From NCBI GenBank assembly GCA_016169945.1, contig JADLSH010000331.1, forward strand, positions 558,001 to 622,000: 64,000 nt of DNA, read 5' to 3'. Source of the stretch: Trachythela sp. YZ-2020. Its lineage: Eukaryota; Cnidaria; Anthozoa; Malacalcyonacea; Clavulariidae. The translations under genes and the position numbers were made by a program. This document shows, piece after piece, positions 1 to 64,000 of the stretch. The notes under the pieces were generated by a model. It worked only from the letters and a program-made list of their open reading frames with translations, had not been told where the DNA came from and searched no databases. Positions within the stretch are counted from its first letter, which is position 1. Each line of letters begins with the position of its first letter.

Positions 1-2
1 TT

Positions 3-299
3 GAAGTTAATATTATAGGTGATTTTAACTGTGATGTAAGTGCTTCTCTATATAGTACACATACAAAGCACTTCTTGGACCTTTGCAACTTATATCAGTA
101 ACATCAACTTATTAAAGTGTCTACTCGGATAACTGAACGCTCATCTACTACAATTGATCTATTTGTTACCAACAATCCAACAATGTTTGTAAAATCTGGT
201 GTTTGCCACATTGGCATTAGTGACCATTAACTTGTATATGTAATTCGTAAACTTAGTGTCCCTAAAAAGTTCCTAGATTAATTAATAGCAGACAATATA
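3..299 (+). pseudogene. LINE A: C-terminal remnant of the endonuclease domain
   Basis: Reading frame 3 encodes the end of an APE-type endonuclease of a non-LTR retrotransposon. Visible motifs are IIGDFNCDV (the GDFN metal and catalytic box), TIDLFVTNN, and ISDH (the SDH box with the catalytic histidine) near base 225. The frame is broken by TAA codons after the LYQ stretch, after SDH and again near base 280. The window begins inside the domain, so the true 5' end is not seen. The reverse transcriptase part follows at 478 in another frame. This is a dead copy. Confidence 0.8.
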
Positions 300-477
300 G
301 AGATTCTAACGCTAAGTTATTTAGAAATTATCTCAGTTTAGCCCCATGGTATATCATTGAGGAATATGAAAATGATCCAAGTCTTGCTTGGGATGCTTGG
401 AAAACTTTATTCCTAAAAATCTCTGATATTCATGCCCTTAAACGGAGTAGGGAAATTCGGAATAAGTACTCAAGAAA

Positions 478-1347
478 TTGATGTTTGAGAGGAACAGGTT
501 GAAAAGAAATGCAAGTAGGCATAAAACCGAAGATAACTGGTCCAAGTATAGAAGTGTACGTAACAAGGTTAATAGATGTATACAAGACGCCAAAATTTCA
601 TATTATCACAACTACTTTAAAGACCATTTTGGTGACATTAAAAACACTTTGAAGGGTGTGAATGAAATCATGGGTGAAAATTCTAACACCAATGTAATGA
701 GTAGCATTAAAGTTGGTGACTGCAATTACACTTCTCCAAGTGAGATTAGCAATGCCCTTAATAAAAATTTTACTCAAATTTTACACAAATTGGTTAACGA
801 TGTTCCCGCCTCTAGCTCTCATTTTGAGGAATTCATTACACCTACCGATAATCATTTCTCTATTACAGAGACTAATAATACAATTGCATATAACTGGATT
901 CAATCGATTCCTGTCAATAAATATACGGGTTTGGATGGGATATCTTGTAGGCTATTAAAGGAAGCTTCGCCAATTGTTTCTTCTCCCATAACTCATATTA
1001 TTAATTTATCCATTAGAAGTGGGATGTTTCCCATTGATTGGAAAGAAGCTAGGGTAATGGCAATTTATAAAGAAGATACCAAATCTAATCCCGATAATCA
1101 TAGGCCAATATCTGTTTTACCGATTGTCAGTAAAATAATTGAAAAGATCGTCTTCTCCCAGTTTTACGGATACCTAATTGATAATAATCTACTAGCTAAC
1201 TCCCAACATGGATTTAGACCTGTGGCACTCTATCAAGCATGTTACCTGTTACCTGTTACATGTGGGGTACCTCAAGGGTCAGTGCTTGGGCCATTACTGT
1301 TTCTAATTTATATTCAAGCCTGCCTATCTTCACTTGTCTTCCTGTAA
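478..1347 (+). pseudogene. LINE A: N-terminal part of the reverse transcriptase
   Basis: The encoded stretch follows the normal order of a CR1/Jockey-group LINE: a basic linker, then YTGLDGIS, a stretch with the ...WKEARVMAIYK motif, DNHRPISVLP, and NSQHGFRP, the fingers and early palm of the reverse transcriptase. It then jumps directly to GVPQGSVLGPLLFLIYI. The roughly 100 or more residues that should lie between (motif A with the first catalytic aspartate) are missing. A short duplicated segment takes their place. The YADD box that should follow GVPQGS is also absent, so this copy cannot have polymerase activity. The first codon used here is arbitrary (TTG); it is an internal part of a once longer protein. 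Confidence 0.85.
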
Positions 1348-1456
1348 GCGATGGCACTCTATCAAGCATGTTACCTGTTACCTGTTACATGTGGGGTACC
1401 TCAAGGGTCAGTGCTTGGGCCATTACTGTTTCTAATTTATATTCAAGCCTGCCTAT
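1223..1456 (+). repeat. 129-bp tandem duplication inside LINE A
   Basis: A segment beginning TGGCACTCTATCAAGCATG at 1223 recurs almost exactly at 1352. Both copies carry the GVPQGSVLGP coding motif and run to GCCTGCCTAT (about 1326 and 1456). Each copy also has an internal doubled TTACCTG. The duplication lies exactly where the catalytic core was lost. Confidence 0.9.
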
Positions 1457-1559
1457 TCTCGTCCCTTAGATGTAGATGTATGATGATGATCATAACGGTC
1501 AGTTCTAAAGATCATCCAATTGAATTAGAGCTTAAAATATCGAACTTAGTAGTGCAAAC

Positions 1560-2342
1560 GTGCAAAACGTGGCTGCAAATAAACTTACTTTGAATGTAAA
1601 AAAGACAAAATTCTTAGTCCTGGGAAGCCAAGTGAGATTAAATAACCTGAATAATCACTTTAGCATTCAAATTGATGGTGAATCTATTGATAGAATGCAT
1701 TCTTATAGATATTTGGGACTCGAAATTGACGAATATTTAAATTGACAGGTACATGTTGAAAACATTTGTAAAAAAATAAGATCAAGTCTTGGGGCCTTAA
1801 AGCGGATTCGCAACTTTGTGCCCCAAGGCATATTGATCCTGATGTATAAGGCCTTAATGCTGCCTTGCCTAGACTATTGTAGTGAGGTTTGGGGCTGCCT
1901 ACGTAAAACTCTTTCTGACAAACTCCAAAAACATCAAAACAGAGCGAGTAGGATAATAACCTTTTCCGATTATGACGTAAGGTCTGCTGATATCCTACGT
2001 GTCCTTGGTTGGGATACTCTTGACCAACGCCGTGCCAAACAGCTCGCAACTAGTGTTTATAATGCAGTGAATAACTTATATCCCAGTGAACTCAATACTA
2101 TTTTTGAACCTACCTCACAATTTCACTCTCATAATTTTGGAAGTAGTACACATAATATTTTCACTCCCAGATCCAGTGCGGAGGCCGGTAAAAGAAGCTT
2201 AAGCTACCGTGGAGCAACATGTGGGCATTTTGCCTGCATGAGCATGCGCAAGCATGCGCTTGTTTATGAGCGAAACTTAGTGCAATCCCTGGGCGAGGTA
2301 AATAAATTAAATATGGCGACGCATGGAAGGAGTGTTTCGTAG
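1560..2342 (+). pseudogene. LINE A: C-terminal part of the reverse transcriptase
   Basis: Two frames (1560-1745 and 1818-2342) carry the thumb and connection of the same LINE: TLNVKKTKFLVLGS, YRYLGLEID, then YKALMLPCLDYCSEVWG, KLQKHQNRASRIIT and a tail that begins like the usual RGA..W motif (SYRGATCGHF, probably shifted). The LDYCSEVWG and QNRASRIIT strings are typical of the CR1/L2/Jockey group. A stop and a frame change separate the halves. No poly(A) or microsatellite tail was identified after 2342. Confidence 0.8.
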
Positions 2343-4579
2343 ATTTATCCGCGTTTCAAGTTGAAAAAACAGCATTGCAATCAAATAAAACTTTGAAAAA
2401 ATTAATGGAAAACATTTAGCAACGCGTCCCAAAGGTTTTAAAATGTTAAAGAAGTCATTTTTCTCCTTTTTTCTCTTTTTATGCTTTGAAAACAGGCAAG
2501 TTCACTCTTTTTGAGAAACCATCAATATACCCCAAGTTACTTCCCCATCATTTGTTTAAATTAAACAGAAACAGATTAAATACTTAGCTATATAACAAAT
2601 AATAATATTTGTCACTGATCTGAAAGATTCCAGTATTTTAGTACTCATTTGAGCAAATGAATTAGATGTAATTTAATTCAATCTAAATATGCATATCAAT
2701 AACAAAAATGATACAACATGTTTGTCGACTTTCAATCATTTTATAAGGCTGATATATAAATACAGGATTACTTGTGTTAAACACATGGTATAAATACAAT
2801 AAGAGTCAAATTTACTTAAATTATTATTCTAAAGTTTGTAAACACACCAAGTCTAATTCACACTATGAATTTTAACTTATCCCAGGCAAGTGTTAAGTTA
2901 CACCACTGTAATTCCAAAATTTTAAAATAATTACTAAATTATATTACAATGACAATTTTTAAATTAAAATTAATATCAAATGTTACAAAATTTAAACATT
3001 TCATAATTCAGAAATTTACTTATTTGAAGGTAAGAAGCTAACTGGAATAACCATTAAGGGCTAATCTAGTCAGTTAGCTTGCTATATGATATTGCATAGC
3101 TAACATCCTATCTTCTGCTGGCAGCAGCAAATAATGATATGTACAGTACAGTATTTTGCAAGAGATTCTTAATGAAATAAATTATATATTTGTACTTCAG
3201 ATCCTGTAATTAGTAAATACCTTGCTTCTTACAGTAATTGTCAAGAACATAATCTTTATAGAAATTGCATTGATTAGTTTGATCAATGTTGACATGTTCC
3301 ATCATAAGAATATTCAGACAGAGTTCAGCACTAAACATCAAGTGCGATGTTAATCTCACGACTTCAGTTCTTATTCCTTTCCGCCCAAAAACATACTAAA
3401 GAGAAAAGTATACCCTAACTTATATGTCAAAATTTGCTGTGCAGTACAAGTAGATTATTTTTATTTTTTGCTGATAGGTTTGCCAATTGTCTGCCAAGTT
3501 CTTACTATTGCTAATTTGCCATAGCAACAACCACATTGCCATAGCAACAAAAACTACACCATCAAGTTATATCAACCATGTGTTAGTTAACATTTTGATG
3601 TCATACTATTAGTTATACATAGACTTTCCAAGCTGAAACAAACATTTTTCTTGCAGTTTCTAAAACTGCATGGAGTCACCTTAATTAAATAGCAGGTAAT
3701 AAAAATTGACAAACCTTACAAAATGGCTAAATTCTGCGACAACCTTCGGCTTTGATTTTTTTTAAACACAATAATTTTGAAGCTTTGTGTTTAAACTTAG
3801 AGTACACCATGAAATTTGGCTGCGCACGCTTAATATAAGGGATATTTTTCAAATTTAAGCAATGAAGCCCCAAATGCTTGGGTCTATTTTACAACTTTCA
3901 ACGAAGTCGTTATGATGAAAGTCCAACCATTTCTTTTCATATTTGTTTGTAGTTGTTTACTTATCTTGTTATGACTACTAGAATATTGCGATGGTAATTT
4001 TAATGAATTTTAAAAACAGACAATGAATTTAGAAGGTTTTTTTGACAAAATATAAAGGTATATCATTTTTGTTAAAATTCCAACAAAATGGCAAGGTTGG
4101 AGTTAAAACATAAAAATGTTGCAACGACCTTCACTTTCGAGTTCCTTTAAAAACAGTTATTTTACCCTTCAGTAAGTTAGGTAAAGGGATATTAGCGCCT
4201 TTTGCTGCGCAGAAATATGGACTAGTAGAAAATCAGATTTTTACACAATTTTTATGCTTTAGAAATTTTTGTAAGAATGGAGAAAATGCATCAATCAAAA
4301 GTGACAATAATTAATTTAATAATACTTTGCAAACGCATCAAATTAGGTAATTAAAAATGCAATTTCCTAGCTATGTAGTTATATAAATATCCTTGAGATT
4401 AAAGCACGTTTGAATCAGTAACAGGATAAAATACAGAAAGGAAAGTAAAAGTCCATGGCAAGAAGCAAAACAAATTATATTCAGAAAATAAATGACCAAT
4501 TATAAAAGATCTAGTAGCAAAGGTCAAACCAGTTTAGCGTAGCTTCAAAGTGTGGCTAACCAAATCCTTTTTTTTTAAT
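2343..4579. other. AT-rich stretch without recognisable gene
   Basis: No convincing reading frame or element is visible. A doubled GCCATAGCAACA (3518-3549) and loosely similar segments around 3715-3850 and 4080-4230 (both with AAAATGGC and a CGAC(A)ACCTTC string) hint at old repeats. Confidence 0.5.
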
Positions 4580-5240
4580 GTATGTCAGGGGAAAGCCCTG
4601 TTCCCCCAGCCATGTTCGCCCCCAGTTTGCCTGCTTCCCCCAATGAGAGATCAAAGTATAGTAGTATAAGCCAATAATTATTGTATTCCATTATTCCATT
4701 AGTAAATGAGTTTAGAGAAATTATTGTATTCTCAAAACTTGTCTCCGTTTAGATGTGGATATATCAATATATCAAAAATTGTCTCAAAGCTGAAATTAAG
4801 CGACAGAGACTCAAGAATACAATAATAATAAATACACCACCTACTTATTTGTCCCGCACCGATGATGCCTCCTGGTGAAAAGGCCCTGGTCAAATCAGGG
4901 CCTTTTACCTAATGTACTGAGGGGAAAAGCCCCAGCCCCCATGTTCGCCTCCCAGTAAGCTATTTTGGCCCCCAGTGACAGTGTCCAAAAAGAAGTATTC
5001 AAAAAAAATGGAATATTTATTGTATTCCATTAAAAAATGAGTTTAGAGGAAAGTTATTGTATTCTCACAACAAAACCTGGCTCCGTTTAGATGGGATATA
5101 TCAAAAATTGTCTCTGAAAACACAGGAAATTAAGCGACAGAGACTCAAGAATACAAAAATAATAATACACCACCTACTTGTTACGTCCCCTTTCGATGAT
5201 GCCTCCCCACTGGTGATTTCTTAAAAAAGGCCCTGGGTCA
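4580..5240. repeat. Two diverged tandem copies of a ~335-bp unit
   Basis: Copy one (about 4580-4911) and copy two (about 4912-5240) share landmarks in the same order: AGGGGAAAAGCCC, CCATGTTCGCC, TTATTGTATTCCATTA, GAGTTTAGAG, CTCCGTTTAGATG, TTAAGCGACAGAGACTCAAG, ACACCACCTACTT, GATGATGCCTCC and AAGGCCCTGG. Small insertions and substitutions separate them. No protein is encoded. Confidence 0.8.
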
Positions 5241-6214
5241 AATACCGTTCTTAATAAATATATTTCTGCCCATAGTAACACTATCCAACGTGAAAAAAAG
5301 AACGTAAAGTTGTCATACCTTGGTAACTTCTGTCGCGAAACATCACCCTTGCTTGGTCCTTCCACAAATTGAAAATAGCCGTTTCATTCAAAACTTGCCT
5401 TATAAAGGTTGTTGTAGCCTTTAGCTAACTAAAATTGTTATGGCGAATCCTTTTCTAGTATTTATCTTGAAATCCAGCAACGTCCCACTCGAATATTAAG
5501 CCAGTAAGTCATCGAACTGAATACTCACTCTGCCATTTTCGCAAAAACAACAAGTTGCTCGAGTTCTTTTAAAAGCAATTTGAGAGCCTTTTTGAGCGCC
5601 AATTGCTCGATTTCTTTAATAAGAGCCTTTTACAAGACTTGACAGTGTTATATCAACAACATGGAATAATTGATCTGCAAGAAATGGCCAAAAACAGGGG
5701 AATTGTAAGGCAAATGTGGGCCAATAATGCCAAAAGTGTATTTAAAATCTAAGCCAAAATAGAAAATGATATGCCAGTTACTCTACCAATAATTTTGTAA
5801 GGACAAAACTTTAAGATATGAATAAATACCAAATTGCTATTACATTTTATTTATTAAGGGGGCTGCAGTTGGTGATGGCTGACACACCCATATTCCGAGC
5901 TAAAAATTTATATCGCGCGCATTTTTCATAGTCACATAACTGGCTTTGCTAGAAAACCAAAAAAAATATGTGGTTTAGTAAAATTTTATGAGTCAAATTC
6001 TTGATTTATTAAATTTTCTAAAGTATTTCCAGATAAACAGATTCAACATTGAAATAAGCTCTATTCGGACCTCGTACACAATCCAAAATATTGTTGATGG
6101 ACCAGTACATTTCAACCCTTTTAAATTTTTCATTTTCCACATGAATAATTTTAATTATAATAAAAATACTATAGATAAAACTTTGATTTAAACCTATATC
6201 TTTGATAGAAACCG
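5241..6214. other. Non-coding stretch, nothing recognised
   Basis: AT-rich sequence with only short uninformative frames. The two near-copies of TTGCTCGA(G/T)TTCTTT around 5552-5615 are a minor local repeat. Confidence 0.5.
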
Positions 6215-6651
6215 TTGATCTTCCTCAGTAAGATTAACAACTGTTTGATAACCATATTTGATAGTAAACAGCTAAAATATTATCCGAAAGTGTATACTTT
6301 TGCTCTTCGGCGCGAAAATGGAAGCTCAAGAAGAAACGAGCCCGTTATTTTTAGTCAGCGTCGACAAATTGCCCACCTGTTCCGTGGAGCTATTATATGG
6401 AACGATCTTTCAGATGAAATGCGAAGTCTGCCTCCATTTAGTCCTTTAAAAATTCACTTTTTAACTTTCAAATTTATTACTAAGACTGAAAAATAGTTGT
6501 ACATCTTATAGGTTTATATTTATATATATGTTAAGTTATTGTTTCATTCTTTTTTTAACATGGCTCATTGGAAAAGCACTCGTGTGAAAGGATACCATGT
6601 CAGTTATGTATTTTAATTTTAATAAAGCTTCTGATTGATTGATTGATTCTT
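6215..6651 (+). pseudogene. LINE B: 5'-truncated 3' end with tail
   Basis: A 93-codon frame ends with QIAHLFRGAIIWNDLSDEMR and a short K-rich tail, the usual C-terminus of CR1/L2-like LINE polyproteins (RGA..WN.L...+R). After the stop come about 130 bases of untranslated sequence and AATAAAGC, then a GATT microsatellite at about 6632-6650. This is the structure expected of a 5'-truncated insertion ending in a simple-repeat tail. Everything upstream of the last ~90 residues is absent. Confidence 0.75.
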
Positions 6652-6704
6652 GAATGGATGTTCCAATTCCAGTGAAAAATTTGCAAAAAGTATTAGCGAA
6701 AATA

Positions 6705-6902
6705 CCCCCCGGAAAATTTTTGAAATTTGGAGCACGCAAATGGCATTTCCTGCATTCTGAGCGTCTAATGTATTTCTAAAGTTCCTTCTCAACGAACCCG
6801 AATTTCAGACAAAAATTAACGAAATGGGGTCCGGGGGCATGCTCCCCTGGGAAAATTTTGAAATTTCATGCCCGGAAATGCCATTTCCTGCATTCTGAGC
6901 TG
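6705..6902. repeat. Direct repeat of a ~53-bp segment
   Basis: GGAAAATTTTTGAAATTT followed by AAATGGCATTTCCTGCATTC (6710-6762) recurs at 6849-6902 as GGAAAATTTTGAAATTTC and AAATGCCATTTCCTGCATTC. Both copies are preceded by a C/G-rich run (CCCCCCGG, CTCCCCTGG). Confidence 0.7.
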
Positions 6903-7878
6903 GGCATTTACTCGAAAATTGAAAATGACGCAAAAAATCGAAATATCTTAGTCAATACTTAAAATATCAAGCTCTATTATTATCTTAAAACACAAAAATA
7001 GTTAGGAAAATTCATTTTGGTCCATGTTGTAACAGTAGCAGAATAGCAGTTGGCTTTAATGGGAATGTTGAGTTGTCTTAACAACAGTAGTTAGGTGTTC
7101 AGAACTTTGAAGTCAAACCGAAATAATACTTGGAATTTAGACCAGTTTCCACCAAGAAAGATCCCTTGCATTTGAACCATAGAAATAAAAAATATCTATT
7201 GTTTTTATGATTTGAACAGTAGAACCTTATACATAGAAATCTATTTTGCCGTTACATCATTTTTGTAACTAAATTCAAAACTTTATTACCTTGACTCCTT
7301 GATAAGATAAGATAAATTGATAGGGATAAGAGAAACATAATTTGAATCAGAGTGAAACACATTGTATTCTATTCTGCCTATCACCAGAGTGACCAGACGA
7401 TATTATTCACTTGATATACCATTGCAATAATATGAAAGGTGCAGTCTGATGATATATAGCAGACATGGGATTTTCACAGAATTTGGATCATTATAGATGT
7501 GGCTTTTCAACTATTATATTTAGTTGCTGTACTTATTAACCGCAGGGTCACAGAGCCGGACTAAAATAAAATTTAGCTATTAATAGATAATTTGCTATGT
7601 TAACATAAATTGATATTGTGTTATGTTTGTCAAAGTGCCAAATGCATGATTTCTCTAGCAATAACATGAATACATTGAAACATACTACTGTTCACATATG
7701 ACGTTTTTCCTAGGCCACAGAAAATGTCAACCTACCTTGGTAGGACCAGTTCTTATTTATAAATGACTTATCATTATCTAACAGCTGCATGGCTTGTGGG
7801 GGAAAGCAGTTTTATAGGAATGGGATTCTTCAGGATAAGGTATATCCTTTGAGTTGTAAGGAGATTTTAGGGTCGTCC
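6903..7878. other. Non-coding stretch, nothing recognised
   Basis: No coding frame or clear element is visible. Confidence 0.5.
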
Positions 7879-8521
7879 ATATACAGCTATTTCAATTAAG
7901 GTTGTCCCCGAGCAAAGCGGAAAAGTCGAATACGAGCGCGAAAGGCTTGCTGGGAATCGCCAAAAAATTAATGGACCAAGAATTTGACAACCTCAGTGGA
8001 TTCCTAAGAAATTAACATATTGTTCTTAAGTACAAGACTTTATGCTACTCATACGATTAGAAGGCATTTTAAATTCCCAAGGGTATAAAATCTTATGGTT
8101 AAGAAGAATATGTTAATTTCGAAAGGTTTGTTTTTTATACACCCTGTATACCAATTTGCAATTAAACGTGCTGCAAAACTTATGATTATTCGTGACTCCT
8201 GTCGTTATAACGTAGTGGAAAATGCCTCGAACTTGTTCCATCACAAAATTGTATGTCAGCCATAAATGCCACCTTGATTCATTCACAGCTCTGAGCCACT
8301 GATGCATAAAAACGTCTCAAAGGAATTACCCACAAAGAACAGCCCACAAAATATTTAATACGTTTCTACTTTGAAATATTATTGCTAATCTCTTAGGAAA
8401 CCACTGAGGTTTGTCAAATTCTTGGCCATTAATATTTTAGCGATTCCCAGCAAGCCTTTCGCCCTCGTATTCGACTTTTCCGCTTTGCTCGGGGACAACC
8501 TTAATTGAAATAGCTGTATAT
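7879..8521. mobile_element. MITE-like element with ~135-bp terminal inverted repeats
   Basis: The left arm (7879-about 8013, ATATACAGCTATTTCAATTA...) is repeated in inverse at 8388-8521, with small differences such as GAGCGCGAAAGG versus GAGGGCGAAAGG. The arms enclose about 370 bases without a credible protein. Both ends carry TATA next to CAGCTATTTC, so a TA target duplication as made by Tc1/mariner-type transposases is possible, but superfamily assignment is inference. The internal motif ATACACCCTGTATAC recurs at 49389. Confidence 0.8.
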
Positions 8522-9573
8522 AGTATTAAAATATTCTACAACAAAAGATTTATAAACAAACACATGTCAAGCACTGCTAGGATTTTGTTCTGAAAATCTC
8601 TAATCCTACAGTAGTAAGTTGCTTTACCTTCAGCATGCACAACAGTGACAGGGTAAAAAACAATACAGGGCTGCCTAAGTACTGAATGAACAGATAGGGA
8701 GAAACAGACCAGGAAGGATATATGGACAAAAGGATGAGAAAATTCTCTTCATCTGGAATTTTTATAATTGAATAAGTGATATGTATTTGTAGACCATATA
8801 GTACGTCAGGTAAGTAAGCTTAGGCAACTAAACGGTTTTACTTAGCAACAATTTTCCTGAAATAGATGAAGTCGGCCATGGACCCATATCCAATACCGTA
8901 CAAGAAAACCTGCAAATTATGCATTTATAACATCAAAAACGTGTACAGTATGCACTATCCTAATAAATTGTGGAAATAATGATAAACAATTCTCCAAAAT
9001 ACGTTCTAAAGGGCAATGTACAGTCACATGCTCTGCCCCCTCCTCTGCCCCCCCCCCTCAACCAACAACCCCCTACCCGAACAACAACCCCCCAAAACAA
9101 CAACTGATCAAATATCTTATATATATTTACAGTAACACAGCAAAATTGTATCAATTTGTAGGCAACCACATCATATAAATCGTATCATGTTTTCATTGAA
9201 TTTAAATAAAACTAAATAGGATTATAGGGACTTACAATAACCGTCCAGGCAGTGATACACTGATACTGTCACTGAATCACTATATAGACTATATAATTCA
9301 GCAATTTGAGGGATTAGAAAGGTCACATTGGACATAAACACACACGAGATTTATACAACGACGCGAAATTGCGCCTCATTTAGGTGTTGACTTAATTTAC
9401 ATAATGCACGTATTGGTTTGTATATTCGTCTAGTAGAAGTATATTCCAAGAACAAAACGAGGAAGCCTTACCTTATAAATTTGTAAACATTGCTTCATTG
9501 ATGATGAGAAATCTCACAAATTCGCAGGCCACGGACACTAGATATAAACATAGTTGCCTAAATTTGTACGAGG
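8522..9573. other. Non-coding stretch with a C-rich tract
   Basis: The only notable feature is a pyrimidine/C-rich tract around 9035-9090 (runs of C up to 12). No gene recognised. Confidence 0.5.
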
Positions 9574-9918
9574 TTGTGTAGCTGCATCTTTAATACAACA
9601 AAACCACCATCTTTAGTTTCTTCGATTTGCAATGCAAATGCGAAGTGGAAGTTAGCCGCCGAGATTCTACTGAGAATTTACCGAATACAACTCCTTGGGC
9701 ACTATTGCGCAACGAAAACATGGCTACCGTGTCTCACCGTGTCTCACGTCACAAAATCTTGCGCTGTGATTGGCTTGATACCCTCCACCGTGTCTCAATG
9801 TGGCAAGAAGTTACCATATTTAGTAACAGTAGAACCGCGGACAGTGTCTCAAAATCGCAGTCGCATTTTACGAGTTCTTTCCGAACGTGAAGAGCCTAGT
9901 TCGTGCAGTTATCGGTGA
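9574..9918 (+). other. Unrecognised region with repeated GTGTCTCA motifs
   Basis: GTGTCTCA occurs four times (about 9728, 9739, 9791, 9844), together with a GTGATTGGCT element (inverted CCAAT box) near 9766. The region is more GC-rich than its surroundings. The 114-codon frame here resembles no family I know. It could be a small promoter-like or repeat-derived segment; I do not assign a function. Confidence 0.3.
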
Positions 9919-10160
9919 ATTGTCGTAGAAAACTATTTGATATGCAAAATATTCAATCTTCGCGGGGTTTTCCCCGCTTTCATAATAAAACACGCAGCTA
10001 TTTCGTGGTTATTTGCTAATATTTCGAGATTTTGACGCAAGGTAAAGGTTTTTAGTTTATAACTATAAAATATGTAAAAAGTATTTGAATTGAATATGAA
10101 TGAGACAAATTCGTTTATTAATCAATAATCATTTCGTCCTTATGAACGAAGTCTCGCAAA

Positions 10161-10433
10161 TCAGGATCGCAAAAATCTGACCGTGTCTTGAGCCACGTTT
10201 GACAATCCTTGAATCCGCCCCTGCTTTCTTACTGTTTCTAGCTTTTTTTTCAGTAAATGATCTCTCTCATTAATTTTCTCTTTTCTTTTATGCGTTAACA
10301 AGGGGCAATCACGGCCTCTTACTTTCTTCTCTATCAAAGGAGCATGGCGATTTATAATGGTCGTCAAGGTTTGTTTGAATGAGTACCAGCTAGACTGGAC
10401 ATAATTCATTTTAGCCCGCAAAATACGCCGCAA
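10161..10433 (-). pseudogene. LINE C: fragment of the linker between endonuclease and RT
   Basis: The minus-strand frame contains FKQTLTTIINRHAPLIEKKV followed by RGRDCPLLTHKRKEKINERD, matching the usual non-LTR linker (F...L..I...HAP...K+V+G...PW.T...K..I.+RD). Neither endonuclease nor polymerase motifs flank it, so only this ~60-residue part is preserved. It is unrelated in position to LINE A and B. Confidence 0.65.
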
Positions 10434-10659
10434 TGCCCGCTAAAATTATAATAATATGCAAGAAATTCGTTTCGAAAAAGACAAACATGATGCACAAGAA
10501 ACAAACCAGAAGTAAATGCGAGTTGTATTACGTTTTTTTACGTCGTGTTGACGTCGCGTTGTGTTTGTTAAAGCCGTGTATTTACCCCCCTGGACGTACA
10601 ATAATTAATACTTAAGATGTCTTCAAAATGTCAAGAAGGAGTTTCTAGACAATGTTTAA

Positions 10660-10800
10660 AATGATTACTTGAACGCGTGGTGCCAGTGTATGTAGCGTCT
10701 ATGCATAAGCTATGTGTCCTTAGGTTCAAAGATTGTTTAATGAAGGGTCTTCGCTCGAAACGTCGAAGTTCTTGTTGAATTTTGAAAGTAGTTTTATCCT
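10660..10800 (+). repeat. Dispersed repeat with CGCTCGAAACGTCGAAG core
   Basis: GAAGGGTCTTCGCTCGAAAC plus GTCGAAGT at 10743-10772 matches, in inverse, the segment at about 52595-52625. The flanking GTGGTGCCAGTGT (10678) also matches CGGTGCCAGTGTG near 52515. The GAAAC core after a small GAAGG/CTTC hairpin resembles a degraded hammerhead-type end of Penelope-like elements. Confidence 0.5.
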
Positions 10801-11012
10801 AAAGACCCAAAGATAAAATTTAAAATATCTTGAGTGTCATTTTGAGATAGAACCTATATTGTTAATTCTATTTGAGGTATTCCTTCTGAGCTTTCAAATG
10901 CCATCTTGTACATTCAAAACCACAATTAGACCACTTTGATTTTAAAACTCGTATTATCCTGTATTTTCAGACGTCATATGTCATACAACTAGAAGTTACT
11001 ATCGCAAGGAAA

Positions 11013-11700
11013 GTGCTGCCGAATCCTGGCATCAACAACATGCCACATTGCCACATTTCAAACAAGCTGCTGGGCGTCACCGCATCTTGGCAAACCAACA
11101 GATATAAATCAGTTCAGAAACAATTTGCGCAAAACCAGCCATACGATTGGTTACAACTTCGACTACGACTATCTTGTAAGTACAGACTTTTACGCTCTTT
11201 TAGCGGTATAAAGCTTTATAGTAGCAAAAGCATGGAAAACCAACAATTTAAAGACAAAGGAGAAATATTATATTCAAGATACTGTACCACGCAAGATACG
11301 ATTTTTCGTGTTTACAATATGCCAAACTATATAATTACATTTGCCGTTTTAGAATTGCTTGGATTGTTTAGAAACTCGATCGACTACACATGCGCAGTAC
11401 AGATATTTATGCTCGTATTAGCGATATATAGCATAAATAATAGGTTGCAGCACAAGCCCAGAAAACGCGATATTTTGTAATCTATCCAAATTCAATTTTC
11501 CGTCTGTTCAACATCTTCATCCTGTAAGACTATACTGCCGAATAACACTGCCGCTTTAGAGTTTTTTATTCATTAAACAATTCGCGCAAAACCTAGCTAT
11601 ACGATTGCTAAGCTATAAATTAGACTACTTTGTACAGATTTTGCCCTCTTTTAGCTTTATAAAAAGGTTTTAGCTAAAATGCGCGTCTTGTAAACTAATA
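11013..11700. repeat. Two diverged copies of a short segment; open frame of unknown meaning
   Basis: AATTTGCGCAAAACCAGCCA with ATACGATTGG and CTCTTTTAGC...TATAAA (11120-11215) recurs at about 11577-11690 as AATTCGCGCAAAACCTAGCT, ATACGATTGC and CTCTTTTAGC...TATAAA. A 155-codon plus-strand frame (11013-11480) covers the first copy but matches no known family and is likely fortuitous. Confidence 0.45.
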
Positions 11701-12639
11701 TCAATGAATAGCCTATAAAGTCAAGCTATATAAAAACAGAGCTTGATCGTCTTAATTTTTCAATTACTCCTTCCCTTTAAATTTACTAAATAATCTATTT
11801 GTAATAGATAATAATTCATAAAAAGAAATAATAACGGACAATTTATTTAGTTTATTAAATTGGATCTTAATTTTTGCAGGCATTGCTGCTCCGGTGTTCC
11901 ATGCTCCGTGCTCCAGCTTTTACTAATCCGAAGCTTATATTGTACACATGTTATCTACATTGGCAACGCAGAAACCACACGTTCAAGACATTGTCCTTAT
12001 GTCGTTCGCAAATTGCCGAATAAAGTATTCGGTATTTACCGGGATGCCATCGTAAACGCCTGGGTTATGATCGAAAAATGTAAATTCCTTACTGCACGTA
12101 ATACTTTGACGTCATAAAAGTCGACAAACAAACATCGATCGGTTTGCACGGCACAAAATCTAGATACGGTTCAGCATATGTAAGTGGGGCGGGAAATTCA
12201 AAAGTGCTACAACATGTGTCAAGAAAAGGGTGCGCGTAATTACAAGTAATTTTTTAAAGAGTGGCGTTGCCATGTGGAGGACATATTCACACCAGTGTTC
12301 TCCAAGAGGTATTTTATTCACTCCAAATTCGTGAAGAAACATTTGTGGGTAAGCATTGCCCGATCGTGCTTCTAAAACCCTAAAAAGTTGGCACAAAATG
12401 CGAAAAATGTTGCTAAAATGTTGCTAGGGGAATACGCAAGATATAAAAAGTAAAAACAATTCAGGACGAAAAAATGTATACCACTAGGTACGTCTGGTAG
12501 GGACATTAACGTTTATCAGCTTCAAATGCCAATGATACCAAAATACTATAAAATATCCTATTCTAAAAACAAACAAAAAATACTACTCAATATTACATTG
12601 TTATATAGTTATTCGATTGCTACTTATTTGCATACAATT
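11701..12639. other. Non-coding stretch, nothing recognised
   Basis: No element or gene could be supported. Confidence 0.4.
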
Positions 12640-12751
12640 ATCATTTATAGACCTGGAGCGAGGGGGATTCGGCGAAATATTATCCGAAGTGATGATCATC
12701 ACTTCGGGTAATATTTTGCCGAATCCCCCGAGCGGAGGGTCTATAAATGAT
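12640..12751. repeat. 112-bp near-perfect palindrome without spacer
   Basis: The sequence reads as its own reverse complement about the centre GATGA/TCATC at 12695/12696. The arms run from TATCATTTATAGACC through GGGGGATTCGG and AAATATTATCCGAAGTGATG. A handful of mismatches exist (for example TGGAGCGA versus CGAGCGGA). It can fold into one long hairpin or cruciform and is probably a fold-back element. Confidence 0.9.
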
Positions 12752-12807
12752 ATATTATACCGAAAGTTAAAGAACCCACTAAGTTGAGAATAAACTTGCT
12801 GAATAAC

Positions 12808-12987
12808 TGTAATGTTTGGATGTCAAATCTCAAACGAGGATTCACACAGATTGAAACATCAAGAAGAAAACAAAATATAATTCAAAATGGTAGTCTCATT
12901 TTACAACGAAGGAGTCTCGAGCCCAGTCCTGGGGCCGACTTAAATATATGCTAATGATACAGGTACCCCAAGATAGCATACATTAAA
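12808..12987 (-). repeat. Gypsy 3' LTR (180 bp)
   Basis: On the plus strand it begins TGTAATGTTTGG and ends CATTAAA, where the partner LTR has CATTACA. The second difference is AGAAGAAAAC here versus AGAAGATAAC in the other copy. TGTAATG/CATTACA are the short terminal inverted repeats of the LTR. Confidence 0.93.
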
Positions 12988-12998
12988 TCCCTTTCCTT
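12988..12998 (-). other. Polypurine tract of the Gypsy element
   Basis: AAGGAAAGGGA (minus strand) directly abuts the 3' LTR, where the primer for plus-strand DNA synthesis is expected. Confidence 0.75.
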
Positions 12999-13248
12999 AT
13001 GAAAAACAAAATCACTTAAAAATAATATTCATACATATAATAAATTTACCTAATTGATTAACTATCATTTATGACTTTGAAATTGTTCAAAAAGAACCCT
13101 AACAGTTCCTGATAAATGTTCATCCTAAATGTTCGTTCTAATTCCTAATAGTTCTTAATAAATAAAGCAAATAATATTAAATATCAAACTTTGTATATGA
13201 AGTCCTCCTTTTGAGTTGACTTTATGACTCTCCCATATCTCGATCTTT

Positions 13249-14622
13249 TCACTTGACCATCACTCGTACCAAGGGGTGTGGTTCCCTGCTGGATTGTTTG
13301 GATATCTCCTGCCTCGGCTGTGCTTCCTCTGTATTCGTTGTTGACACTGCTGTATTCGTTGTTGACACTGCTGACTTCCTCAACACACTCCGATTGCGCC
13401 GATACTGTCTGCCATTCTGAGTGACCACGGTAAATGATCGCGCCGTATCATGAGCTTTGGACACTTTCACACTTTCCCATCGTTTGTCTAAACGCTGTAA
13501 CCAAGCACAATCGCCTTCGCCTAACTGGGACAAACTTTTGGCTGTCCGATCATGGTACTTCTTCTGTAGCTCACGCTCTCGCTGGCGACTTTCCTTTACA
13601 ACACCTGGATCAATCACTCTTGGCTCCAATTTCTTCGCTGCAGTTGGAATATTTGACTTTAAACGCCGTCCCATCAACAACTGACCAGGTGATGCCAAAT
13701 CATCCGAGGGTGTCGTACGATAGCTTAGTAAACCCAGATATACGTTTTGTTTGGATTTCTTTAAAATGTTCTTTGCAATTTGAACATATTTCTCGGCCAA
13801 TCCATTTGCCTTTGGGTGGTACGGGCTGGTTAAGGTGTGCTTTATTCCTCAGGTGAACACGAAATTCGTGAATTCACTCGAACTGTATTGTGGGCCATTA
13901 TCCGTCACCAACTCGTCACATACTCCATGTCTGGCTAACATCGACTGAATAGCTTCTATCACGGTACCAGCCAACGTATTTCGCAATTGTAGGATCTCGA
14001 AATATCGGCTGTAATAATCAACTACGAGAACATAGTTCTTATTGTTCCATGTGAACAGGTCGGACGCTATACGCTGCCATGGTCTTTGAGGTACTTCCGA
14101 GCTGTGCAGTGGTTCCTTCGGGTTAGACGACTGATACTCTGAACACGTATTACATGACGATATCATTTCGTGTATTTCTTTGCACATCCCTGGCCAATAG
14201 GCCAAGTCTCTTGCTCTTCTCTTGCACAGAACAATTCCTAGATGACCAATATGAATCTTGCTGAGAATGTTGGTACGCAGAACTTTCGGTATGACAACAT
14301 TTTCTCCCTTGAAAACGACCCCATTTATCACACTCAGTTCATGCTTGATAGGCCAATAATCTCTAACTTCAATGGGAACATCTGATCTCTTCGTTGGCCA
14401 TCCTTGTTTAATAACCCTCACTAAAATTTGCATGCCTTCGTCTTGCGTCGTCTCATGCTTAATTTCCTGTAACTTTTCATCAGTGACTGGAACATTGTTC
14501 CACACGGTATGAACCAACTCGTTGAGGCTTTCATCATCTTCTGCAGCTTCACTCGTATTAAATGATCTCGAGAGACTGTCCGCAACTGGAATTTCTTTCC
14601 CTGGTTTATAAACCACGTTCAT
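13249..14622 (-). pseudogene. Gypsy integrase
   Basis: The zinc-binding domain is visible as HIGHLGI ... CNTC. The catalytic core follows with the aspartates in ASDLFTW and VTDNGPQY, then HPKANGLAEK and YRTTP near the end of the core. The C-terminal tail carries a duplicated AVSTTNT. An in-frame TGA sits between FTNFVFT and GIKHTLTS (13846-13848), so the protein is split at this point. Both halves are in the same frame. The enzyme joins cDNA to host DNA in intact relatives. Confidence 0.9.
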
Positions 14623-14845
14623 ATTTTTGGAGACGCAGTTGCATTCGTTGCAGTCGAGGCGGTGTACTTAACATCGGCTTGCGTAGAATGTTCTCCAACG
14701 GCTTGTGGTCTGTCTCGATAGTGACTCCACGACCATATATGTACTGATGGAATTTTTCACAACCGGTGACGATGGCTAACATCTCTTTTTCTATCTGCGC
14801 ATAATTTCTTTGCGTTGCCGTCATTTCTCTGGAGGAATACGCCAC
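14606..14845 (-). pseudogene. Gypsy RNase H, C-terminal part
   Basis: This carries AYSSREMTATQRNYAQIEKEM and the TDHKPL motif of the LTR-retrotransposon RNase H. A stop (TGA) separates it from the VDASQYGLG start of the same domain, and a frame change separates it from the integrase. Confidence 0.88.
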
Positions 14846-15915
14846 AGGTCACCCATCTTGCATCAATGCACATCCTAAACCATACTGTGAAGCATCAACT
14901 TGCAAGGTAACCTCTTTCGTTGGATCGAAATACTGCAAGACTGGACCAGGGGACTGCGTCAGCAAAGCTTTAACGTTGTTAAAAACACTCTCCATATTCG
15001 CGTCCCACAGCCACACTGATTCTTTCTTAAGAAGACCCCGTAGCGGTGCTGTAATCTCCGAGAGCTTCGGTGCAAACTTGGCTAGATACGTCACCATGCC
15101 CAACACCGTCTCTAACTCTTTCTTGGACGTAGGTGAACTCATCTGCCGTATAGCTTTAACTTTTCTTGGATCTGGCCGCAGACCTTTCGCGGTGAATTTA
15201 TGACCAAAATAGATGACCTCTTCAACTCCAATTTCCAACTTGTCAGGATTGAGCTTTAACTTCCTTTCTCGACAGCGTTGAAGTGTAGCACTTAGATTCT
15301 TATCATGCTCCTCGCGAGTTTCACCCGTAACTAAAATATCATCGATTATCACGTGCACACCGACCAGGTTTTCCAGAGTCTCATCTGCTTTCTTCTGAAA
15401 AATCTCCTGGGCTGAAACAATTCCAAAAGGCATTCTGCTGAAGTACTATCTTCCAAAAGGTGTGTTGAACGTGGTTAACTTACTGCTTTCTTCATTCAAC
15501 TTCACTTGCCAGTAGCCTGAAGAAGCATCTAATTTGCTAAAATACTTATTTTTGAAGTGATGTCCTCTAAGGTTGGAAGTGGGTAGTGTTCTCTCATTAT
15601 AGCCTTGTTGAGATCACTTGGATCCAGACATATGCGTATCTTATTTGTACCTTTCTTCTCAACAGCAACCATTGAACTCACCCATTCGGTAGGCTGGTCA
15701 ACCCGCTTTAACACCCCAAGGCTTTCCATCCTTTCCAATTCTTTCTTCACTCGATCTTTCATAGTGAATGGAATTCTTCGTGGTGGATGGACAACAGGAA
15801 CAGCATCTTCTTTTATCTTTATGGAGCATTCACCCTTCAGTTCCCCCATACCACAAAATACATCTGCGTATTGGTCAAGAACAACTTCTTTTGTCGTCTT
15901 GGTCTGGCTTGTCAT
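14846..15915 (-). pseudogene. Gypsy reverse transcriptase and start of RNase H
   Basis: The first block (15915-15529) shows PPRRIPF, a GTNKIRICLDPSDLNKAI motif and HYPLPTLEDI. It then shifts frame into FSKLDASSGYWQ (first catalytic aspartate), an in-frame TAG just before MPFGIVSAQEIFQ, and VIIDDILV (catalytic DD box). RNase H begins at LQVDASQYGLG. All catalytic residues survive, but the frame does not. Confidence 0.92.
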
Positions 15916-16065
15916 TCTTTATATTCACCTCATGCATTTACATTCATCTTGATTAAGTTCATTGAATTGCATGCGGGAAGACCCAAAACTGGCTTGGCAA
16001 GCGTGTTCACTATGTAGAATTCCAAAGGTTTAATTAATGCTTGGTACTGACATTTCATTGTACAT

Positions 16066-16745
16066 TTACCCAAAACGTCCAACTGATGTCCTCCATAGCT
16101 TTACCAACCCAGGTTTCTCCAGTTTGACACTTTTAGCCAAAATGCTATTATACACTGACACTGGGATACAGTTCACTTGTGCACCTGTGTCGAGTTTGAA
16201 TTGCACTTTCTTCTGAGATGGACTCAGCTTAATATGGACCAAAACTTCACTCTCCTCAATGAGATCACAAGTTACAGTGTTGAGAACAAAGTCATCACTT
16301 CCTTTTTCTGAGTATTCATGATAACTATCCTGCTCAACACCTTGAACTTTGGCATCTGCTGAAGATTTGCACATTTGAGCAAAATGTCCCTTCTTACTGC
16401 ACTTGAAACAAACCTTTCCCATCGCTGGACAAGTATCCTGTCGAGTGTGATCTTTTCCACATCTGCTACAAGATCCTTTTCCTGCAAGAAACTTTGTCCA
16501 ACGTTAAGTCGTCTTCTCGTAATAATTTCTACTGCACATCTTTAGAATTTGTTCCCAGAACAATTCTATCCTTTATCATATCATCAGGATCGTGGAAAGA
16601 GCAATCATTGACTAAAAGTCTTAACTGTGTGATCCATTCTTCTAAAGGCTCTCGCACATCTTGGTTTCTCTCTCGGCCAAACATCCAGGATCAAAAACAA
16701 GCGGTCCTACATGTTTTTCTGCATTTGCCATTCTAAAATATCATG
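16066..16745 (-). pseudogene. Gypsy Gag C-terminus with zinc knuckles and protease
   Basis: The minus-strand sequence encodes a Gag-type DDMIKDRIVLGT region with an internal stop. Two zinc knuckles follow: SCSRCGKDHTRQDTCP and the canonical CFKCSKKGHFAQMC (C-x2-C-x4-H-x4-C). The aspartic protease begins with FKLDTGAQVNCIP; DTGA is the catalytic motif. Gag packages the RNA and the protease matures the polyprotein in active relatives. The N-terminal part of Gag is short or lost: only about 250 bases lie between the LTR and the recognisable region. Confidence 0.85.
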
Positions 16746-16772
16746 TGATGTATTCTCTAATAGTTTCTTAAC

Positions 16773-16785
16773 ACACCTGACACCA
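16773..16785 (-). other. tRNA primer-binding site of the Gypsy element
   Basis: Immediately inside the 5' LTR the minus strand reads TGGTGTCAGGTGT. A TGG at this position pairs with the CCA end of a tRNA. I cannot say which tRNA. Confidence 0.7.
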
Positions 16786-16965
16786 TGTAATGTTTGGATG
16801 TCAAATCTCAAACGAGGATTCACACAGATTGAAACATCAAGAAGATAACAAAATATAATTCAAAATGGTAGTCTCATTTTACAACGAAGGAGTCTCGAGC
16901 CCAGTCCTGGGGCCGACTTAAATATATGCTAATGATACAGGTACCCCAAGATAGCATACATTACA
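16786..16965 (-). repeat. Gypsy 5' LTR (180 bp)
   Basis: Runs from TGTAATG to CATTACA on the plus strand and is followed by the ATAAC target duplication. See the 3' LTR for the two differences. Confidence 0.93.
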
Positions 16966-17111
16966 ATAACTAAGCGAATACAATGTTTAATTTTTTATTT
17001 TTACCTGAGTTTTTTACGTTTTCCCTTTAAAATATTTGAGCTTGTATCCTTCGGATCATTGAAGGTAACATACCTCTTGAAAATCGTCATTTAACGCCAT
17101 ATTGTTTTCCC

Positions 17112-17223
17112 GGTAGAATATGTAGAATATGTAGAATATGTAACAGTAGAATATGTAACATCATATTACAGTAGAATATGTAACATCAGTAGAATATGTA
17201 ACATCAGTAGAATATGTAACATC
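17112..17223. repeat. Minisatellite of AGTAGAATATGTAACATC units
   Basis: About six units of GTAGAATATGTAACA(TCA), 17-18 bp, preceded by shorter 10-bp GTAGAATATG units. Part of one unit reads ATATTACA instead. Confidence 0.88.
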
Positions 17224-17431
17224 AAATACACTAGTTTATGTTCTGGTGCATGCGCTTTGAGAAATGACTGCATAGCCAGTGTTAAGGAGTCTGTTCACAC
17301 ATCTTTGAACTTAATATTAAAATACGACTGTATTACAGTATGAGGATTTTCTTTTGCAAGATTAAGAGATCGTCTGCAAAGGAAAGAGCAAAGGCAAGTG
17401 TTTCGAACAAAGACCCTTCGTAAAGCAGTTA

Positions 17432-17511
17432 CAGTAGCACCTCTCGTAAGCGAACACCCTTGGGACCAAGTCCCGGAGTCTGCCTACGGGAGGTGTCCGC
17501 TTATGAGAGGT
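17432..17511. repeat. Pogo/Tigger-like hairpin remnant
   Basis: ACCTCTCGTAAGCGAACAC (17439-17457) and its inverse GTGTCCGCTTATGAGAGGT (17493-17511) form 19-bp arms around a 35-base loop. The left arm is preceded by TACAGTAGC, resembling TA plus the CAGTA(G)...ACCTC ends seen in pogo-type elements. Only a terminal hairpin or tiny MITE is left. Confidence 0.6.
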
Positions 17512-18347
17512 CATTAATATTCAATTAATAATTAATTTTTGTAGTATATGATTGCTTTATATGATTGTGTGTACAATCTATTAATTGATTAACCATAAAT
17601 TTCGCCATGAATTCCCGTATACTCAAGATACAAATAGACGTAGAGTATGTTTATTGATATTGTTAAATTTGGTATCGGATCTAACATATCTACTCGCTCA
17701 AAAGTATTTTAATTTTAAATGCCCCCCAATAATTTGTGAAACAAATGACAAATTGATATTCGTTAATATTTCACTAACAATTATTTAATAAAAACACTTA
17801 CAAATTAATTTAATATGTGTCTTGCCTAACTTCAAAATATTTTTAGATAAAGGTACGCTTTCGATAAATTTCATCCCCTAATCCGAATTAAAATTAAAAG
17901 CTTTCTACGGCACTGATTGTTCTTTTCTATATGTCATACACACAGCCTATTTCGCCGTTCAACCACCTATTTCCAAGTCATAAAATGTGGCATATCGGTA
18001 AAGATATGGTATATACGGTTTTATTAGATTACCCAGTGGACTATGGTGTTTCTTGCACGGTCTACTTCAACGTATAACCTTGTGACAAGTTGTAGATTAA
18101 TACATTACATTAGGTTATACAGTGAAGTGAGTCTATTAATTGTTTGATGGTCTGTCTGCAGAAGACAAATAATTATCTGCCTCTCCAGGCTTGTATTCCT
18201 CACTATCGCTTTCCCCTGCATAATTTTCTCTACCTAGTAAATTGTCACTTCGTACGAACCCGTTTGATGCACAGCCTGTTTCTTCATTCCCTAGGAAGAA
18301 AAAAGTTGGTTTCGGTTTGTTTCAGATTTTTTCTGTAGTAAGCACCA
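17512..18347. other. Non-coding stretch, nothing recognised
   Basis: AT-rich, no element supported. Confidence 0.4.
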
Positions 18348-18587
18348 GGGGCCGGTTGTTCAAAAGACGGTTAAAGCTAACCCCGGGTTAAATTTTAATC
18401 TGCTGTTCTGGTTTGTATACTTCTTCATGTTTGTTTATTTCAAAACTTTATAAACAAAAACTTCTATCGCCCAGTACAAGGTTGACAGAAAAAAGTATTC
18501 ATATTAATATAAGCGATGTCGGGAAACTTGTATGAAAGTTAGCACTAATCCAGGGTTAAGTTAACCGGCTTTTGAACAACCGGCCCC
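18348..18587. mobile_element. 240-bp MITE with GGGGCCGGTTGTTCAAAAG ends
   Basis: The left end GGGGCCGGTTGTTCAAAAG with GGTTAAAGCTAACCC matches in inverse the right end ...GTTAACCGGCTTTTGAACAA + CCGGCCCC. There is no coding capacity. A related end fragment (AACCGGCCCCTGA) lies at 20177. The superfamily is not determined. Confidence 0.85.
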
Positions 18588-18869
18588 AGAAAAATAAGCG
18601 ACGGCCCTTACTATTGACTTCTAGTATGAAAAGTTTAGAAAGGGTAGAGTTATTCCGTATAAATAGAACTAGTTTAGTTTAGGTTAGGTTTCCACCTGTA
18701 AAAACACTGAACTAAGAAAGAATAGTTTAGAACTGAAAGGTATATCCAGCATAAATATAGACAGTTTCAATTTAGATGAGGGATACAGCATAAAAAATAG
18801 GTTCACGAAGGGCTAGCTCTAACCATACATAAATCAGCCAACAAGTCTGTTTCTGATACCACTATAATC

Positions 18870-19069
18870 TTAGACAGGGAACATAACGTTTTGATTTTTC
18901 TCACCTTCTCTCATCTCTTCAGCGACAGAAATGTTAAGATTGTTATAGCCACCATGTCCACCAGTTTCAGATTCCAAATCACTTCTTTCTAACTGCAGTC
19001 TTTCATTCTTTTCAACCATCCTTTGGTTAATACGAGAACCGACAGTTTCATAGGGTGAACTGCTGGAAT
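18870..19069 (-). CDS. aGPCR exon: distal tail and stop
   Basis: Acceptor TGTGTTTTCCAG. Encodes a serine-rich start ([16 protein letters not shown]), a glutamate/arginine-rich middle and ends NVMFPV-stop (TAA at 18872-18870). No AATAAA signal was identified nearby. Confidence 0.85.
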
Positions 19070-22000
19070 CTGGAAAACACATATAATATTCCTTGGTCTG
19101 TTTGAGTGTATGAATCTTTGCGCGAATAGGATTAACTTTTAATAGAAATACAAACTGGAAACCAGCGTTAAAACTTAAAACAATGTTTCCTCACTCTTTG
19201 GATTTTGAACAGATCTTTTGTTGCTGTTAAAGGTGGCTGAAAATGTGCTTCGTTTCATTGTGCTCTTGCGGACAACATCTCGCATCTACAAGACATGAAA
19301 CGTAGTACTATCACGCTTTTAACCTTCTGACGAAAGGGCTAATTCACTTGAAACGTTGAAATGCTTTTAATTTTTTTCAGGTATGTTCAGGTACAAAGCA
19401 ACGACTGATTAATTTGAAATAATACGTACACTGGATACCCACTTTTGAGATGCAGTAATTATGTTTACAGTACCTGTTTATTAAGGACACAATGGAATAG
19501 GAAAATGAGTATTCCTTGCGCGGAATTAAACAGGGCAAAAAGATACCGGAAAAACAAAGTTTCTCTGTTGAATGTCATCAAACCAAACACCCAAGTCAGT
19601 CCAAGAATTGGGAAGATTACTACAGCAGCCTTTACACCAGTTCTCACTTTACGAATATTACGCTGTTGTCGTACTCTATGAGAGCTCATCATTGTACGTA
19701 AGACCATGACAAACACGATAGTGTTGATCTAAAAGATGAAAGGAAGGAATGCAGTCAAGGAAGATCGTTATTGCGATAACTATGTATATATTGAATAGCT
19801 GTCCAAATAGGCGCAGTAAGGGCCATCCTTGTTGGCCCAATTTTACTACCGGAGGAAAATTAAGCTTACTCTATTTGTAATGGAAAGCTCTATCTGTACT
19901 AAACTATTGTCGCAAGAAGTACAGCGAGTTCCATCCATTATTGGTCCAGTATACAAGAGAACACTGGAGAACCTGGAGAAAAATCGAGGTGTTTGGTAGA
20001 GTCAAACTCGAAACACTCTTCTCACACCCGACTGAGGCGAAATTAAAGTCAAGGGTACTACAAAAGTCTTAAACACTTTTAGCTACCCGTTTTGAAGTTA
20101 AATTGTAGTTAATTCCAAAATATCCGATTGTGATTAGTTAACTTTCGCACTATAGTAAACTTTTACTGTTTTTTCCCAACCGGCCCCTGACGACTACATG
20201 CGGCTCAAATCGAACATCGGACACAGTGGTGAAAGGAACATTCACAAACCACTGTGACCCCAATACCCCACTATCAGTTCCAAACTGTTCTAAATAGCGG
20301 TATAAAGACCCGACTGTTGCTTGACCACAGTCTGCTGCAGTGAAACCTTCCTATTGTCAGTGGTCGAAATAGCGACATGAAGACCTACCAGTATGACAAG
20401 GAATGCAGGTCCCACGAACGCCCAGATCAATTTATTTTCAACGCTAAGCCAACACGAAGATTCTGTGCCGTATCCATCACCTTGGGTTGCTCCAAGTGAT
20501 ACAACAACAATAAATAAAGGAATGCCTGTGGTGGATATGAATATATGTCTTATGAGTGGTAAGAAACTATTTTTTTCTTGCGCTTGTGGAAAATTGGGTA
20601 TTTTTAGCCATTTACGCAGGAATTCCGGAAATTTTCGAATAGAACGTAAGGAACATGGTTTACTCCAACCTATTTTTACGGTTGAAACGTTTCATACCGT
20701 AAATTGCTGTTTGTTCCAGACATGTTTTCGCTCGCTACCTTGGTTTTAAGTAAATTAAGGCAAAGGTTGAATGGCATTCACGACTCAAAGTTTCGACATT
20801 CCGGTCTGGTGTCTTCATCAGGGCTGATGTAAAAATGCACCGCAGCACCTTATATACTCAAAGGATGACGTCATCGACCAATCAGGTGGAGATACTCCTG
20901 CGGCAGATACCTACCGTCATCTCTATTCAAAGCATGGGTATCCATGTTTATATACTGCGCTTTTAGGCAACATCTTTTCCCAAAGCGAAGATTAGCGTTG
21001 AAGGACGTTGCCCGCCATGGCCAGAAATATGAGACACCACGCTTTGTCAATATGCGCACAATGTGCCAAATGAAGAAAATCAAGAAGGCGGAATATACAG
21101 AAATATATAGAAATATTTGATAATGTTATGCGCAGAAAACAACAAGGTCCTTCAACTTCAATACTCAACACCAATCTCAACGCGAAATTATTTGCCATTG
21201 TTCTGGAAAAAGAGAATTCTTCTCGAAGCATTTTCTCCAATCTTTTCCTTATTCTAATGTGTCTGGAGCTCAAATATTCATCAATTTAGCCAAACCGTGC
21301 ACCTTTCAAGTGAATCTGGACACGCGCCTTTGTTGTACGATGCTTGATTTTATGTATATGTCATTTCCAACTGCGATCAAAATGTTCTGTTTGTTTTGTT
21401 GTAGCAGTTTATGTGCAGTTTATAGTTGTTAAAAATAGTGAAAGTAATTCTATCTATTGCATTCAAAGAAATATATTTAAAGTTCTAATCCTCTTAAGTA
21501 CACATTAAGGATTTATATACGGGGACCTTATACGAGCTAGATGGGCATTTGACTGTATAGTGGCAATGGCCCCACGCCGTGGGGAATTAAAAATATTTTT
21601 TTTTCGAAAAGTCAAATTCCAGGGGTTCGCCCGGGGGGATGACCGCAGTTGAAATTGACTCATACATTATTAACAGGGTTAATGTGGGTTTATTAAAGTG
21701 TTTCATCCGTTCTGCGAAATGAACTTTATATTGCCCTTTTTTAAGTTTCACATCATCAAAAATCCTCTGTCCGCCATTTTGAAAATATACCTGAAATATT
21801 ACATGTAATCAAGACTAACATCTCGGCTTGAGTTTTCCGGGTGAAATTGGGCGGGATAAATGCAACGAGTCTTGGCCTCAAAGGTATTAGACAGTAAAAA
21901 ATTACTATGGCTAGTCTTTTTGGCACTGATAGGTTAATACTTAATAACCTTTTCATACAGAACTATAATTGTTGAATATGTTTTCATTCTTGACACCTTT

Positions 22001-25000
22001 AGCAATCCTCAATGTCGGTATTTCTGTATCACATTTAGAATATATTGTACTGCTTGTCCATCCATCTCTTTAAGCCCTTCAACATATCCTCCAGTTTCCT
22101 GTTTTGGCAACAATTCGTTTAACAATATTTTACTTTAATATTGCCGAATTATATTTCTATATACAATGTATGTTGTAAAGATAACAAGACTCTAACATGT
22201 TGGTAATGCATGTTACTGGACTCGCGAGACGCCGCGCTGACTGTCTCAAATTTCTGGCCATACTAGAAGCGTTGCATATAAACATGAATCATCATGCTTA
22301 GAGTAGCGAGCGAAAAATGCTTGAAATTGATTACACTTGGTTGCCGTGAACGAAGAAATTAAAAACCGTGTTCCTTTTACATCTCTCCATGTTTGCTTAC
22401 CAGTCTCAAACAGCATTTTTCATTTTTTTTATAGGAATTCCGTTGTCCGGTGTAGTTTTGAATAAATGGATGGACATATTACAAACGTTATTTTCATTCG
22501 AAATTTTGTCAAGCACTATATGAAGTGACCATAGTGTTACAGTGGTGGTCAGCTGGTGGATAGCAATGCTATCATAACATTATATGTACTTGTCATGTAT
22601 TTGGGGGCAAATTAATAGAATTGAGAGAGCTTGATCTGCTTTATCAAATAAAAGTGAGAAGTTCCTAATTAACACCATATGCTGCTCCCTAACCCCATAC
22701 ATAACGAAATATAGCGCGATGTCGATTAGTCACTACCTCCTAAAATACACTGTAAGCACTCGTCCATCATCGTAAAGGTAAATCACTTACCCCAGCCAAT
22801 AAAATTGAATATTTTCCAGTGCTTTCCACCTACACTATCAAATATTCGTATTAGTAAGATGTACAGTAATATCCCCTCACACAACATCCATCCGAACGCT
22901 GATAGCACAAAGAAATGCAAGAGAGCAGCTACAGCTTTACAGAAATTCTGTTGAAAAGGTAAGAATACATCAGGAAATATTTATATTGAAAAGTTAACAA
23001 TATTAAGTTATACCTCTGTTGATTAACTATTTGACTTAGCCAGAAAAATACATAGGCCTATCTGTTTTAAACTGTTCTGCCTTGGTCTATAGGTCAAAAA
23101 AGAGCCATCTCTCGTTGGCTTACATTTACCACAGAAGGAAACCGAATTACGCAGATAATATCTGCTCTGCTTGGCATAGTGAAGCTATAAGCATTTTTCT
23201 CACAAACAAATTAGAAGAAATTGTAATCAGACAAATCCGTACAGTGGGAATCGAACCTCGACCACAGAAAGGTGAACACTCCGCTTAAGATTTTAAGAAG
23301 AGACTTACTGGACTATCTCTCGCAACACCTTCAAGTATAGAAAATATGTCAGTGAATCCAATGGCAACACACAAACTGAGCAGTACTTTGGCGCGAGGTG
23401 ATTTAACTTGCTTCCAGAAACAAACTTGCAAGAGAATTGTGAGCGCGATGCCGAGCAACGATATTGAACACCCAATAGTGGAAATCATTTCCAATATTTT
23501 ACGCTCTGACTCTGTCAACTGAAAGAGATAAAGCAGATTATTATATAAAAAGCCGCTTCACGTGACTTCTTAAAATCCCAAATATCACTATTTGTCTCCC
23601 TTTAGTCCAATCTCCTGCTACCAAAATAAATGTTATCCCTGATGACAAATGGTAGCCTCAGAAATGTTAATGTTTGTTTCCATTCCAAACGTACAGTAAC
23701 GAAAGGTGGAGCAACCTCTCGCACAAATATAGTTCGCAAGATTTTTTCAACGTAATCCATTTCCAGCAGATAATTGAAGAAAATATAAATTAAAACAAAA
23801 ATCCAAATATTATACTTCAAGATGCATTGTTTGTACATTGTTATATTTTATGTTTTTTTTAACACGAAGTGTTGGCACTGAACGTATGGAGATATGGGAG
23901 GGTATCTGACATATTCCACACGAGTACAAGCTGCAGCGAGAATCAAACCCGCGATGTTAGAAGGGAGGAGGTGTAAGGTGTTCGTTCTAACGAGCACAGC
24001 GGCAAAGAGGATCGAGGACCAGAAGTTGTGTATCTGAGCGACACTGCAGCAATATCGTCAGTACTGATACATTATAATGCTTTTTCGTTGACAATGGCGT
24101 GACTCGTGCAGAGCCTTTAGAATTACATTTGTGTGTTAGAAATAGGTTTACACTGCCACACACTTTTAACAAAGCATATGCTTCGATCGAAGAATGTTTG
24201 TCTAAACCACCACGAAGTGATATCCAACCTACCTCAACCTCAGCAACATCCATCATGACAGCAAACGCAGTGTTATGATCACAATCACACGTCACGTTTT
24301 CTTCATTCGATTCAGCTTCGTTCGGCATACATCCTTGACTACTCCATCTACTGTTATCAATGTCAGGCTCAATAAACACGCACGTTCGTCTTGGGTCCTC
24401 ATAACCAGTCTAAGAAAAGTGGATTCTATGCTAAGTTATATATTTTAGTTGCAGTGTTATTGGTTAGTGGCACACTGGGAGTTCTGGTAACACAACGGTT
24501 AGTACATACGTACATGTCCCTTTCATTTTGCAACCGCTGTTCGATGGCTGCAGTCCGCATTTGTCTGATTATATTTTCGCCTTAGTCATATGTGAGAACA
24601 GTTCTTCCAGCTGTACTCGACAAAAAGCTACAGATGTTCTCCGCCTGTTCCCTTTTCCTTCTGTACTAACACTGGACAACCAGGGAATGGCTCCTACTGC
24701 ATGGACGTGTATGGAGAACTGATAAACGATCCAGTACAAATAATAAATGTAGTTTAGTTTCCTCCTGCATGAATGCATGTACTAACAATGATAAGAAATG
24801 AATGCCCTTTAATGTACCTCTTGTGAAGAAAGCGTAGAACTCAGGGAGCTACCCAGTATAAATACAATTAGTTTGGGTTCCCCTTGTAGTAACAATGGAT
24901 TATTAAAATGGACCTGTAGGAATGACCGTTAAATACTAGGATGGACTCTCAGTATGTACCTGGTTATTCTGTATTATAATCTTAAAAGGCTGAGCCACTG

Positions 25001-28000
25001 ACACTTTAAGTGGTGGGTCAGTTGTGAAAGACACTATAGTACTTCTGATTACCAATTCAGTCAATCTTATAGTACTATCCACAGATTTCTTCAACTCATC
25101 CTCAGATAAAATATCCTTGATCGAGCTATACTTCACCACAGTCGCTTGCCGAAGATTGTTGGTAATCACACCAGGAATAATAACACCTCCTCCAGTGTCT
25201 AGCAAGCGGATATCATCAGGTTTGACAGGTTTTACGGTTGGTAGCCGTATTCCAAGTACGTCTATGTTTGGAGTACTGTATGATACTACTTTTCCTGTTT
25301 CCCCCGTTTGTGAGATGTAGGTCTTCGCATTTAGATCAACGCCACTTATAATTTGATTCGCTAAATTATTTCTAGACTGGAAAGGAAAAACGGCTACATT
25401 TAGGTTTTCACCAGAAAACCATTTTACATTTGTATTGCTTGTTGGGTTCACAGCCCCCATGTACATCACATTTGTAATAATATTAGCCACGATATACCAC
25501 GATGATGTCATCCCTCATGTATATAAGGAGTCAAGTTAGGACAGTTACTTTTTTTTACCCCTGATGAAGATCTAGACTGGAGTACTGAAACGTTGGGTCG
25601 TGCATGATTGTAATTTGTTTGGGGATTGCATTCATTTACTTAAACCGCAGTAGGGGAACATGTCTAATTTCGTTTTCTTAAGTGTGTTGTTCAGAACTTG
25701 AATGTATGCATGGATATTTGGTGTGAAAATAACGTGTTTTTCTCATCGCGACTTACCGGTATATTTTTCCATACATTCTTTCTCTTACCGGTCACTATAT
25801 TACTCGATGAACGAATGAAATTTTTACGATCATCCTGTGTGTTTGTTCTCTGCTTTGTCTTATTAAGAATATAAACGATGTCTTCGACGTCTTTGACATA
25901 AAGTTCATCATTTTCTGAAACATTTTCAGTTTCAGCAATAATATCGCTGATATCCTCTGATTCAAAACCTTCGTCCAATCTAAAGACCTGTTAAGTATAG
26001 GTGGGATTCAGTAAGCGTTTTATATGGTGCTACATATGATGGTCTCATACAAAGGTTTTGACACTTAAGTTATGGAAGTAAGCCATCAGTGAGCCGAGCA
26101 AATGATGCTAAATATTTACATTCATTGTACTTGCCACGAAATTCAAAATCAATACACATAGTGAATAAATGTAGTAACTTCGATGACTATCTCTTACTGC
26201 ATGTCCTCTAAGGCAATCGTTAAATCGTCGCGAAAAAATTTCGCGCACTTAAATTGGATAATACTCGCTGCCAGAGCGGCTGTCTAGAACACCGAAGTAC
26301 GTGTTCGAATGTCCGAATCAATAAAAACCTAGTTCCTCGTATGATGAATCTGTAATTAGATTAAAAGTGAAGGTCCAGTGAAACCTAAATTTAAGAAAGA
26401 GTTAAATGGATTGAAACAACTAATACAACCATTACCTTATCAACAAGATCAATAACAATCGTAGTTCTGCAGTCGGACAAGCTCACATCACTCCACAGAG
26501 GCTCACCATTATTATTGTTACAAAATCGAGTCACAGTTCCTGAAAATCAAATTGATATCAACGGCGTGAGTGGTTAGTATATGTGCCATTTACCTCGGCG
26601 ACCGGGGTTCGATACCTGCAATATGCAGTTGTATGATTATAATTTCACCTCAGTGGCATATGAGAAAAATGATGTTAGCTTGATTTAACCAAACACCGCA
26701 GGTTTTCCTCGTGTACTCCGGTTTCTCTTGTAGCAACCCTTGACCAATTACAGCTAGTAACAATTAGACAACGAGGCCGAGTTGTCTAATTGTTACTTAA
26801 TGCAGCAACCCCTCGCCATTACAACCAAACAATTTTTTTCCCGAACCCCCCAAAAGTTATTGTAACATGAAGTACTAAATCGATTACTGTAACCGTGGTA
26901 ACACACAAGAAATACTGTAAATTTCTTTTCTTTTCTGTACAAACTGGTAAAATAGTGATAAGATTTTTACTTTTAACAATAAAATTACCAATTGCTCAAC
27001 TATATAAAGTAGGTATGTTATTTCTTCGAAATTATAAAGGTAAAGTTAATGTTTTTTAACAGTATTTTTATACTATGAACTTTTTAAGATAAAATATGTT
27101 GTTTATTTTCTATATAATGCATTTGAATTAATCCTAAAACAAGATTAGTCAATGTTGTATTCACCACACAGGATGAACTACGCATTTTCAAAACCACAAA
27201 CTATGGTGCATGACAATTGACGGCAAAACTGCAAAATAAACAAGTAAGCAAAATAAACACTTACCCGTCTAAAACGCTTTAAAACTCGAAAATCCTGTCC
27301 TTTCTCGACCTTTCGACTGATTTATTTTCTTATTGACTTTAGTAAATGAAACTCCTCTAAAAATTTTTCATTCATCTTGTTTTGGACTTTAATATCTCCC
27401 GACTCCAGAATACAATTTTGAATAGTTTCATATAAATGCCAAAATGGCAGTTATTTTTCTGTGGTATACATATAAAAACAAAATCGTTGTCTTAACCAAG
27501 AATGATGTTGCCAGTTAGCAGTTTTCTCTCGTCTTTGACTCGCCCATGCGCATAACTTGAAAATCCAACCAGTCAAGTCCATGACAAAAAAAAATGGCGG
27601 ACGACAAAAAAAATGGCGGACGAAACACAATTGTTTCACATACCCGGGTATAAATATGCGAGCGGAATTAATACGCTCGCACTTTAACTGTATTAGTTAA
27701 AACTACTAGTATATTTCAATCTGGGGGTATAAAATAGGAAAGTTTTCAACAAAATTTAAAAACATTCATGAGCATTTAGATGGCTTCCGTCGATTTTCGG
27801 CCATGCTTCTTGCGCATACTAGAAAAACATTCATGCAGAACCCCTCGCCATTGGAACCAACATTTACTCTCCCGAACACCCCAAAACTTATTGTAACATG
27901 AAGTACTAAGTCGGTTACTGTAACCATGGTAACATGCAAGCGAACACTGTAATACTGTATATTTTTTTCATTTCACTGTACAAACTTGTAAAATGGTGAT

Positions 28001-31000
28001 AAGATTTTCATTTTTAACTATAAATTTACCAATTGCCCGACTACACAGTAAAGACAAACTGGTTAAAATGACCAATTTTTATTGGTTGTAACCAATTTGA
28101 ATTGGTCATTTTAACCAATTCATGAATTGGTTATTCTGAAATGACCAATTAATATTGGTTGAAACAGCCAATTTTTAATTGGTTGCATTTTCTACCAATT
28201 TAAATTGGTCAATTTAACCAAATTTTTTTGGTCACTCAATGTTGAATGACCAATTCTAAATTGGTCATATCTGCAACCAATTCTAAATTGGTCATATCCG
28301 CAACCAATTCTAAATTGGTCATATCCGCAACCAATTCTAAATTGGTCATATCCGCAACCAATTCTAAATTGGTCAAATCAATAACCAATTCTAAATTGGT
28401 TAAATCAATAACCAATTCTACATTGGTCAAATCAATAACCAATTCTAAGTTGGTCAAATCAATAACCAATTCTAAATTGGTCAAATCAATAACCAATTCT
28501 AAATTGGTCAAATCAATAACCAATTCTAAATTGGTCAAATCAATAACCAATTCTAAATTGGTCAAATGTTGGGTGCGGAAACCTATTGGGCACAAGTGCC
28601 CCAGCGACTAAATTAATAGGCAAAATCCACTTGTTCGAAGACTAACAATAAATTGGTCATATTCACAACCAATTGTATCAAATGATTAATGTCAAAATTA
28701 TCTTATTCATGGGCTTATCTTAGATTGGAGGTTGGAAAGGAGTAAATGCCCTATACTCCCCCAAATAACTCCCCCCTCTATAATGAGCCCCTGGAATCAG
28801 GGCCTGTTCATATAAGCTGGGCTAGCCCCGCTGACTCGATTATTTGGCATTTTACTGTGGCTTCTAGACTGGCGTGAAATGAGTTTTTGTCAGAAAGACA
28901 GAGATTATCGTTGCTGATCATTGTTGCTTATATGCTGGACTGTTCAGATATTTGAGATCAGTGCCGTCAGTGGTATGCAGACGCGTGCCACATATGGGCA
29001 CCCAGGATGCTTAGCGAGCGTGCACTCAGAGCGCGTCCTTTCAAAATGTTTGTGGAATTAAAACTTTATACATCCAAATCATCTGCAAATTTTAACGAAA
29101 TACGAAGAAACATTTCAATATTTGAACATTCAAACAATCAATTGGAAAGTAAGTGTTAAACTATGTAAATATTTTTAGATTTTGCGTGTAAATATAGAGT
29201 ATATAATCGATTGTTTTCATGTATAATTTTAGCTGACGTTGATCGTTGGCCCCATTTGACTTCAAGAATATATTATTAATAGAGATGAAAAACTTTCTAT
29301 ATGCCTTTGTATTTACAGATTATCATTTCAAGCAATAAATCTGAAATAATATGTGGTCCAAGCGAGTCGAACTGTCTAAAACAACACAAACGACCACAAC
29401 TACACAAGTTTGTCTGCCACAAGGTTAAGTAATATATACAAACCGCACAAGAGGTCTTTATCAGATCTAAAACATCGAGGCGCAGCCGAGTGTTTTAGAT
29501 CTGATAAAGGCCGAACTGTAAGGTTTGTATATGACTTCTAAAATGACTCGTTTTGTACGCTCACTGGCGTTGGAATTTTGAAGATTGATGTTATCTACGC
29601 TGTAAAAATTGAAGGAGAAAATTTGAGCAAGTCTATATGAAATATATAGATCCGCTACGGGTCATGAGTTTCCTTTACGCTACGGGTCATGAGAAGGTAT
29701 GAATATTGTTGATGATTCATGAATTGATACTTAATGAAATATTGACTCATTTAGCTTTGATGTTAATACAATCACCAAAGCAAAATATTTAGCTTTCTAT
29801 CAGAGGAGAACAATCCTTCTTTTGTAATAATACAGTATATTGTGCTATAATAATATCATTTCTATCCAGAACCTGATATGGCATTATAGGCCATTATATA
29901 TACTGGGTTTGGTGGATAATCCAAGTGAGTAGATATATACACAAATTTAAGACCTAAGCAGGAACGGTTGCGAAAAATGCAACACTAGGTCCTCTGGTTG
30001 GAATTCAACCCACGGCCCTGCGATTCCGGTGCAGCGCTCTAACCAACTGAGCTACAGAGGCCAGTTGCTGAGCTGTTACCGTAAGTTCTGTATATATAGG
30101 TTATCGGGTGTGCGGGTTGTGATAAGGTGTGTATATATCTACTCACTTGGATTATCCACCAAACCCAGTATTCTAGTTCAACCAAGTCAAGTGAAAAAAT
30201 ATATATTTGAAGTTCACCTTATCACAACCTGCACACATTATATATACTGAATGTTTATGTTGGTGGAGGTTATGGAGGTGTTTATATGGAACCTAGCCAG
30301 CATAGCTACCAGGGCTAGCCTAGCTCGCTTTCCCAAGAGAAATTTCATTAGTAACACTTTTCAAGCCTTTCAGGAGTAAACATACCTGTGTTTAGCACAA
30401 TATATAATATATCAGCTGAAATATATATTTGGTAATTGCACACAGATAAAATGACATCCCTACCAGATTTATGCTTGCTTATTGCTTGGACTTCCTATAT
30501 ACAAGGGCCAAACACAGATAAATTTGGTGCGGTCCACCTTATCTTTTTGCGTTGTAGCAAACCTGAAATCACATACAATTTTCAGTGAGAATTAATATTT
30601 CACAGTAAAACCCCATAGAAATGATAAGTCACTTACAGCATTGTTAACTAATCTATACTAATTTTTTAGCTACTAAATTTTTTTAGGGGATCAATAATAG
30701 GGCTAACCTTTAGATCCTCCTGCAAGGGCCTATTATGTATTTCTTAAATTTATAAAGGTTCCCTGAATAAATATTTTGATGAATGAATGATAATAATATT
30801 TTAACAGGGGCTTCATGTCACCCGAAGGTGTTTTTCGATGAAGCCCTGATTGATTGATTGATTGATTGATTGATATTAATTTAAATACAGCATTAGTACT
30901 CTGCCAGATCCTGGCAGGGATATTCCATAGGCTGGACAGCTTAGTTCCCAAATAAACAACTTGTGGGGTGCCCGGTCTTAACTGAAAATAACCCACAGGC

Positions 31001-34000
31001 CCAAGGTACATTGGGTGTAAAGTCCTCCTTAAGTCAAACTGTGGCTCTGGTCCCCCAGGGGCTCTTTCGAACAAGGTCCCATCGTCACCAAATAGAATAG
31101 CAAAGTTGAAAATCAAAAGATGAAAAGCACTAGATGAAAATAAGCCAACTTTCCAGATCTCCCTTTAACAGTGTAAAAGTACACTTGAGGGGGAGTACAT
31201 TTTAATTTTCTGAGTCACTTAACCCTTTAATTACAATGTGCCCTGTTTAATTTATTATCCTAACCTTGTTATGATGCAAGGCATGCTTTATAAAACCTAA
31301 AATTGAACAGAACTAAAGCTTGTAGGTTGTTGCTGTTGACACAAATAATTCATTATATTGTATGTAATCCCAATTTTCATTTTCCAGCAAATTATTGTAC
31401 CACAGCAATTGACAAATTGGCAGAGCTGGGTGGGTTACTCTGGTTTGAGTACTGAAGCAAGCATATTGTAAGCAGCCACTAAGTTATATAACAAGAAGTT
31501 CCAGTGTGTAATTAAAGTTGGGACAAAGCAGTTATGATGAGAATATCCAATTATATATGTTAGAGTTTACCGGCAATGACTATAAGCATGGTACAAAGTA
31601 TACATAATGTGAATAGCATTCAAATTGTCCCTTCATGCATTTGTGTTACTATCAGACTTCTATTCACTCCTAGCTAACTTTGTAAGATTGCAGTGTCTCC
31701 TTAATCTGAACTTTTGAAATGGTTTGTTTTCTTTTGCAAAAGAGATGTATTTGTCAAAAGAGATTTGTCATTTCGAATCTAGTATGTACAAAAATTGGTA
31801 GTATGACCTCAACAAACTTATGGCTGATATCTGATGTGTAGATATCATAAGTGTATGACATAGGTAATGTTATTTGTTGGCAAAGAAAAACTTTTTTGCT
31901 TTCTTACTTAAATTAACAGATCATCGAGGAAGCAAGGAGAGTCTTGGGAATTGGAGGTTGGGAAGGTAGGGATGAATTTAAGAAAGATTGTCTTCAATGG
32001 TTGACTGAAGAAATGAGACATTGATATGTTATGGGATTAGTAAAGATATGAGCCCGCCAAAAAGCCCATGATGCATTGTTTGAAGATACTGATTAATTCC
32101 GCACTGACCAACTACCGGAAATTTAAAGCTGATATGCAATAAACTGGACTAAGTATTGCGGTGATCTATAGATCTATATAATGTATATTCATAAGTATTC
32201 ATGATGATAGATAGAACTTGAACTTTATATATATATAAACTACCATGCAGGAAGTGCATGGATTCCTTGAAGAGGCAGTCAAGTGCATTTAGTCATGTAT
32301 GTGGGATACAAGATATAATAAAGGTCTTTGATCCACTTAATTCTTCTGACAGTATCCCTTGTATAATTGCATGTGAGATTATGAGTGAAAGATTATTTCA
32401 GGACGGATCTGTTTTTGTTTCTGTTATATCACCTCAATGTAGAGTGCATCATGTACTATGTATTCTTGTGAGGGTCGTCACAGAGTGCATATGCTGAATG
32501 GACTTGATCGCTTCTTTAAGCTCTTAATCTACATATACTGTATATAGCCACCGGTCGGGTCTAACCAGAAATTGGCCTGACAAATATACTGTATTATAGA
32601 TACATACTATATATTCTCAGTTATTAAAATATTTATTTTGTATTATAAACTTAGTATTTATTTGTAATTAAAATCTATTTGATTAATTATTTTTTTCAAG
32701 CGTCTTTTGATTGGTTTTGGTCATTTTAACCAATTTAAAATTTGGTTAAAATGACCAAAAAAAATTGGTCGTTTGGATGCATCTGAGACAACCAGTTTAA
32801 ATTGGTCGTTTTAACCAAAAAAGTAATTGGTCAAAATAACCAAAAAAATTGTTTTTACTGTGTATGGACATTATTGGCCCATTTACAGAAATAAAGGACC
32901 ATACAGGGAAGCAGTTTTTAGAACTGTCAACCAATAACAGGTACAATTTTAGATGTAGCACAGCGACGTCTTTTAGAGCTCCCTTGTCATGTACTAACAG
33001 ACATCAGGGTTCATTTATTGCTAGAGGCGCTAAACTTAATGGAGAATTCGTAGACACTATACATCTGTAACGAATGTTCGACTGATTTATTTTCGTATTG
33101 AGTTTAGTAAGTTAAAGTCATCTAAAAAATTTTCATTTATCTTGTTTTGAAGACTTAATATTTGTCTGAATTAATATGTCCCGACTCCAGAGAACAGCTT
33201 TGAAAAAGTTTTCACATAAATGTCAAAAATACAATGCCAAAATGGCAGTTATTTTTCTGACGTATACATATATAGAAACAAAATCGTGTCTAATTAGCCA
33301 ATCACGATGTTGCTAGTTAGCAGTTTTCTCTTGGCTTGAACTCGCGCATGTGCATGACTTAAAAAAACGTCTATTCCAGTCCATGACAAAAAAAAACATG
33401 GCGGACGACTTTGCATTCCCAATGTTATCACATACCCGGGTGTAAATATCCGAGCGGAATTAGTACCCTGGCATGGCGCTTCGCGCAGGCTCGGGGAAAA
33501 CGGAGAACGCCTAAGTGAAAGTTCACTAAAATGGAAACTCACCTAATTCATACAGTTTCACCTCAGTCTTATCTATTAGTAGGCTATCACTCATTAGTAT
33601 AGCTACTAGAAATACATTCATGCAGAATCCCCTCGCCATCAGAAACAAATAATTATTCTCCTGAACACCCCAAAAGTTATCGTAACATGAACTACTAAAT
33701 CGATTACTGTCACCATGGTAACACGCAAGCGAACACTGTGTTAAATACTGTATATTTCTTTTCTTTTCTGTACAAACTGGTAAAATAGTGATAAGAATTT
33801 TACTTTTAACTATTAAATTTCCAATTGCCCAAATATATAAAGTATGTATGTTATTTTGTATTCTTTTAGTTTTGATTTACTGTAAAATTAAATCTTAGAC
33901 CTCTCACAAAACGTTTCGAAATTGTCAAAAAACTTCAACCGTTTTTTTAACAGCATTTTTATACTATGAAGTTTTTGAGATAAAATATGTTGTTTCCTAT

Positions 34001-37000
34001 TCTATATAACGCATTTGAATTAATACTAAAACAATTTTTAAGATTAGTCAATGTTGTGTTGACCACACAGGATGAACTACGCATTTTCAAAACCACAAAC
34101 TGTAGTGCATGCCAATTGACGGCAAAATTGCAAAAGCAAGTAAACTTACCCGTTTAAAACGCTTTAAAACTCGAAAACCCTGTCCTTTCTCGATCTTTCG
34201 ACTGATTTATTTTCCTATTGACTTTAGTAAGTGAAAGTCCTCTAAAACATTTTCATTTATCTTGTTTTACTGAATTAATATGTCCCGACTCCAGAGTACA
34301 ATTTTGACAAAAATTTTCACGTAAATGCCAAAAATAAAATGGCAAAATGGCAGTTATTTTTCTGACGTATATTTATAAAACCAAAATCGTTGTCTTAGCC
34401 AATCATGATGTTGCTAGTTACCAGTTTTCTCTCGGCTTGAACTTGCGCATGCGCATAACTTAAAAAAACGTCCAGTCCAGTCCATGACAAAAAAAATGGC
34501 GGACGACTTTGCATTCCGTAGTGTTTTCACATACCCGGGCGTAAATATCCGAGCGGATTAGTACCCTCGCACGGAGCTGCTTCGCGCCGGCTCGGGAATT
34601 AACTTACTAGAAGGCTATTACAAATCCAGCGTTTTGATTGCCTAATCTACTAGAGGGCCACCAGGCATTGGCCTACTAGTTGCGAAGATTGAGAGAAAAA
34701 CTTGTGAATAATTCGCTATTTTAAGAAAATAACTTCACAAAACGTCCTACTTTATATTCTGGTATAAAAACTAGGAAAAGTCCTTGGCAACAAAATGTAA
34801 AATTTTGACGTTTACTCGTAGTGTGAAAGTTTTGAACATGAAAGTAACTAGCGAATTTATGAACATGGACAAATATGACTTGAAACTTTCATTCGACATA
34901 TATAATGGTTGCTATATGGTCTGTTCACACATTGTTCGCTATTAGTAGAAATTGTGAGGTTTTTTCAAAAAACCTTCGCGAGCTGCTGAATTTAAAACAA
35001 AAGTCGGTTTTTGGAGCATGATTTCGAAGTTCTAAGCCGAAGCCGCTAAAGTCAAGAAAGATGTATTATCGACATTTTTCAAGATAAGCGATTACAAATA
35101 CACTATTTTTCTTCCAAAGCAGCCTTTTTTCGCTGTTGAAATATACATGTAAAGTTTTATCCGTTCGGCTTAAGTGTTTAGTTTGTAAATAGTTATTTGT
35201 TTTATTTTCATTTAGGGACCGGTCATTATTAAAGGTCGGAAGTGGGACCGAAGAGAAAAATTTTATCGATACAAAAATCCAAAAACCAACATATTTTCCA
35301 TTGAAATATTCACTCAAGGGGAGTGTATGACCAGCAAAGTACAACCCTGTCAATACATTTTGGGGGTAAAGGTCACACAATACTATTAATGTTAATGAAA
35401 CACGATTATATTTATTTTCGGTTATAAATGCCATTTTAACGGTGTTGTGATACAATGCTTCAATGTACCTGCACAAATTGAACACACCCAGTTTCAAAAT
35501 TCTGTAATACGGTTATTTTGTGCAAATCTTGAAGTATTTATACTCTTGCTTCCCTCACATGTTACACGAGCTTTCGGTAACAACTCTGCTCGTGCTTTGT
35601 TTTGCCTCGATGCTCTGACTCCGCCAGCCTTGGCGACAATTCATATTGCTTTTGGCAGTCTTTCGATCTCTATTTCAATTTATTGAATATATTTCACTTT
35701 TGATCTCAATATTAGTCGTGGCGCATAAATATTCTTGTTTGGAAACTTTTCTCTCTTCGTTAAATTTCGTTTTAAAGAAACTGGATTCGAAAATATTGAA
35801 TAGGTCAACAATATTTCAAGTACAGGTAGCAAAATCACGACTAAACAAGGTCAACAAGGGAAAGTTCAAAGAAGTAAGTCTGCATGTCATTTTGACTCTC
35901 TGATTTGTTTTTTTGATGGATTTTTAAATATAATAAAATGTGTTTTTGTAGTATTTTTACAATATTTCCATGTTTAGTGCGTATTTGCATATAACACATT
36001 ATGCCTGCAAATCCCTGTTTAATTCAAACAGACACAGCAGTTAAAAGACAACCTTGTGTATAAGGAAGTTCGCAGCCGTTTTAAACATGTAAAACATCTG
36101 AAAGACAATACATCTACAGTTGAGGAAAAGCAACAATGGGAGTAGTTAATTATCGCAAGTAAAGTCGGATAGATTGATTTACTTCAATTCCATAACAAAA
36201 GCAATGTATATGAATCTTCTTTTGTTGAAAAACATTACACCTTCCAGGCATATTTGGATGGTCAGCAAATATTTAGATAATTATGGTATTGTAACCAAGT
36301 GTAAACAAATGCAAAAGTTATCTTATCACATCATGAAGGGATAATTCCTAAAGAGAACATAAGTTGGAAGAGATACCAAGATTTCCCTTTTGATGTTACA
36401 GTTGAGGATGTCTGCAACGGTGAAAGAGTGATAGAGCACTTCATTGGAACGATTAAACCTTTAGTGAGATATATGATTATCTTACGGCAAGGAAAAAGGA
36501 ATTGGATGAACCAGACGCCATGGGTAAGCGATGAACTCAAATTTGTTAATGAAATATTGTAACTACAGTAGTTGAGGACATGGTAAGCAAATGATGCATG
36601 ATGTCCGACATGTTATGGTTCTATTGCAAAACGTTTTGAGGTAGGAGAGGTGGTCAATTGACGATATAGAATATATATTTATATAAAGATTTTTTTACAT
36701 TGATTGTAGGAACTTTAAATAGCTCTTACTACATATAGTTGCACATATATAATTATTTTCATCAGCATAGAACATTTGGATTAATAGATTATAGATACAA
36801 TTTTTTTACCCAACCCCTTTACTCTTCAATATTTTTCTTACCCAACCTTGGACATACCCAAATTTTTACTTACCCAACCATTTTCTCTTCGGTCCCACCC
36901 CCGACCATTAATAATGACCGGTCCATTTTATTGTTATGTTCAGCAAAAACCTAGCTCTGATATTTTATTCAGTAAAACCATTATATTTTGTATTTGAGCC

Positions 37001-40000
37001 ATTTTTTTGGCTTCGAGATGTTTTTGACACTCATTGCGAGCATTATTTTTGCCGACATGTTAACCGGCCGCTGAGAAAATCGCTGAATTTTGTTTACAGC
37101 TTTTTCAACTGGCCTCACAATTTTCCTCACAATTCTCCTTGAAATTTCTGCTAATACAATTACTGTAGTCGCCTCAGGCTCGGTGATAAGCCTATAGCCA
37201 TGTAATTTTTCCATACGGCTCAACCACTTTTGTCTATACTTTCTAAATCCTTCGTTTTATTTTCATTAGCAAAAACGTTTTTTGTATTACTATATATTTG
37301 AAACTCGTCTGGGCATTGCTTTTGGTGGCATTATATTTCGCAGTGTTTCTTTAGGCATACTATAAACTGAAGCGTAACGAGTTTAGTTGTCAGATTCAGC
37401 ATACTTCTGTCTTCTTTCCTTCCATAAATCTGTTGCTTTTTAAAATTATTTTATATTTCTGACTGTCCTCGAGTGTGATTGTCTTTATCGTGACAAGTTT
37501 CGACTTTATTATGGCGGACTTGCATATAATGTTATTGTTGAATAATATTAATACTACAATTTATAAACACCTGAAAAATTTTACTAATGCAATTTTATTT
37601 AGTCACTTTAGACTCGGTGGCGGGTGATTAATAACCTTTAGTAAAATTACATAGGTGATTATTGAAAATTCTCAATGCTGATTGGTTGCGCTACCTCGGA
37701 TTAATACGCTATAGTCACCTAAAGCGTTTTTAAGCCGCTTTTATCGTAAATATCCAAATAATCACCTATGTAATTTTACTAAAACGATTATTCACCTCAG
37801 GCTCGGTGAATATCGGTGAATAAAACCTGGACTTCGTCTCGGTTTTTATTCACCGATATTCACCTCGCCTTCGGCGAATAATTGTTAAATAGTGACTTCG
37901 TGTTACCTGGCACTCTAGTAGAGACCAATCAGAAAGCAGGATTTGTAATAACCTACTAGTATAGGTATATACTAATAAATAATGACCCTTGCCGAAACTG
38001 TGGGAATATTATTTTAGGACTGAAAGCAATCTAGTATGTTTAAAGTTACATGTATAGTTTAGTCTGGTTAAACCCAGTTAACGAGCAGAATATCAATAGT
38101 TAACGAACCTATCTTTCCATCAGGACAATTTTTGATAACAAGTGTACCAACTGGGGTCTTATCCCAAGTGTAACCTCTTTCCACGTTGTCAAAACAAAAC
38201 TCGTCAAAATCTAAAATGAATAATAAAGAAAACAATCCCGGTCATAAGGTGCATGATTGGTTATATTATGTATGTTTTACTATCATGCAGCAGATGGTGG
38301 TTAACCTGCAGTTATCTGAGTCAGCAAATAATTTAAATTATTTTCATTTATATATGCATATGTCTTGTATTTGGTGGCAAAAACTTTTGTTCGGTCTATT
38401 TGTGAAAAGAGATTGTTAGTCGGTATCAGCTAGTATTCATGTTAAAGTATAGAAACTAAAAACAGAGGAATTACATTTAGTTCAAAAAGATCGTAAGGAT
38501 AGTGCAAAGTTTAACGAGGTTTTATTTTCACGATTTCATTTTTATTCTTTAAAAAGTGCCATTTTGCACCAAGTGTTTCATATAGCTAGTGTTTTACAAA
38601 GATTTCCAATTTTTGGAAGAAAACCCAATCTACGATACCCAAGTCTTTAGGATATCTAGGCAAAGATGTTGCAAGTTCTGTTACATTTTGTGGTAAGTTA
38701 ATAAAATGCCCTGAATAACCATGCTGACTGCTCGTGCTTTGCCAATCATGAGACTTTATATTAAACCTGGCGGTTTAATATAAAGTCTCATGATTGGCAA
38801 AGCACGAGCAATTAAAATTTCCTCAATTTGAGTAAAATTTTGCCACTCAAGTGGAAGAGATGAAAGTATCATTGAACACACATACGGTGACCTTGGTTTA
38901 GATTTCAAGGGCCATGTTTCCTGACAAACAGAACAGTTACCGACAATATATTGCACAGATTTATGAAATTTATTAATGTTACTTTTTGCCCAACATTGCT
39001 CTTCAATAATGCCATTACTCTTTTTGCCCACATTTGTTTTTGATAAAGTCTATATTTCTCATGTCGTATTTGTCTTTCGCTGTCACTTTCTCTTTACTGC
39101 TTTCTCTTTCTAGACTCACTTATTTTTTGAAGTCTTATTTCTTTCTCGCTGTCAGTTTCCTCCGACTGCTTTCTTCTTTCATAGTTACTAGCTTTTTGAA
39201 ATCTAATTAGTTTCTCGCTGTCAGTTTCCTTTGACAGTTTTATTTTATTACATTCACTGACTTTTTTAAGTCTACCTTGTTTATCACCTTCAGCTTCCAC
39301 TGAACACCTCATTTTCTGGTATTCTCGGTCTTTTACAGATTTTAGTTCTATGCTCAGAAGCTTTACATCTACTAAATTGCACAGGTACAATTTCAAAAAA
39401 TTGGTATGCAGTCCTATTCAGAGAGAGTGAAAATATTGCTCAAAATCTGGGATATAAGTTAATGTCATGACAACAGCAGTGCCATTAAGATCAGGCATGC
39501 CATTATAGTCTCGGGCTAGTGAGTCAAATAGATAGAAATAATCCTTTTGCTTTATTAAGGCCATCGTATAACCTTCTAATATTAAAACAGCATAATTGTA
39601 ATTCAAAAAAGTATTCAAAAGTGCTGTGTGAATATCATAGTAATGAGACTCAACTTCTTGGTTGGTTATAACAAGACCTTGAAGCTCATTTCCGTAATTT
39701 GTCAACCAAATTTGGTTTTCATTTTCTTCCTCAACAGGCAGATCAATGTAACTTTGTGCCACAACTGGCTCTGCCACAATGGGGCGATAAAGAATATTTT
39801 TTGCCTCAATGGGCTCCAGCACAATGGGCAGATCAATAATTTCGTGCGTCAATGGGCTCCACCACAATGGGCAGATCAATGATATTTTGTGCTTCAATGA
39901 GCTCTACCACAAGTAGATCAATGTGATCGTGTGCCTCAAGGGGATCTAGGACTACAGCTAGGTCGCTATTTGTCACCGTCATAGGTGGGGCTGTTTTTGC

Positions 40001-43000
40001 CTGCACAGGCGATATATTAACTGGTTCGATCACAGACCGACAGATCTCGTAAGAAAACATGTTTGAACATGAAACACTAACAAATTTTGGTAAGTTATCT
40101 ATAGATAAAAATTTGACAACTGGGTCTGGGATTATTAAGCCACTATTCAAAGCTTTAAGTACATTTTATCTCCGTCTAAAAATACATTATATATTGTTGA
40201 TTTCGACCAGTCGATCAATGGCGTATTTCGTGCTGCTAAAATTGCCGATAAAGTCATGAAAGCACATTGCTTGCCTCTAAAATGTTCATCGCCTTGATGT
40301 ATATCACCAGAGAGAAATAAAGCCGTAGTCACCTGAATTTTTCAGAAAATATTTTGTTGTCATTCGCGTCCAGCATAAAAAGCTTGTAAAATCTCGAGTA
40401 AAATCTTGAGCACATGGAGGAAAACATGCGTGCGCAATACGAAATCTTATTCGAACTCCCCCCTGATTTTTTATTCCTCCGGAATTACGATAAACATCCA
40501 TCTTAACCGAGGCCAAATCCAAATCTTGACAATATATAGGCCGGGTAAAAGACCGGGGCAAGTGAACTCTGGAGAAACCTTAGCACGTCAAGAATAGTGT
40601 GCTGCCTCGCTGCAATAAAAACACGTGTATATTTTTTTCTAATTTGGAGAGAGTCTGCTTCTCAGTTTTCCTCGACTGTTAATCAACTATAACTACACTG
40701 AACACTTCATGAATTATGCAAATATACTACTCGAACAATATTTTGAAATTGATTGTGGACTACATATCGGATAGCAATAGCCGATAAACTTTTATAATAC
40801 ATTCTACAGATTACAGTCGAACAAATACACAATGCAATTTGTCATTTGGTCATTTGTTTACATTGCTTAATTAAGCTTCAAAGTTTTACATAAATGAATG
40901 AAGTCTTTTGCCAATGCGGACATGCATCGTCTAAAAAAGTACAAAATGTTTGCTGTATAGCTTTGTAGAATTCGACATTCGCTTCTACGTTTTTCTAGAA
41001 CAAATGCATCCTACAGGGTAGTCATCTCGTCTTAAACTCCCCAATCATAATAATTGAAGGTAAAAAATATGACGATATTTAGTTGATACAGATCGAATAG
41101 ATAAAATTAATTGTTTCGTTAAATTGGAAGAAAAAAGTACATAATACGTATTAATATCATTCTAAATATCTTATAAGCAACAGATTCCAGAAATTTATAT
41201 ATCACAAATTTGCACGTTCATCGCGAACACCTCTCGGAAGTTTACACTCTGCCTATATGTATGAATATATGTATGAATAGATGTATTAATACATCTCTCG
41301 TCTCAACTTGCCACCACGACGCAACGTTTCCATAGAAACTTTTCACTAATAAGCTGTAAATTTTACCTTGTGAAATAATATGCACTGTCACATTTTGGCT
41401 TCGTCCTGTACCATCTGAATTCCTAGCGAAACACCAATATTCGGCAGTGTAACTCGGTTCACTGTCGGACAGACGGGACAGTTCGATATTAGATAAATCT
41501 AATTCTCTTGTTTGACCAATAATACCAGATCGTTTGGTGTTGTACCACATAATTTCGATATTTTCTTCATCACCCGCAGAAATATCACACGTTAGTTTTA
41601 TCGTATCACCTGAATAGAAGGTTAATTGACAAAAATGTATGCTGCAATGTATCATGCGCTATGGTAGAACAATGGTAACAAGGCATGTGAGCAATATGAA
41701 AATCTGATTTGGGTGGCAACGGGCATAAAATGGTTAGATGGTTAGGTCTGCCCGACTAGGAGGGGAAACAGAGTCATGGGTCATTTATAGAGTCAGAAGC
41801 AATTAGATCTTATATCCACCAGGATAGCAATTCCGTGCCCTGGTATAGGAATGGAGGAGAGGCACTCATCGTACTTACAAGAGATGTATGGCATACCTTC
41901 AGTAGCAGAAACAAATAACGGAGAGACTGCAACGACAGGAATGACTTTAACTTCTACAGATACACTATCGTTGATCGTATCCTCCCCTTTACTGAAATGA
42001 ACACAAAAATATCATGTTAAACTTTCATAAATCGTTGCCAGGAAAAGTTTAGTTTCAAAAGTTTGAGCTATTGGCGACGCAATGGCTATTTCACGTGCCT
42101 TTCACCACTGTGGTCGGTTTTGATTGCTGCGATATGCAGTTGTCGGATAATAAATTCGCCTCAGTTGTAAGACTTGTTCCAGTTCTTTCACTGGAGGTTT
42201 TCTACGGATACTCCAGTTTATTCATCCTATTGTAACACTGGACCAACATGGCCAAAGATCGGGGACATAATCTATTCTGCTATATTAATTGATTAATTAC
42301 ATCTCACCTTTCCAATATGGCTTCAACTGTTAACAGTAAATTGTATAGCGCGATGTTGTAAATCGCAAAATATAATGATAAATTAAGTCGTCTACAGACT
42401 GACCCATTTTCTTGTTGCAACACATAGTCTTTGGAAGTATTTAGTGTAATATTGGCTTGCCTTAGGTTAATATTCATCCTGTATTTTTAACATTTCCACA
42501 CAGGTTAATGTATAGCTATTTATTTGCTTAACTATATTAATGGTTTTGCATGTAACGTCAAAGCGGCCGTGCTGGTGGACAACTTCAAAGTCTCCATGTT
42601 AATCAGAGCAAATAATAATAATAATAATTTATTATTATATTGCCCAAATTTCATTGGTATATGATTAATTAACAAAAAACTGAGAAATGGAAATACTACT
42701 ATCCCAACGTCTCTTGAATTTGTTTTTGTTGTTAAAATCGGTGTGAAAACTTTTCCAAACATTCAAACATGTATTTTCCATAAGACAACTCGTATCAACT
42801 GTCTGTATTGTAGTGTTTGATATGTGCTAGTTTAGCAGGTCAAACATTAATTGTGAATTGAGTTGAGAGACATGAGTAAGATAAGTTTCAAACTTTCAGT
42901 TGCTTATATAAACACTATTATATTACTTTGACAGTGCTAAACTATAAAATATATTTTCAGAATTTTTTAGTCAATGCAACAAGTCGAAGATTTTGAACAT

Positions 43001-46000
43001 TATAAAATATAACACTGAACGCATATAGTGTTTACCTTTCGAAGATTTACGATTATAAGGAAAAAGTTGTGGTTTCTTCTCAGATATAATGTCTGAGTCT
43101 CCGAAAATAACTTCCCGCGGCTTGTTTCAAAATTTGCGTGGATGACGTCTGATCTATATAGATCGTGTTTCAAAGGAAGCCACCTTAAGGTTTTTTCCAC
43201 CAGCAAGGGCAGACGTGAAAACCAAGAATACAAGAAGACAGCATGCACTGCCGGATGGATATTAACCTAGCAAAGCCAGTAATTTAGGTCTTTTGAATGC
43301 CTTGATGTTACCTTTGTGAGCTCGAATAAAATCCGAACTCTTGTTATTTACCGTCCACCATGCTCTACTGTTAATGATCTGTCTGTTAACCTGTTCTTGG
43401 ATGAATTCTCAAGTCTGCTTGAAGAGGTTGTCATCTCCACTTCTGAGTTTTTACTTCTCGGAGATTTTAATTTCCACATTGATGACAAGAACGACATTCA
43501 TACGAAACAGTTTATGGACATAATTGAATCGTTCAACTGTAAACAATTGGTAACTCAGGCAACGCATGTATACGGACATATACTAGATCTGGTTATAGTG
43601 CGTGATGATCTCGAAGATTAATTTCTTAACGATTTGTGTGTTGTTGATCATGCAATATCTGATCATTCGGTAATCAATTTTTGTCTGAACTTGACCAAAC
43701 CACCGCGTCAAAAGAAGGACATCGTTTGCCGTAAAATAAAACGCATTTATTTCAATTCTTTCAATTCTGACATTAATTAATCAAATATTATGAGTGACAC
43801 AAGTGACTGGTCTTCTCTGGTCAAGAATTATGAACACGTCTTAGGCTCTCTCTTGGACAAGCATGCACCTATGAAGCGACGTACAATTACCATTCGTCCC
43901 AAGGCACCATGGTATAATGCCAATATAACAGAAGCAAAAAAGCTTCGTCGTCAACTGGAAAGGAAGTGGCGCTCGTCCAAATTATTGAGCGATAGAACAG
44001 CTTTTGTAAACCAGTGTAAAGCTGTTAATAACCTGATCTACGAATCTAAGCAAGTATACTACAACGACTTGATCGAAGAAAATTCTACCAATTCTAAATT
44101 ACTATTTAAAATAGTAAATAAGCTGCTACAGGAGAATACTGATCGACAATATCCGAAAGAACATGATGACAAAAGCCTTGCCAATTCATTTGCTGATTAT
44201 TTCACTACTAAAATTGAAAAAATCAAGATGAAATCGAGTTAGCAAATAATCTTCTTGTTGCACCCATTATTATTGAGAAAAGTCCTACGTCGGTATTCGA
44301 TACTTTCAGACAAGTAACAGATAGTGATGTTCGGAAGCTACTTAGTAATTCCAAGATGAAGTCCTGCCTAATTGACCCGGCTCCTACTTTAGTACTGAAA
44401 GAATGCAATGAATCGTTACTTCCTGTTTACACCACGATAATCAACCTCTCTTTGCAAAGTGCAGTAATGCCAGAATCCTTGAAGATTGCCATGTTAGATC
44501 CATTACTAAAGAATATTAATGCGGACACTCTGACGTTTTCCAAAACTTTAGACTAGTTTCTAATCTTAAATTTTCGTCAAAGCTTGTCAAGAAGGCTGTG
44601 TTTGTTTAACTTAACGAATACCTTGTCGAAAATGAATTACACGAAGTCTTTCAGTCAGCCTACAAGTCATTTCATAGTACAGAAACATCTCTATTAAGGG
44701 TGCAAAATGATATTTTGCAGTCATTGGACAAGAAGGAATCGGTCATCTTTGTTCTTCTTGATTTGTCTGCTGCTTTCGACACCATTGGGCATGATATTTT
44801 ATTATCTAGATTGGCAGAACGATTTGGAATCAGTGGAAATGTTCTTGTTTGGTTTAAATCGTACTTGTTATCTCGTAGTCAGTTTGTCAATATTAATGGC
44901 ACTTACTCTTCCACTCACAATCTCAAATATGGAGTTCCACAAAGCTCTGTCCTCGGCCCTGTTCTCTATTTGCGTTATACTGCCCCTATAGCCGATATCA
45001 CTAAAAGGTATGATCTTAATTATCATATATATGCTGATGATACTCAGCTATATGTGTCTTTTGAGGCAGATCGTAATGTTGACTTGGTGAAGACTCGTAT
45101 TGAAAACTGTATAGATGAAATTCGCCGATGGATGTTCTTCAATGGATTAAAGATCAATGATGATAAAACAATATCAGTTCTTATGCACTCGAAGTTTCGG
45201 CCTCGTGCTTCACTCGATCAAATCAAAGTTGGAAATGATTTGATTCCATTTTCAGGTTCGGCTACTAATCTTGGTGTGATTATGGATGAAACACTTTCCT
45301 ACGATGATCATGTTAAGAAAGTTTGCAAGTTCTCATTCTTTAATTTGAGGAATATTTCCAGAATCGGCAAATATTTGACGAAAAAATCAGTGGAGGTTAT
45401 AATCCATGCCTTGATAACAACCAAATTGGACTACTGTAATTCACTCATGTATGGCTTGCCTAAACGTCATCTCTCGAAGTTGCAAGCAGTCCAAAACTCG
45501 GCTGCTCGGATTGTTACTTTGTCTCGGAAATACGACCATATCACACCACTCCTAATTCAACTACATTGGCTTCCTGTTCATTACCGAATCGTTTTTAAAA
45601 TTCTTCTAATAGTTTACAAGTCAATGAACGGAGCCTGCCCATCCTACTTGTCTAGTTGTTTTTAAGTTTAGATATAGGTAATGAGAACCATAATGGTGGT
45701 ATATAATTTATAATTGTAACAACAGTCCCTAGGTAAGCTGCGAAGTTGATAAAATAAGTGTGAAATATGATCGTGTATTGACCATGTGTAGGTAGCAAGA
45801 CAATGTTTTTATTGTTATATGAAATGTAAAAAAATATAAAAGTAAAATGTTTATATGAATGTAAACCTACAAAATGAGAGTACGTGAGTTCTAAATAAAA
45901 CATAAAGGTTGAATTTGTAGTGTATGTAACGTTTAAGTGTGTTTTAATGTAGTGTAAATGTGGTGTATAAAAATGTGCCCCAGGCTCATACAATGATACG

Positions 46001-49000
46001 AGACTGGTCACGCTGTACTGAAAATCTTGTATAGAGGCATGTAAAAATTAGTTAAAGAGAAGAAGGAAATATATGTATGTATTTCAGAATCCCCGTACGC
46101 GTTTCGTCCCTCATGGACTCATCAGCGGGGATCAGGGTTGGCACATGTTTGAGAAAGATATAAGAGAGAATTTTGAAGGCAAACAAGGATAAACAAAAAT
46201 AATATATGTACAATATAAAAGTTGTAGTGTCATACCAAACTCGTTGTAGTTCTTGTGTAGACCGATGCGGCGGGCCATTGTTGAGAATTGTAGATGTAAT
46301 TGTTGATTTGCTGTAGAAGTGTATAGTTGTTTGTCCTCTGATTAGCTGTAGTAGAAGGGCCGAAGATGGTTTGTGCAGTTGTATAAATTGCGTGTGTTTG
46401 GTCATGCGCAGCAGATTGGTTGTAATGTTGTAATATGGATAATTAGAGTAAACAAGGGGTAGGGGTTTGTACGTATAGTGATGTACTGTATTATACTTCA
46501 TGCAGTATGCGTAATTAGGTGTGGTAATGTTTGTATGATTAATTTGATGAATATTGAAAGGGTTCTTCCTACGTTATGTGGTGTGGAATTATATTAAACA
46601 AATTGCAAAAAATGTCATCTATAAATCTTATCCATTCAATTGGTATAAGACCATCTGGAGCTTTTTGAAAGAGCTTCCGTTCGAGCATTGCTATAATTAT
46701 GTTGGCTGATTGTTCTAATTCAGGAGTTATAGTGTTATTTTCGATAATGATTTGGGTTATTCAATTGTCTATATGTCTCAGACAGATAAGCATTATTGGG
46801 TCAGATTACAATAGCTTCCCCCTTTTTTTAAATTATCTGCTGCTTTGACTATTAAATCATTATCAGTCTTAAGTTTATGGATGGACTGTAGTAGTTCATG
46901 TATGGAAATGTTTCATGTTGAATTAAGGCTGTTTGTATTGAGAAACTACAGTGGGTAGTTATTATTGTGGACTTTGGGTTTAATAGGGCACAACATGGGT
47001 TCTGCTGTTAAATGTAGTTAGCCTTCACAATATGTACGTATAATTATAGGAATAAGAACCACACTGGCTTTATATCCATATAAAATCAATAACTGAAGTA
47101 TCAGTCCTGTGAAGGTTTTAAGGTCAGGTCAATGGGGATAGTATGATAAAAAATAGATAGTTCCTATTGTGGACTTTGGGTTTAGTGCACAGCATGGGTT
47201 CTGCAGTTACATGTAACCTTCACATTATGGCGAGCTTGGATGCGCTCTCTCCGTTCCCTATGGAATATTCACAGATTTTTAAGTTTAGATATAGGTAATG
47301 AGAACCATAATGGTGGTATATAATTTATAATTGTAACAACAGTCCCTAGGTAAGCTGCGAAGTTGATAAAATAAGTGTGAAATATGATCGTGTATTGACC
47401 ATGTGTAGGTAGCAAGACAATGTTTTTATTGTTATATGAAATGTAAAAAAATATAAAAGTAAAATGTTTATATGAATGTAAACCTACAAACCTACTCGAT
47501 CCCTCCGCTCAGTTGCAAAGGAGCTCTTACTGGTGCCTTCTTCCAATTTTTTTTTACTATTTTAGCTACTTCTTGCTATTTGTAAAGCGCCTTGAACTTT
47601 AGGATATGTGCGCTATAGAAATTGAGGATATTATTATTATTACACTAAATAATCGAACCAGCGAACAAGGCGAGTTGCAAACGACTTATTTTCTCTTCAA
47701 ATTGTGCGGTTTACAACATCGCGCAATTTATCTGTTTACAGTTGAGGACATATTTAAAAGGTGATAGGTAAATAAGTAAGAAAGTATAACAATTCATGTG
47801 CGCGATATCTGGCTATGGGAGGGAAGGACCGAGTGCGGCTCTCTTCAGGGAGACTAGATTTAACGGCAGACCACCAGTCTGAAACGATGCCATAAAAAGC
47901 AACGTATTTCACGAAATAATATTAAATAAACCTACTTTGCAATACAATAATAATCGCCAGAGTCTGATTTCGCAGTTTTACGAACAAATAGTTGAGATAC
48001 TTGATCGTTATTTTCAATCTTTACTCTGGATGATAACGATAAAACCATGCTATGATTTCTCCATTCAAAGTTCGGTAGAAATGGACCGCTAACGGTACAT
48101 TTTATTTCCAACATATCCCCAGCATATCCGCTGTATTTTATTGCCATTTGAATGTAAATAAAAGCTGAAAACAAAAGATTAATATGAGATCGAATTGTAA
48201 ACATTACTTCGGTCATGATAAAAACGCGGATACAATGCTTCCAGGTACGTTAGGTAAGAAAAACCTGGAAAGTAGAGTTGGCTTTCAGTAGGTATTGTCG
48301 CACATCAGATTTTGATTTGGTGCCAAATATATAAAACTTTATTGACTGTACTGTAGTTTAATCATGTGAAAGTCATTATAAGTCATGTGAAACGTCGGAA
48401 GTTGACCACTAGAGATAATTGGTATATATAGCTGTATATTAACAAGAGTAACAGGGTTTATCTAAACCTATCTGCATGTATTATCCCATGTTACCCAATA
48501 TTCTCAAATTACCTGGTATATCCGTGGTAATAATTAATGAATAGGGCACAACTGAAATGTTACCAATGGTTCCAGTTGCATTAATGCCGTCCAAAACTGT
48601 AATAATTTCATCTGTATAACCCGATACCACGACGATTTCTGCATCGCAAATGACACTTCCACGTCTGAAGTTACAGTATATACAACGATATATTTGTAAT
48701 AAATTGGTTATAAATTTGAGATAAATATATACCAAATATGGCTCAGCAACTTAAGTGTTTAGTATGTAAATTATTCGTTTTTTCCTCGTTTATATTGTTA
48801 TGTTAATCAAAACCCAGCTGTTATATATATTTATAAAACCATCTTATTTGGTATTTGAGCCCTTTCAAAGTATTTTTATCACGAAATTCGGTTTGTTTTT
48901 GTTTTGCTCCGATATGTTTTCGAGACTCTTCGCCAGCATTGCTTTTGCAGACGTGTTAACCGGCCGTTGAGAAAAGGGCTGAATTTTGTCCTATAGCCTT

Positions 49001-52000
49001 TAAGCATGGATAAGTTATTGGTTTCGTTTAGCATATTATGCTGATTGAGTTTACCGCCAAGCCGTGAGCCATTAAGAAGTTGACATACGTGAAACAAAAC
49101 GGTTTTTATTTATTTATTTTACATTTATTATGTACAAATCAAACGTCGTGGCCTTCGACATGGCGCCCATTTCGCTGAACAGAAAGCAATGTTCGCCTAT
49201 GCATAACGCGTACTGCCCGGCTAATGGTGGCAGGCTGCTTATGCGCATATGATATGAAATAATATTTTAATTTCTAAAAGTCTGCTTTTAATATACGCAC
49301 CCTGCCAATATTCAACGCGTCAGTGGGCAAGGTAGCGCTCTACCATTCAAATTATAAAAATGGGACCGATTTCTAAAGGTCTCCTTTTTTTATACACCCT
49401 GTATACAAGAGTGACGATATGCTAGCAATCACCTCCCCTTGGACAGGTACACAGTACTGCCTAGAAGTAACTTAACACAAATACGCGGTTAACCGCGGGC
49501 AGCACGCGGTTTGACCGCGGTCTGCCCGGAGGCCGACCACGGTCTGCCCGGAGGTTGCCCGCGGTTTCCCCGGGGGCTGCTCGCGGGCCGCCCGCGGTTG
49601 TGTGGGACTGTTGAGGTTTGACCGTAACTCACGGCGGAACACGAAAACAGTACGACTTGCGAACTCGGAATTTTACGTGGACAAATTAGTATTTAGAAAT
49701 CAGAATATCACACGATATAATTTGGCAGCCGTAATTTCCAACTTTGTCATTGGCATTACAATTTCATGTATATTGCAACCAGCCTAAACATTTAGTGGTC
49801 GTATTTGTTTATAAAGCTTAATAGTGTGTTTTGACGAAGCAAGTCTTTTAACGTAGCTAACGTATTGCACAATTTTACCGCACAAAGTGCTTATTGAACG
49901 TAAACACAAAAATTCAAAGCAAATCTCCCAATAACTAGTGTGTAAATTTGGTAAATTTTTTTCTGGAATGCTGTCTCGGTCAATAGAATACTGTTCGGCA
50001 AAGTTCTGATATAGACGAACATGCAAAAGTAATGCAGCTTGTTTCACAATGCAATGTAAGCTGACTCTTGAAGCAATAATTCTTGCAATATTGACATATA
50101 CCTGTTATGTAGACAGGCAATTAAAATATTTGTTAATAGACTGACAGACAATATTATGTTTGTTTGAGTGAGCAAGCGTAGTAGCGGCGCATATAAATAT
50201 ATATATGATTGAGTACGTATTTCTCCGCCGTTTACTGTAATTTGTATAGCTTGAAAATGCGAGGTAGATACTGTATATAGTATTGCAGATGATGACATAT
50301 GGTAGTTCAATAAACACTGCTAAGAATGGCTGCCGCACGTAATACAAATACGGAAGTTGTTATTCGGGTTAGCGTATACGTAGCGTAAGGATATATAATT
50401 GTGAGTATTGTCTATCTCCATATGATATGTTCTATATATCGTTGCGAGTTACAGTTCAGAGTAATCGACGATAATATATATGGCAAATATTCATACCTCT
50501 AGATTTGCTTTAACTATTGAAGCGAGGATGTCATATACAATAACACATATCTTTTCCGGAGGCTAGTCCCCAATGGGAAAAACTCGTTGAAGAAATTGTG
50601 GTCCCCAATGAAGAGATATTCAATCCATAAATCTCTCAGTGATATACTGATGAGTTCAGAATAAATACAAACTTAAAGCTTTCTATTCACCGGCGTTGCC
50701 CGGCGCGCTAATGAGTATTTTGGTATTTCCGGGACGTGGGATGAGAACTTGTAAACAATATGCAGATTACGAAACGAAAATTTGTCCGTATACTTGAAAG
50801 AAGATGCACGGTGTATTTTTCAACGGGATTTGCTAGCAAAATCAAAGCAAACATTGTGCGGGAAAGCTTTATATAAGCGAAGTGAGAGATCTGAGATTGG
50901 GACCCGAGTTTGATACAGGCTTTTCTTAATACAAGAAAGATTATTGATGGATTTGATACACATTGGACACACTAGAGTAAGTAAATAGAAATATTTATAT
51001 ATTTGACTACCATAACAATGTGCGAGGTCAAATAATCTTAGCTAAATCCATTATTTAACTATTAAAGCTTAACTTGACTTAAATTATCAAAAGTTTAATT
51101 GCTTTTTTACAACTCCTTTATACGTACAGTAGAGTAAGAAAATTAGGTCTGACTTGTTTGACTGTAATGTTTGAGCTGTCTCATCCTACGATTCTTTATT
51201 ATCGTATGTTTATAACTTTTGGAGTTTTGTGCCGTATAAGCCCAGCTCTCTGTTACATATACACGTAACTACAATACATGGAAAGATGCGACAAAATCTG
51301 ACTTGCAAACGTAAAGGTATGCGCTTACAATAATAATTAAAGATTTTTTTATAAATTAATGCGTTGGTGACTTCGAAATTTGCAGCATGCTATATAAACC
51401 CTTTTCTATAGGCTTTTAAACTGATACGCGTATGACAAAAAGTTACTAGGTTTATTTACGCATGTAAAAATCTCACATCTTGTTCACAAGTTGTTGGCTT
51501 AACAAGCTCGTACTACAGCAAGCCTGTCGACAACGTGTAACAAGCTTGTCATTTTATCAAACGTTGCGTCATATTTTATAGCAAAGTAGAATTAATATAG
51601 TAGAGCGATTGAATAGATTTATAAAAGTGTCGCTTATCACATTACGGTTTCTTGTTTACTAACACGCAAATATCATGCGGCAAACCCGTAGGGTTTGTAT
51701 TGGTGACACGTTTGTTGATCTGAGTTTATACTTTGCCTTAACACCTCATTCTCTTTATATTCATAATATAAATTCATATCAGTTGTGTATGTTACAGTAT
51801 ACAGTTTATTAGAGAAAATAGTAATTTAGTAAACAAATTAATCCATATAGGAACAAGTCCGTTTGCCGCATAATAACAGTTGTATCGGAAACCGTCGGAA
51901 CACGACGCAGTGGTTTTTCTGTTTGATGTGTGATTACGCACGAACCGCAACCGCAAACCGCACGCACGGCACCCGCTAACCGCACGCACGCACCCGCTAA

Positions 52001-53607
52001 CCGCACGTAAAGCACCCGCTAACCGCACGCACCGCACCCGCTAACCGCACGAACCGAAACCGAACCGCAGTGTTAACTTACTTCTAAGCAGTACTGTAAT
52101 TGTCAATTAGTAAGAATTTTCAAGTGGCTATTGCTTTTTTCGCAATCAGAATTGTCGAAATTGAGTTTCCAAAAAGTGTCAACCCTTAGCTTCAGCTATG
52201 GGTTGACTTTTTTTCAAAATGGGTTCTTCTCGAGCTGCTAAATCTAAAACAAAATCGGTTTTTCTGACCATTATTCAAAGATTTAAATCGAAAAAAGAAT
52301 GCCGCTATATTCTATTATTAATATTTTTATGGTAAGCGATAATCAAATATACAATCGCCCCCCCCCCCTCCCCCCCCACAAGGCAGCGTATTTTCGCAGT
52401 CGAAATGAACAATCATGTAAACTTTTCCATACGGCACAACCACGTTAGTGTTTAGTTTGTATACTATTCGTTTTATTTTCATGTATATTGCTATCATATT
52501 CATTAAAACCGAACGTGCGGTGCCAGTGTGGGTAGAGTGTAGCAAATATACGGCGGTTGACTGTTGTGTAAAACTAGCTGAAAATACAACAAGTACTTCG
52601 ACGTTTCGAGCGAAGGTCCTTCGCCTGGAAATTAGTAGAATGGATCGGGGAAAACATGTGCTTTTATAGTGAATACAAAAGCGATCACGTGATTAAAAAT
52701 AGACCAATCAGATTGATTTAATCAAAACAAACTATAAACAAAATATGGAAATAACATAAAATTTATTAGCATATAAGGAGAAGCGAACAAAGCAAGAAAG
52801 ACAGAAATTAAGGAACTATATATGAGAGGAGGTGAGATGTAGGATATCTGCTGATGGCAGGCATAAACAGATAAGAGTTAAATGTAAGAGAAGCGCTCAT
52901 TAATGCTGAGAGAATGAATGGTGCCACCATTCTTGACAAGTTTTGATGTTACTTATGTTGGACTTACTTCAGCTTGCATATAATTTTATTGTTGATTACA
53001 AGTCTATAGCCACTCTATAGACTTGTAATTACCTCGCCTTCGGCGACAAATTGTTCATTGGTCCAGGAAACCGGAATACTAGGAGATAATCTGCAGTTTT
53101 TGATAGAGTCAAACTTTATGCACTCTTCTCACATGCGACTGAGGAATCTATACAACCTCAGCCAATAGAGATGCACATGCGCTAATCGTTTTGCCAACAA
53201 CACGCCATAGAGCAAACATATTCAGTCACGCAGGGTTCTAAGAAAGGATATTTGAAAAAATTGATAATTATTACGTTGTAGGAAGTATTTAAACTTACCT
53301 GAATCGATAGATATTGGTGCGACGATATTGTGGAAATTTGGAAAATTCTGCATCAAACTTAAGAAATAAATTACAGTAATCAATGGTTAATTAAGAGTTG
53401 CAAGAATACACATGCGATACAAGCACTCTACAGCAGATCAAATTTGGTAGAGCAAAAAGAAAAGTATTGTGAATAATGTGAAACTTACATTATTGCTGAC
53501 ATTTTGAGAAAGTGTCTGAAAGCTATCGGAGTTTCGATCGTTTAATGAATCGGTAAATTCTCTATCCTTTAGTGTAAAGGTGGTGGCAAAAAATATGACT
53601 GGTGAGA
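18870..53607 (-). CDS. Adhesion GPCR, SEA-Ig-Ig-HormR-GAIN/GPS-7TM (17 exons, 5' end missing)
   Basis: A cell-surface receptor of the adhesion GPCR class, assembled from minus-strand exons. Coding segments (high to low): 53607-53489, 53357-53299, 48664-48513, 48164-47936, 41991-41897, 41609-41367, 38210-38109, 26539-26436, 25987-25757, 25513-24960, 24409-24233, 23518-23309, 22947-22791, 20525-20389, 19728-19474, 19285-19195, 19069-18870, about 3.1 kb in total. Codon phase agrees at all junctions except 25757/25513. The order is SEA, two Ig domains, a HormR domain, a GAIN domain ending in a GPS with the CDHNT cleavage site, seven helices with the class-typical CWLS and LGLTWVFG motifs, and a short tail. 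In the family the GAIN domain self-cleaves and the new N-terminus acts as tethered agonist. The layout resembles ADGRF-type receptors, but a HormR is added. Signal peptide and start codon were not found. Confidence 0.93.
19195..19285 (-). CDS. aGPCR exon: proximal cytoplasmic tail
   Basis: Acceptor TGTCTTGTAG, donor GTGAGG. Encodes [20 protein letters not shown] and NPK. If the donor were not used, translation would stop six codons later. Joining to the next exon keeps the frame, so splicing is likely; an alternative short tail is possible. Confidence 0.85.
19315..19370 (+). repeat. Hammerhead-like core motif, degraded
   Basis: CTGACGA followed by AAGGGCT...ACTT and GAAACGTTG reproduces the CUGANGA - stem - GAAA order of hammerhead ribozymes, but stems I and III cannot be formed. 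Probably a Penelope-type terminus relic in an intron. Confidence 0.35.
19474..19728 (-). CDS. aGPCR exon: TM5 end, TM6 and TM7
   Basis: Acceptor TCATCTTTTAG, donor GTACTG, 85 codons. The third intracellular loop is basic ([15 protein letters not shown]). TM6 carries [15 protein letters not shown], and TM7 is [18 protein letters not shown], both signatures of adhesion GPCRs. Confidence 0.96.
20389..20525 (-). CDS. aGPCR exon: TM4, extracellular loop 2, TM5 start
   Basis: Acceptor ATCCACCACAG, donor GTAGGT. Restores [14 protein letters not shown] with the previous exon; SSCWLS is the conserved loop-2 cysteine motif that pairs with TM3. Ends with [12 protein letters not shown]. Confidence 0.95.
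20765..20900 (-). repeat. Degraded hammerhead-like terminus of a dispersed element
   Basis: On the minus strand CTGATGA, then GACA...TGTC and GAAAC occur around 20782-20822. Next to it lie TTATATAC...GATGACGTCATCGACCAATCAGG, comparable to TTTATAG...GATCACGTGATTAAAAATAGACCAATCAG at 52660-52712. Stem I is not supported. Confidence 0.4.
20901..22790. other. Intron and repeat sequence without recognised gene
   Basis: Lies in the intron between the TM3 and TM4/5 exons. Around 21555-21660 a C/G-rich block with TCAAATTCCAGG and CGCCCGGGGGG resembles the fold-back family at 62.4-62.9 kb. Otherwise nothing was recognised. Confidence 0.4.
22791..22947 (-). CDS. aGPCR exon: TM3 and start of TM4
   Basis: Acceptor TTTCAACAG, donor GTAAGT, phase 0 in and phase 1 out. 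[15 protein letters not shown] contains the conserved TM3 cysteine, followed by [17 protein letters not shown], the W-M-x-x-E-G motif of family B2. Confidence 0.95.
23085..23290 (-). mobile_element. tRNA-derived SINE, copy 1
   Basis: The minus strand carries the pol III B-box GAGGTTCGATTCCCAC and then TTTGTCTGATTACAATTT and GTGAGAAAAATG, strings shared with the copies at 24.5, 26.6 and 42.1 kb. It lies in the intron after the TM1-2 exon. Confidence 0.65.
23309..23518 (-). CDS. aGPCR exon: TM1 and TM2
   Basis: Acceptor CTCTTTCAG, donor GTAAGT, 70 codons. TM1 is [22 protein letters not shown]2 is [17 protein letters not shown]. The intracellular link is basic (KQVKSPRAK). Confidence 0.95.
23885..24010 (-). 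mobile_element. tRNA-derived SINE, copy 2 (partial)
   Basis: Minus strand CGCTGTGCTCGTTAGAACG and B-box-like GCGGGTTTGATTCTCG, followed by CTTGTACTCGTG. Shorter and more diverged than the others. Confidence 0.5.
24233..24409 (-). CDS. aGPCR exon: GPS motif and tethered agonist
   Basis: Acceptor TTTTCTTAG, donor GTAGGT, 59 codons in phase 0. Contains [15 protein letters not shown] and [15 protein letters not shown]: the four cysteines, two tryptophan/glycine landmarks and the H-N-T site where autoproteolysis is expected between N and T. The new N-terminus TAFAVMMDV would be the tethered agonist. Confidence 0.95.
24490..24690 (+). mobile_element. tRNA-derived SINE, copy 3
   Basis: CAACGGTTAGTACATACGT (A-box region) and CTGTTCGATGGCTGCAG (decayed B-box), then TTTGTCTGATTATATTTTCG and CATATGTGAGAACAG. 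Lies in the 550-bp intron between the GAIN and GPS exons. Confidence 0.65.
24960..25513 (-). CDS. aGPCR exon: main part of the GAIN domain
   Basis: Donor GTACAT after IIIQNNQ, phase 0. The encoded 184 residues include [42 protein letters not shown] and a last strand before the GPS, in the order seen in GAIN subdomain B. The upstream border is uncertain: an in-frame TGA lies at 25517-25515, and the only nearby AG (25515-25514) would start the exon in the wrong phase. A dispersed repeat (CCTGATGAAG...GAAACG) sits about 50 bases upstream of it. Confidence 0.8.
25555..25615 (+). repeat. Hammerhead-like core motif next to the GAIN exon
   Basis: ACCC-CTGATGA-...-GAAAC-GTT-GGGT: the flanking ACCC/GGGT could pair as stem I, but stem II is poor and the stem III loop is absent. 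A degraded relative of the ribozyme at 46.1 kb. Confidence 0.4.
25757..25987 (-). CDS. aGPCR exon: GAIN domain, N-terminal helices
   Basis: Phase 0 at both ends: acceptor ACTTAACAG before GTCTTTAGA, donor GTAAGT after ...WKNIP. An acidic start ([11 protein letters not shown]) leads into helices with [14 protein letters not shown] and SSSNIVTG, as in GAIN subdomain A. Confidence 0.85.
26436..26539 (-). CDS. aGPCR exon: HormR domain, second half
   Basis: Acceptor TTTGATTTTCAG, donor GTAATG. Encodes [19 protein letters not shown] ending with SDC, the usual end of a HormR domain (R-x-C...W...S-x-C). A SINE begins only about 20 bases upstream of the splice acceptor. Confidence 0.9.
26562..26770 (+). 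mobile_element. tRNA-derived SINE, copy 4 (best preserved)
   Basis: GGCGTGAGTGGTTAGTATAT resembles the A-box half and GGTTCGATACC (26606-26616) is a perfect pol III B-box. The tail shares GCAGTTGT...GATTATAATTTC and CCTCAGTGGCATATGAGAA with the other copies. It begins about 20 bases from the acceptor of the HormR exon and is antisense to the receptor. Confidence 0.75.
26754..26797. repeat. Short palindrome
   Basis: AGTAACAATTAGACAACGA - GGC - CGAGTTGTCTAATTGTTACT: ~19-bp arms, one or two mismatches. Confidence 0.85.
26803..27670. repeat. Tandem repeat family R, copy 1
   Basis: Runs from CCCTCGCCATTACAACC through TTATTGTAACATGAAGTACT, GATGAACTACGCATTTTC, CGACTGATTTATTTTC, CCCGACTCCAG and AAAATGGCGGACGA to ACCCGGGTATAAATATGCG. 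The same landmarks recur in the same order at 33621-34600, and in two pieces at 27835-28041 and 33070-33495. No protein assigned. Confidence 0.85.
27835..28041. repeat. Family R, copy 2, left piece
   Basis: CCCTCGCCATTGGAACC ... TATTGTAACATGAAGTACTA ... TTTACCAATTGCCCGACTA matches copy 1 and copy 3, then stops abruptly at the CACAGTAAAG border of the large insert. Confidence 0.85.
28249..28570. repeat. 27-bp palindromic satellite, 12 copies
   Basis: Twelve units start every 27 bases from 28249 to 28546. Each begins with ACCAATTCTAAATTGGT, an inverted repeat, followed by a 10-base spacer: CATATCCGCA in the first units, CAAATCAATA in the later ones. As 27 is divisible by three, both strands read as open frames with a nine-residue periodicity; these are artefacts of the repeat and not genes. 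Looser ACCAATT palindromes extend the array to 28060 on the left. Confidence 0.96.
28680..29434. other. Interior of the insert, nothing recognised
   Basis: No coding frame or element beyond a few AT-rich stretches. Confidence 0.4.
29435..29531. repeat. Fold-back palindrome
   Basis: TATACAAACC ... CTTTATCAGATCTAAAACA - TCGAGGCGCAGCCGA - TGTTTTAGATCTGATAAAG ... GGTTTGTATA: long arms around a short GC-rich loop. Confidence 0.85.
29901..30170. mobile_element. 270-bp element with perfect 43-bp TIRs enclosing a tRNA-like sequence
   Basis: 29901-29943 (TACTGGGTTTGGTGGATAAT...) is the exact inverse of 30128-30170. TA lies at each border. Between them sits a tRNA-like cloverleaf on the minus strand. 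A second, nested inverted repeat (30108-30129 versus 30215-30236, GTGTGCGGGTTGTGATAAGG) straddles the right TIR. Confidence 0.85.
29990..30061 (-). tRNA. tRNA-like sequence (probable pseudogene or SINE head)
   Basis: The minus strand folds as acceptor GCCTCTG/CAGAGG, D arm GCTC-AGTTGGTTA-GAGC, anticodon arm CTGCA-CCGGAAT-CGCAG and T arm GTGGG-TTGAATT-CCAAC. The anticodon position reads GGA, but U33 is replaced by C, the anticodon stem has a closing mismatch and the T stem has another. The B box GGTTGAATTCC is near consensus. Probably not a functional tRNA. Confidence 0.6.
30733..31116 (-). pseudogene. Unassigned retroelement-like 3' end with TGAT microsatellite
   Basis: A 127-codon minus-strand frame runs into a (TGAT)n tract at 30846-30873, the same kind of simple repeat as behind LINE B at 6.63 kb. 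The protein ([28 protein letters not shown]) matches no family I can name. The simple-repeat tail suggests a LINE 3' end; weak. Confidence 0.3.
31915..32024 (+). other. Exon-like segment inside the large insert
   Basis: A pyrimidine-rich acceptor (TTACTTAAATTAACAG) precedes an open stretch encoding [20 protein letters not shown] and ending LTEEMRH-stop. Its composition looks coding. It might be the last exon of a transposase of the insert, but I do not recognise it. Confidence 0.3.
33070..33495. repeat. Family R, copy 2, right piece
   Basis: Resumes with TTCGACTGATTTATTTTC and continues through CCCGACTCCAGAG, AAAATGGCAGTTATTTTTCT, CATGGCGGACGAC and ACCCGGGTGTAAATATCCG, as in copies 1 and 3. 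Confidence 0.85.
33621..34600. repeat. Family R, copy 3
   Basis: Uninterrupted copy from CCCTCGCCATCAGAAAC to ACCCGGGCGTAAATATCCG and CGCGCCGGCTCGGG. Best template for the intact unit (~980 bp). Confidence 0.88.
34930..35215. repeat. Dispersed repeat family S, left part
   Basis: GAGCTGCTGAATTTAAAACA, AAGCGATTACAAATA and TAAGTGTTTAGTTTGTAA recur, diverged, at 52200-52470 and partly at 48750-48780. The family is split here by the TIR element at 35216; its right part continues at 36927. Confidence 0.7.
35216..36924. mobile_element. 1.7-kb DNA transposon with 44-bp TIRs
   Basis: Left TIR 35216-35259 begins GGACCGGTCATTATTAAAGG and ends GGGACCGAAGAGAAAA; the right TIR 36881-36924 is its inverse with about five changes. 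Flanks on both sides match the repeat family S, which occurs unsplit at 48750-48970, giving an approximate empty site. A target duplication could not be fixed (ATTTA left, ATTTTA right). The interior contains a possibly decayed coding stretch at 36040-36560. Confidence 0.8.
36040..36560 (+). pseudogene. Decayed coding-like stretch inside the TIR element
   Basis: Plus-strand pieces such as [37 protein letters not shown] and [19 protein letters not shown] look protein-like, with stops and frame changes between. It could be a transposase remnant; I cannot assign a family. Confidence 0.3.
36925..37260. repeat. Dispersed repeat family S, right part
   Basis: TATTGTTATGTTCAGCAAAA, TTTGTATTTGAGCC, GAGATGTTTTTGACACTC and GTTAACCGGCCGCTGAGAAA match 48797-48975 in order. 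Confidence 0.8.
37632..37875. repeat. Compound inverted repeats
   Basis: TTTAGTAAAATTACATAGG + TGATTATT (37636-37662) is inverted at about 37755-37783. Next to it GCTCGGTGAATATCGGTGAA ... TTCACCGATATTCACCTCGC (37799-37868) makes a second hairpin. CCTCGCCTTCGGCGA recurs at 53032. Confidence 0.8.
38109..38210 (-). CDS. aGPCR exon: HormR domain, first half
   Basis: 102 bp, acceptor CATTTTAG, donor GTTCGT. Encodes [20 protein letters not shown] ... KNCPDGKI, the C-x-W-x(n)-C-P pattern of the hormone-receptor (HRM) domain. The phase-1 end restores glycine with the next exon, which lies 11.6 kb away. Confidence 0.9.
   Translation of the reverse strand: MLTSFVLTTWKEVTLGIRPQLVHLLSKIVLMER
38729..38810. 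repeat. Perfect 39-bp inverted repeat with a 4-base loop
   Basis: TGCTCGTGCTTTGCCAATCA... (38729-38767) is the exact inverse of 38772-38810, loop TGGC. The right arm is coding for the Helitron-type fragment ([15 protein letters not shown], minus strand), so the left arm is an inverted copy of coding sequence that ends the frame. Confidence 0.97.
38756..39400 (-). pseudogene. Helitron-type protein: basic repeats and DUF6570-like region
   Basis: Two minus-strand frames. The first has repeats of the kind [20 protein letters not shown], typical of the charged repeats before the cysteine region of Helitron/Helentron proteins. The second has [20 protein letters not shown] ... [16 protein letters not shown], the C-x-x-C-x-E-x-W and T-x-I-E-E-x-L-I-A-R signature I associate with DUF6570. 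The sequence stops at the palindrome, so replication initiator and helicase domains are absent. Confidence 0.6.
39418..40345 (-). pseudogene. Helitron-associated cysteine-peptidase (deubiquitinase-like) region
   Basis: Starting after an acceptor-like TTTCAG at 40333, the frame reads [20 protein letters not shown] (GxQC is the nucleophile box). After a frameshift comes a proline/glutamate repeat region (five or six ~15-residue units of the type [15 protein letters not shown]). It ends with [35 protein letters not shown] and [11 protein letters not shown]. In relatives as I remember them the DS(H)xRD histidine is catalytic; here leucine stands in its place. Likely dead; the family assignment rests on motif memory only. 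Confidence 0.5.
40346..41366. other. Intron sequence, nothing recognised
   Basis: Part of the intron between the Ig2 and HormR exons; no element supported. Confidence 0.4.
41367..41609 (-). CDS. aGPCR exon: second Ig domain
   Basis: Acceptor CTTCTATTCAG, donor GTAAAA. Visible: [18 protein letters not shown] and [12 protein letters not shown], the cysteine-tryptophan-cysteine core. It ends in VTVHIISQ plus a phase-1 G that joins AT of the next exon to form aspartate. Confidence 0.93.
41897..41991 (-). CDS. aGPCR exon: Ig1/Ig2 connecting strand
   Basis: 95 bp, acceptor TTCATTTCAG, donor GTATGC. Encodes [20 protein letters not shown] followed by [10 protein letters not shown]: last strand of Ig1 and first strand of Ig2. 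Phase fits both neighbours. Confidence 0.88.
42060..42270 (+). mobile_element. tRNA-derived SINE, copy 5
   Basis: GCAATGGCTATTTCACGTGCC and the decayed B-box GGTCGGTTTTGATTGCTG, then GATATGCAGTTGTCGGATAA and GCCTCAGTTGTAAGAC, parallel to the copy at 26.6 kb. Within the Ig1/Ig2 intron. Confidence 0.6.
42606..42640. repeat. AAT microsatellite
   Basis: (AAT)n followed by TTATTATTATATTG; may be the tail of a vanished minus-strand LINE. Confidence 0.7.
43277..43760 (+). pseudogene. LINE D: endonuclease domain
   Basis: Plus-strand frame with [21 protein letters not shown] (GDFN box), [11 protein letters not shown] and, after a stop at 43621, [14 protein letters not shown] (SDH box). Only the second half of an APE-type endonuclease is present, so the insertion is 5'-truncated. 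This lies in the Ig1/Ig2 intron, antisense to the receptor. Confidence 0.88.
43790..45658 (+). pseudogene. LINE D: reverse transcriptase, L2/CR1-like
   Basis: A linker with [12 protein letters not shown] and [20 protein letters not shown] leads into the RT. There are frame changes near 44230 and 44555. The core frame 44700-45658 is intact and has [20 protein letters not shown] (first catalytic aspartate), [23 protein letters not shown] (catalytic DD), [14 protein letters not shown] and [20 protein letters not shown]. The protein breaks off after CPSYLSS where a Penelope-like element is inserted, and resumes at 47491. Confidence 0.93.
45659..45873 (-). repeat. Penelope-like element terminal direct repeat, copy A
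   Basis: Begins TTTTTAAGTTTAGATATAGG, ends GTAAACCTACAAA on the plus strand. Offset to copy B is 1617 bases. Confidence 0.95.
46087..46133 (-). ncRNA. Minimal type I hammerhead ribozyme
   Basis: Minus strand, 5' to 3': GAUCCCCG (stem I) - CUGAUGA - GUCC AUGAG GGAC (stem II, 4 bp) - GAAA - C GC G (one-pair stem III plus the A-U pair) - UA | - CGGGGAUUC (stem I). All conserved core bases are present; the cleavage triplet is GUA, with scission expected after A at 46096. Stem I has seven Watson-Crick pairs. Very short stem III hammerheads are known from Penelope-like elements and retrozymes; in them self-cleavage defines the RNA 5' end. Confidence 0.9.
46600..46900 (-). pseudogene. Penelope-type reverse transcriptase remnant
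   Basis: Minus-strand pieces in two frames: [13 protein letters not shown] (the K-x-D..I.IK-AD motif at the start of Penelope RTs), [20 protein letters not shown], then a jump to [18 protein letters not shown], where FIDDIF looks like the catalytic box. The fingers and palm between them are missing. Stops occur within. Confidence 0.65.
46955..47232. repeat. Direct repeat of ~75 bp inside the Penelope-like insert
   Basis: TATTGTGGACTTTGGGTTTA ... ATGGGTTCTGC ... CCTTCACA occurs at about 46963-47033 and 47165-47225 (spacing ~202). Confidence 0.8.
47276..47490 (-). repeat. Penelope-like element terminal direct repeat, copy B
   Basis: Same sequence as copy A; its last base abuts the resumed LINE D codon CCT (PTRSLRS). 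Confidence 0.95.
47491..47643 (+). pseudogene. LINE D: C-terminal end and 3' tail
   Basis: Reads [20 protein letters not shown], the usual end of L2/CR1 proteins after PSYLSS. The untranslated end AAAGCGCCTTGAACTTTAGG ... GCGCTATAGAAATTGAGG with an (ATT)n tail follows. This proves the insert at 45659-47490 split a single LINE. Confidence 0.9.
47936..48164 (-). CDS. aGPCR exon: first Ig domain
   Basis: Acceptor TTGTTTTCAG, donor GTAGGT. The Ig signature is complete: [10 protein letters not shown] (first cysteine), NFEWRNH (core tryptophan) and [10 protein letters not shown] (D-x-G-x-Y-x-C). The phase-2 end AA plus T of the next exon restores CIAN. Confidence 0.92.
48513..48664 (-). CDS. aGPCR exon: C-terminal half of SEA domain
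   Basis: Acceptor TAACTTCAG, donor GTAATT. Starts [16 protein letters not shown], the last strands of the SEA fold. No clear G|SVVV autoproteolysis site is seen: GSVIC is present instead. Ends in phase 1. Confidence 0.85.
48740..48985. repeat. Dispersed repeat family S, unsplit copy
   Basis: TAAGTGTTTAGTATGTAA, TATTGTTATGTTAATCAAAA, TGGTATTTGAGCC and GTTAACCGGCCGTTGAGAAA in order; equals the flanks of the TIR element at 35216-36924 without the insert. Confidence 0.75.
49475..49604. repeat. GC-rich cluster of GCGGT/CCGCGG units
   Basis: About ten CGCGGT, CCGCGG or GCCCG(G/C) units within 130 bases, bordered by CACAAATACGCGGTTAACCG at the left and CCGCGGTTGTGTGG at the right (inverted CACAA...AACCGCGG). 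It is strongly GC-rich in an AT-rich region. Confidence 0.8.
49605..51940. other. Intron sequence, nothing recognised
   Basis: Belongs to the 4.6-kb intron between two SEA exons. Several short frames exist without resemblance to known proteins. Confidence 0.4.
51945..52072. repeat. Minisatellite of CACCCGCTAACCGCACG units
   Basis: Four to five units of CACCCGCTAACCGCACGCAC (~20-24 bp) flanked by CGAACCGCAACCG repeats. The minus-strand frames over it (RLAGA, RAVSG) are repeat artefacts. Confidence 0.9.
52200..52470. repeat. Dispersed repeat family S, third copy, with C-tract
   Basis: CGAGCTGCTAAATCTAAAACA, AAGCGATAATCAAATA, GTTAGTGTTTAGTTTGTA and TCGTTTTATTTTCATG parallel 34985-35210. A C-run lies at 52357-52377. 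Confidence 0.65.
52505..52715 (-). repeat. Degraded Penelope-type terminus
   Basis: Minus strand GCGAAGGACCTTCGCTCGAA + ACGTCGAAG repeats the core at 10.74 kb. The adjoining TTTTATAG...CGATCACGTGATT...ACCAATCAG resembles 20.84-20.89 kb. No ribozyme fold is retained. Confidence 0.45.
52995..53029. repeat. 15-bp inverted repeat
   Basis: ATTACAAGTCTATAG - CCACT - CTATAGACTTGTAAT, followed by CCTCGCCTTCGGCGA as at 37.86 kb. Confidence 0.85.
53299..53357 (-). CDS. aGPCR exon: SEA domain, middle
   Basis: 59 bp, acceptor TTTCTTAAG, donor GTAAGT. Encodes [19 protein letters not shown]. Leaves in phase 2, completed by the first base of the next exon to give arginine, producing the RFRRGSV stretch typical of SEA domains. 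Confidence 0.82.
53489..53607 (-). CDS. aGPCR exon: first part of the SEA domain
   Basis: Acceptor TTATCTAG, donor GTAAGT. It encodes [19 protein letters not shown] and continues to QNVSNN: a strand followed by the alpha helix of a SEA domain. It enters in phase 1 and leaves in phase 0. This is the most upstream exon I can support; the phase-1 start shows an earlier exon exists. Confidence 0.8.
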
Positions 53608-54139
53608 CTAGATAAAGAAATAATATAACAAGGTATTGGTGGAAGATTGAGTAACGCAATACAATTAAAAATTTAAGATAAGGTTAGATTTGGCAAGTTA
53701 AAATATAAAATCCTGTAGACTAAGTAAGGGTATGTTATGCTAGGTATACACTCCATTAGGCGAGGTATCTATTTCTGAATCGGTGGCAGTGTTATCTACA
53801 AGATATGAACCCGCAAAATCTTAGGGCGATATCGCCCTATAATCATTAGCACCGGATCATAAAGAGTCATTACTCATTAAACGGAGGCCTTACAATTTAA
53901 GATAAAGTGACGACGACGGCTATAAATACAATGAATTTCATAGTATTTAATAAAAGAAATGAATAATCTATATTCGACGCGATTTGTGTAAAGTTTATAG
54001 TTTAATATAAATATTTTAGTAAACGCTGTGATTTGTTGTGGATACGTTCTATGGGAGGCCAGAAATTAATAACACGTGGCACCTCGACGACGGCCTATTC
54101 CGGAGTGTGTGATATATTCAACGTACGTAAACAAAATTA

Positions 54140-55215
54140 TTTTGTATATGAAAGCGATATGGCTACAAGCGAAAATACGGAAGAAACTGCAAATATTCTA
54201 CTAAAAACAAAACTTATTAAACTTGGGGGAGCTAGAGTTAAGCCGGATAACGCTCTAAAAGCAGGATAGAAGCATGTAATTCGAAGAAATATCGAAACTT
54301 TGACAGAATCGTTGAAAGAAGTGAGCAAATGGCATAGAGATTTCGAAGCCTAGAAAATTACATCGAAGAAGACCTGAGTGAAATTGACAAGTGCAGCGAC
54401 GAAGTAGAAAGTCAGGAACAGTGGTTAAGTGAGACAGAAATCAAACGTGAAGATCAAAAACGAATAGAGCGCATGGACTTCGAACTGAAACTCGAAGAAG
54501 TTAAAATCAAATTAAAAGCGGAAAGTAGAAGCACCAGCGAGCGAGATATCCGCAAAAAGAGTAAGTGAAAGCATCGAAGCAAGGTTACCCAAGCTAACAA
54601 TTACAAAATTCAATTGACCATATGCTGATTTGCCTCGATTTTGGGGACAACATTGTGAAACAATCGATAAAACAAGTGTACCCCTTGTAACTAAATTTTC
54701 GTATCTTAAATAATTATTATTTGAGAAAACCAGTACTGGAGAAGGCTATAATAAAGCTGTGGCAATTTTGAAACACAGATTTGGCAGAGATAGTGAATTG
54801 GTAAAAGCCTATGTGAAGGAGATACTTGATCTTCCCTACACACCGTCAGCAAACCCAAAGAAGATTCATGAACTTTATGAAAAGCTAGCATACTCAGTAC
54901 AGTCACTAGAATCCCTCAAAAAGCTGGATACCGTAAATGGGTCATTGCGAACTAAATCTTCACGAATATTTAGTAACTGACCCTTGAGAACTTACCAAAC
55001 ATTCGTGGAGATTTAGCACGCAGTGAACCTAACTGAGAAGAGTGTATTCAGACTGTGGACACGGCGTAATCCTGTGGACGCCAAGCAAGAAGATCCAACA
55101 AAGAGAAAGCGCCACAGCCAGTATCAGCTACAGACACAGCAAGGGCAATGCAAGAAAAAACGAGTTTGTGTGTATTGCAACACAGAAAGTCATCGATCAT
55201 CCGAATATGATTCAA
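54140..55215 (+). pseudogene. BEL Gag with zinc knuckle
   Basis: Pieces include SENTEETANILLKTKLIKLG, KLTITKFN, FWGQHCETIDK (DUF1759-like) and AVAILKHRFGRDSELVKAYV. The knuckle reads VCVYCNTESHRSSEYD, where the last expected cysteine is tyrosine. Several stops and frame changes interrupt it. Confidence 0.75.
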
Positions 55216-55249
55216 CCTTGAACTTGGACGAAAGAAAGAACTTCTGACA

Positions 55250-55560
55250 ACAAAGAAACTTTTTTCAATTGAACTTCTTGATACACGAGCTGGCAATTCC
55301 TACGCCTCAACAAAGTTAAACAATGCCCTGAACAAAAGACCCAAGGAAGTGAAAACAAAAAGAATAGGGATGATTCTGACATCATTCACAACAAGAATTA
55401 AGATATGTTATTCGGCAAACCTCAAGTCACTTAACAGCAAATTCGACATGAACGTTGAATTATCGAAAGTAGAAAAGCCAGAGCTGATGATCGTGAAAAA
55501 CACACCTAGAGTATACAAAACTGCTAGAAATACATGCATCTAAACATTGACAGTTCCTAA
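55250..55560 (+). pseudogene. BEL aspartic protease with DTG changed to DTR
   Basis: SIELLDTRAGNSYASTKLNN corresponds to the LLDTGAGSSY... motif of BEL proteases, with CGA (Arg) in place of the catalytic-loop glycine at about 55286. Downstream ELSKVEKPELMIVKNTP also fits the family. Confidence 0.75.
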
Positions 55561-56384
55561 GCATTTCTTAGCTCTTCGTTGTAAAATCTGCATGCAAAGA
55601 TGATTTGCTCAAAACCAGAATAGACTTAGTCAGAATGGGATCGTGAAGGGGTAAGAAGAGGCTACCGAAGAGGGTTTTTTAATTGTTTAACTGGAAAATA
55701 TGGCAGTTGCACCAGCATTAATTTGTACTGCTGGAAATGGCATTCGGTAAATTAGTGACCTACACACCGAGTCTGTTGGCTGGGAAAACGATATTGAACC
55801 CCCCCCCCTCCCTCCCCCTCCTCCTCCTCCTCCTCCAAAGGCTATTACCATTTAAGTGTAGTACTTGACGTAAATACTAAGTCTTTAAATTCCGCTCATC
55901 TCAATGTGCCATGACAATTTTAATCATATTACTGTAATAGATTGGAAGGAAACAAAGGAAAACTGAAAGAAAATTTAGAAATAAAGCAATTATATAAAGA
56001 AATTGTAAGCATTTTTGCAAGGATAAAGAATGGAAATTTGTTCAAACTGTGTAAGCACTGCAGTCATGGCAACACGATCAGTAAGAAACTTTTTTGACAG
56101 TTTTTAGCGTTCAAATTACACTACAAAACCGGCATTGTAGTTAAAATATTAATGGTTTTATGTTATTATGCATTCTAATATTTTATTTAAAAGTAAAATC
56201 GAAAAATTCAACCGTCCTTTCAATATAAAACGTTTCGTAAAGTTCATAGAACAAAACAGCATTTCACCTATAAATTCTTTTTGAAATGAAATCTTGATGC
56301 TGAAAGTATACAATTCTCTCGTAAAAATGGTTCCGCTTTCCTTTTAATTTATAGCTTTTTGTAACATAATATACAGGATACTTA

Positions 56385-56800
56385 AACTGGAATTAAACCA
56401 TTCCCCACTGTCCACCAACGAAGCTGGGAGCAAGCGACGCCTCGAAAACCTAATAAGAAAATTGGAGCAAACAGACCAGCATCAACTGTATAAAGAGATC
56501 ATCCAAGAACAACTTAAAGTGGGAAGTATTGAAGCAGCACCGGAAACGGCTACAGGAAAGGAGTTCTACATTCCACATAAAGGCATGACCAGGAAAATGC
56601 AGAAAGTACAAAACTACCTGCGAGAGAACGCAACAACCACTCTTCCCTAAACGATTACCTTCATCCAGGGCCTCCAATACAAGGCCGCTTATGAAATGTT
56701 TTAGTAAAATGACGTATCCACCCAATTCTCCTTACAGCCGATATGAAAAAGGCATTCCTACAAATCAGGATCATGGAAGATGAACGGGACAACTGTTAAA
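56385..56800 (+). pseudogene. BEL reverse transcriptase, N-terminal part
   Basis: WRLELNHSPLSTNEAGSKRR, LYKEIIQEQLKVGSIE, EFYIPHKGM and, in another frame, ADMKKAFLQIRIMEDERD (first catalytic aspartate). The YVDD half was not found. Confidence 0.78.
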
Positions 56801-57279
56801 GAAACCGAGCAAAAGAAAGTAACCGCCATTGAAGTGTTCGAAGACGCAACATTTACCATAAACTAGTAGCATTCTAATACTCTAGACCTTGAGCAGACCT
56901 GTGAAGCACAAACGTAGACAGAAGAAACAACCTACGCCCAAAGCAAGCTCTGAGGAGTTGATCAACAATAAGGGAAGTTACTTGGACTTCCTTGGAACAG
57001 CAGTAATAAAGCTAAAGCGAAAGCCACCAAAAAGATTTTCGCTGTTGCAACTGCTGAGCCAGACATCTTTGACGAACTGCTTGACAAACACCATGCGTTG
57101 ATATATCGCGTTATCACTAACTGCAAGAAACAACGCCGTGAAAGAGAAGTCGTCTAATCAAGACAAGCGATATCAAACAACAACAACATCGGTGGATACA
57201 GCGGGTGCCAAGGAAGCCCAAGCGGACCCTCATTTCCAAACTGACCAAATACAGCTGAACTTGTAGCCCAACGAAGACC

Positions 57280-58130
57280 AAGTACTAGAGGCTCGAGGGA
57301 AAATAGTAGCTGAATATCCCATCTACCTGCCTAATGCACATCCATTCACGGCCAAAGTGGTGTTTCAAGCTCACTTGTCCACAATCAACGAAGGGATCGC
57401 GATGAAAATGGCAAATGTTCGAGAACGGTACTGGGTACCTCGACTTCGCCGCTTGACAAAGACGATTACGAGAAAATATCACGGATATAAGCGGTTTCAA
57501 GAAAAAGCCTACCAAATACCACCAGCCTGAGACCTTCGAATCACCACAATGCAAGGAACTACACTTTATCATGTACTCGGTATCGATCTCGCCTGAACCA
57601 ATGCGGTATTCACTCAAGTCCAAATGGGAAGCAAGGGCTTACCTCGCTTTATACGTATGCAGCCTCACAACAGCGGTTCACTTAGATCTAGTGAAGTCAT
57701 TAAATGCCTCAGATTTCATTGTCAGCTTGAAGAAATTGATCGCACGCCGAGGAAAACCGGAATTGATCTACACAGATAACGCTGCTACATTTCAATCCTC
57801 TGTCAAGTGGATGAAAAAAAGTAAGGGAAGACGAAAAGCTCAACAACCTTCTGTCGAACTTCTTCATCGAATAACGATTTAACCTAAGTCGTGCCCTTTG
57901 GTGGGGAGGACAGTTTGAACGTCTAATTGGGGTGTTCAAGAATGCATTTCATAAGTCTGCCGGCAATAGAACTTTGAGTTCGACGAAGCTAGAAGAAATG
58001 GTACTAGATATCGAGATCACCATTAAAAATCGGCCGCTAAGCTATCTGGAAGACGACGTCGAGTTACCAATTTTAACCCTAACTCCATCCTACACAGGAA
58101 CCGAACCTCTACACCTGAGTTAGAAAATCG
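57280..58130 (+). pseudogene. BEL integrase
   Basis: AEYPIYLPNAHPFTAKVVFQ and a VRERYWVPRLRRL motif form the zinc-binding part; the expected C..C reads RKYHGYKRF, both cysteines replaced. The core shows YVCSLTTAVHLDLV, IARRGKPELIYTDNAATFQ (second aspartate), WWGGQFERLIGVFKNAF and IKNRPLSYLEDDVELP, with frame changes between. Confidence 0.85.
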
Positions 58131-58269
58131 CCGCATTCGAGAGAAAGCGAGAAACGAAGCGAAGTTTCTCCTTAAATGCAAACAAGCCATATGGAACAAG
58201 TGGACTCGGGAATACGTCCGAAGACTTCCAGAACATCACCGTCTGAAGGGGGAGAAAGAGACATCCCAT

Positions 58270-58545
58270 TCCAAGGATGGAGATATCGTCATTATTAATT
58301 GAAAGAAGATCAGAAACCCAGAAACGTGTGAAAACTAGCGATGGTAAAGCAATCGATCACGGGGAGAGACGGCGTTGTGAGAGCGGTAAAGTTAAGAACG
58401 GGAATGGTCATTTAGAACGGGCGATCCAACATTTGTTTCCGTTGGAGGGAAGTTGTGATATTCAAGAAGAAAGTCAACTAAATCCAGAAGCGCCAGAATA
58501 CAATCCTCGACCGAGAAGTAAAGCCGCAGACAAAGGTGGGCTACT
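58270..58545 (+). pseudogene. BEL integrase C-terminal tail
   Basis: GDIVII..., then KNGNGHLERAIQHLFPLEGS and LNPEAPEYNPRPRSKAA match the conserved BEL end (GDVV.I ... GNGYLERAIQ.LFPLE ... LNP.AP.F.PR). Confidence 0.8.
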
Positions 58546-58599
58546 CTACCAATCAATTAATCGTTTTTTAAAATATACATCTTGCAGTCAACATGACTG

Positions 58600-59100
58600 A
58601 ATTACATGTATACGATAAAGATACATTTATATAAATATGTTTGTATGTTAAAGTTAATATTAAAACCTAACTATATATTACATTTAAAACACTATATATC
58701 TATTAAGAATCATACTTATTTACATAATTTGGTATAAAAGACGTTTTGTAGCGATTAGTGTTACATTTGGTTATACGAAAAGTTCTATGAGATCGCAAAT
58801 GATTACATGTGCTATCAGTCCTATCGGGTAACAAACAAGCCAGTTTGTGATCGTTGTCCTGCACCATTTTTCCAAAGAACTTCTTACAGAGAAGTTCGCG
58901 TCTGTTATATAATGTTGGAATATTAGCTTCGAGAAGTGCATCATTATAATGTACACCAGGAAATATGATACGCATTGCTCTTTTTTGGATACGCTCTAAT
59001 TCCTCAGATAGATAATTTGGAAGAGCAGAATGAAATACTTGGCAGGACCGATTGGAGAAATCGCAAGACAAGAAGATCAAGAACAATAACAGTACTTAAG
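58600..59100 (-). pseudogene. LINE E: 5'-truncated C-terminus inside BEL
   Basis: The minus-strand frame CQVFHSALPNYLSEELERIQ + KRAMRIIFPG, NIPTLYNRRELLCKKFFGKM and a CNTNRYKTSFIPNYVN-type end is the C-terminus of a CR1/Rex/L2-type LINE. About 100 bases of untranslated sequence follow. It lies between the BEL tail and its terminal repeat, so it inserted after BEL. Confidence 0.82.
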
Positions 59101-59311
59101 TAACAAACATTAATTAAAACTTTTATATTTCCCCATCCCTATTTTACCAATTCTAAGATTTTGCATGTATATCGAAATCGAGAGTATACCTTGGGAAGTG
59201 TGTTAGGGATTGGGTTGCAAGAAGTGGCGAACCGGAAACGGGGAGGGCGTCGTACAAAAAAGTCTTAATTTGTTGTGGATACGTTCTATGGAATGCTAGA
59301 AATTAATAACA

Positions 59312-60765
59312 AAACGTCGTCCTCGCTCTGCTTACAACGGTAAACCACAGTTTTTTACGTCTTTTGTGTACGACATCTGAATTTGAAGACGCGAGAAGTG
59401 ATACTCAGGAAATTAACTCAAAACCCCTTTTCTCGATCGGGAATCAACTTCCTCAAGCTGTAGTAAATTCATACGATTGATAATTCACGACGAGTTTTCT
59501 TCACAATCACTTATTTGAACGAGTTTGTTTTGGCCGTCGCCTTTCGCGTGCCGTCCTAGATCGTAAGGTCTCTAATATCAATGACTTGCCGAAAGAATGG
59601 TTGAATCGTCCAATATAATATGCCCTCGTTGGAGAGGAAAGAATGAAAGACAAACGGCGATAGAGGGTCTGCATGAACAGCCGGTTTTCGTTACCAAACT
59701 ACCTATAGACTATTAGAAGAAATATGGGGAAACACAGAGCCGAAAGAAATGTATTCGCTTTTCCGTAAACATGTCAATCCAGACGAGAAAATGTAATAAA
59801 TAATAATCTATTCGCTTGAGCGTATAAACATGTCAAGAATGTGAACATGCCGCTCCAATCAGAAAGCTTCGTTCATGGGCGAACGGTCTAGCAACATCAC
59901 AAGCCATGCTGGCAGGCGTTTATTTCAGTTTTCAAACCTCCCTAATCCGAATAAACGCCAACTCCCAGGCCTACCCGCAAACAAGCTTTTTTCGATCAAT
60001 TTTTCCTGAACTAGGTTACGAGCCCGCATAATAACGACAGAAATGACTGCTTCACATATACAGTGGCAATGGCCGTCCGATTAGATCGAAGACGAATGTG
60101 CAGTGGCGTACAGCGCATTTCCTTTCCAAGATTTTCCATGCCGGCCGTAAACACGAACAAGTTTCCTTGTTCAAAATCTGGTATGATCAGTAATCTATTC
60201 TAACTGCAATCCTGCTCTCATTTGCTTACAGGTACGGAGTTATGGGAAAAGCGAGCCCTTGAGACGAGGAGCGAGGCAGTGAACGGTTTCCTTTGGGAAA
60301 TGAGGTGGAGAAATAACGATCGGTACAAACAACCCAAACTGTGATACAGAAAACCTAATCTGTGATACACAAAATTATTGCAATATCCTATTCCTGTTGA
60401 ACTGCGTTGATAAAGAAAATATTTATGCTTTCGTCTCAAATATATAGACGGTCACGCACAGACATATGGTGTTTCATATATCAGTAAAAATGGCCAAATA
60501 AATATGTTCCTCAAAACTAGCCCTCCCCCCCCCACAAAACTACACCATTTAGCAAACTGATCCCGATTTATTGAGATGTCATTGTTTTGTACCCAATGTT
60601 TAACATTACAGCATTTAGAATAGGATTGATAGACAGGTGTGTTTTAGGTCCTAAGAAGCTCATTTGCGTGACAGGAGCGTGATTAACCCTACTCCCCGCC
60701 ATGAGAATTAACGCATAGCCCATACTGTGGAAATTCCTAAATTGGATTGATTTTTTCCTTCTGTA
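59312..60765. other. No gene recognised
   Basis: Mixed-composition sequence; a C-run at 60522-60533. Short frames only. The minus strand at 60225-60300 is open but resembles nothing I know. Confidence 0.4.
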
Positions 60766-61167
60766 TCACCTAGTTGAGATGTTTAGTTTCGGAAAGAGTA
60801 AAGTTTCCGGATAAGGAATGAGTTTTGGGATTGGCTTTGAGTTACGGGTAATGTTGGGATACGGGTGCGCTGTACTCCGAGGATTCTCCGGTGTGAAAGG
60901 GGGTGTTGCCCGACGACAGGGATCGCATTTCCCATACCTCCCTGCCTGTGAGCGAATGGGAGCAGGAGTAGAGTTAGAATAGATTACTATTCCGGATGAA
61001 AGGCAATACTTGTTCGCTTTTCCCCTAGAAATAACTTTTCCATTCGTAACAATAATTAGCGAGTTCCCCGGGGACAGAACCTGGCCACTTGAAACAATAC
61101 CCTGATACGGACTAGAGCCGACAAAACGAGTGAGTGAGCTAGATCTGCTAATCAGATCATTCATCAC
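60766..61167 (-). other. Unrecognised 133-codon open frame
   Basis: Serine/proline-rich protein with SGQVLSPGNSLIIVTNG, a CDPCRRATPP motif and a P-rich C-terminus. No domain recognised, no flanking splice signals obvious, and not in evident continuity with the receptor. The sequence is more GC-rich than the surroundings. Confidence 0.25.
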
Positions 61168-61440
61168 TCTTTTTCGGGAGGCATTTTAATTTTTGTCAAA
61201 AAAAGAGAAAAGACCAAGTGAAATAATCACCCGAATCCCAACATGGATCGCCCACTCCATTGTCAGTTCTGGGCAGCCCCTAAAGGCATAAAAGGTATTA
61301 GACGCACGCACCTAGTTTCAACAACGGTGGGGCAAAGCATTCTTTTTACAAACTGCTCTGGGTGAAACCTAGGTTTTTACTCTAGATGTCTGAATACCGA
61401 TACCAACTTTTTAGGCCTGTACCGCCCGATTTGTAAAGAA

Positions 61441-61815
61441 TAACTAGAGGCAAAAACGAACCTCAGCAGCTACCGAGTTATCAGTTGCAACGAATGAGCC
61501 ATAACTATAACGAAACAGAAACTTGTCTGCCCTTACCGAATTTTTAAGTGCAAAGCATAAGTCTACTCTACAATTAGAAAGAATTAAGTTCTTGGCAACT
61601 ACCGAGCCATTTTGTAAACCATAGAAACTATACACGAAAGAGTAACTTCTCGGTCCCTACCGAGATTTTGTGAAGGACAACCATACTACTAAGCAAAAAT
61701 TGACTTATCGGCAGCTACGAAGTTATTGAACTTCTCTGCCGCTACGAAGTTTTTCCCATATATTCTACGCCATAGGCGAAAAATGACTTCTCGACACCTA
61801 CCGAATCATAAGTAG
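61441..61815. repeat. Degenerate tandem array, ~55-75-bp units
   Basis: Seven occurrences of a core like GAAA(A)TGACTTCTCGGCACCTACCGA(G/A)TTNT can be read at about 61456, 61514, 61588, 61645, 61704, 61732 and 61783, with conserved A-rich leaders (GGCAAAAACGAAC, AAGCAAAAATTGAC, GGCGAAAAATGAC). Confidence 0.75.
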
Positions 61816-62430
61816 ACCATATAATAATAGATAAACTGAATACTGTGACAGGAAGAAGGTGCGATAATTTAATTCTGTGCCGTTTATCAAAGCATTGTTT
61901 AAATAAACCTCGACAGAAAGTAATTCAAAACGGTAACGGCTGGGAATTTCTTTCAATATTCGACATAATTTGTATGAACTATCCAGTAAACTTCAAACTT
62001 TGGCCTGAACCAACACATCGATTTGCATTGGAATAAGTATTAAAATACAATTGAAAATCAGCTTTGTTCTGGCCCCGACCAAATTCAATTAGTTACGTAA
62101 AAACGTAATAAACGATTCTGTCTTATTTATTCTTTCATTTTGGCCCCAACCAGGTTTAAAATATAAAGCCTAAATTTAAAGTATCTAAGAGTTGAACCAG
62201 ACTAGGTGTTACGCTTGGCCAACGCAAGGATATATGTGGCTTGTGGGTCCCACCATCGACTATCCAGAAGACAGGGACTGGAAACGCTGGGCAAAACGCT
62301 AATGTTGCTGACGCGACATCCGTAATGCGCTTTTATGACGTAGCTGTTATCAGTTGCCACGCCAACCAGCCTTAATCAGAACAAAAAAGTTAATCCATTG
62401 GTAATTTGGCCTATTAAATCCAAGTGCATC
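61816..62430. other. No gene recognised
   Basis: Two similar stretches TTCTGGCCCCGACCAAATTC (62067) and TTTTGGCCCCAACCAGGTTT (62138) suggest a minor repeat. Confidence 0.4.
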
Positions 62431-62900
62431 TCATTAATATTTATTTTTTATGTGCCCTTAATGTACGAGTAAAATCCAACCGCGATCAGCCCCCCCCCGG
62501 GCAACCCCCAGGGAATTTGACTTTTGAAAAAATAAATAGTCAAATGCTCGGCCGGACAGGCAGGAACCACAGTCAAATGCCCTGCTATAAGGGTACATGG
62601 TTCTGGAATTTTGTTTAAAATTAAATTAAAAAGTGTTTTTCCGATTAGAAATTGTGGTGTACGACAACATATTCAATATTTGTCGCTCAGAATGTGTTTA
62701 AAAAAGCAATTTTAAAAATTTCGAAGCGCTAGAGTGTACATACTTAATGGGAACAACCGCTGACCAATTTGTTGTATGATGGTCAAATGCCCGACCGGGC
62801 GGATTAAACTTGCGTCAAATTCCCGCCTATACAGAGCTGATCTTGAGTCAAATGTCCGTGGGGTTGCCCAGGGGGGGGGGCTGACTCGTACATAAGCACA
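62431..62900. mobile_element. Fold-back element with C/G-tract arms
   Basis: TGTACGAGT ... TCAGCCCCCCCCCGGGCAACC and CAGGGAATTTGACTT at 62461-62525 are mirrored by GGTTGCCCAGGGGGGGGGGGC + TGACTCGTACATAAGC at 62862-62897. TCAAATGCCC/GGG.ATTTGAC motifs recur inside. A related block is at 21.56-21.66 kb. Confidence 0.7.
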
Positions 62901-62987
62901 GAGTTATTGCCAAGGTAAGTGCCTGTCGTAGCATGTATATCAAAATGGCGCACGTAAAAAGCATCCGTACATAAGTAGTTTCCTGTC

Positions 62988-64000
62988 AAACCCTGGAACT
63001 TGAAGAGAAGGCTATCACTTGTCTTTTACAACATATATTTATCATCTCATATGCAATGTTAATGCAAATAGGGTAGTTACAACTTTGTGCGATATGCCAA
63101 TCTTGTACAAACGAGATTTTTTGACGCTTCTGTTTGCGCGACTACGAGAGGAGCGCAATTTATGTTGTCCTCACTTCAAACCCTGTAACTTCGCTTTATA
63201 TATATTTCAGGACTTCACATTTACATATTTTAAACAAGAATAAATAAGTCGATGCAACAACTATCGCTTTTTCAAAAATTTCTTGGATTTAATAAAGCAA
63301 AAAATTACCTTTGGATGCATGTGTATTATTTTGAACTACAAAATAGCCGCCTTCATTGTTGTTTCTGTACACATGTACTTCAAACCCCGTAACTTCATTT
63401 TAAATATATTTCAGGGTTCTCATCTATATATATTAATATTGAACAAAAATAGAAATGTAAATGCGGCTATCGCTATTTTAAACTTCTCCTGGGTATAACA
63501 AAACAAAAAATAACTTTTGAGTGCATGCGTATTATCTTGAAATACAAAAATCTCGCCACTGTTGTTGTTTCTGCACACACCTACTTCAAACCATGTAACT
63601 CCACTTTAGGTATATTTCAAGGTTTCTTATCTAATATAATGAACAAAAATGTAAATGTCAATGCAGCTATCTGTTTTTTAAATTTCTATTGGCTTTAACA
63701 AAGCAAAAAATAACTTTTGAGTGCTTGCGTATTATTTTGAACTACAAAAACTCGCCATTGTTGTTGTCGCTGTACACACCTACTTCAAACCCTATAACTT
63801 TATTTTGAATATATTTCAGGGTTTTCCATTTATATATATTGACCAAAAATAGAAATGTCAATGCAGCTATTGCCTTTTCAAACTTCTATTGGGATTACCA
63901 TTGCCAAATATCACCTTTGAATGCATGCGTATTATTTCGAACTACAAAAACACTCGCTATTGACATTGTTGTTGTTCTACAGGCCGTATCACGGAAAACA
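62988..64000. repeat. ~205-bp satellite, five copies, running off the window
   Basis: Units start at ACTTCAAACC: 63173, 63377, 63583 and 63782, with an older copy at about 62988. Shared landmarks are CTTCAAACCCTGTAAC, ATATTTCAGGGTTT, AGAAATGTAAATGC(A/G)GCTATC, ACAAAGCAAAAAAT and TGCATGCGTATTATTTTGAA. No protein. Confidence 0.93.

Follow-up and report, generated by a model that had tools for sequence, protein, structure and literature searches.

The families of adhesion GPCRs have been defined from vertebrate members, and how they arose is poorly resolved. ADGRA receptors carry leucine-rich repeats before their Ig and HormR domains, and a HormR is also found in ADGRF3. The HormR-GAIN-7TM core is older than animals, as far as the available text of one study goes (PMC12716839). 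ADGRF occurs in lamprey and is absent from lancelet and Ciona in the accessible part of one survey (PMC8584163), and is likewise not in amphioxus according to the available portion of another (PMC2246102). For ADGRF1/ADGRF5, the sections at hand of a further paper describe the SEA autoproteolysis motif GSVVV/GSIVA, with cleavage in the loop that links strands 2 and 3 (PMC6954182).

The window analyzed here is a stretch of 64,000 nucleotides of Trachythela sp. YZ-2020 (contig JADLSH010000331.1, positions 558,001 to 622,000). It very likely contains a working octocoral adhesion GPCR gene, a member of an anthozoan receptor clade with the order SEA-Ig-Ig-HormR-GAIN/GPS-7TM, whose predicted product would cleave itself and signal through a tethered agonist. 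The features of the gene are listed below, with the evidence for each in parentheses; P0004 is the Paramuricea clavata relative used for alignment.

18136..53607, minus strand: adhesion GPCR gene, 18 coding exons within the window, 5′ end outside the model (exon joining, translation, P0004 alignment)
53489..53607, minus strand: exon 1 as modelled, N-terminal part of SEA; the phase 1 entry is an acceptor, without start codon (join, tblastn, P0004 alignment)
53299..53357, minus strand: exon 2, 59 nt, central part of SEA, phase 0 to 2 (exon scan; 11 of 19 identities to P0004)
48513..48664, minus strand: exon 3, end of SEA with the G/SVIC motif, Gly at 48660-48658 and Ser at 48657-48655 (join and alignment)
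48513..53607, minus strand: SEA cassette, exons 1-3, 330 nt, phase-1 introns at both borders (exon lengths and phases)
47936..48164, minus strand: exon 4, first Ig domain (I-set match of this frame in Pfam, 1.3e-10; tblastn)
41897..41991, minus strand: exon 5, last part of Ig 1 and first part of Ig 2 (tblastn)
41367..41609, minus strand: exon 6, second Ig domain (ig match of this frame in Pfam, 6.5e-8; tblastn)
38109..38210, minus strand: exon 7, first half of HormR (HRM on the joined model; tblastn with P0004)
26436..26539, minus strand: exon 8, second half of HormR, past the 11.6-kb intron (HRM on the joined model; tblastn)
25757..25987, minus strand: exon 9, first part of GAIN (Pfam GAIN on the joined model, the exon alone being just below the cut-off; tblastn)
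24960..25376, minus strand: exon 10, second part of GAIN (Pfam on the joined model; tblastn)
24233..24409, minus strand: exon 11, GPS with His at 24277-24275, Asn at 24274-24272 and Thr at 24271-24269, scissile bond Asn-Thr (Pfam GPS 2.9e-10)
23309..23518, minus strand: exon 12, TM1-TM2, including the Trp after TM1 (Pfam 7tm_2)
22791..22947, minus strand: exon 13, TM3 to the start of TM4 (Pfam on the joined model; tblastn)
20389..20525, minus strand: exon 14, TM4, ECL2 (longer, GATQ) and start of TM5 (sequence and 7TM alignment)
19474..19728, minus strand: exon 15, end of TM5 to TM7 (Pfam 7tm_2 1.1e-12; tblastn)
19195..19285, minus strand: exon 16, cytoplasmic tail, 91 nt, the least supported exon (frame and splice sites; 14 identities to P0004, 27 of 30 residues aligned)
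18905..19069, minus strand: exon 17 with corrected end, donor GTGAGA from 18904 on (alignment to relatives)
18136..18290, minus strand: exon 18, absent from the earlier model, end of the tail and stop codon (tblastn with P0004-P0007; in-frame join)

The first-pass annotation had joined 17 exons with consistent splice sites and phases into a SEA-Ig-Ig-HormR-GAIN/GPS-7TM receptor whose GPS cleavage residues and tethered agonist looked intact. Rebuilding these exons along the minus strand, from 53607-53489 to 19069-18870, gave GT-AG borders at 16 of 16 introns with compatible phases, and the join yielded 991 residues with zero internal stops. The chain of exons, the domain order (by Pfam search of the joined exons) and the GPS residues with their agonist were thus borne out, but both ends had to be revised. 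At the 3′ end, the relatives extend into 18290-18136; a donor (GAAG/GTGAGA) follows 18905 and an acceptor (TTCCTAG/GG) precedes 18290, both in phase 1. By these splice sites, the stop at 18870 is a read-through into the intron, and the true end of exon 17 is at 18905. The C-terminus of P0004 reads ..NNEEAHLTV; in the window NN is followed by TAA TAG and then by THFTV with a stop at the same place. In this stretch (18118-18138, minus strand) the two adjacent stops occupy the position of the Glu-Glu of P0004. The last seven residues, perhaps a tail of the PDZ type, seem to be a recent loss from the frame of the window.

At the 5′ side, 53607 is a splice acceptor in phase 1, and the model has neither a start codon nor a signal peptide. 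Pfam finds EGF-like domains ahead of SEA in P0004 and P0008, and the window gene probably has such domains in front of its SEA as well. A pattern search for an EGF exon on the minus strand of 53607-64000 returned none, and permissive tblastn over the same interval (E up to 50, best 25 rows) gave no convincing match. Two candidates for a signal-peptide exon were seen upstream of 53607; the better one, at 57066-56982, was set aside because it lies antisense between retrotransposon-like ORFs at 56348-56647 and 57267-58299 (plus strand). On this side the gene probably continues beyond the border of the window. Immediately upstream of the first modelled exon, BEL/Pao-like ORFs extend over 54006-58600 on the plus strand, a tentative naming with DUF1759 as the sole match. 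Downstream of the gene, retrotransposon pieces with integrase, RVT_1 and RNase H matches, read as gypsy-like, lie at 13852-15445 on the minus strand.

The large introns of the gene measure 4.6, 5.9 and 11.6 kb. The intron that separates exons 4 and 5 contains a LINE-like reverse transcriptase ORF (44610-45662, plus strand, RVT_1 4.9e-22). Degenerate tandem repeats of 69 and 45 bp occupy 39063-39912 in the intron that follows exon 6, where the open frame at 39421-39903 (minus strand) has no Pfam match. The 11.6-kb HormR intron contains a 27-bp repeat in 12 copies (28245-28567) that is open on both strands, probably as spurious coding. SEA, Ig-Ig and HormR each begin after a phase-1 intron, and phase-1 introns flank the Ig cassette, which spans exons 4-6 with 567 nt. 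Since the SEA cassette is 330 nt long and flanked by phase-1 introns, it could be skipped without a frame shift. In the octocoral proteins P0006 and P0124, EGF and Ig are present and SEA has no Pfam match. From the frame-neutral cassette and these missing matches, the SEA module may be optional, being either skipped by alternative splicing or lost.

The joints were compared with relatives, all of them predicted proteins. A protein database search in which 7995 candidates were scored returned 143 proteins at E ≤ 1e-3, and the best 120 of the 143 were listed. When 14 of the 143 (P0004-P0017) were run against the window by tblastn, the matches fell exon by exon. P0004 alone matched 16 of the 18 exons, the short exons 2 and 16 having no separate match; by direct alignment all 18 exons aligned, with 734 identities over 1021 of 1031 residues (72% over the aligned model) and 219 of 252 residues identical in the four 7TM exons. 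P0004 spans every exon joint, that of the 11.6-kb intron included. The joint between 26.5 and 38.1 kb is supported at the protein level, because HormR runs unbroken across it in P0004, P0008, P0012 (Stylophora) and P0017 (Sinanodonta). A profile search for distant members (7995 candidates scored) gave 16 proteins at E ≤ 1e-20, bringing in rows from Xenia and Paramuricea along with Ig-rich proteins, obscurin among them; its reach was poor, since P0012 and P0017 were not listed. For both Paramuricea paralogs P0005 and P0006 a contig of 28386 bases is given, so these two may lie next to each other. The database names of several relatives are misleading (fibrillin-2, notch 1-like, BAI3).

On the joined model, Pfam found, from N to C, SEA (6e-11), ig in two stretches (1.7e-16), HRM (1.6e-6), GAIN (2e-9), GPS (6e-9) and 7tm_2 (1.1e-51). 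All six families scored above their curated cut-offs, and several exons matched on their own. The sequence features of class B2 were found: a 7tm_2 score of 176 against a cut-off of 20.6; GAIN and GPS directly ahead of TM1, with the HormR-GAIN fold seen in the P0004 model; and, by sequence, an H-X-S/T motif with a Stachel. In this model, which begins downstream of the 5′ end of the gene, Pfam found no LRR as in ADGRA, no lectin (RBL) or olfactomedin as in ADGRL, and no TSP_1 as in ADGRB, the last being without a match in P0004 too. Membership in ADGRB, which database names suggest, was provisionally rejected for want of TSP_1 in the model and P0004.

The order SEA-Ig-HormR-GAIN-GPS-7TM was also found in P0012 (Stylophora pistillata), in P0013 and in P0017 (the bivalve Sinanodonta woodiana). 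P0013 groups with stony corals in the tree, in the same clade as P0012. P0014 was discarded as a SEA-bearing protein, as Pfam finds no SEA there although a shortened SEA-like stretch is readable. Among the relatives the outer parts vary, with fn3 in P0012, F5/8C in P0015, a SUEL-lectin match below cut-off in P0011, EGF, and SEA present or absent. No description of the SEA-Ig-HormR-GAIN-GPS-7TM architecture was found in the literature searched, which excluded most subscription journals. The annotation had singled out the presence of all these domains in one protein outside vertebrates. They are indeed all present in the window, but the combination is, on the sequences compared, a variant and not unique to this gene, because SEA-HormR (ADGRG6, and also ADGRG4) and SEA-Ig (ADGRF5) are known and the full order is present in a stony coral and a bivalve.

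The window directly shows the structure of the gene, its domains, the motifs for cleavage and an intact frame, and the same domain order was observed in other octocorals, a stony coral and a bivalve. The GPS residues are HNT, and the Stachel is TAFAVMMDV. A Phe stands exactly 33 residues ahead of the GPS His in the window protein; F803 and H836 of ADGRL1 have the same spacing, and in the available text of the report their pi-pi contact supports cleavage (PMC13062082). The motif is no proof of cleavage, because ADGRB2 has HLS and, in that same text, is uncleaved (PMC13062082). The scissile bond is preceded by Asn in the window and in seven of the eight near octocoral rows having GPS, by Thr in P0009 (HTT), and by Leu in P0012, P0013 and P0015-P0020, with HLT in the Dendronephthya CD97-like rows, the stony corals and the bivalve. 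The SEA motif is G/SVIC, and its GSV is invariant in five of five aligned sequences (octocorals, stony coral, bivalve). In a fold model of P0004, not of the window protein, and of moderate quality (pLDDT 71, pTM 0.52), GSV begins at residue 100, between predicted strands 89-98 and 101-110. Foldseek with this model gave HormR-GAIN of BAI3 and BAI2 first, and 7TM structures of ADGRD1 and ADGRL within the first ten.

The receptor is thus likely, by its motifs, to have two self-cleaving modules in series, with adhesion domains outside and a tethered agonist inside. The ectodomain would bind a partner, either in the matrix or on an adjacent cell. While being synthesized, the chain would probably cut itself twice, in SEA at G/S (GSVIC) and in GAIN at HN/T, and the pieces would stay together non-covalently. 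A pull on the ectodomain could then open SEA and shed the outer domains, if the receptor senses force; a pull that opens GAIN would free the tethered agonist TAFAVMMDV..., which could fold into the 7TM and switch on G proteins.

The first-pass annotation had likened SEA with two Ig domains to ADGRF5 and HormR next to Ig to ADGRA/ADGRB, and had proposed that the gene could inform how the families split. The 7TM comparison points weakly to ADGRF and not to ADGRA/ADGRB. What is new, in the aligned sequences, is that the anthozoan clade shares a Trp after TM1 and a longer ECL2 with P0032, with the bivalve protein and with the ADGRF receptors of vertebrates. The Trp was found in 63 of 127 7TM rows (15 of the anthozoan clade, including the window, P0017, P0032, ADGRF1 and 45 ADGRF5) and in none of the other 64, which include ADGRD1, E1, E5, G1, G2, G5, L2 and L3. 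Every one of the 63 Trp rows has a TM4-ECL2 spacing of 21 or 22, and 59 of the 64 others have 20, the exceptions being G1, G2 and G5 (31-37), P0025 (23) and P0079 (21). Of the 45 ADGRF5 rows, 40 are named ADGRF5/GPR116; P0080, P0082, P0089, P0101 and P0109 are not named as such and have the same domain set. The signature was noticed in the alignment before counting, and its clean split is not an independent test because it was chosen after the alignment had been seen. P0032 itself has Pfam matches to 7tm_2, GPS and a weak Ig and a HormR-like stretch by eye; it groups with the bivalve protein at 97/90.

In the ML tree with E and G rows, ADGRF, the anthozoan clade, P0017 and P0032 grouped at 91/91 against G, E, L and D. 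Similar splits were obtained in smaller trees, at 91/88 and, with P0025 on the ADGRF side, at 88/85 and 88/91; P0025 shifted to ADGRG once G rows were added. When the two signature stretches were removed, the ADGRF grouping dissolved and the anthozoan clade stood alone. The idea that the gene could inform the family split is reasonable, with a fragile tree link to ADGRF that is lost without these stretches. The AU test kept the alternatives of ADGRF with ADGRG (p 0.448), L/E (0.27), D1 (0.139) and D2 (0.071), as well as anthozoans with P0017 and P0032 without ADGRF (0.464); it rejected ADGRF with the B3-like protein (0.031) and, in a smaller set, ADGRF with D2 (0.003). The ADGRF branch is very long (1.6), and in plain similarity ADGRF1 ranks under L, D, E, G6, G4 and G2. 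The first tree held 35 hand-picked proteins of the 120 listed, together with P0124, three PDB rows and the window; P0033 (short 7TM) and P0011 (broken 7TM) had been dropped. P0025, P0032 and P0035 were left out of the 91/88 tree, and P0009, P0010, P0023, P0024, P0035 and the PDB rows out of the 88/91 tree. For the 91/91 tree, the AU set and the signature-free tree, P0006, P0016, P0019, P0024 and P0055 were left out and six further PDB rows added. ADGRA, ADGRC, ADGRV, ADGRF2-4, G3, G4, G6, G7 and vertebrate ADGRB are absent from all trees.

In domain content, the window gene has SEA with a G/S motif and Ig domains, as ADGRF5 does; it differs in having HRM, for which three ADGRF5 proteins gave no match at E ≤ 0.01. 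The ADGRF3_N model also matches EGF stretches of the octocoral proteins P0019 and P0124, and by this measure ADGRF3_N may be EGF-like. We regard ADGRF kinship of the window gene as a lead, and a tentative one.

A join of exons from two adjacent genes over large introns is highly improbable. The 4.6-, 5.9- and 11.6-kb introns, the second with a retrotransposon ORF inside, would suit such an error, but SEA, Ig, HormR, GAIN and 7TM follow one another in just this order in independent predictions from Paramuricea, Stylophora and Sinanodonta, and on this ground the artefact was rejected. For a genuine receptor two histories were weighed. In one, an invertebrate HormR-GAIN-7TM core gained SEA and Ig cassettes, and ADGRF5 acquired its own separately, with no special 7TM link between them. 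The phase-1 starts of SEA, Ig-Ig and HormR and the cassette lengths of 330 and 567 nt suit shuffling, as do the differing outer parts of the relatives and the anthozoan clade that stands alone without the signature stretches. Against it, Stylophora P0012 and the bivalve P0017 have this order too and align over nearly their whole length (100% and 99% of the query), which argues for one old architecture at least there, and the Trp divides 63 rows from 64. We consider independent shuffling an evenly balanced prospect.

In the other history, which places the gene at the stem of ADGRF, the cnidarian-bilaterian ancestor had an EGF-SEA-Ig-Ig-HormR-GAIN-7TM receptor that was kept in anthozoans and bivalves, and ADGRF5 lost its HormR while its 7TM changed fast. 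The partition of Trp (63 of 63 against 0 of 64) and of spacing (21-22 in 63 of 63 against 20 in 59 of 64), the 91/91 grouping with its similar splits in smaller sets, and the ADGRF3_N-SEA-Ig-Ig order of ADGRF5 speak for it. On the other side are a grouping that vanishes without the signature stretches, the alternatives kept by AU, the long ADGRF branch, the changing side of P0025, the poor similarity rank of ADGRF1, the lack of HRM in three ADGRF5 proteins, the post hoc choice of the signature, and the presence of ADGRF in lamprey but not lancelet or Ciona in the available part of the survey (PMC8584163). This common ADGRF root is possible, and we would sooner doubt it than assume it.

Under such a root, ADGRF would predate the cnidarian-bilaterian split and would have been lost in lancelet and Ciona, and the ancestral receptor would have had two self-cleaving domains in series; ADGRF5 would have kept its SEA-Ig part and lost HormR. 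A coral and bivalve receptor with SEA, Ig, HormR and a two-part 7TM signature is a concrete candidate for an older ADGRF root, and self-cleaving SEA and GAIN modules in a cnidarian would test the antiquity of two-step force-driven shedding. If the ADGRF link fails, the gene is a clean example of phase-1 cassettes round a HormR-GAIN-7TM core.

Compared with known systems, ADGRA/ADGRB have HormR-GAIN-7TM in common with the window, and BAI3 HormR-GAIN is the first fold match of the P0004 model; ADGRA also has Ig. Unlike these families, the window model has neither LRR nor thrombospondin repeats, and in the tree the B3-like P0021 clusters with the D2 and Hydra rows and apart from the window. P0004, in the database as 'Brain-specific angiogenesis inhibitor 3, partial' and considered together with P0005-P0009, has the domain order of the window; it differs in the EGF before SEA and in seven extra C-terminal residues (EEAHLTV). 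Its name suggests ADGRB, for which no support was found. ADGRG6/ADGRG4 have SEA followed by HormR-GAIN, as in the window, with CUB/PTX (ADGRG6) or pentraxin (ADGRG4) in front, and the available portions of both sources name no Ig between SEA and HormR (PMC6954182, PMC13197933). The 7TMs of ADGRG1/2/5 are separate from the window in the tree (100/99) and lack the Trp; those of G4 and G6 are absent from the tree.

P0012 and P0013 share SEA-Ig-HormR-GAIN-GPS-7TM and the 7TM clade (99/100) with the window, and P0012 also the GSV motif, with an alignment covering 100% of the query. They differ in identity (31%), in a GPS of HLT rather than HNT, in one Ig between SEA and HormR (Pfam), and ahead of SEA, where P0012 has fn3 and P0013 has EGF, Ig and fn3. 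P0017 is from another phylum, has HLT at the GPS and falls outside the anthozoan 7TM clade, but resembles the window in SEA-Ig-HormR-GAIN-GPS-7TM (29% identity over 99% of the query), in GSV and in the 7TM signature. Vertebrate ADGRF5/GPR116 (Ig-Hepta) is 25-31% identical to the model and, unlike it, without an HRM match in three proteins. It has the order ADGRF3_N-SEA-Ig-Ig and, like the window gene, a Trp after TM1, a longer ECL2 and, in the available sections of the source, a G/S cleavage motif in SEA (PMC6954182).
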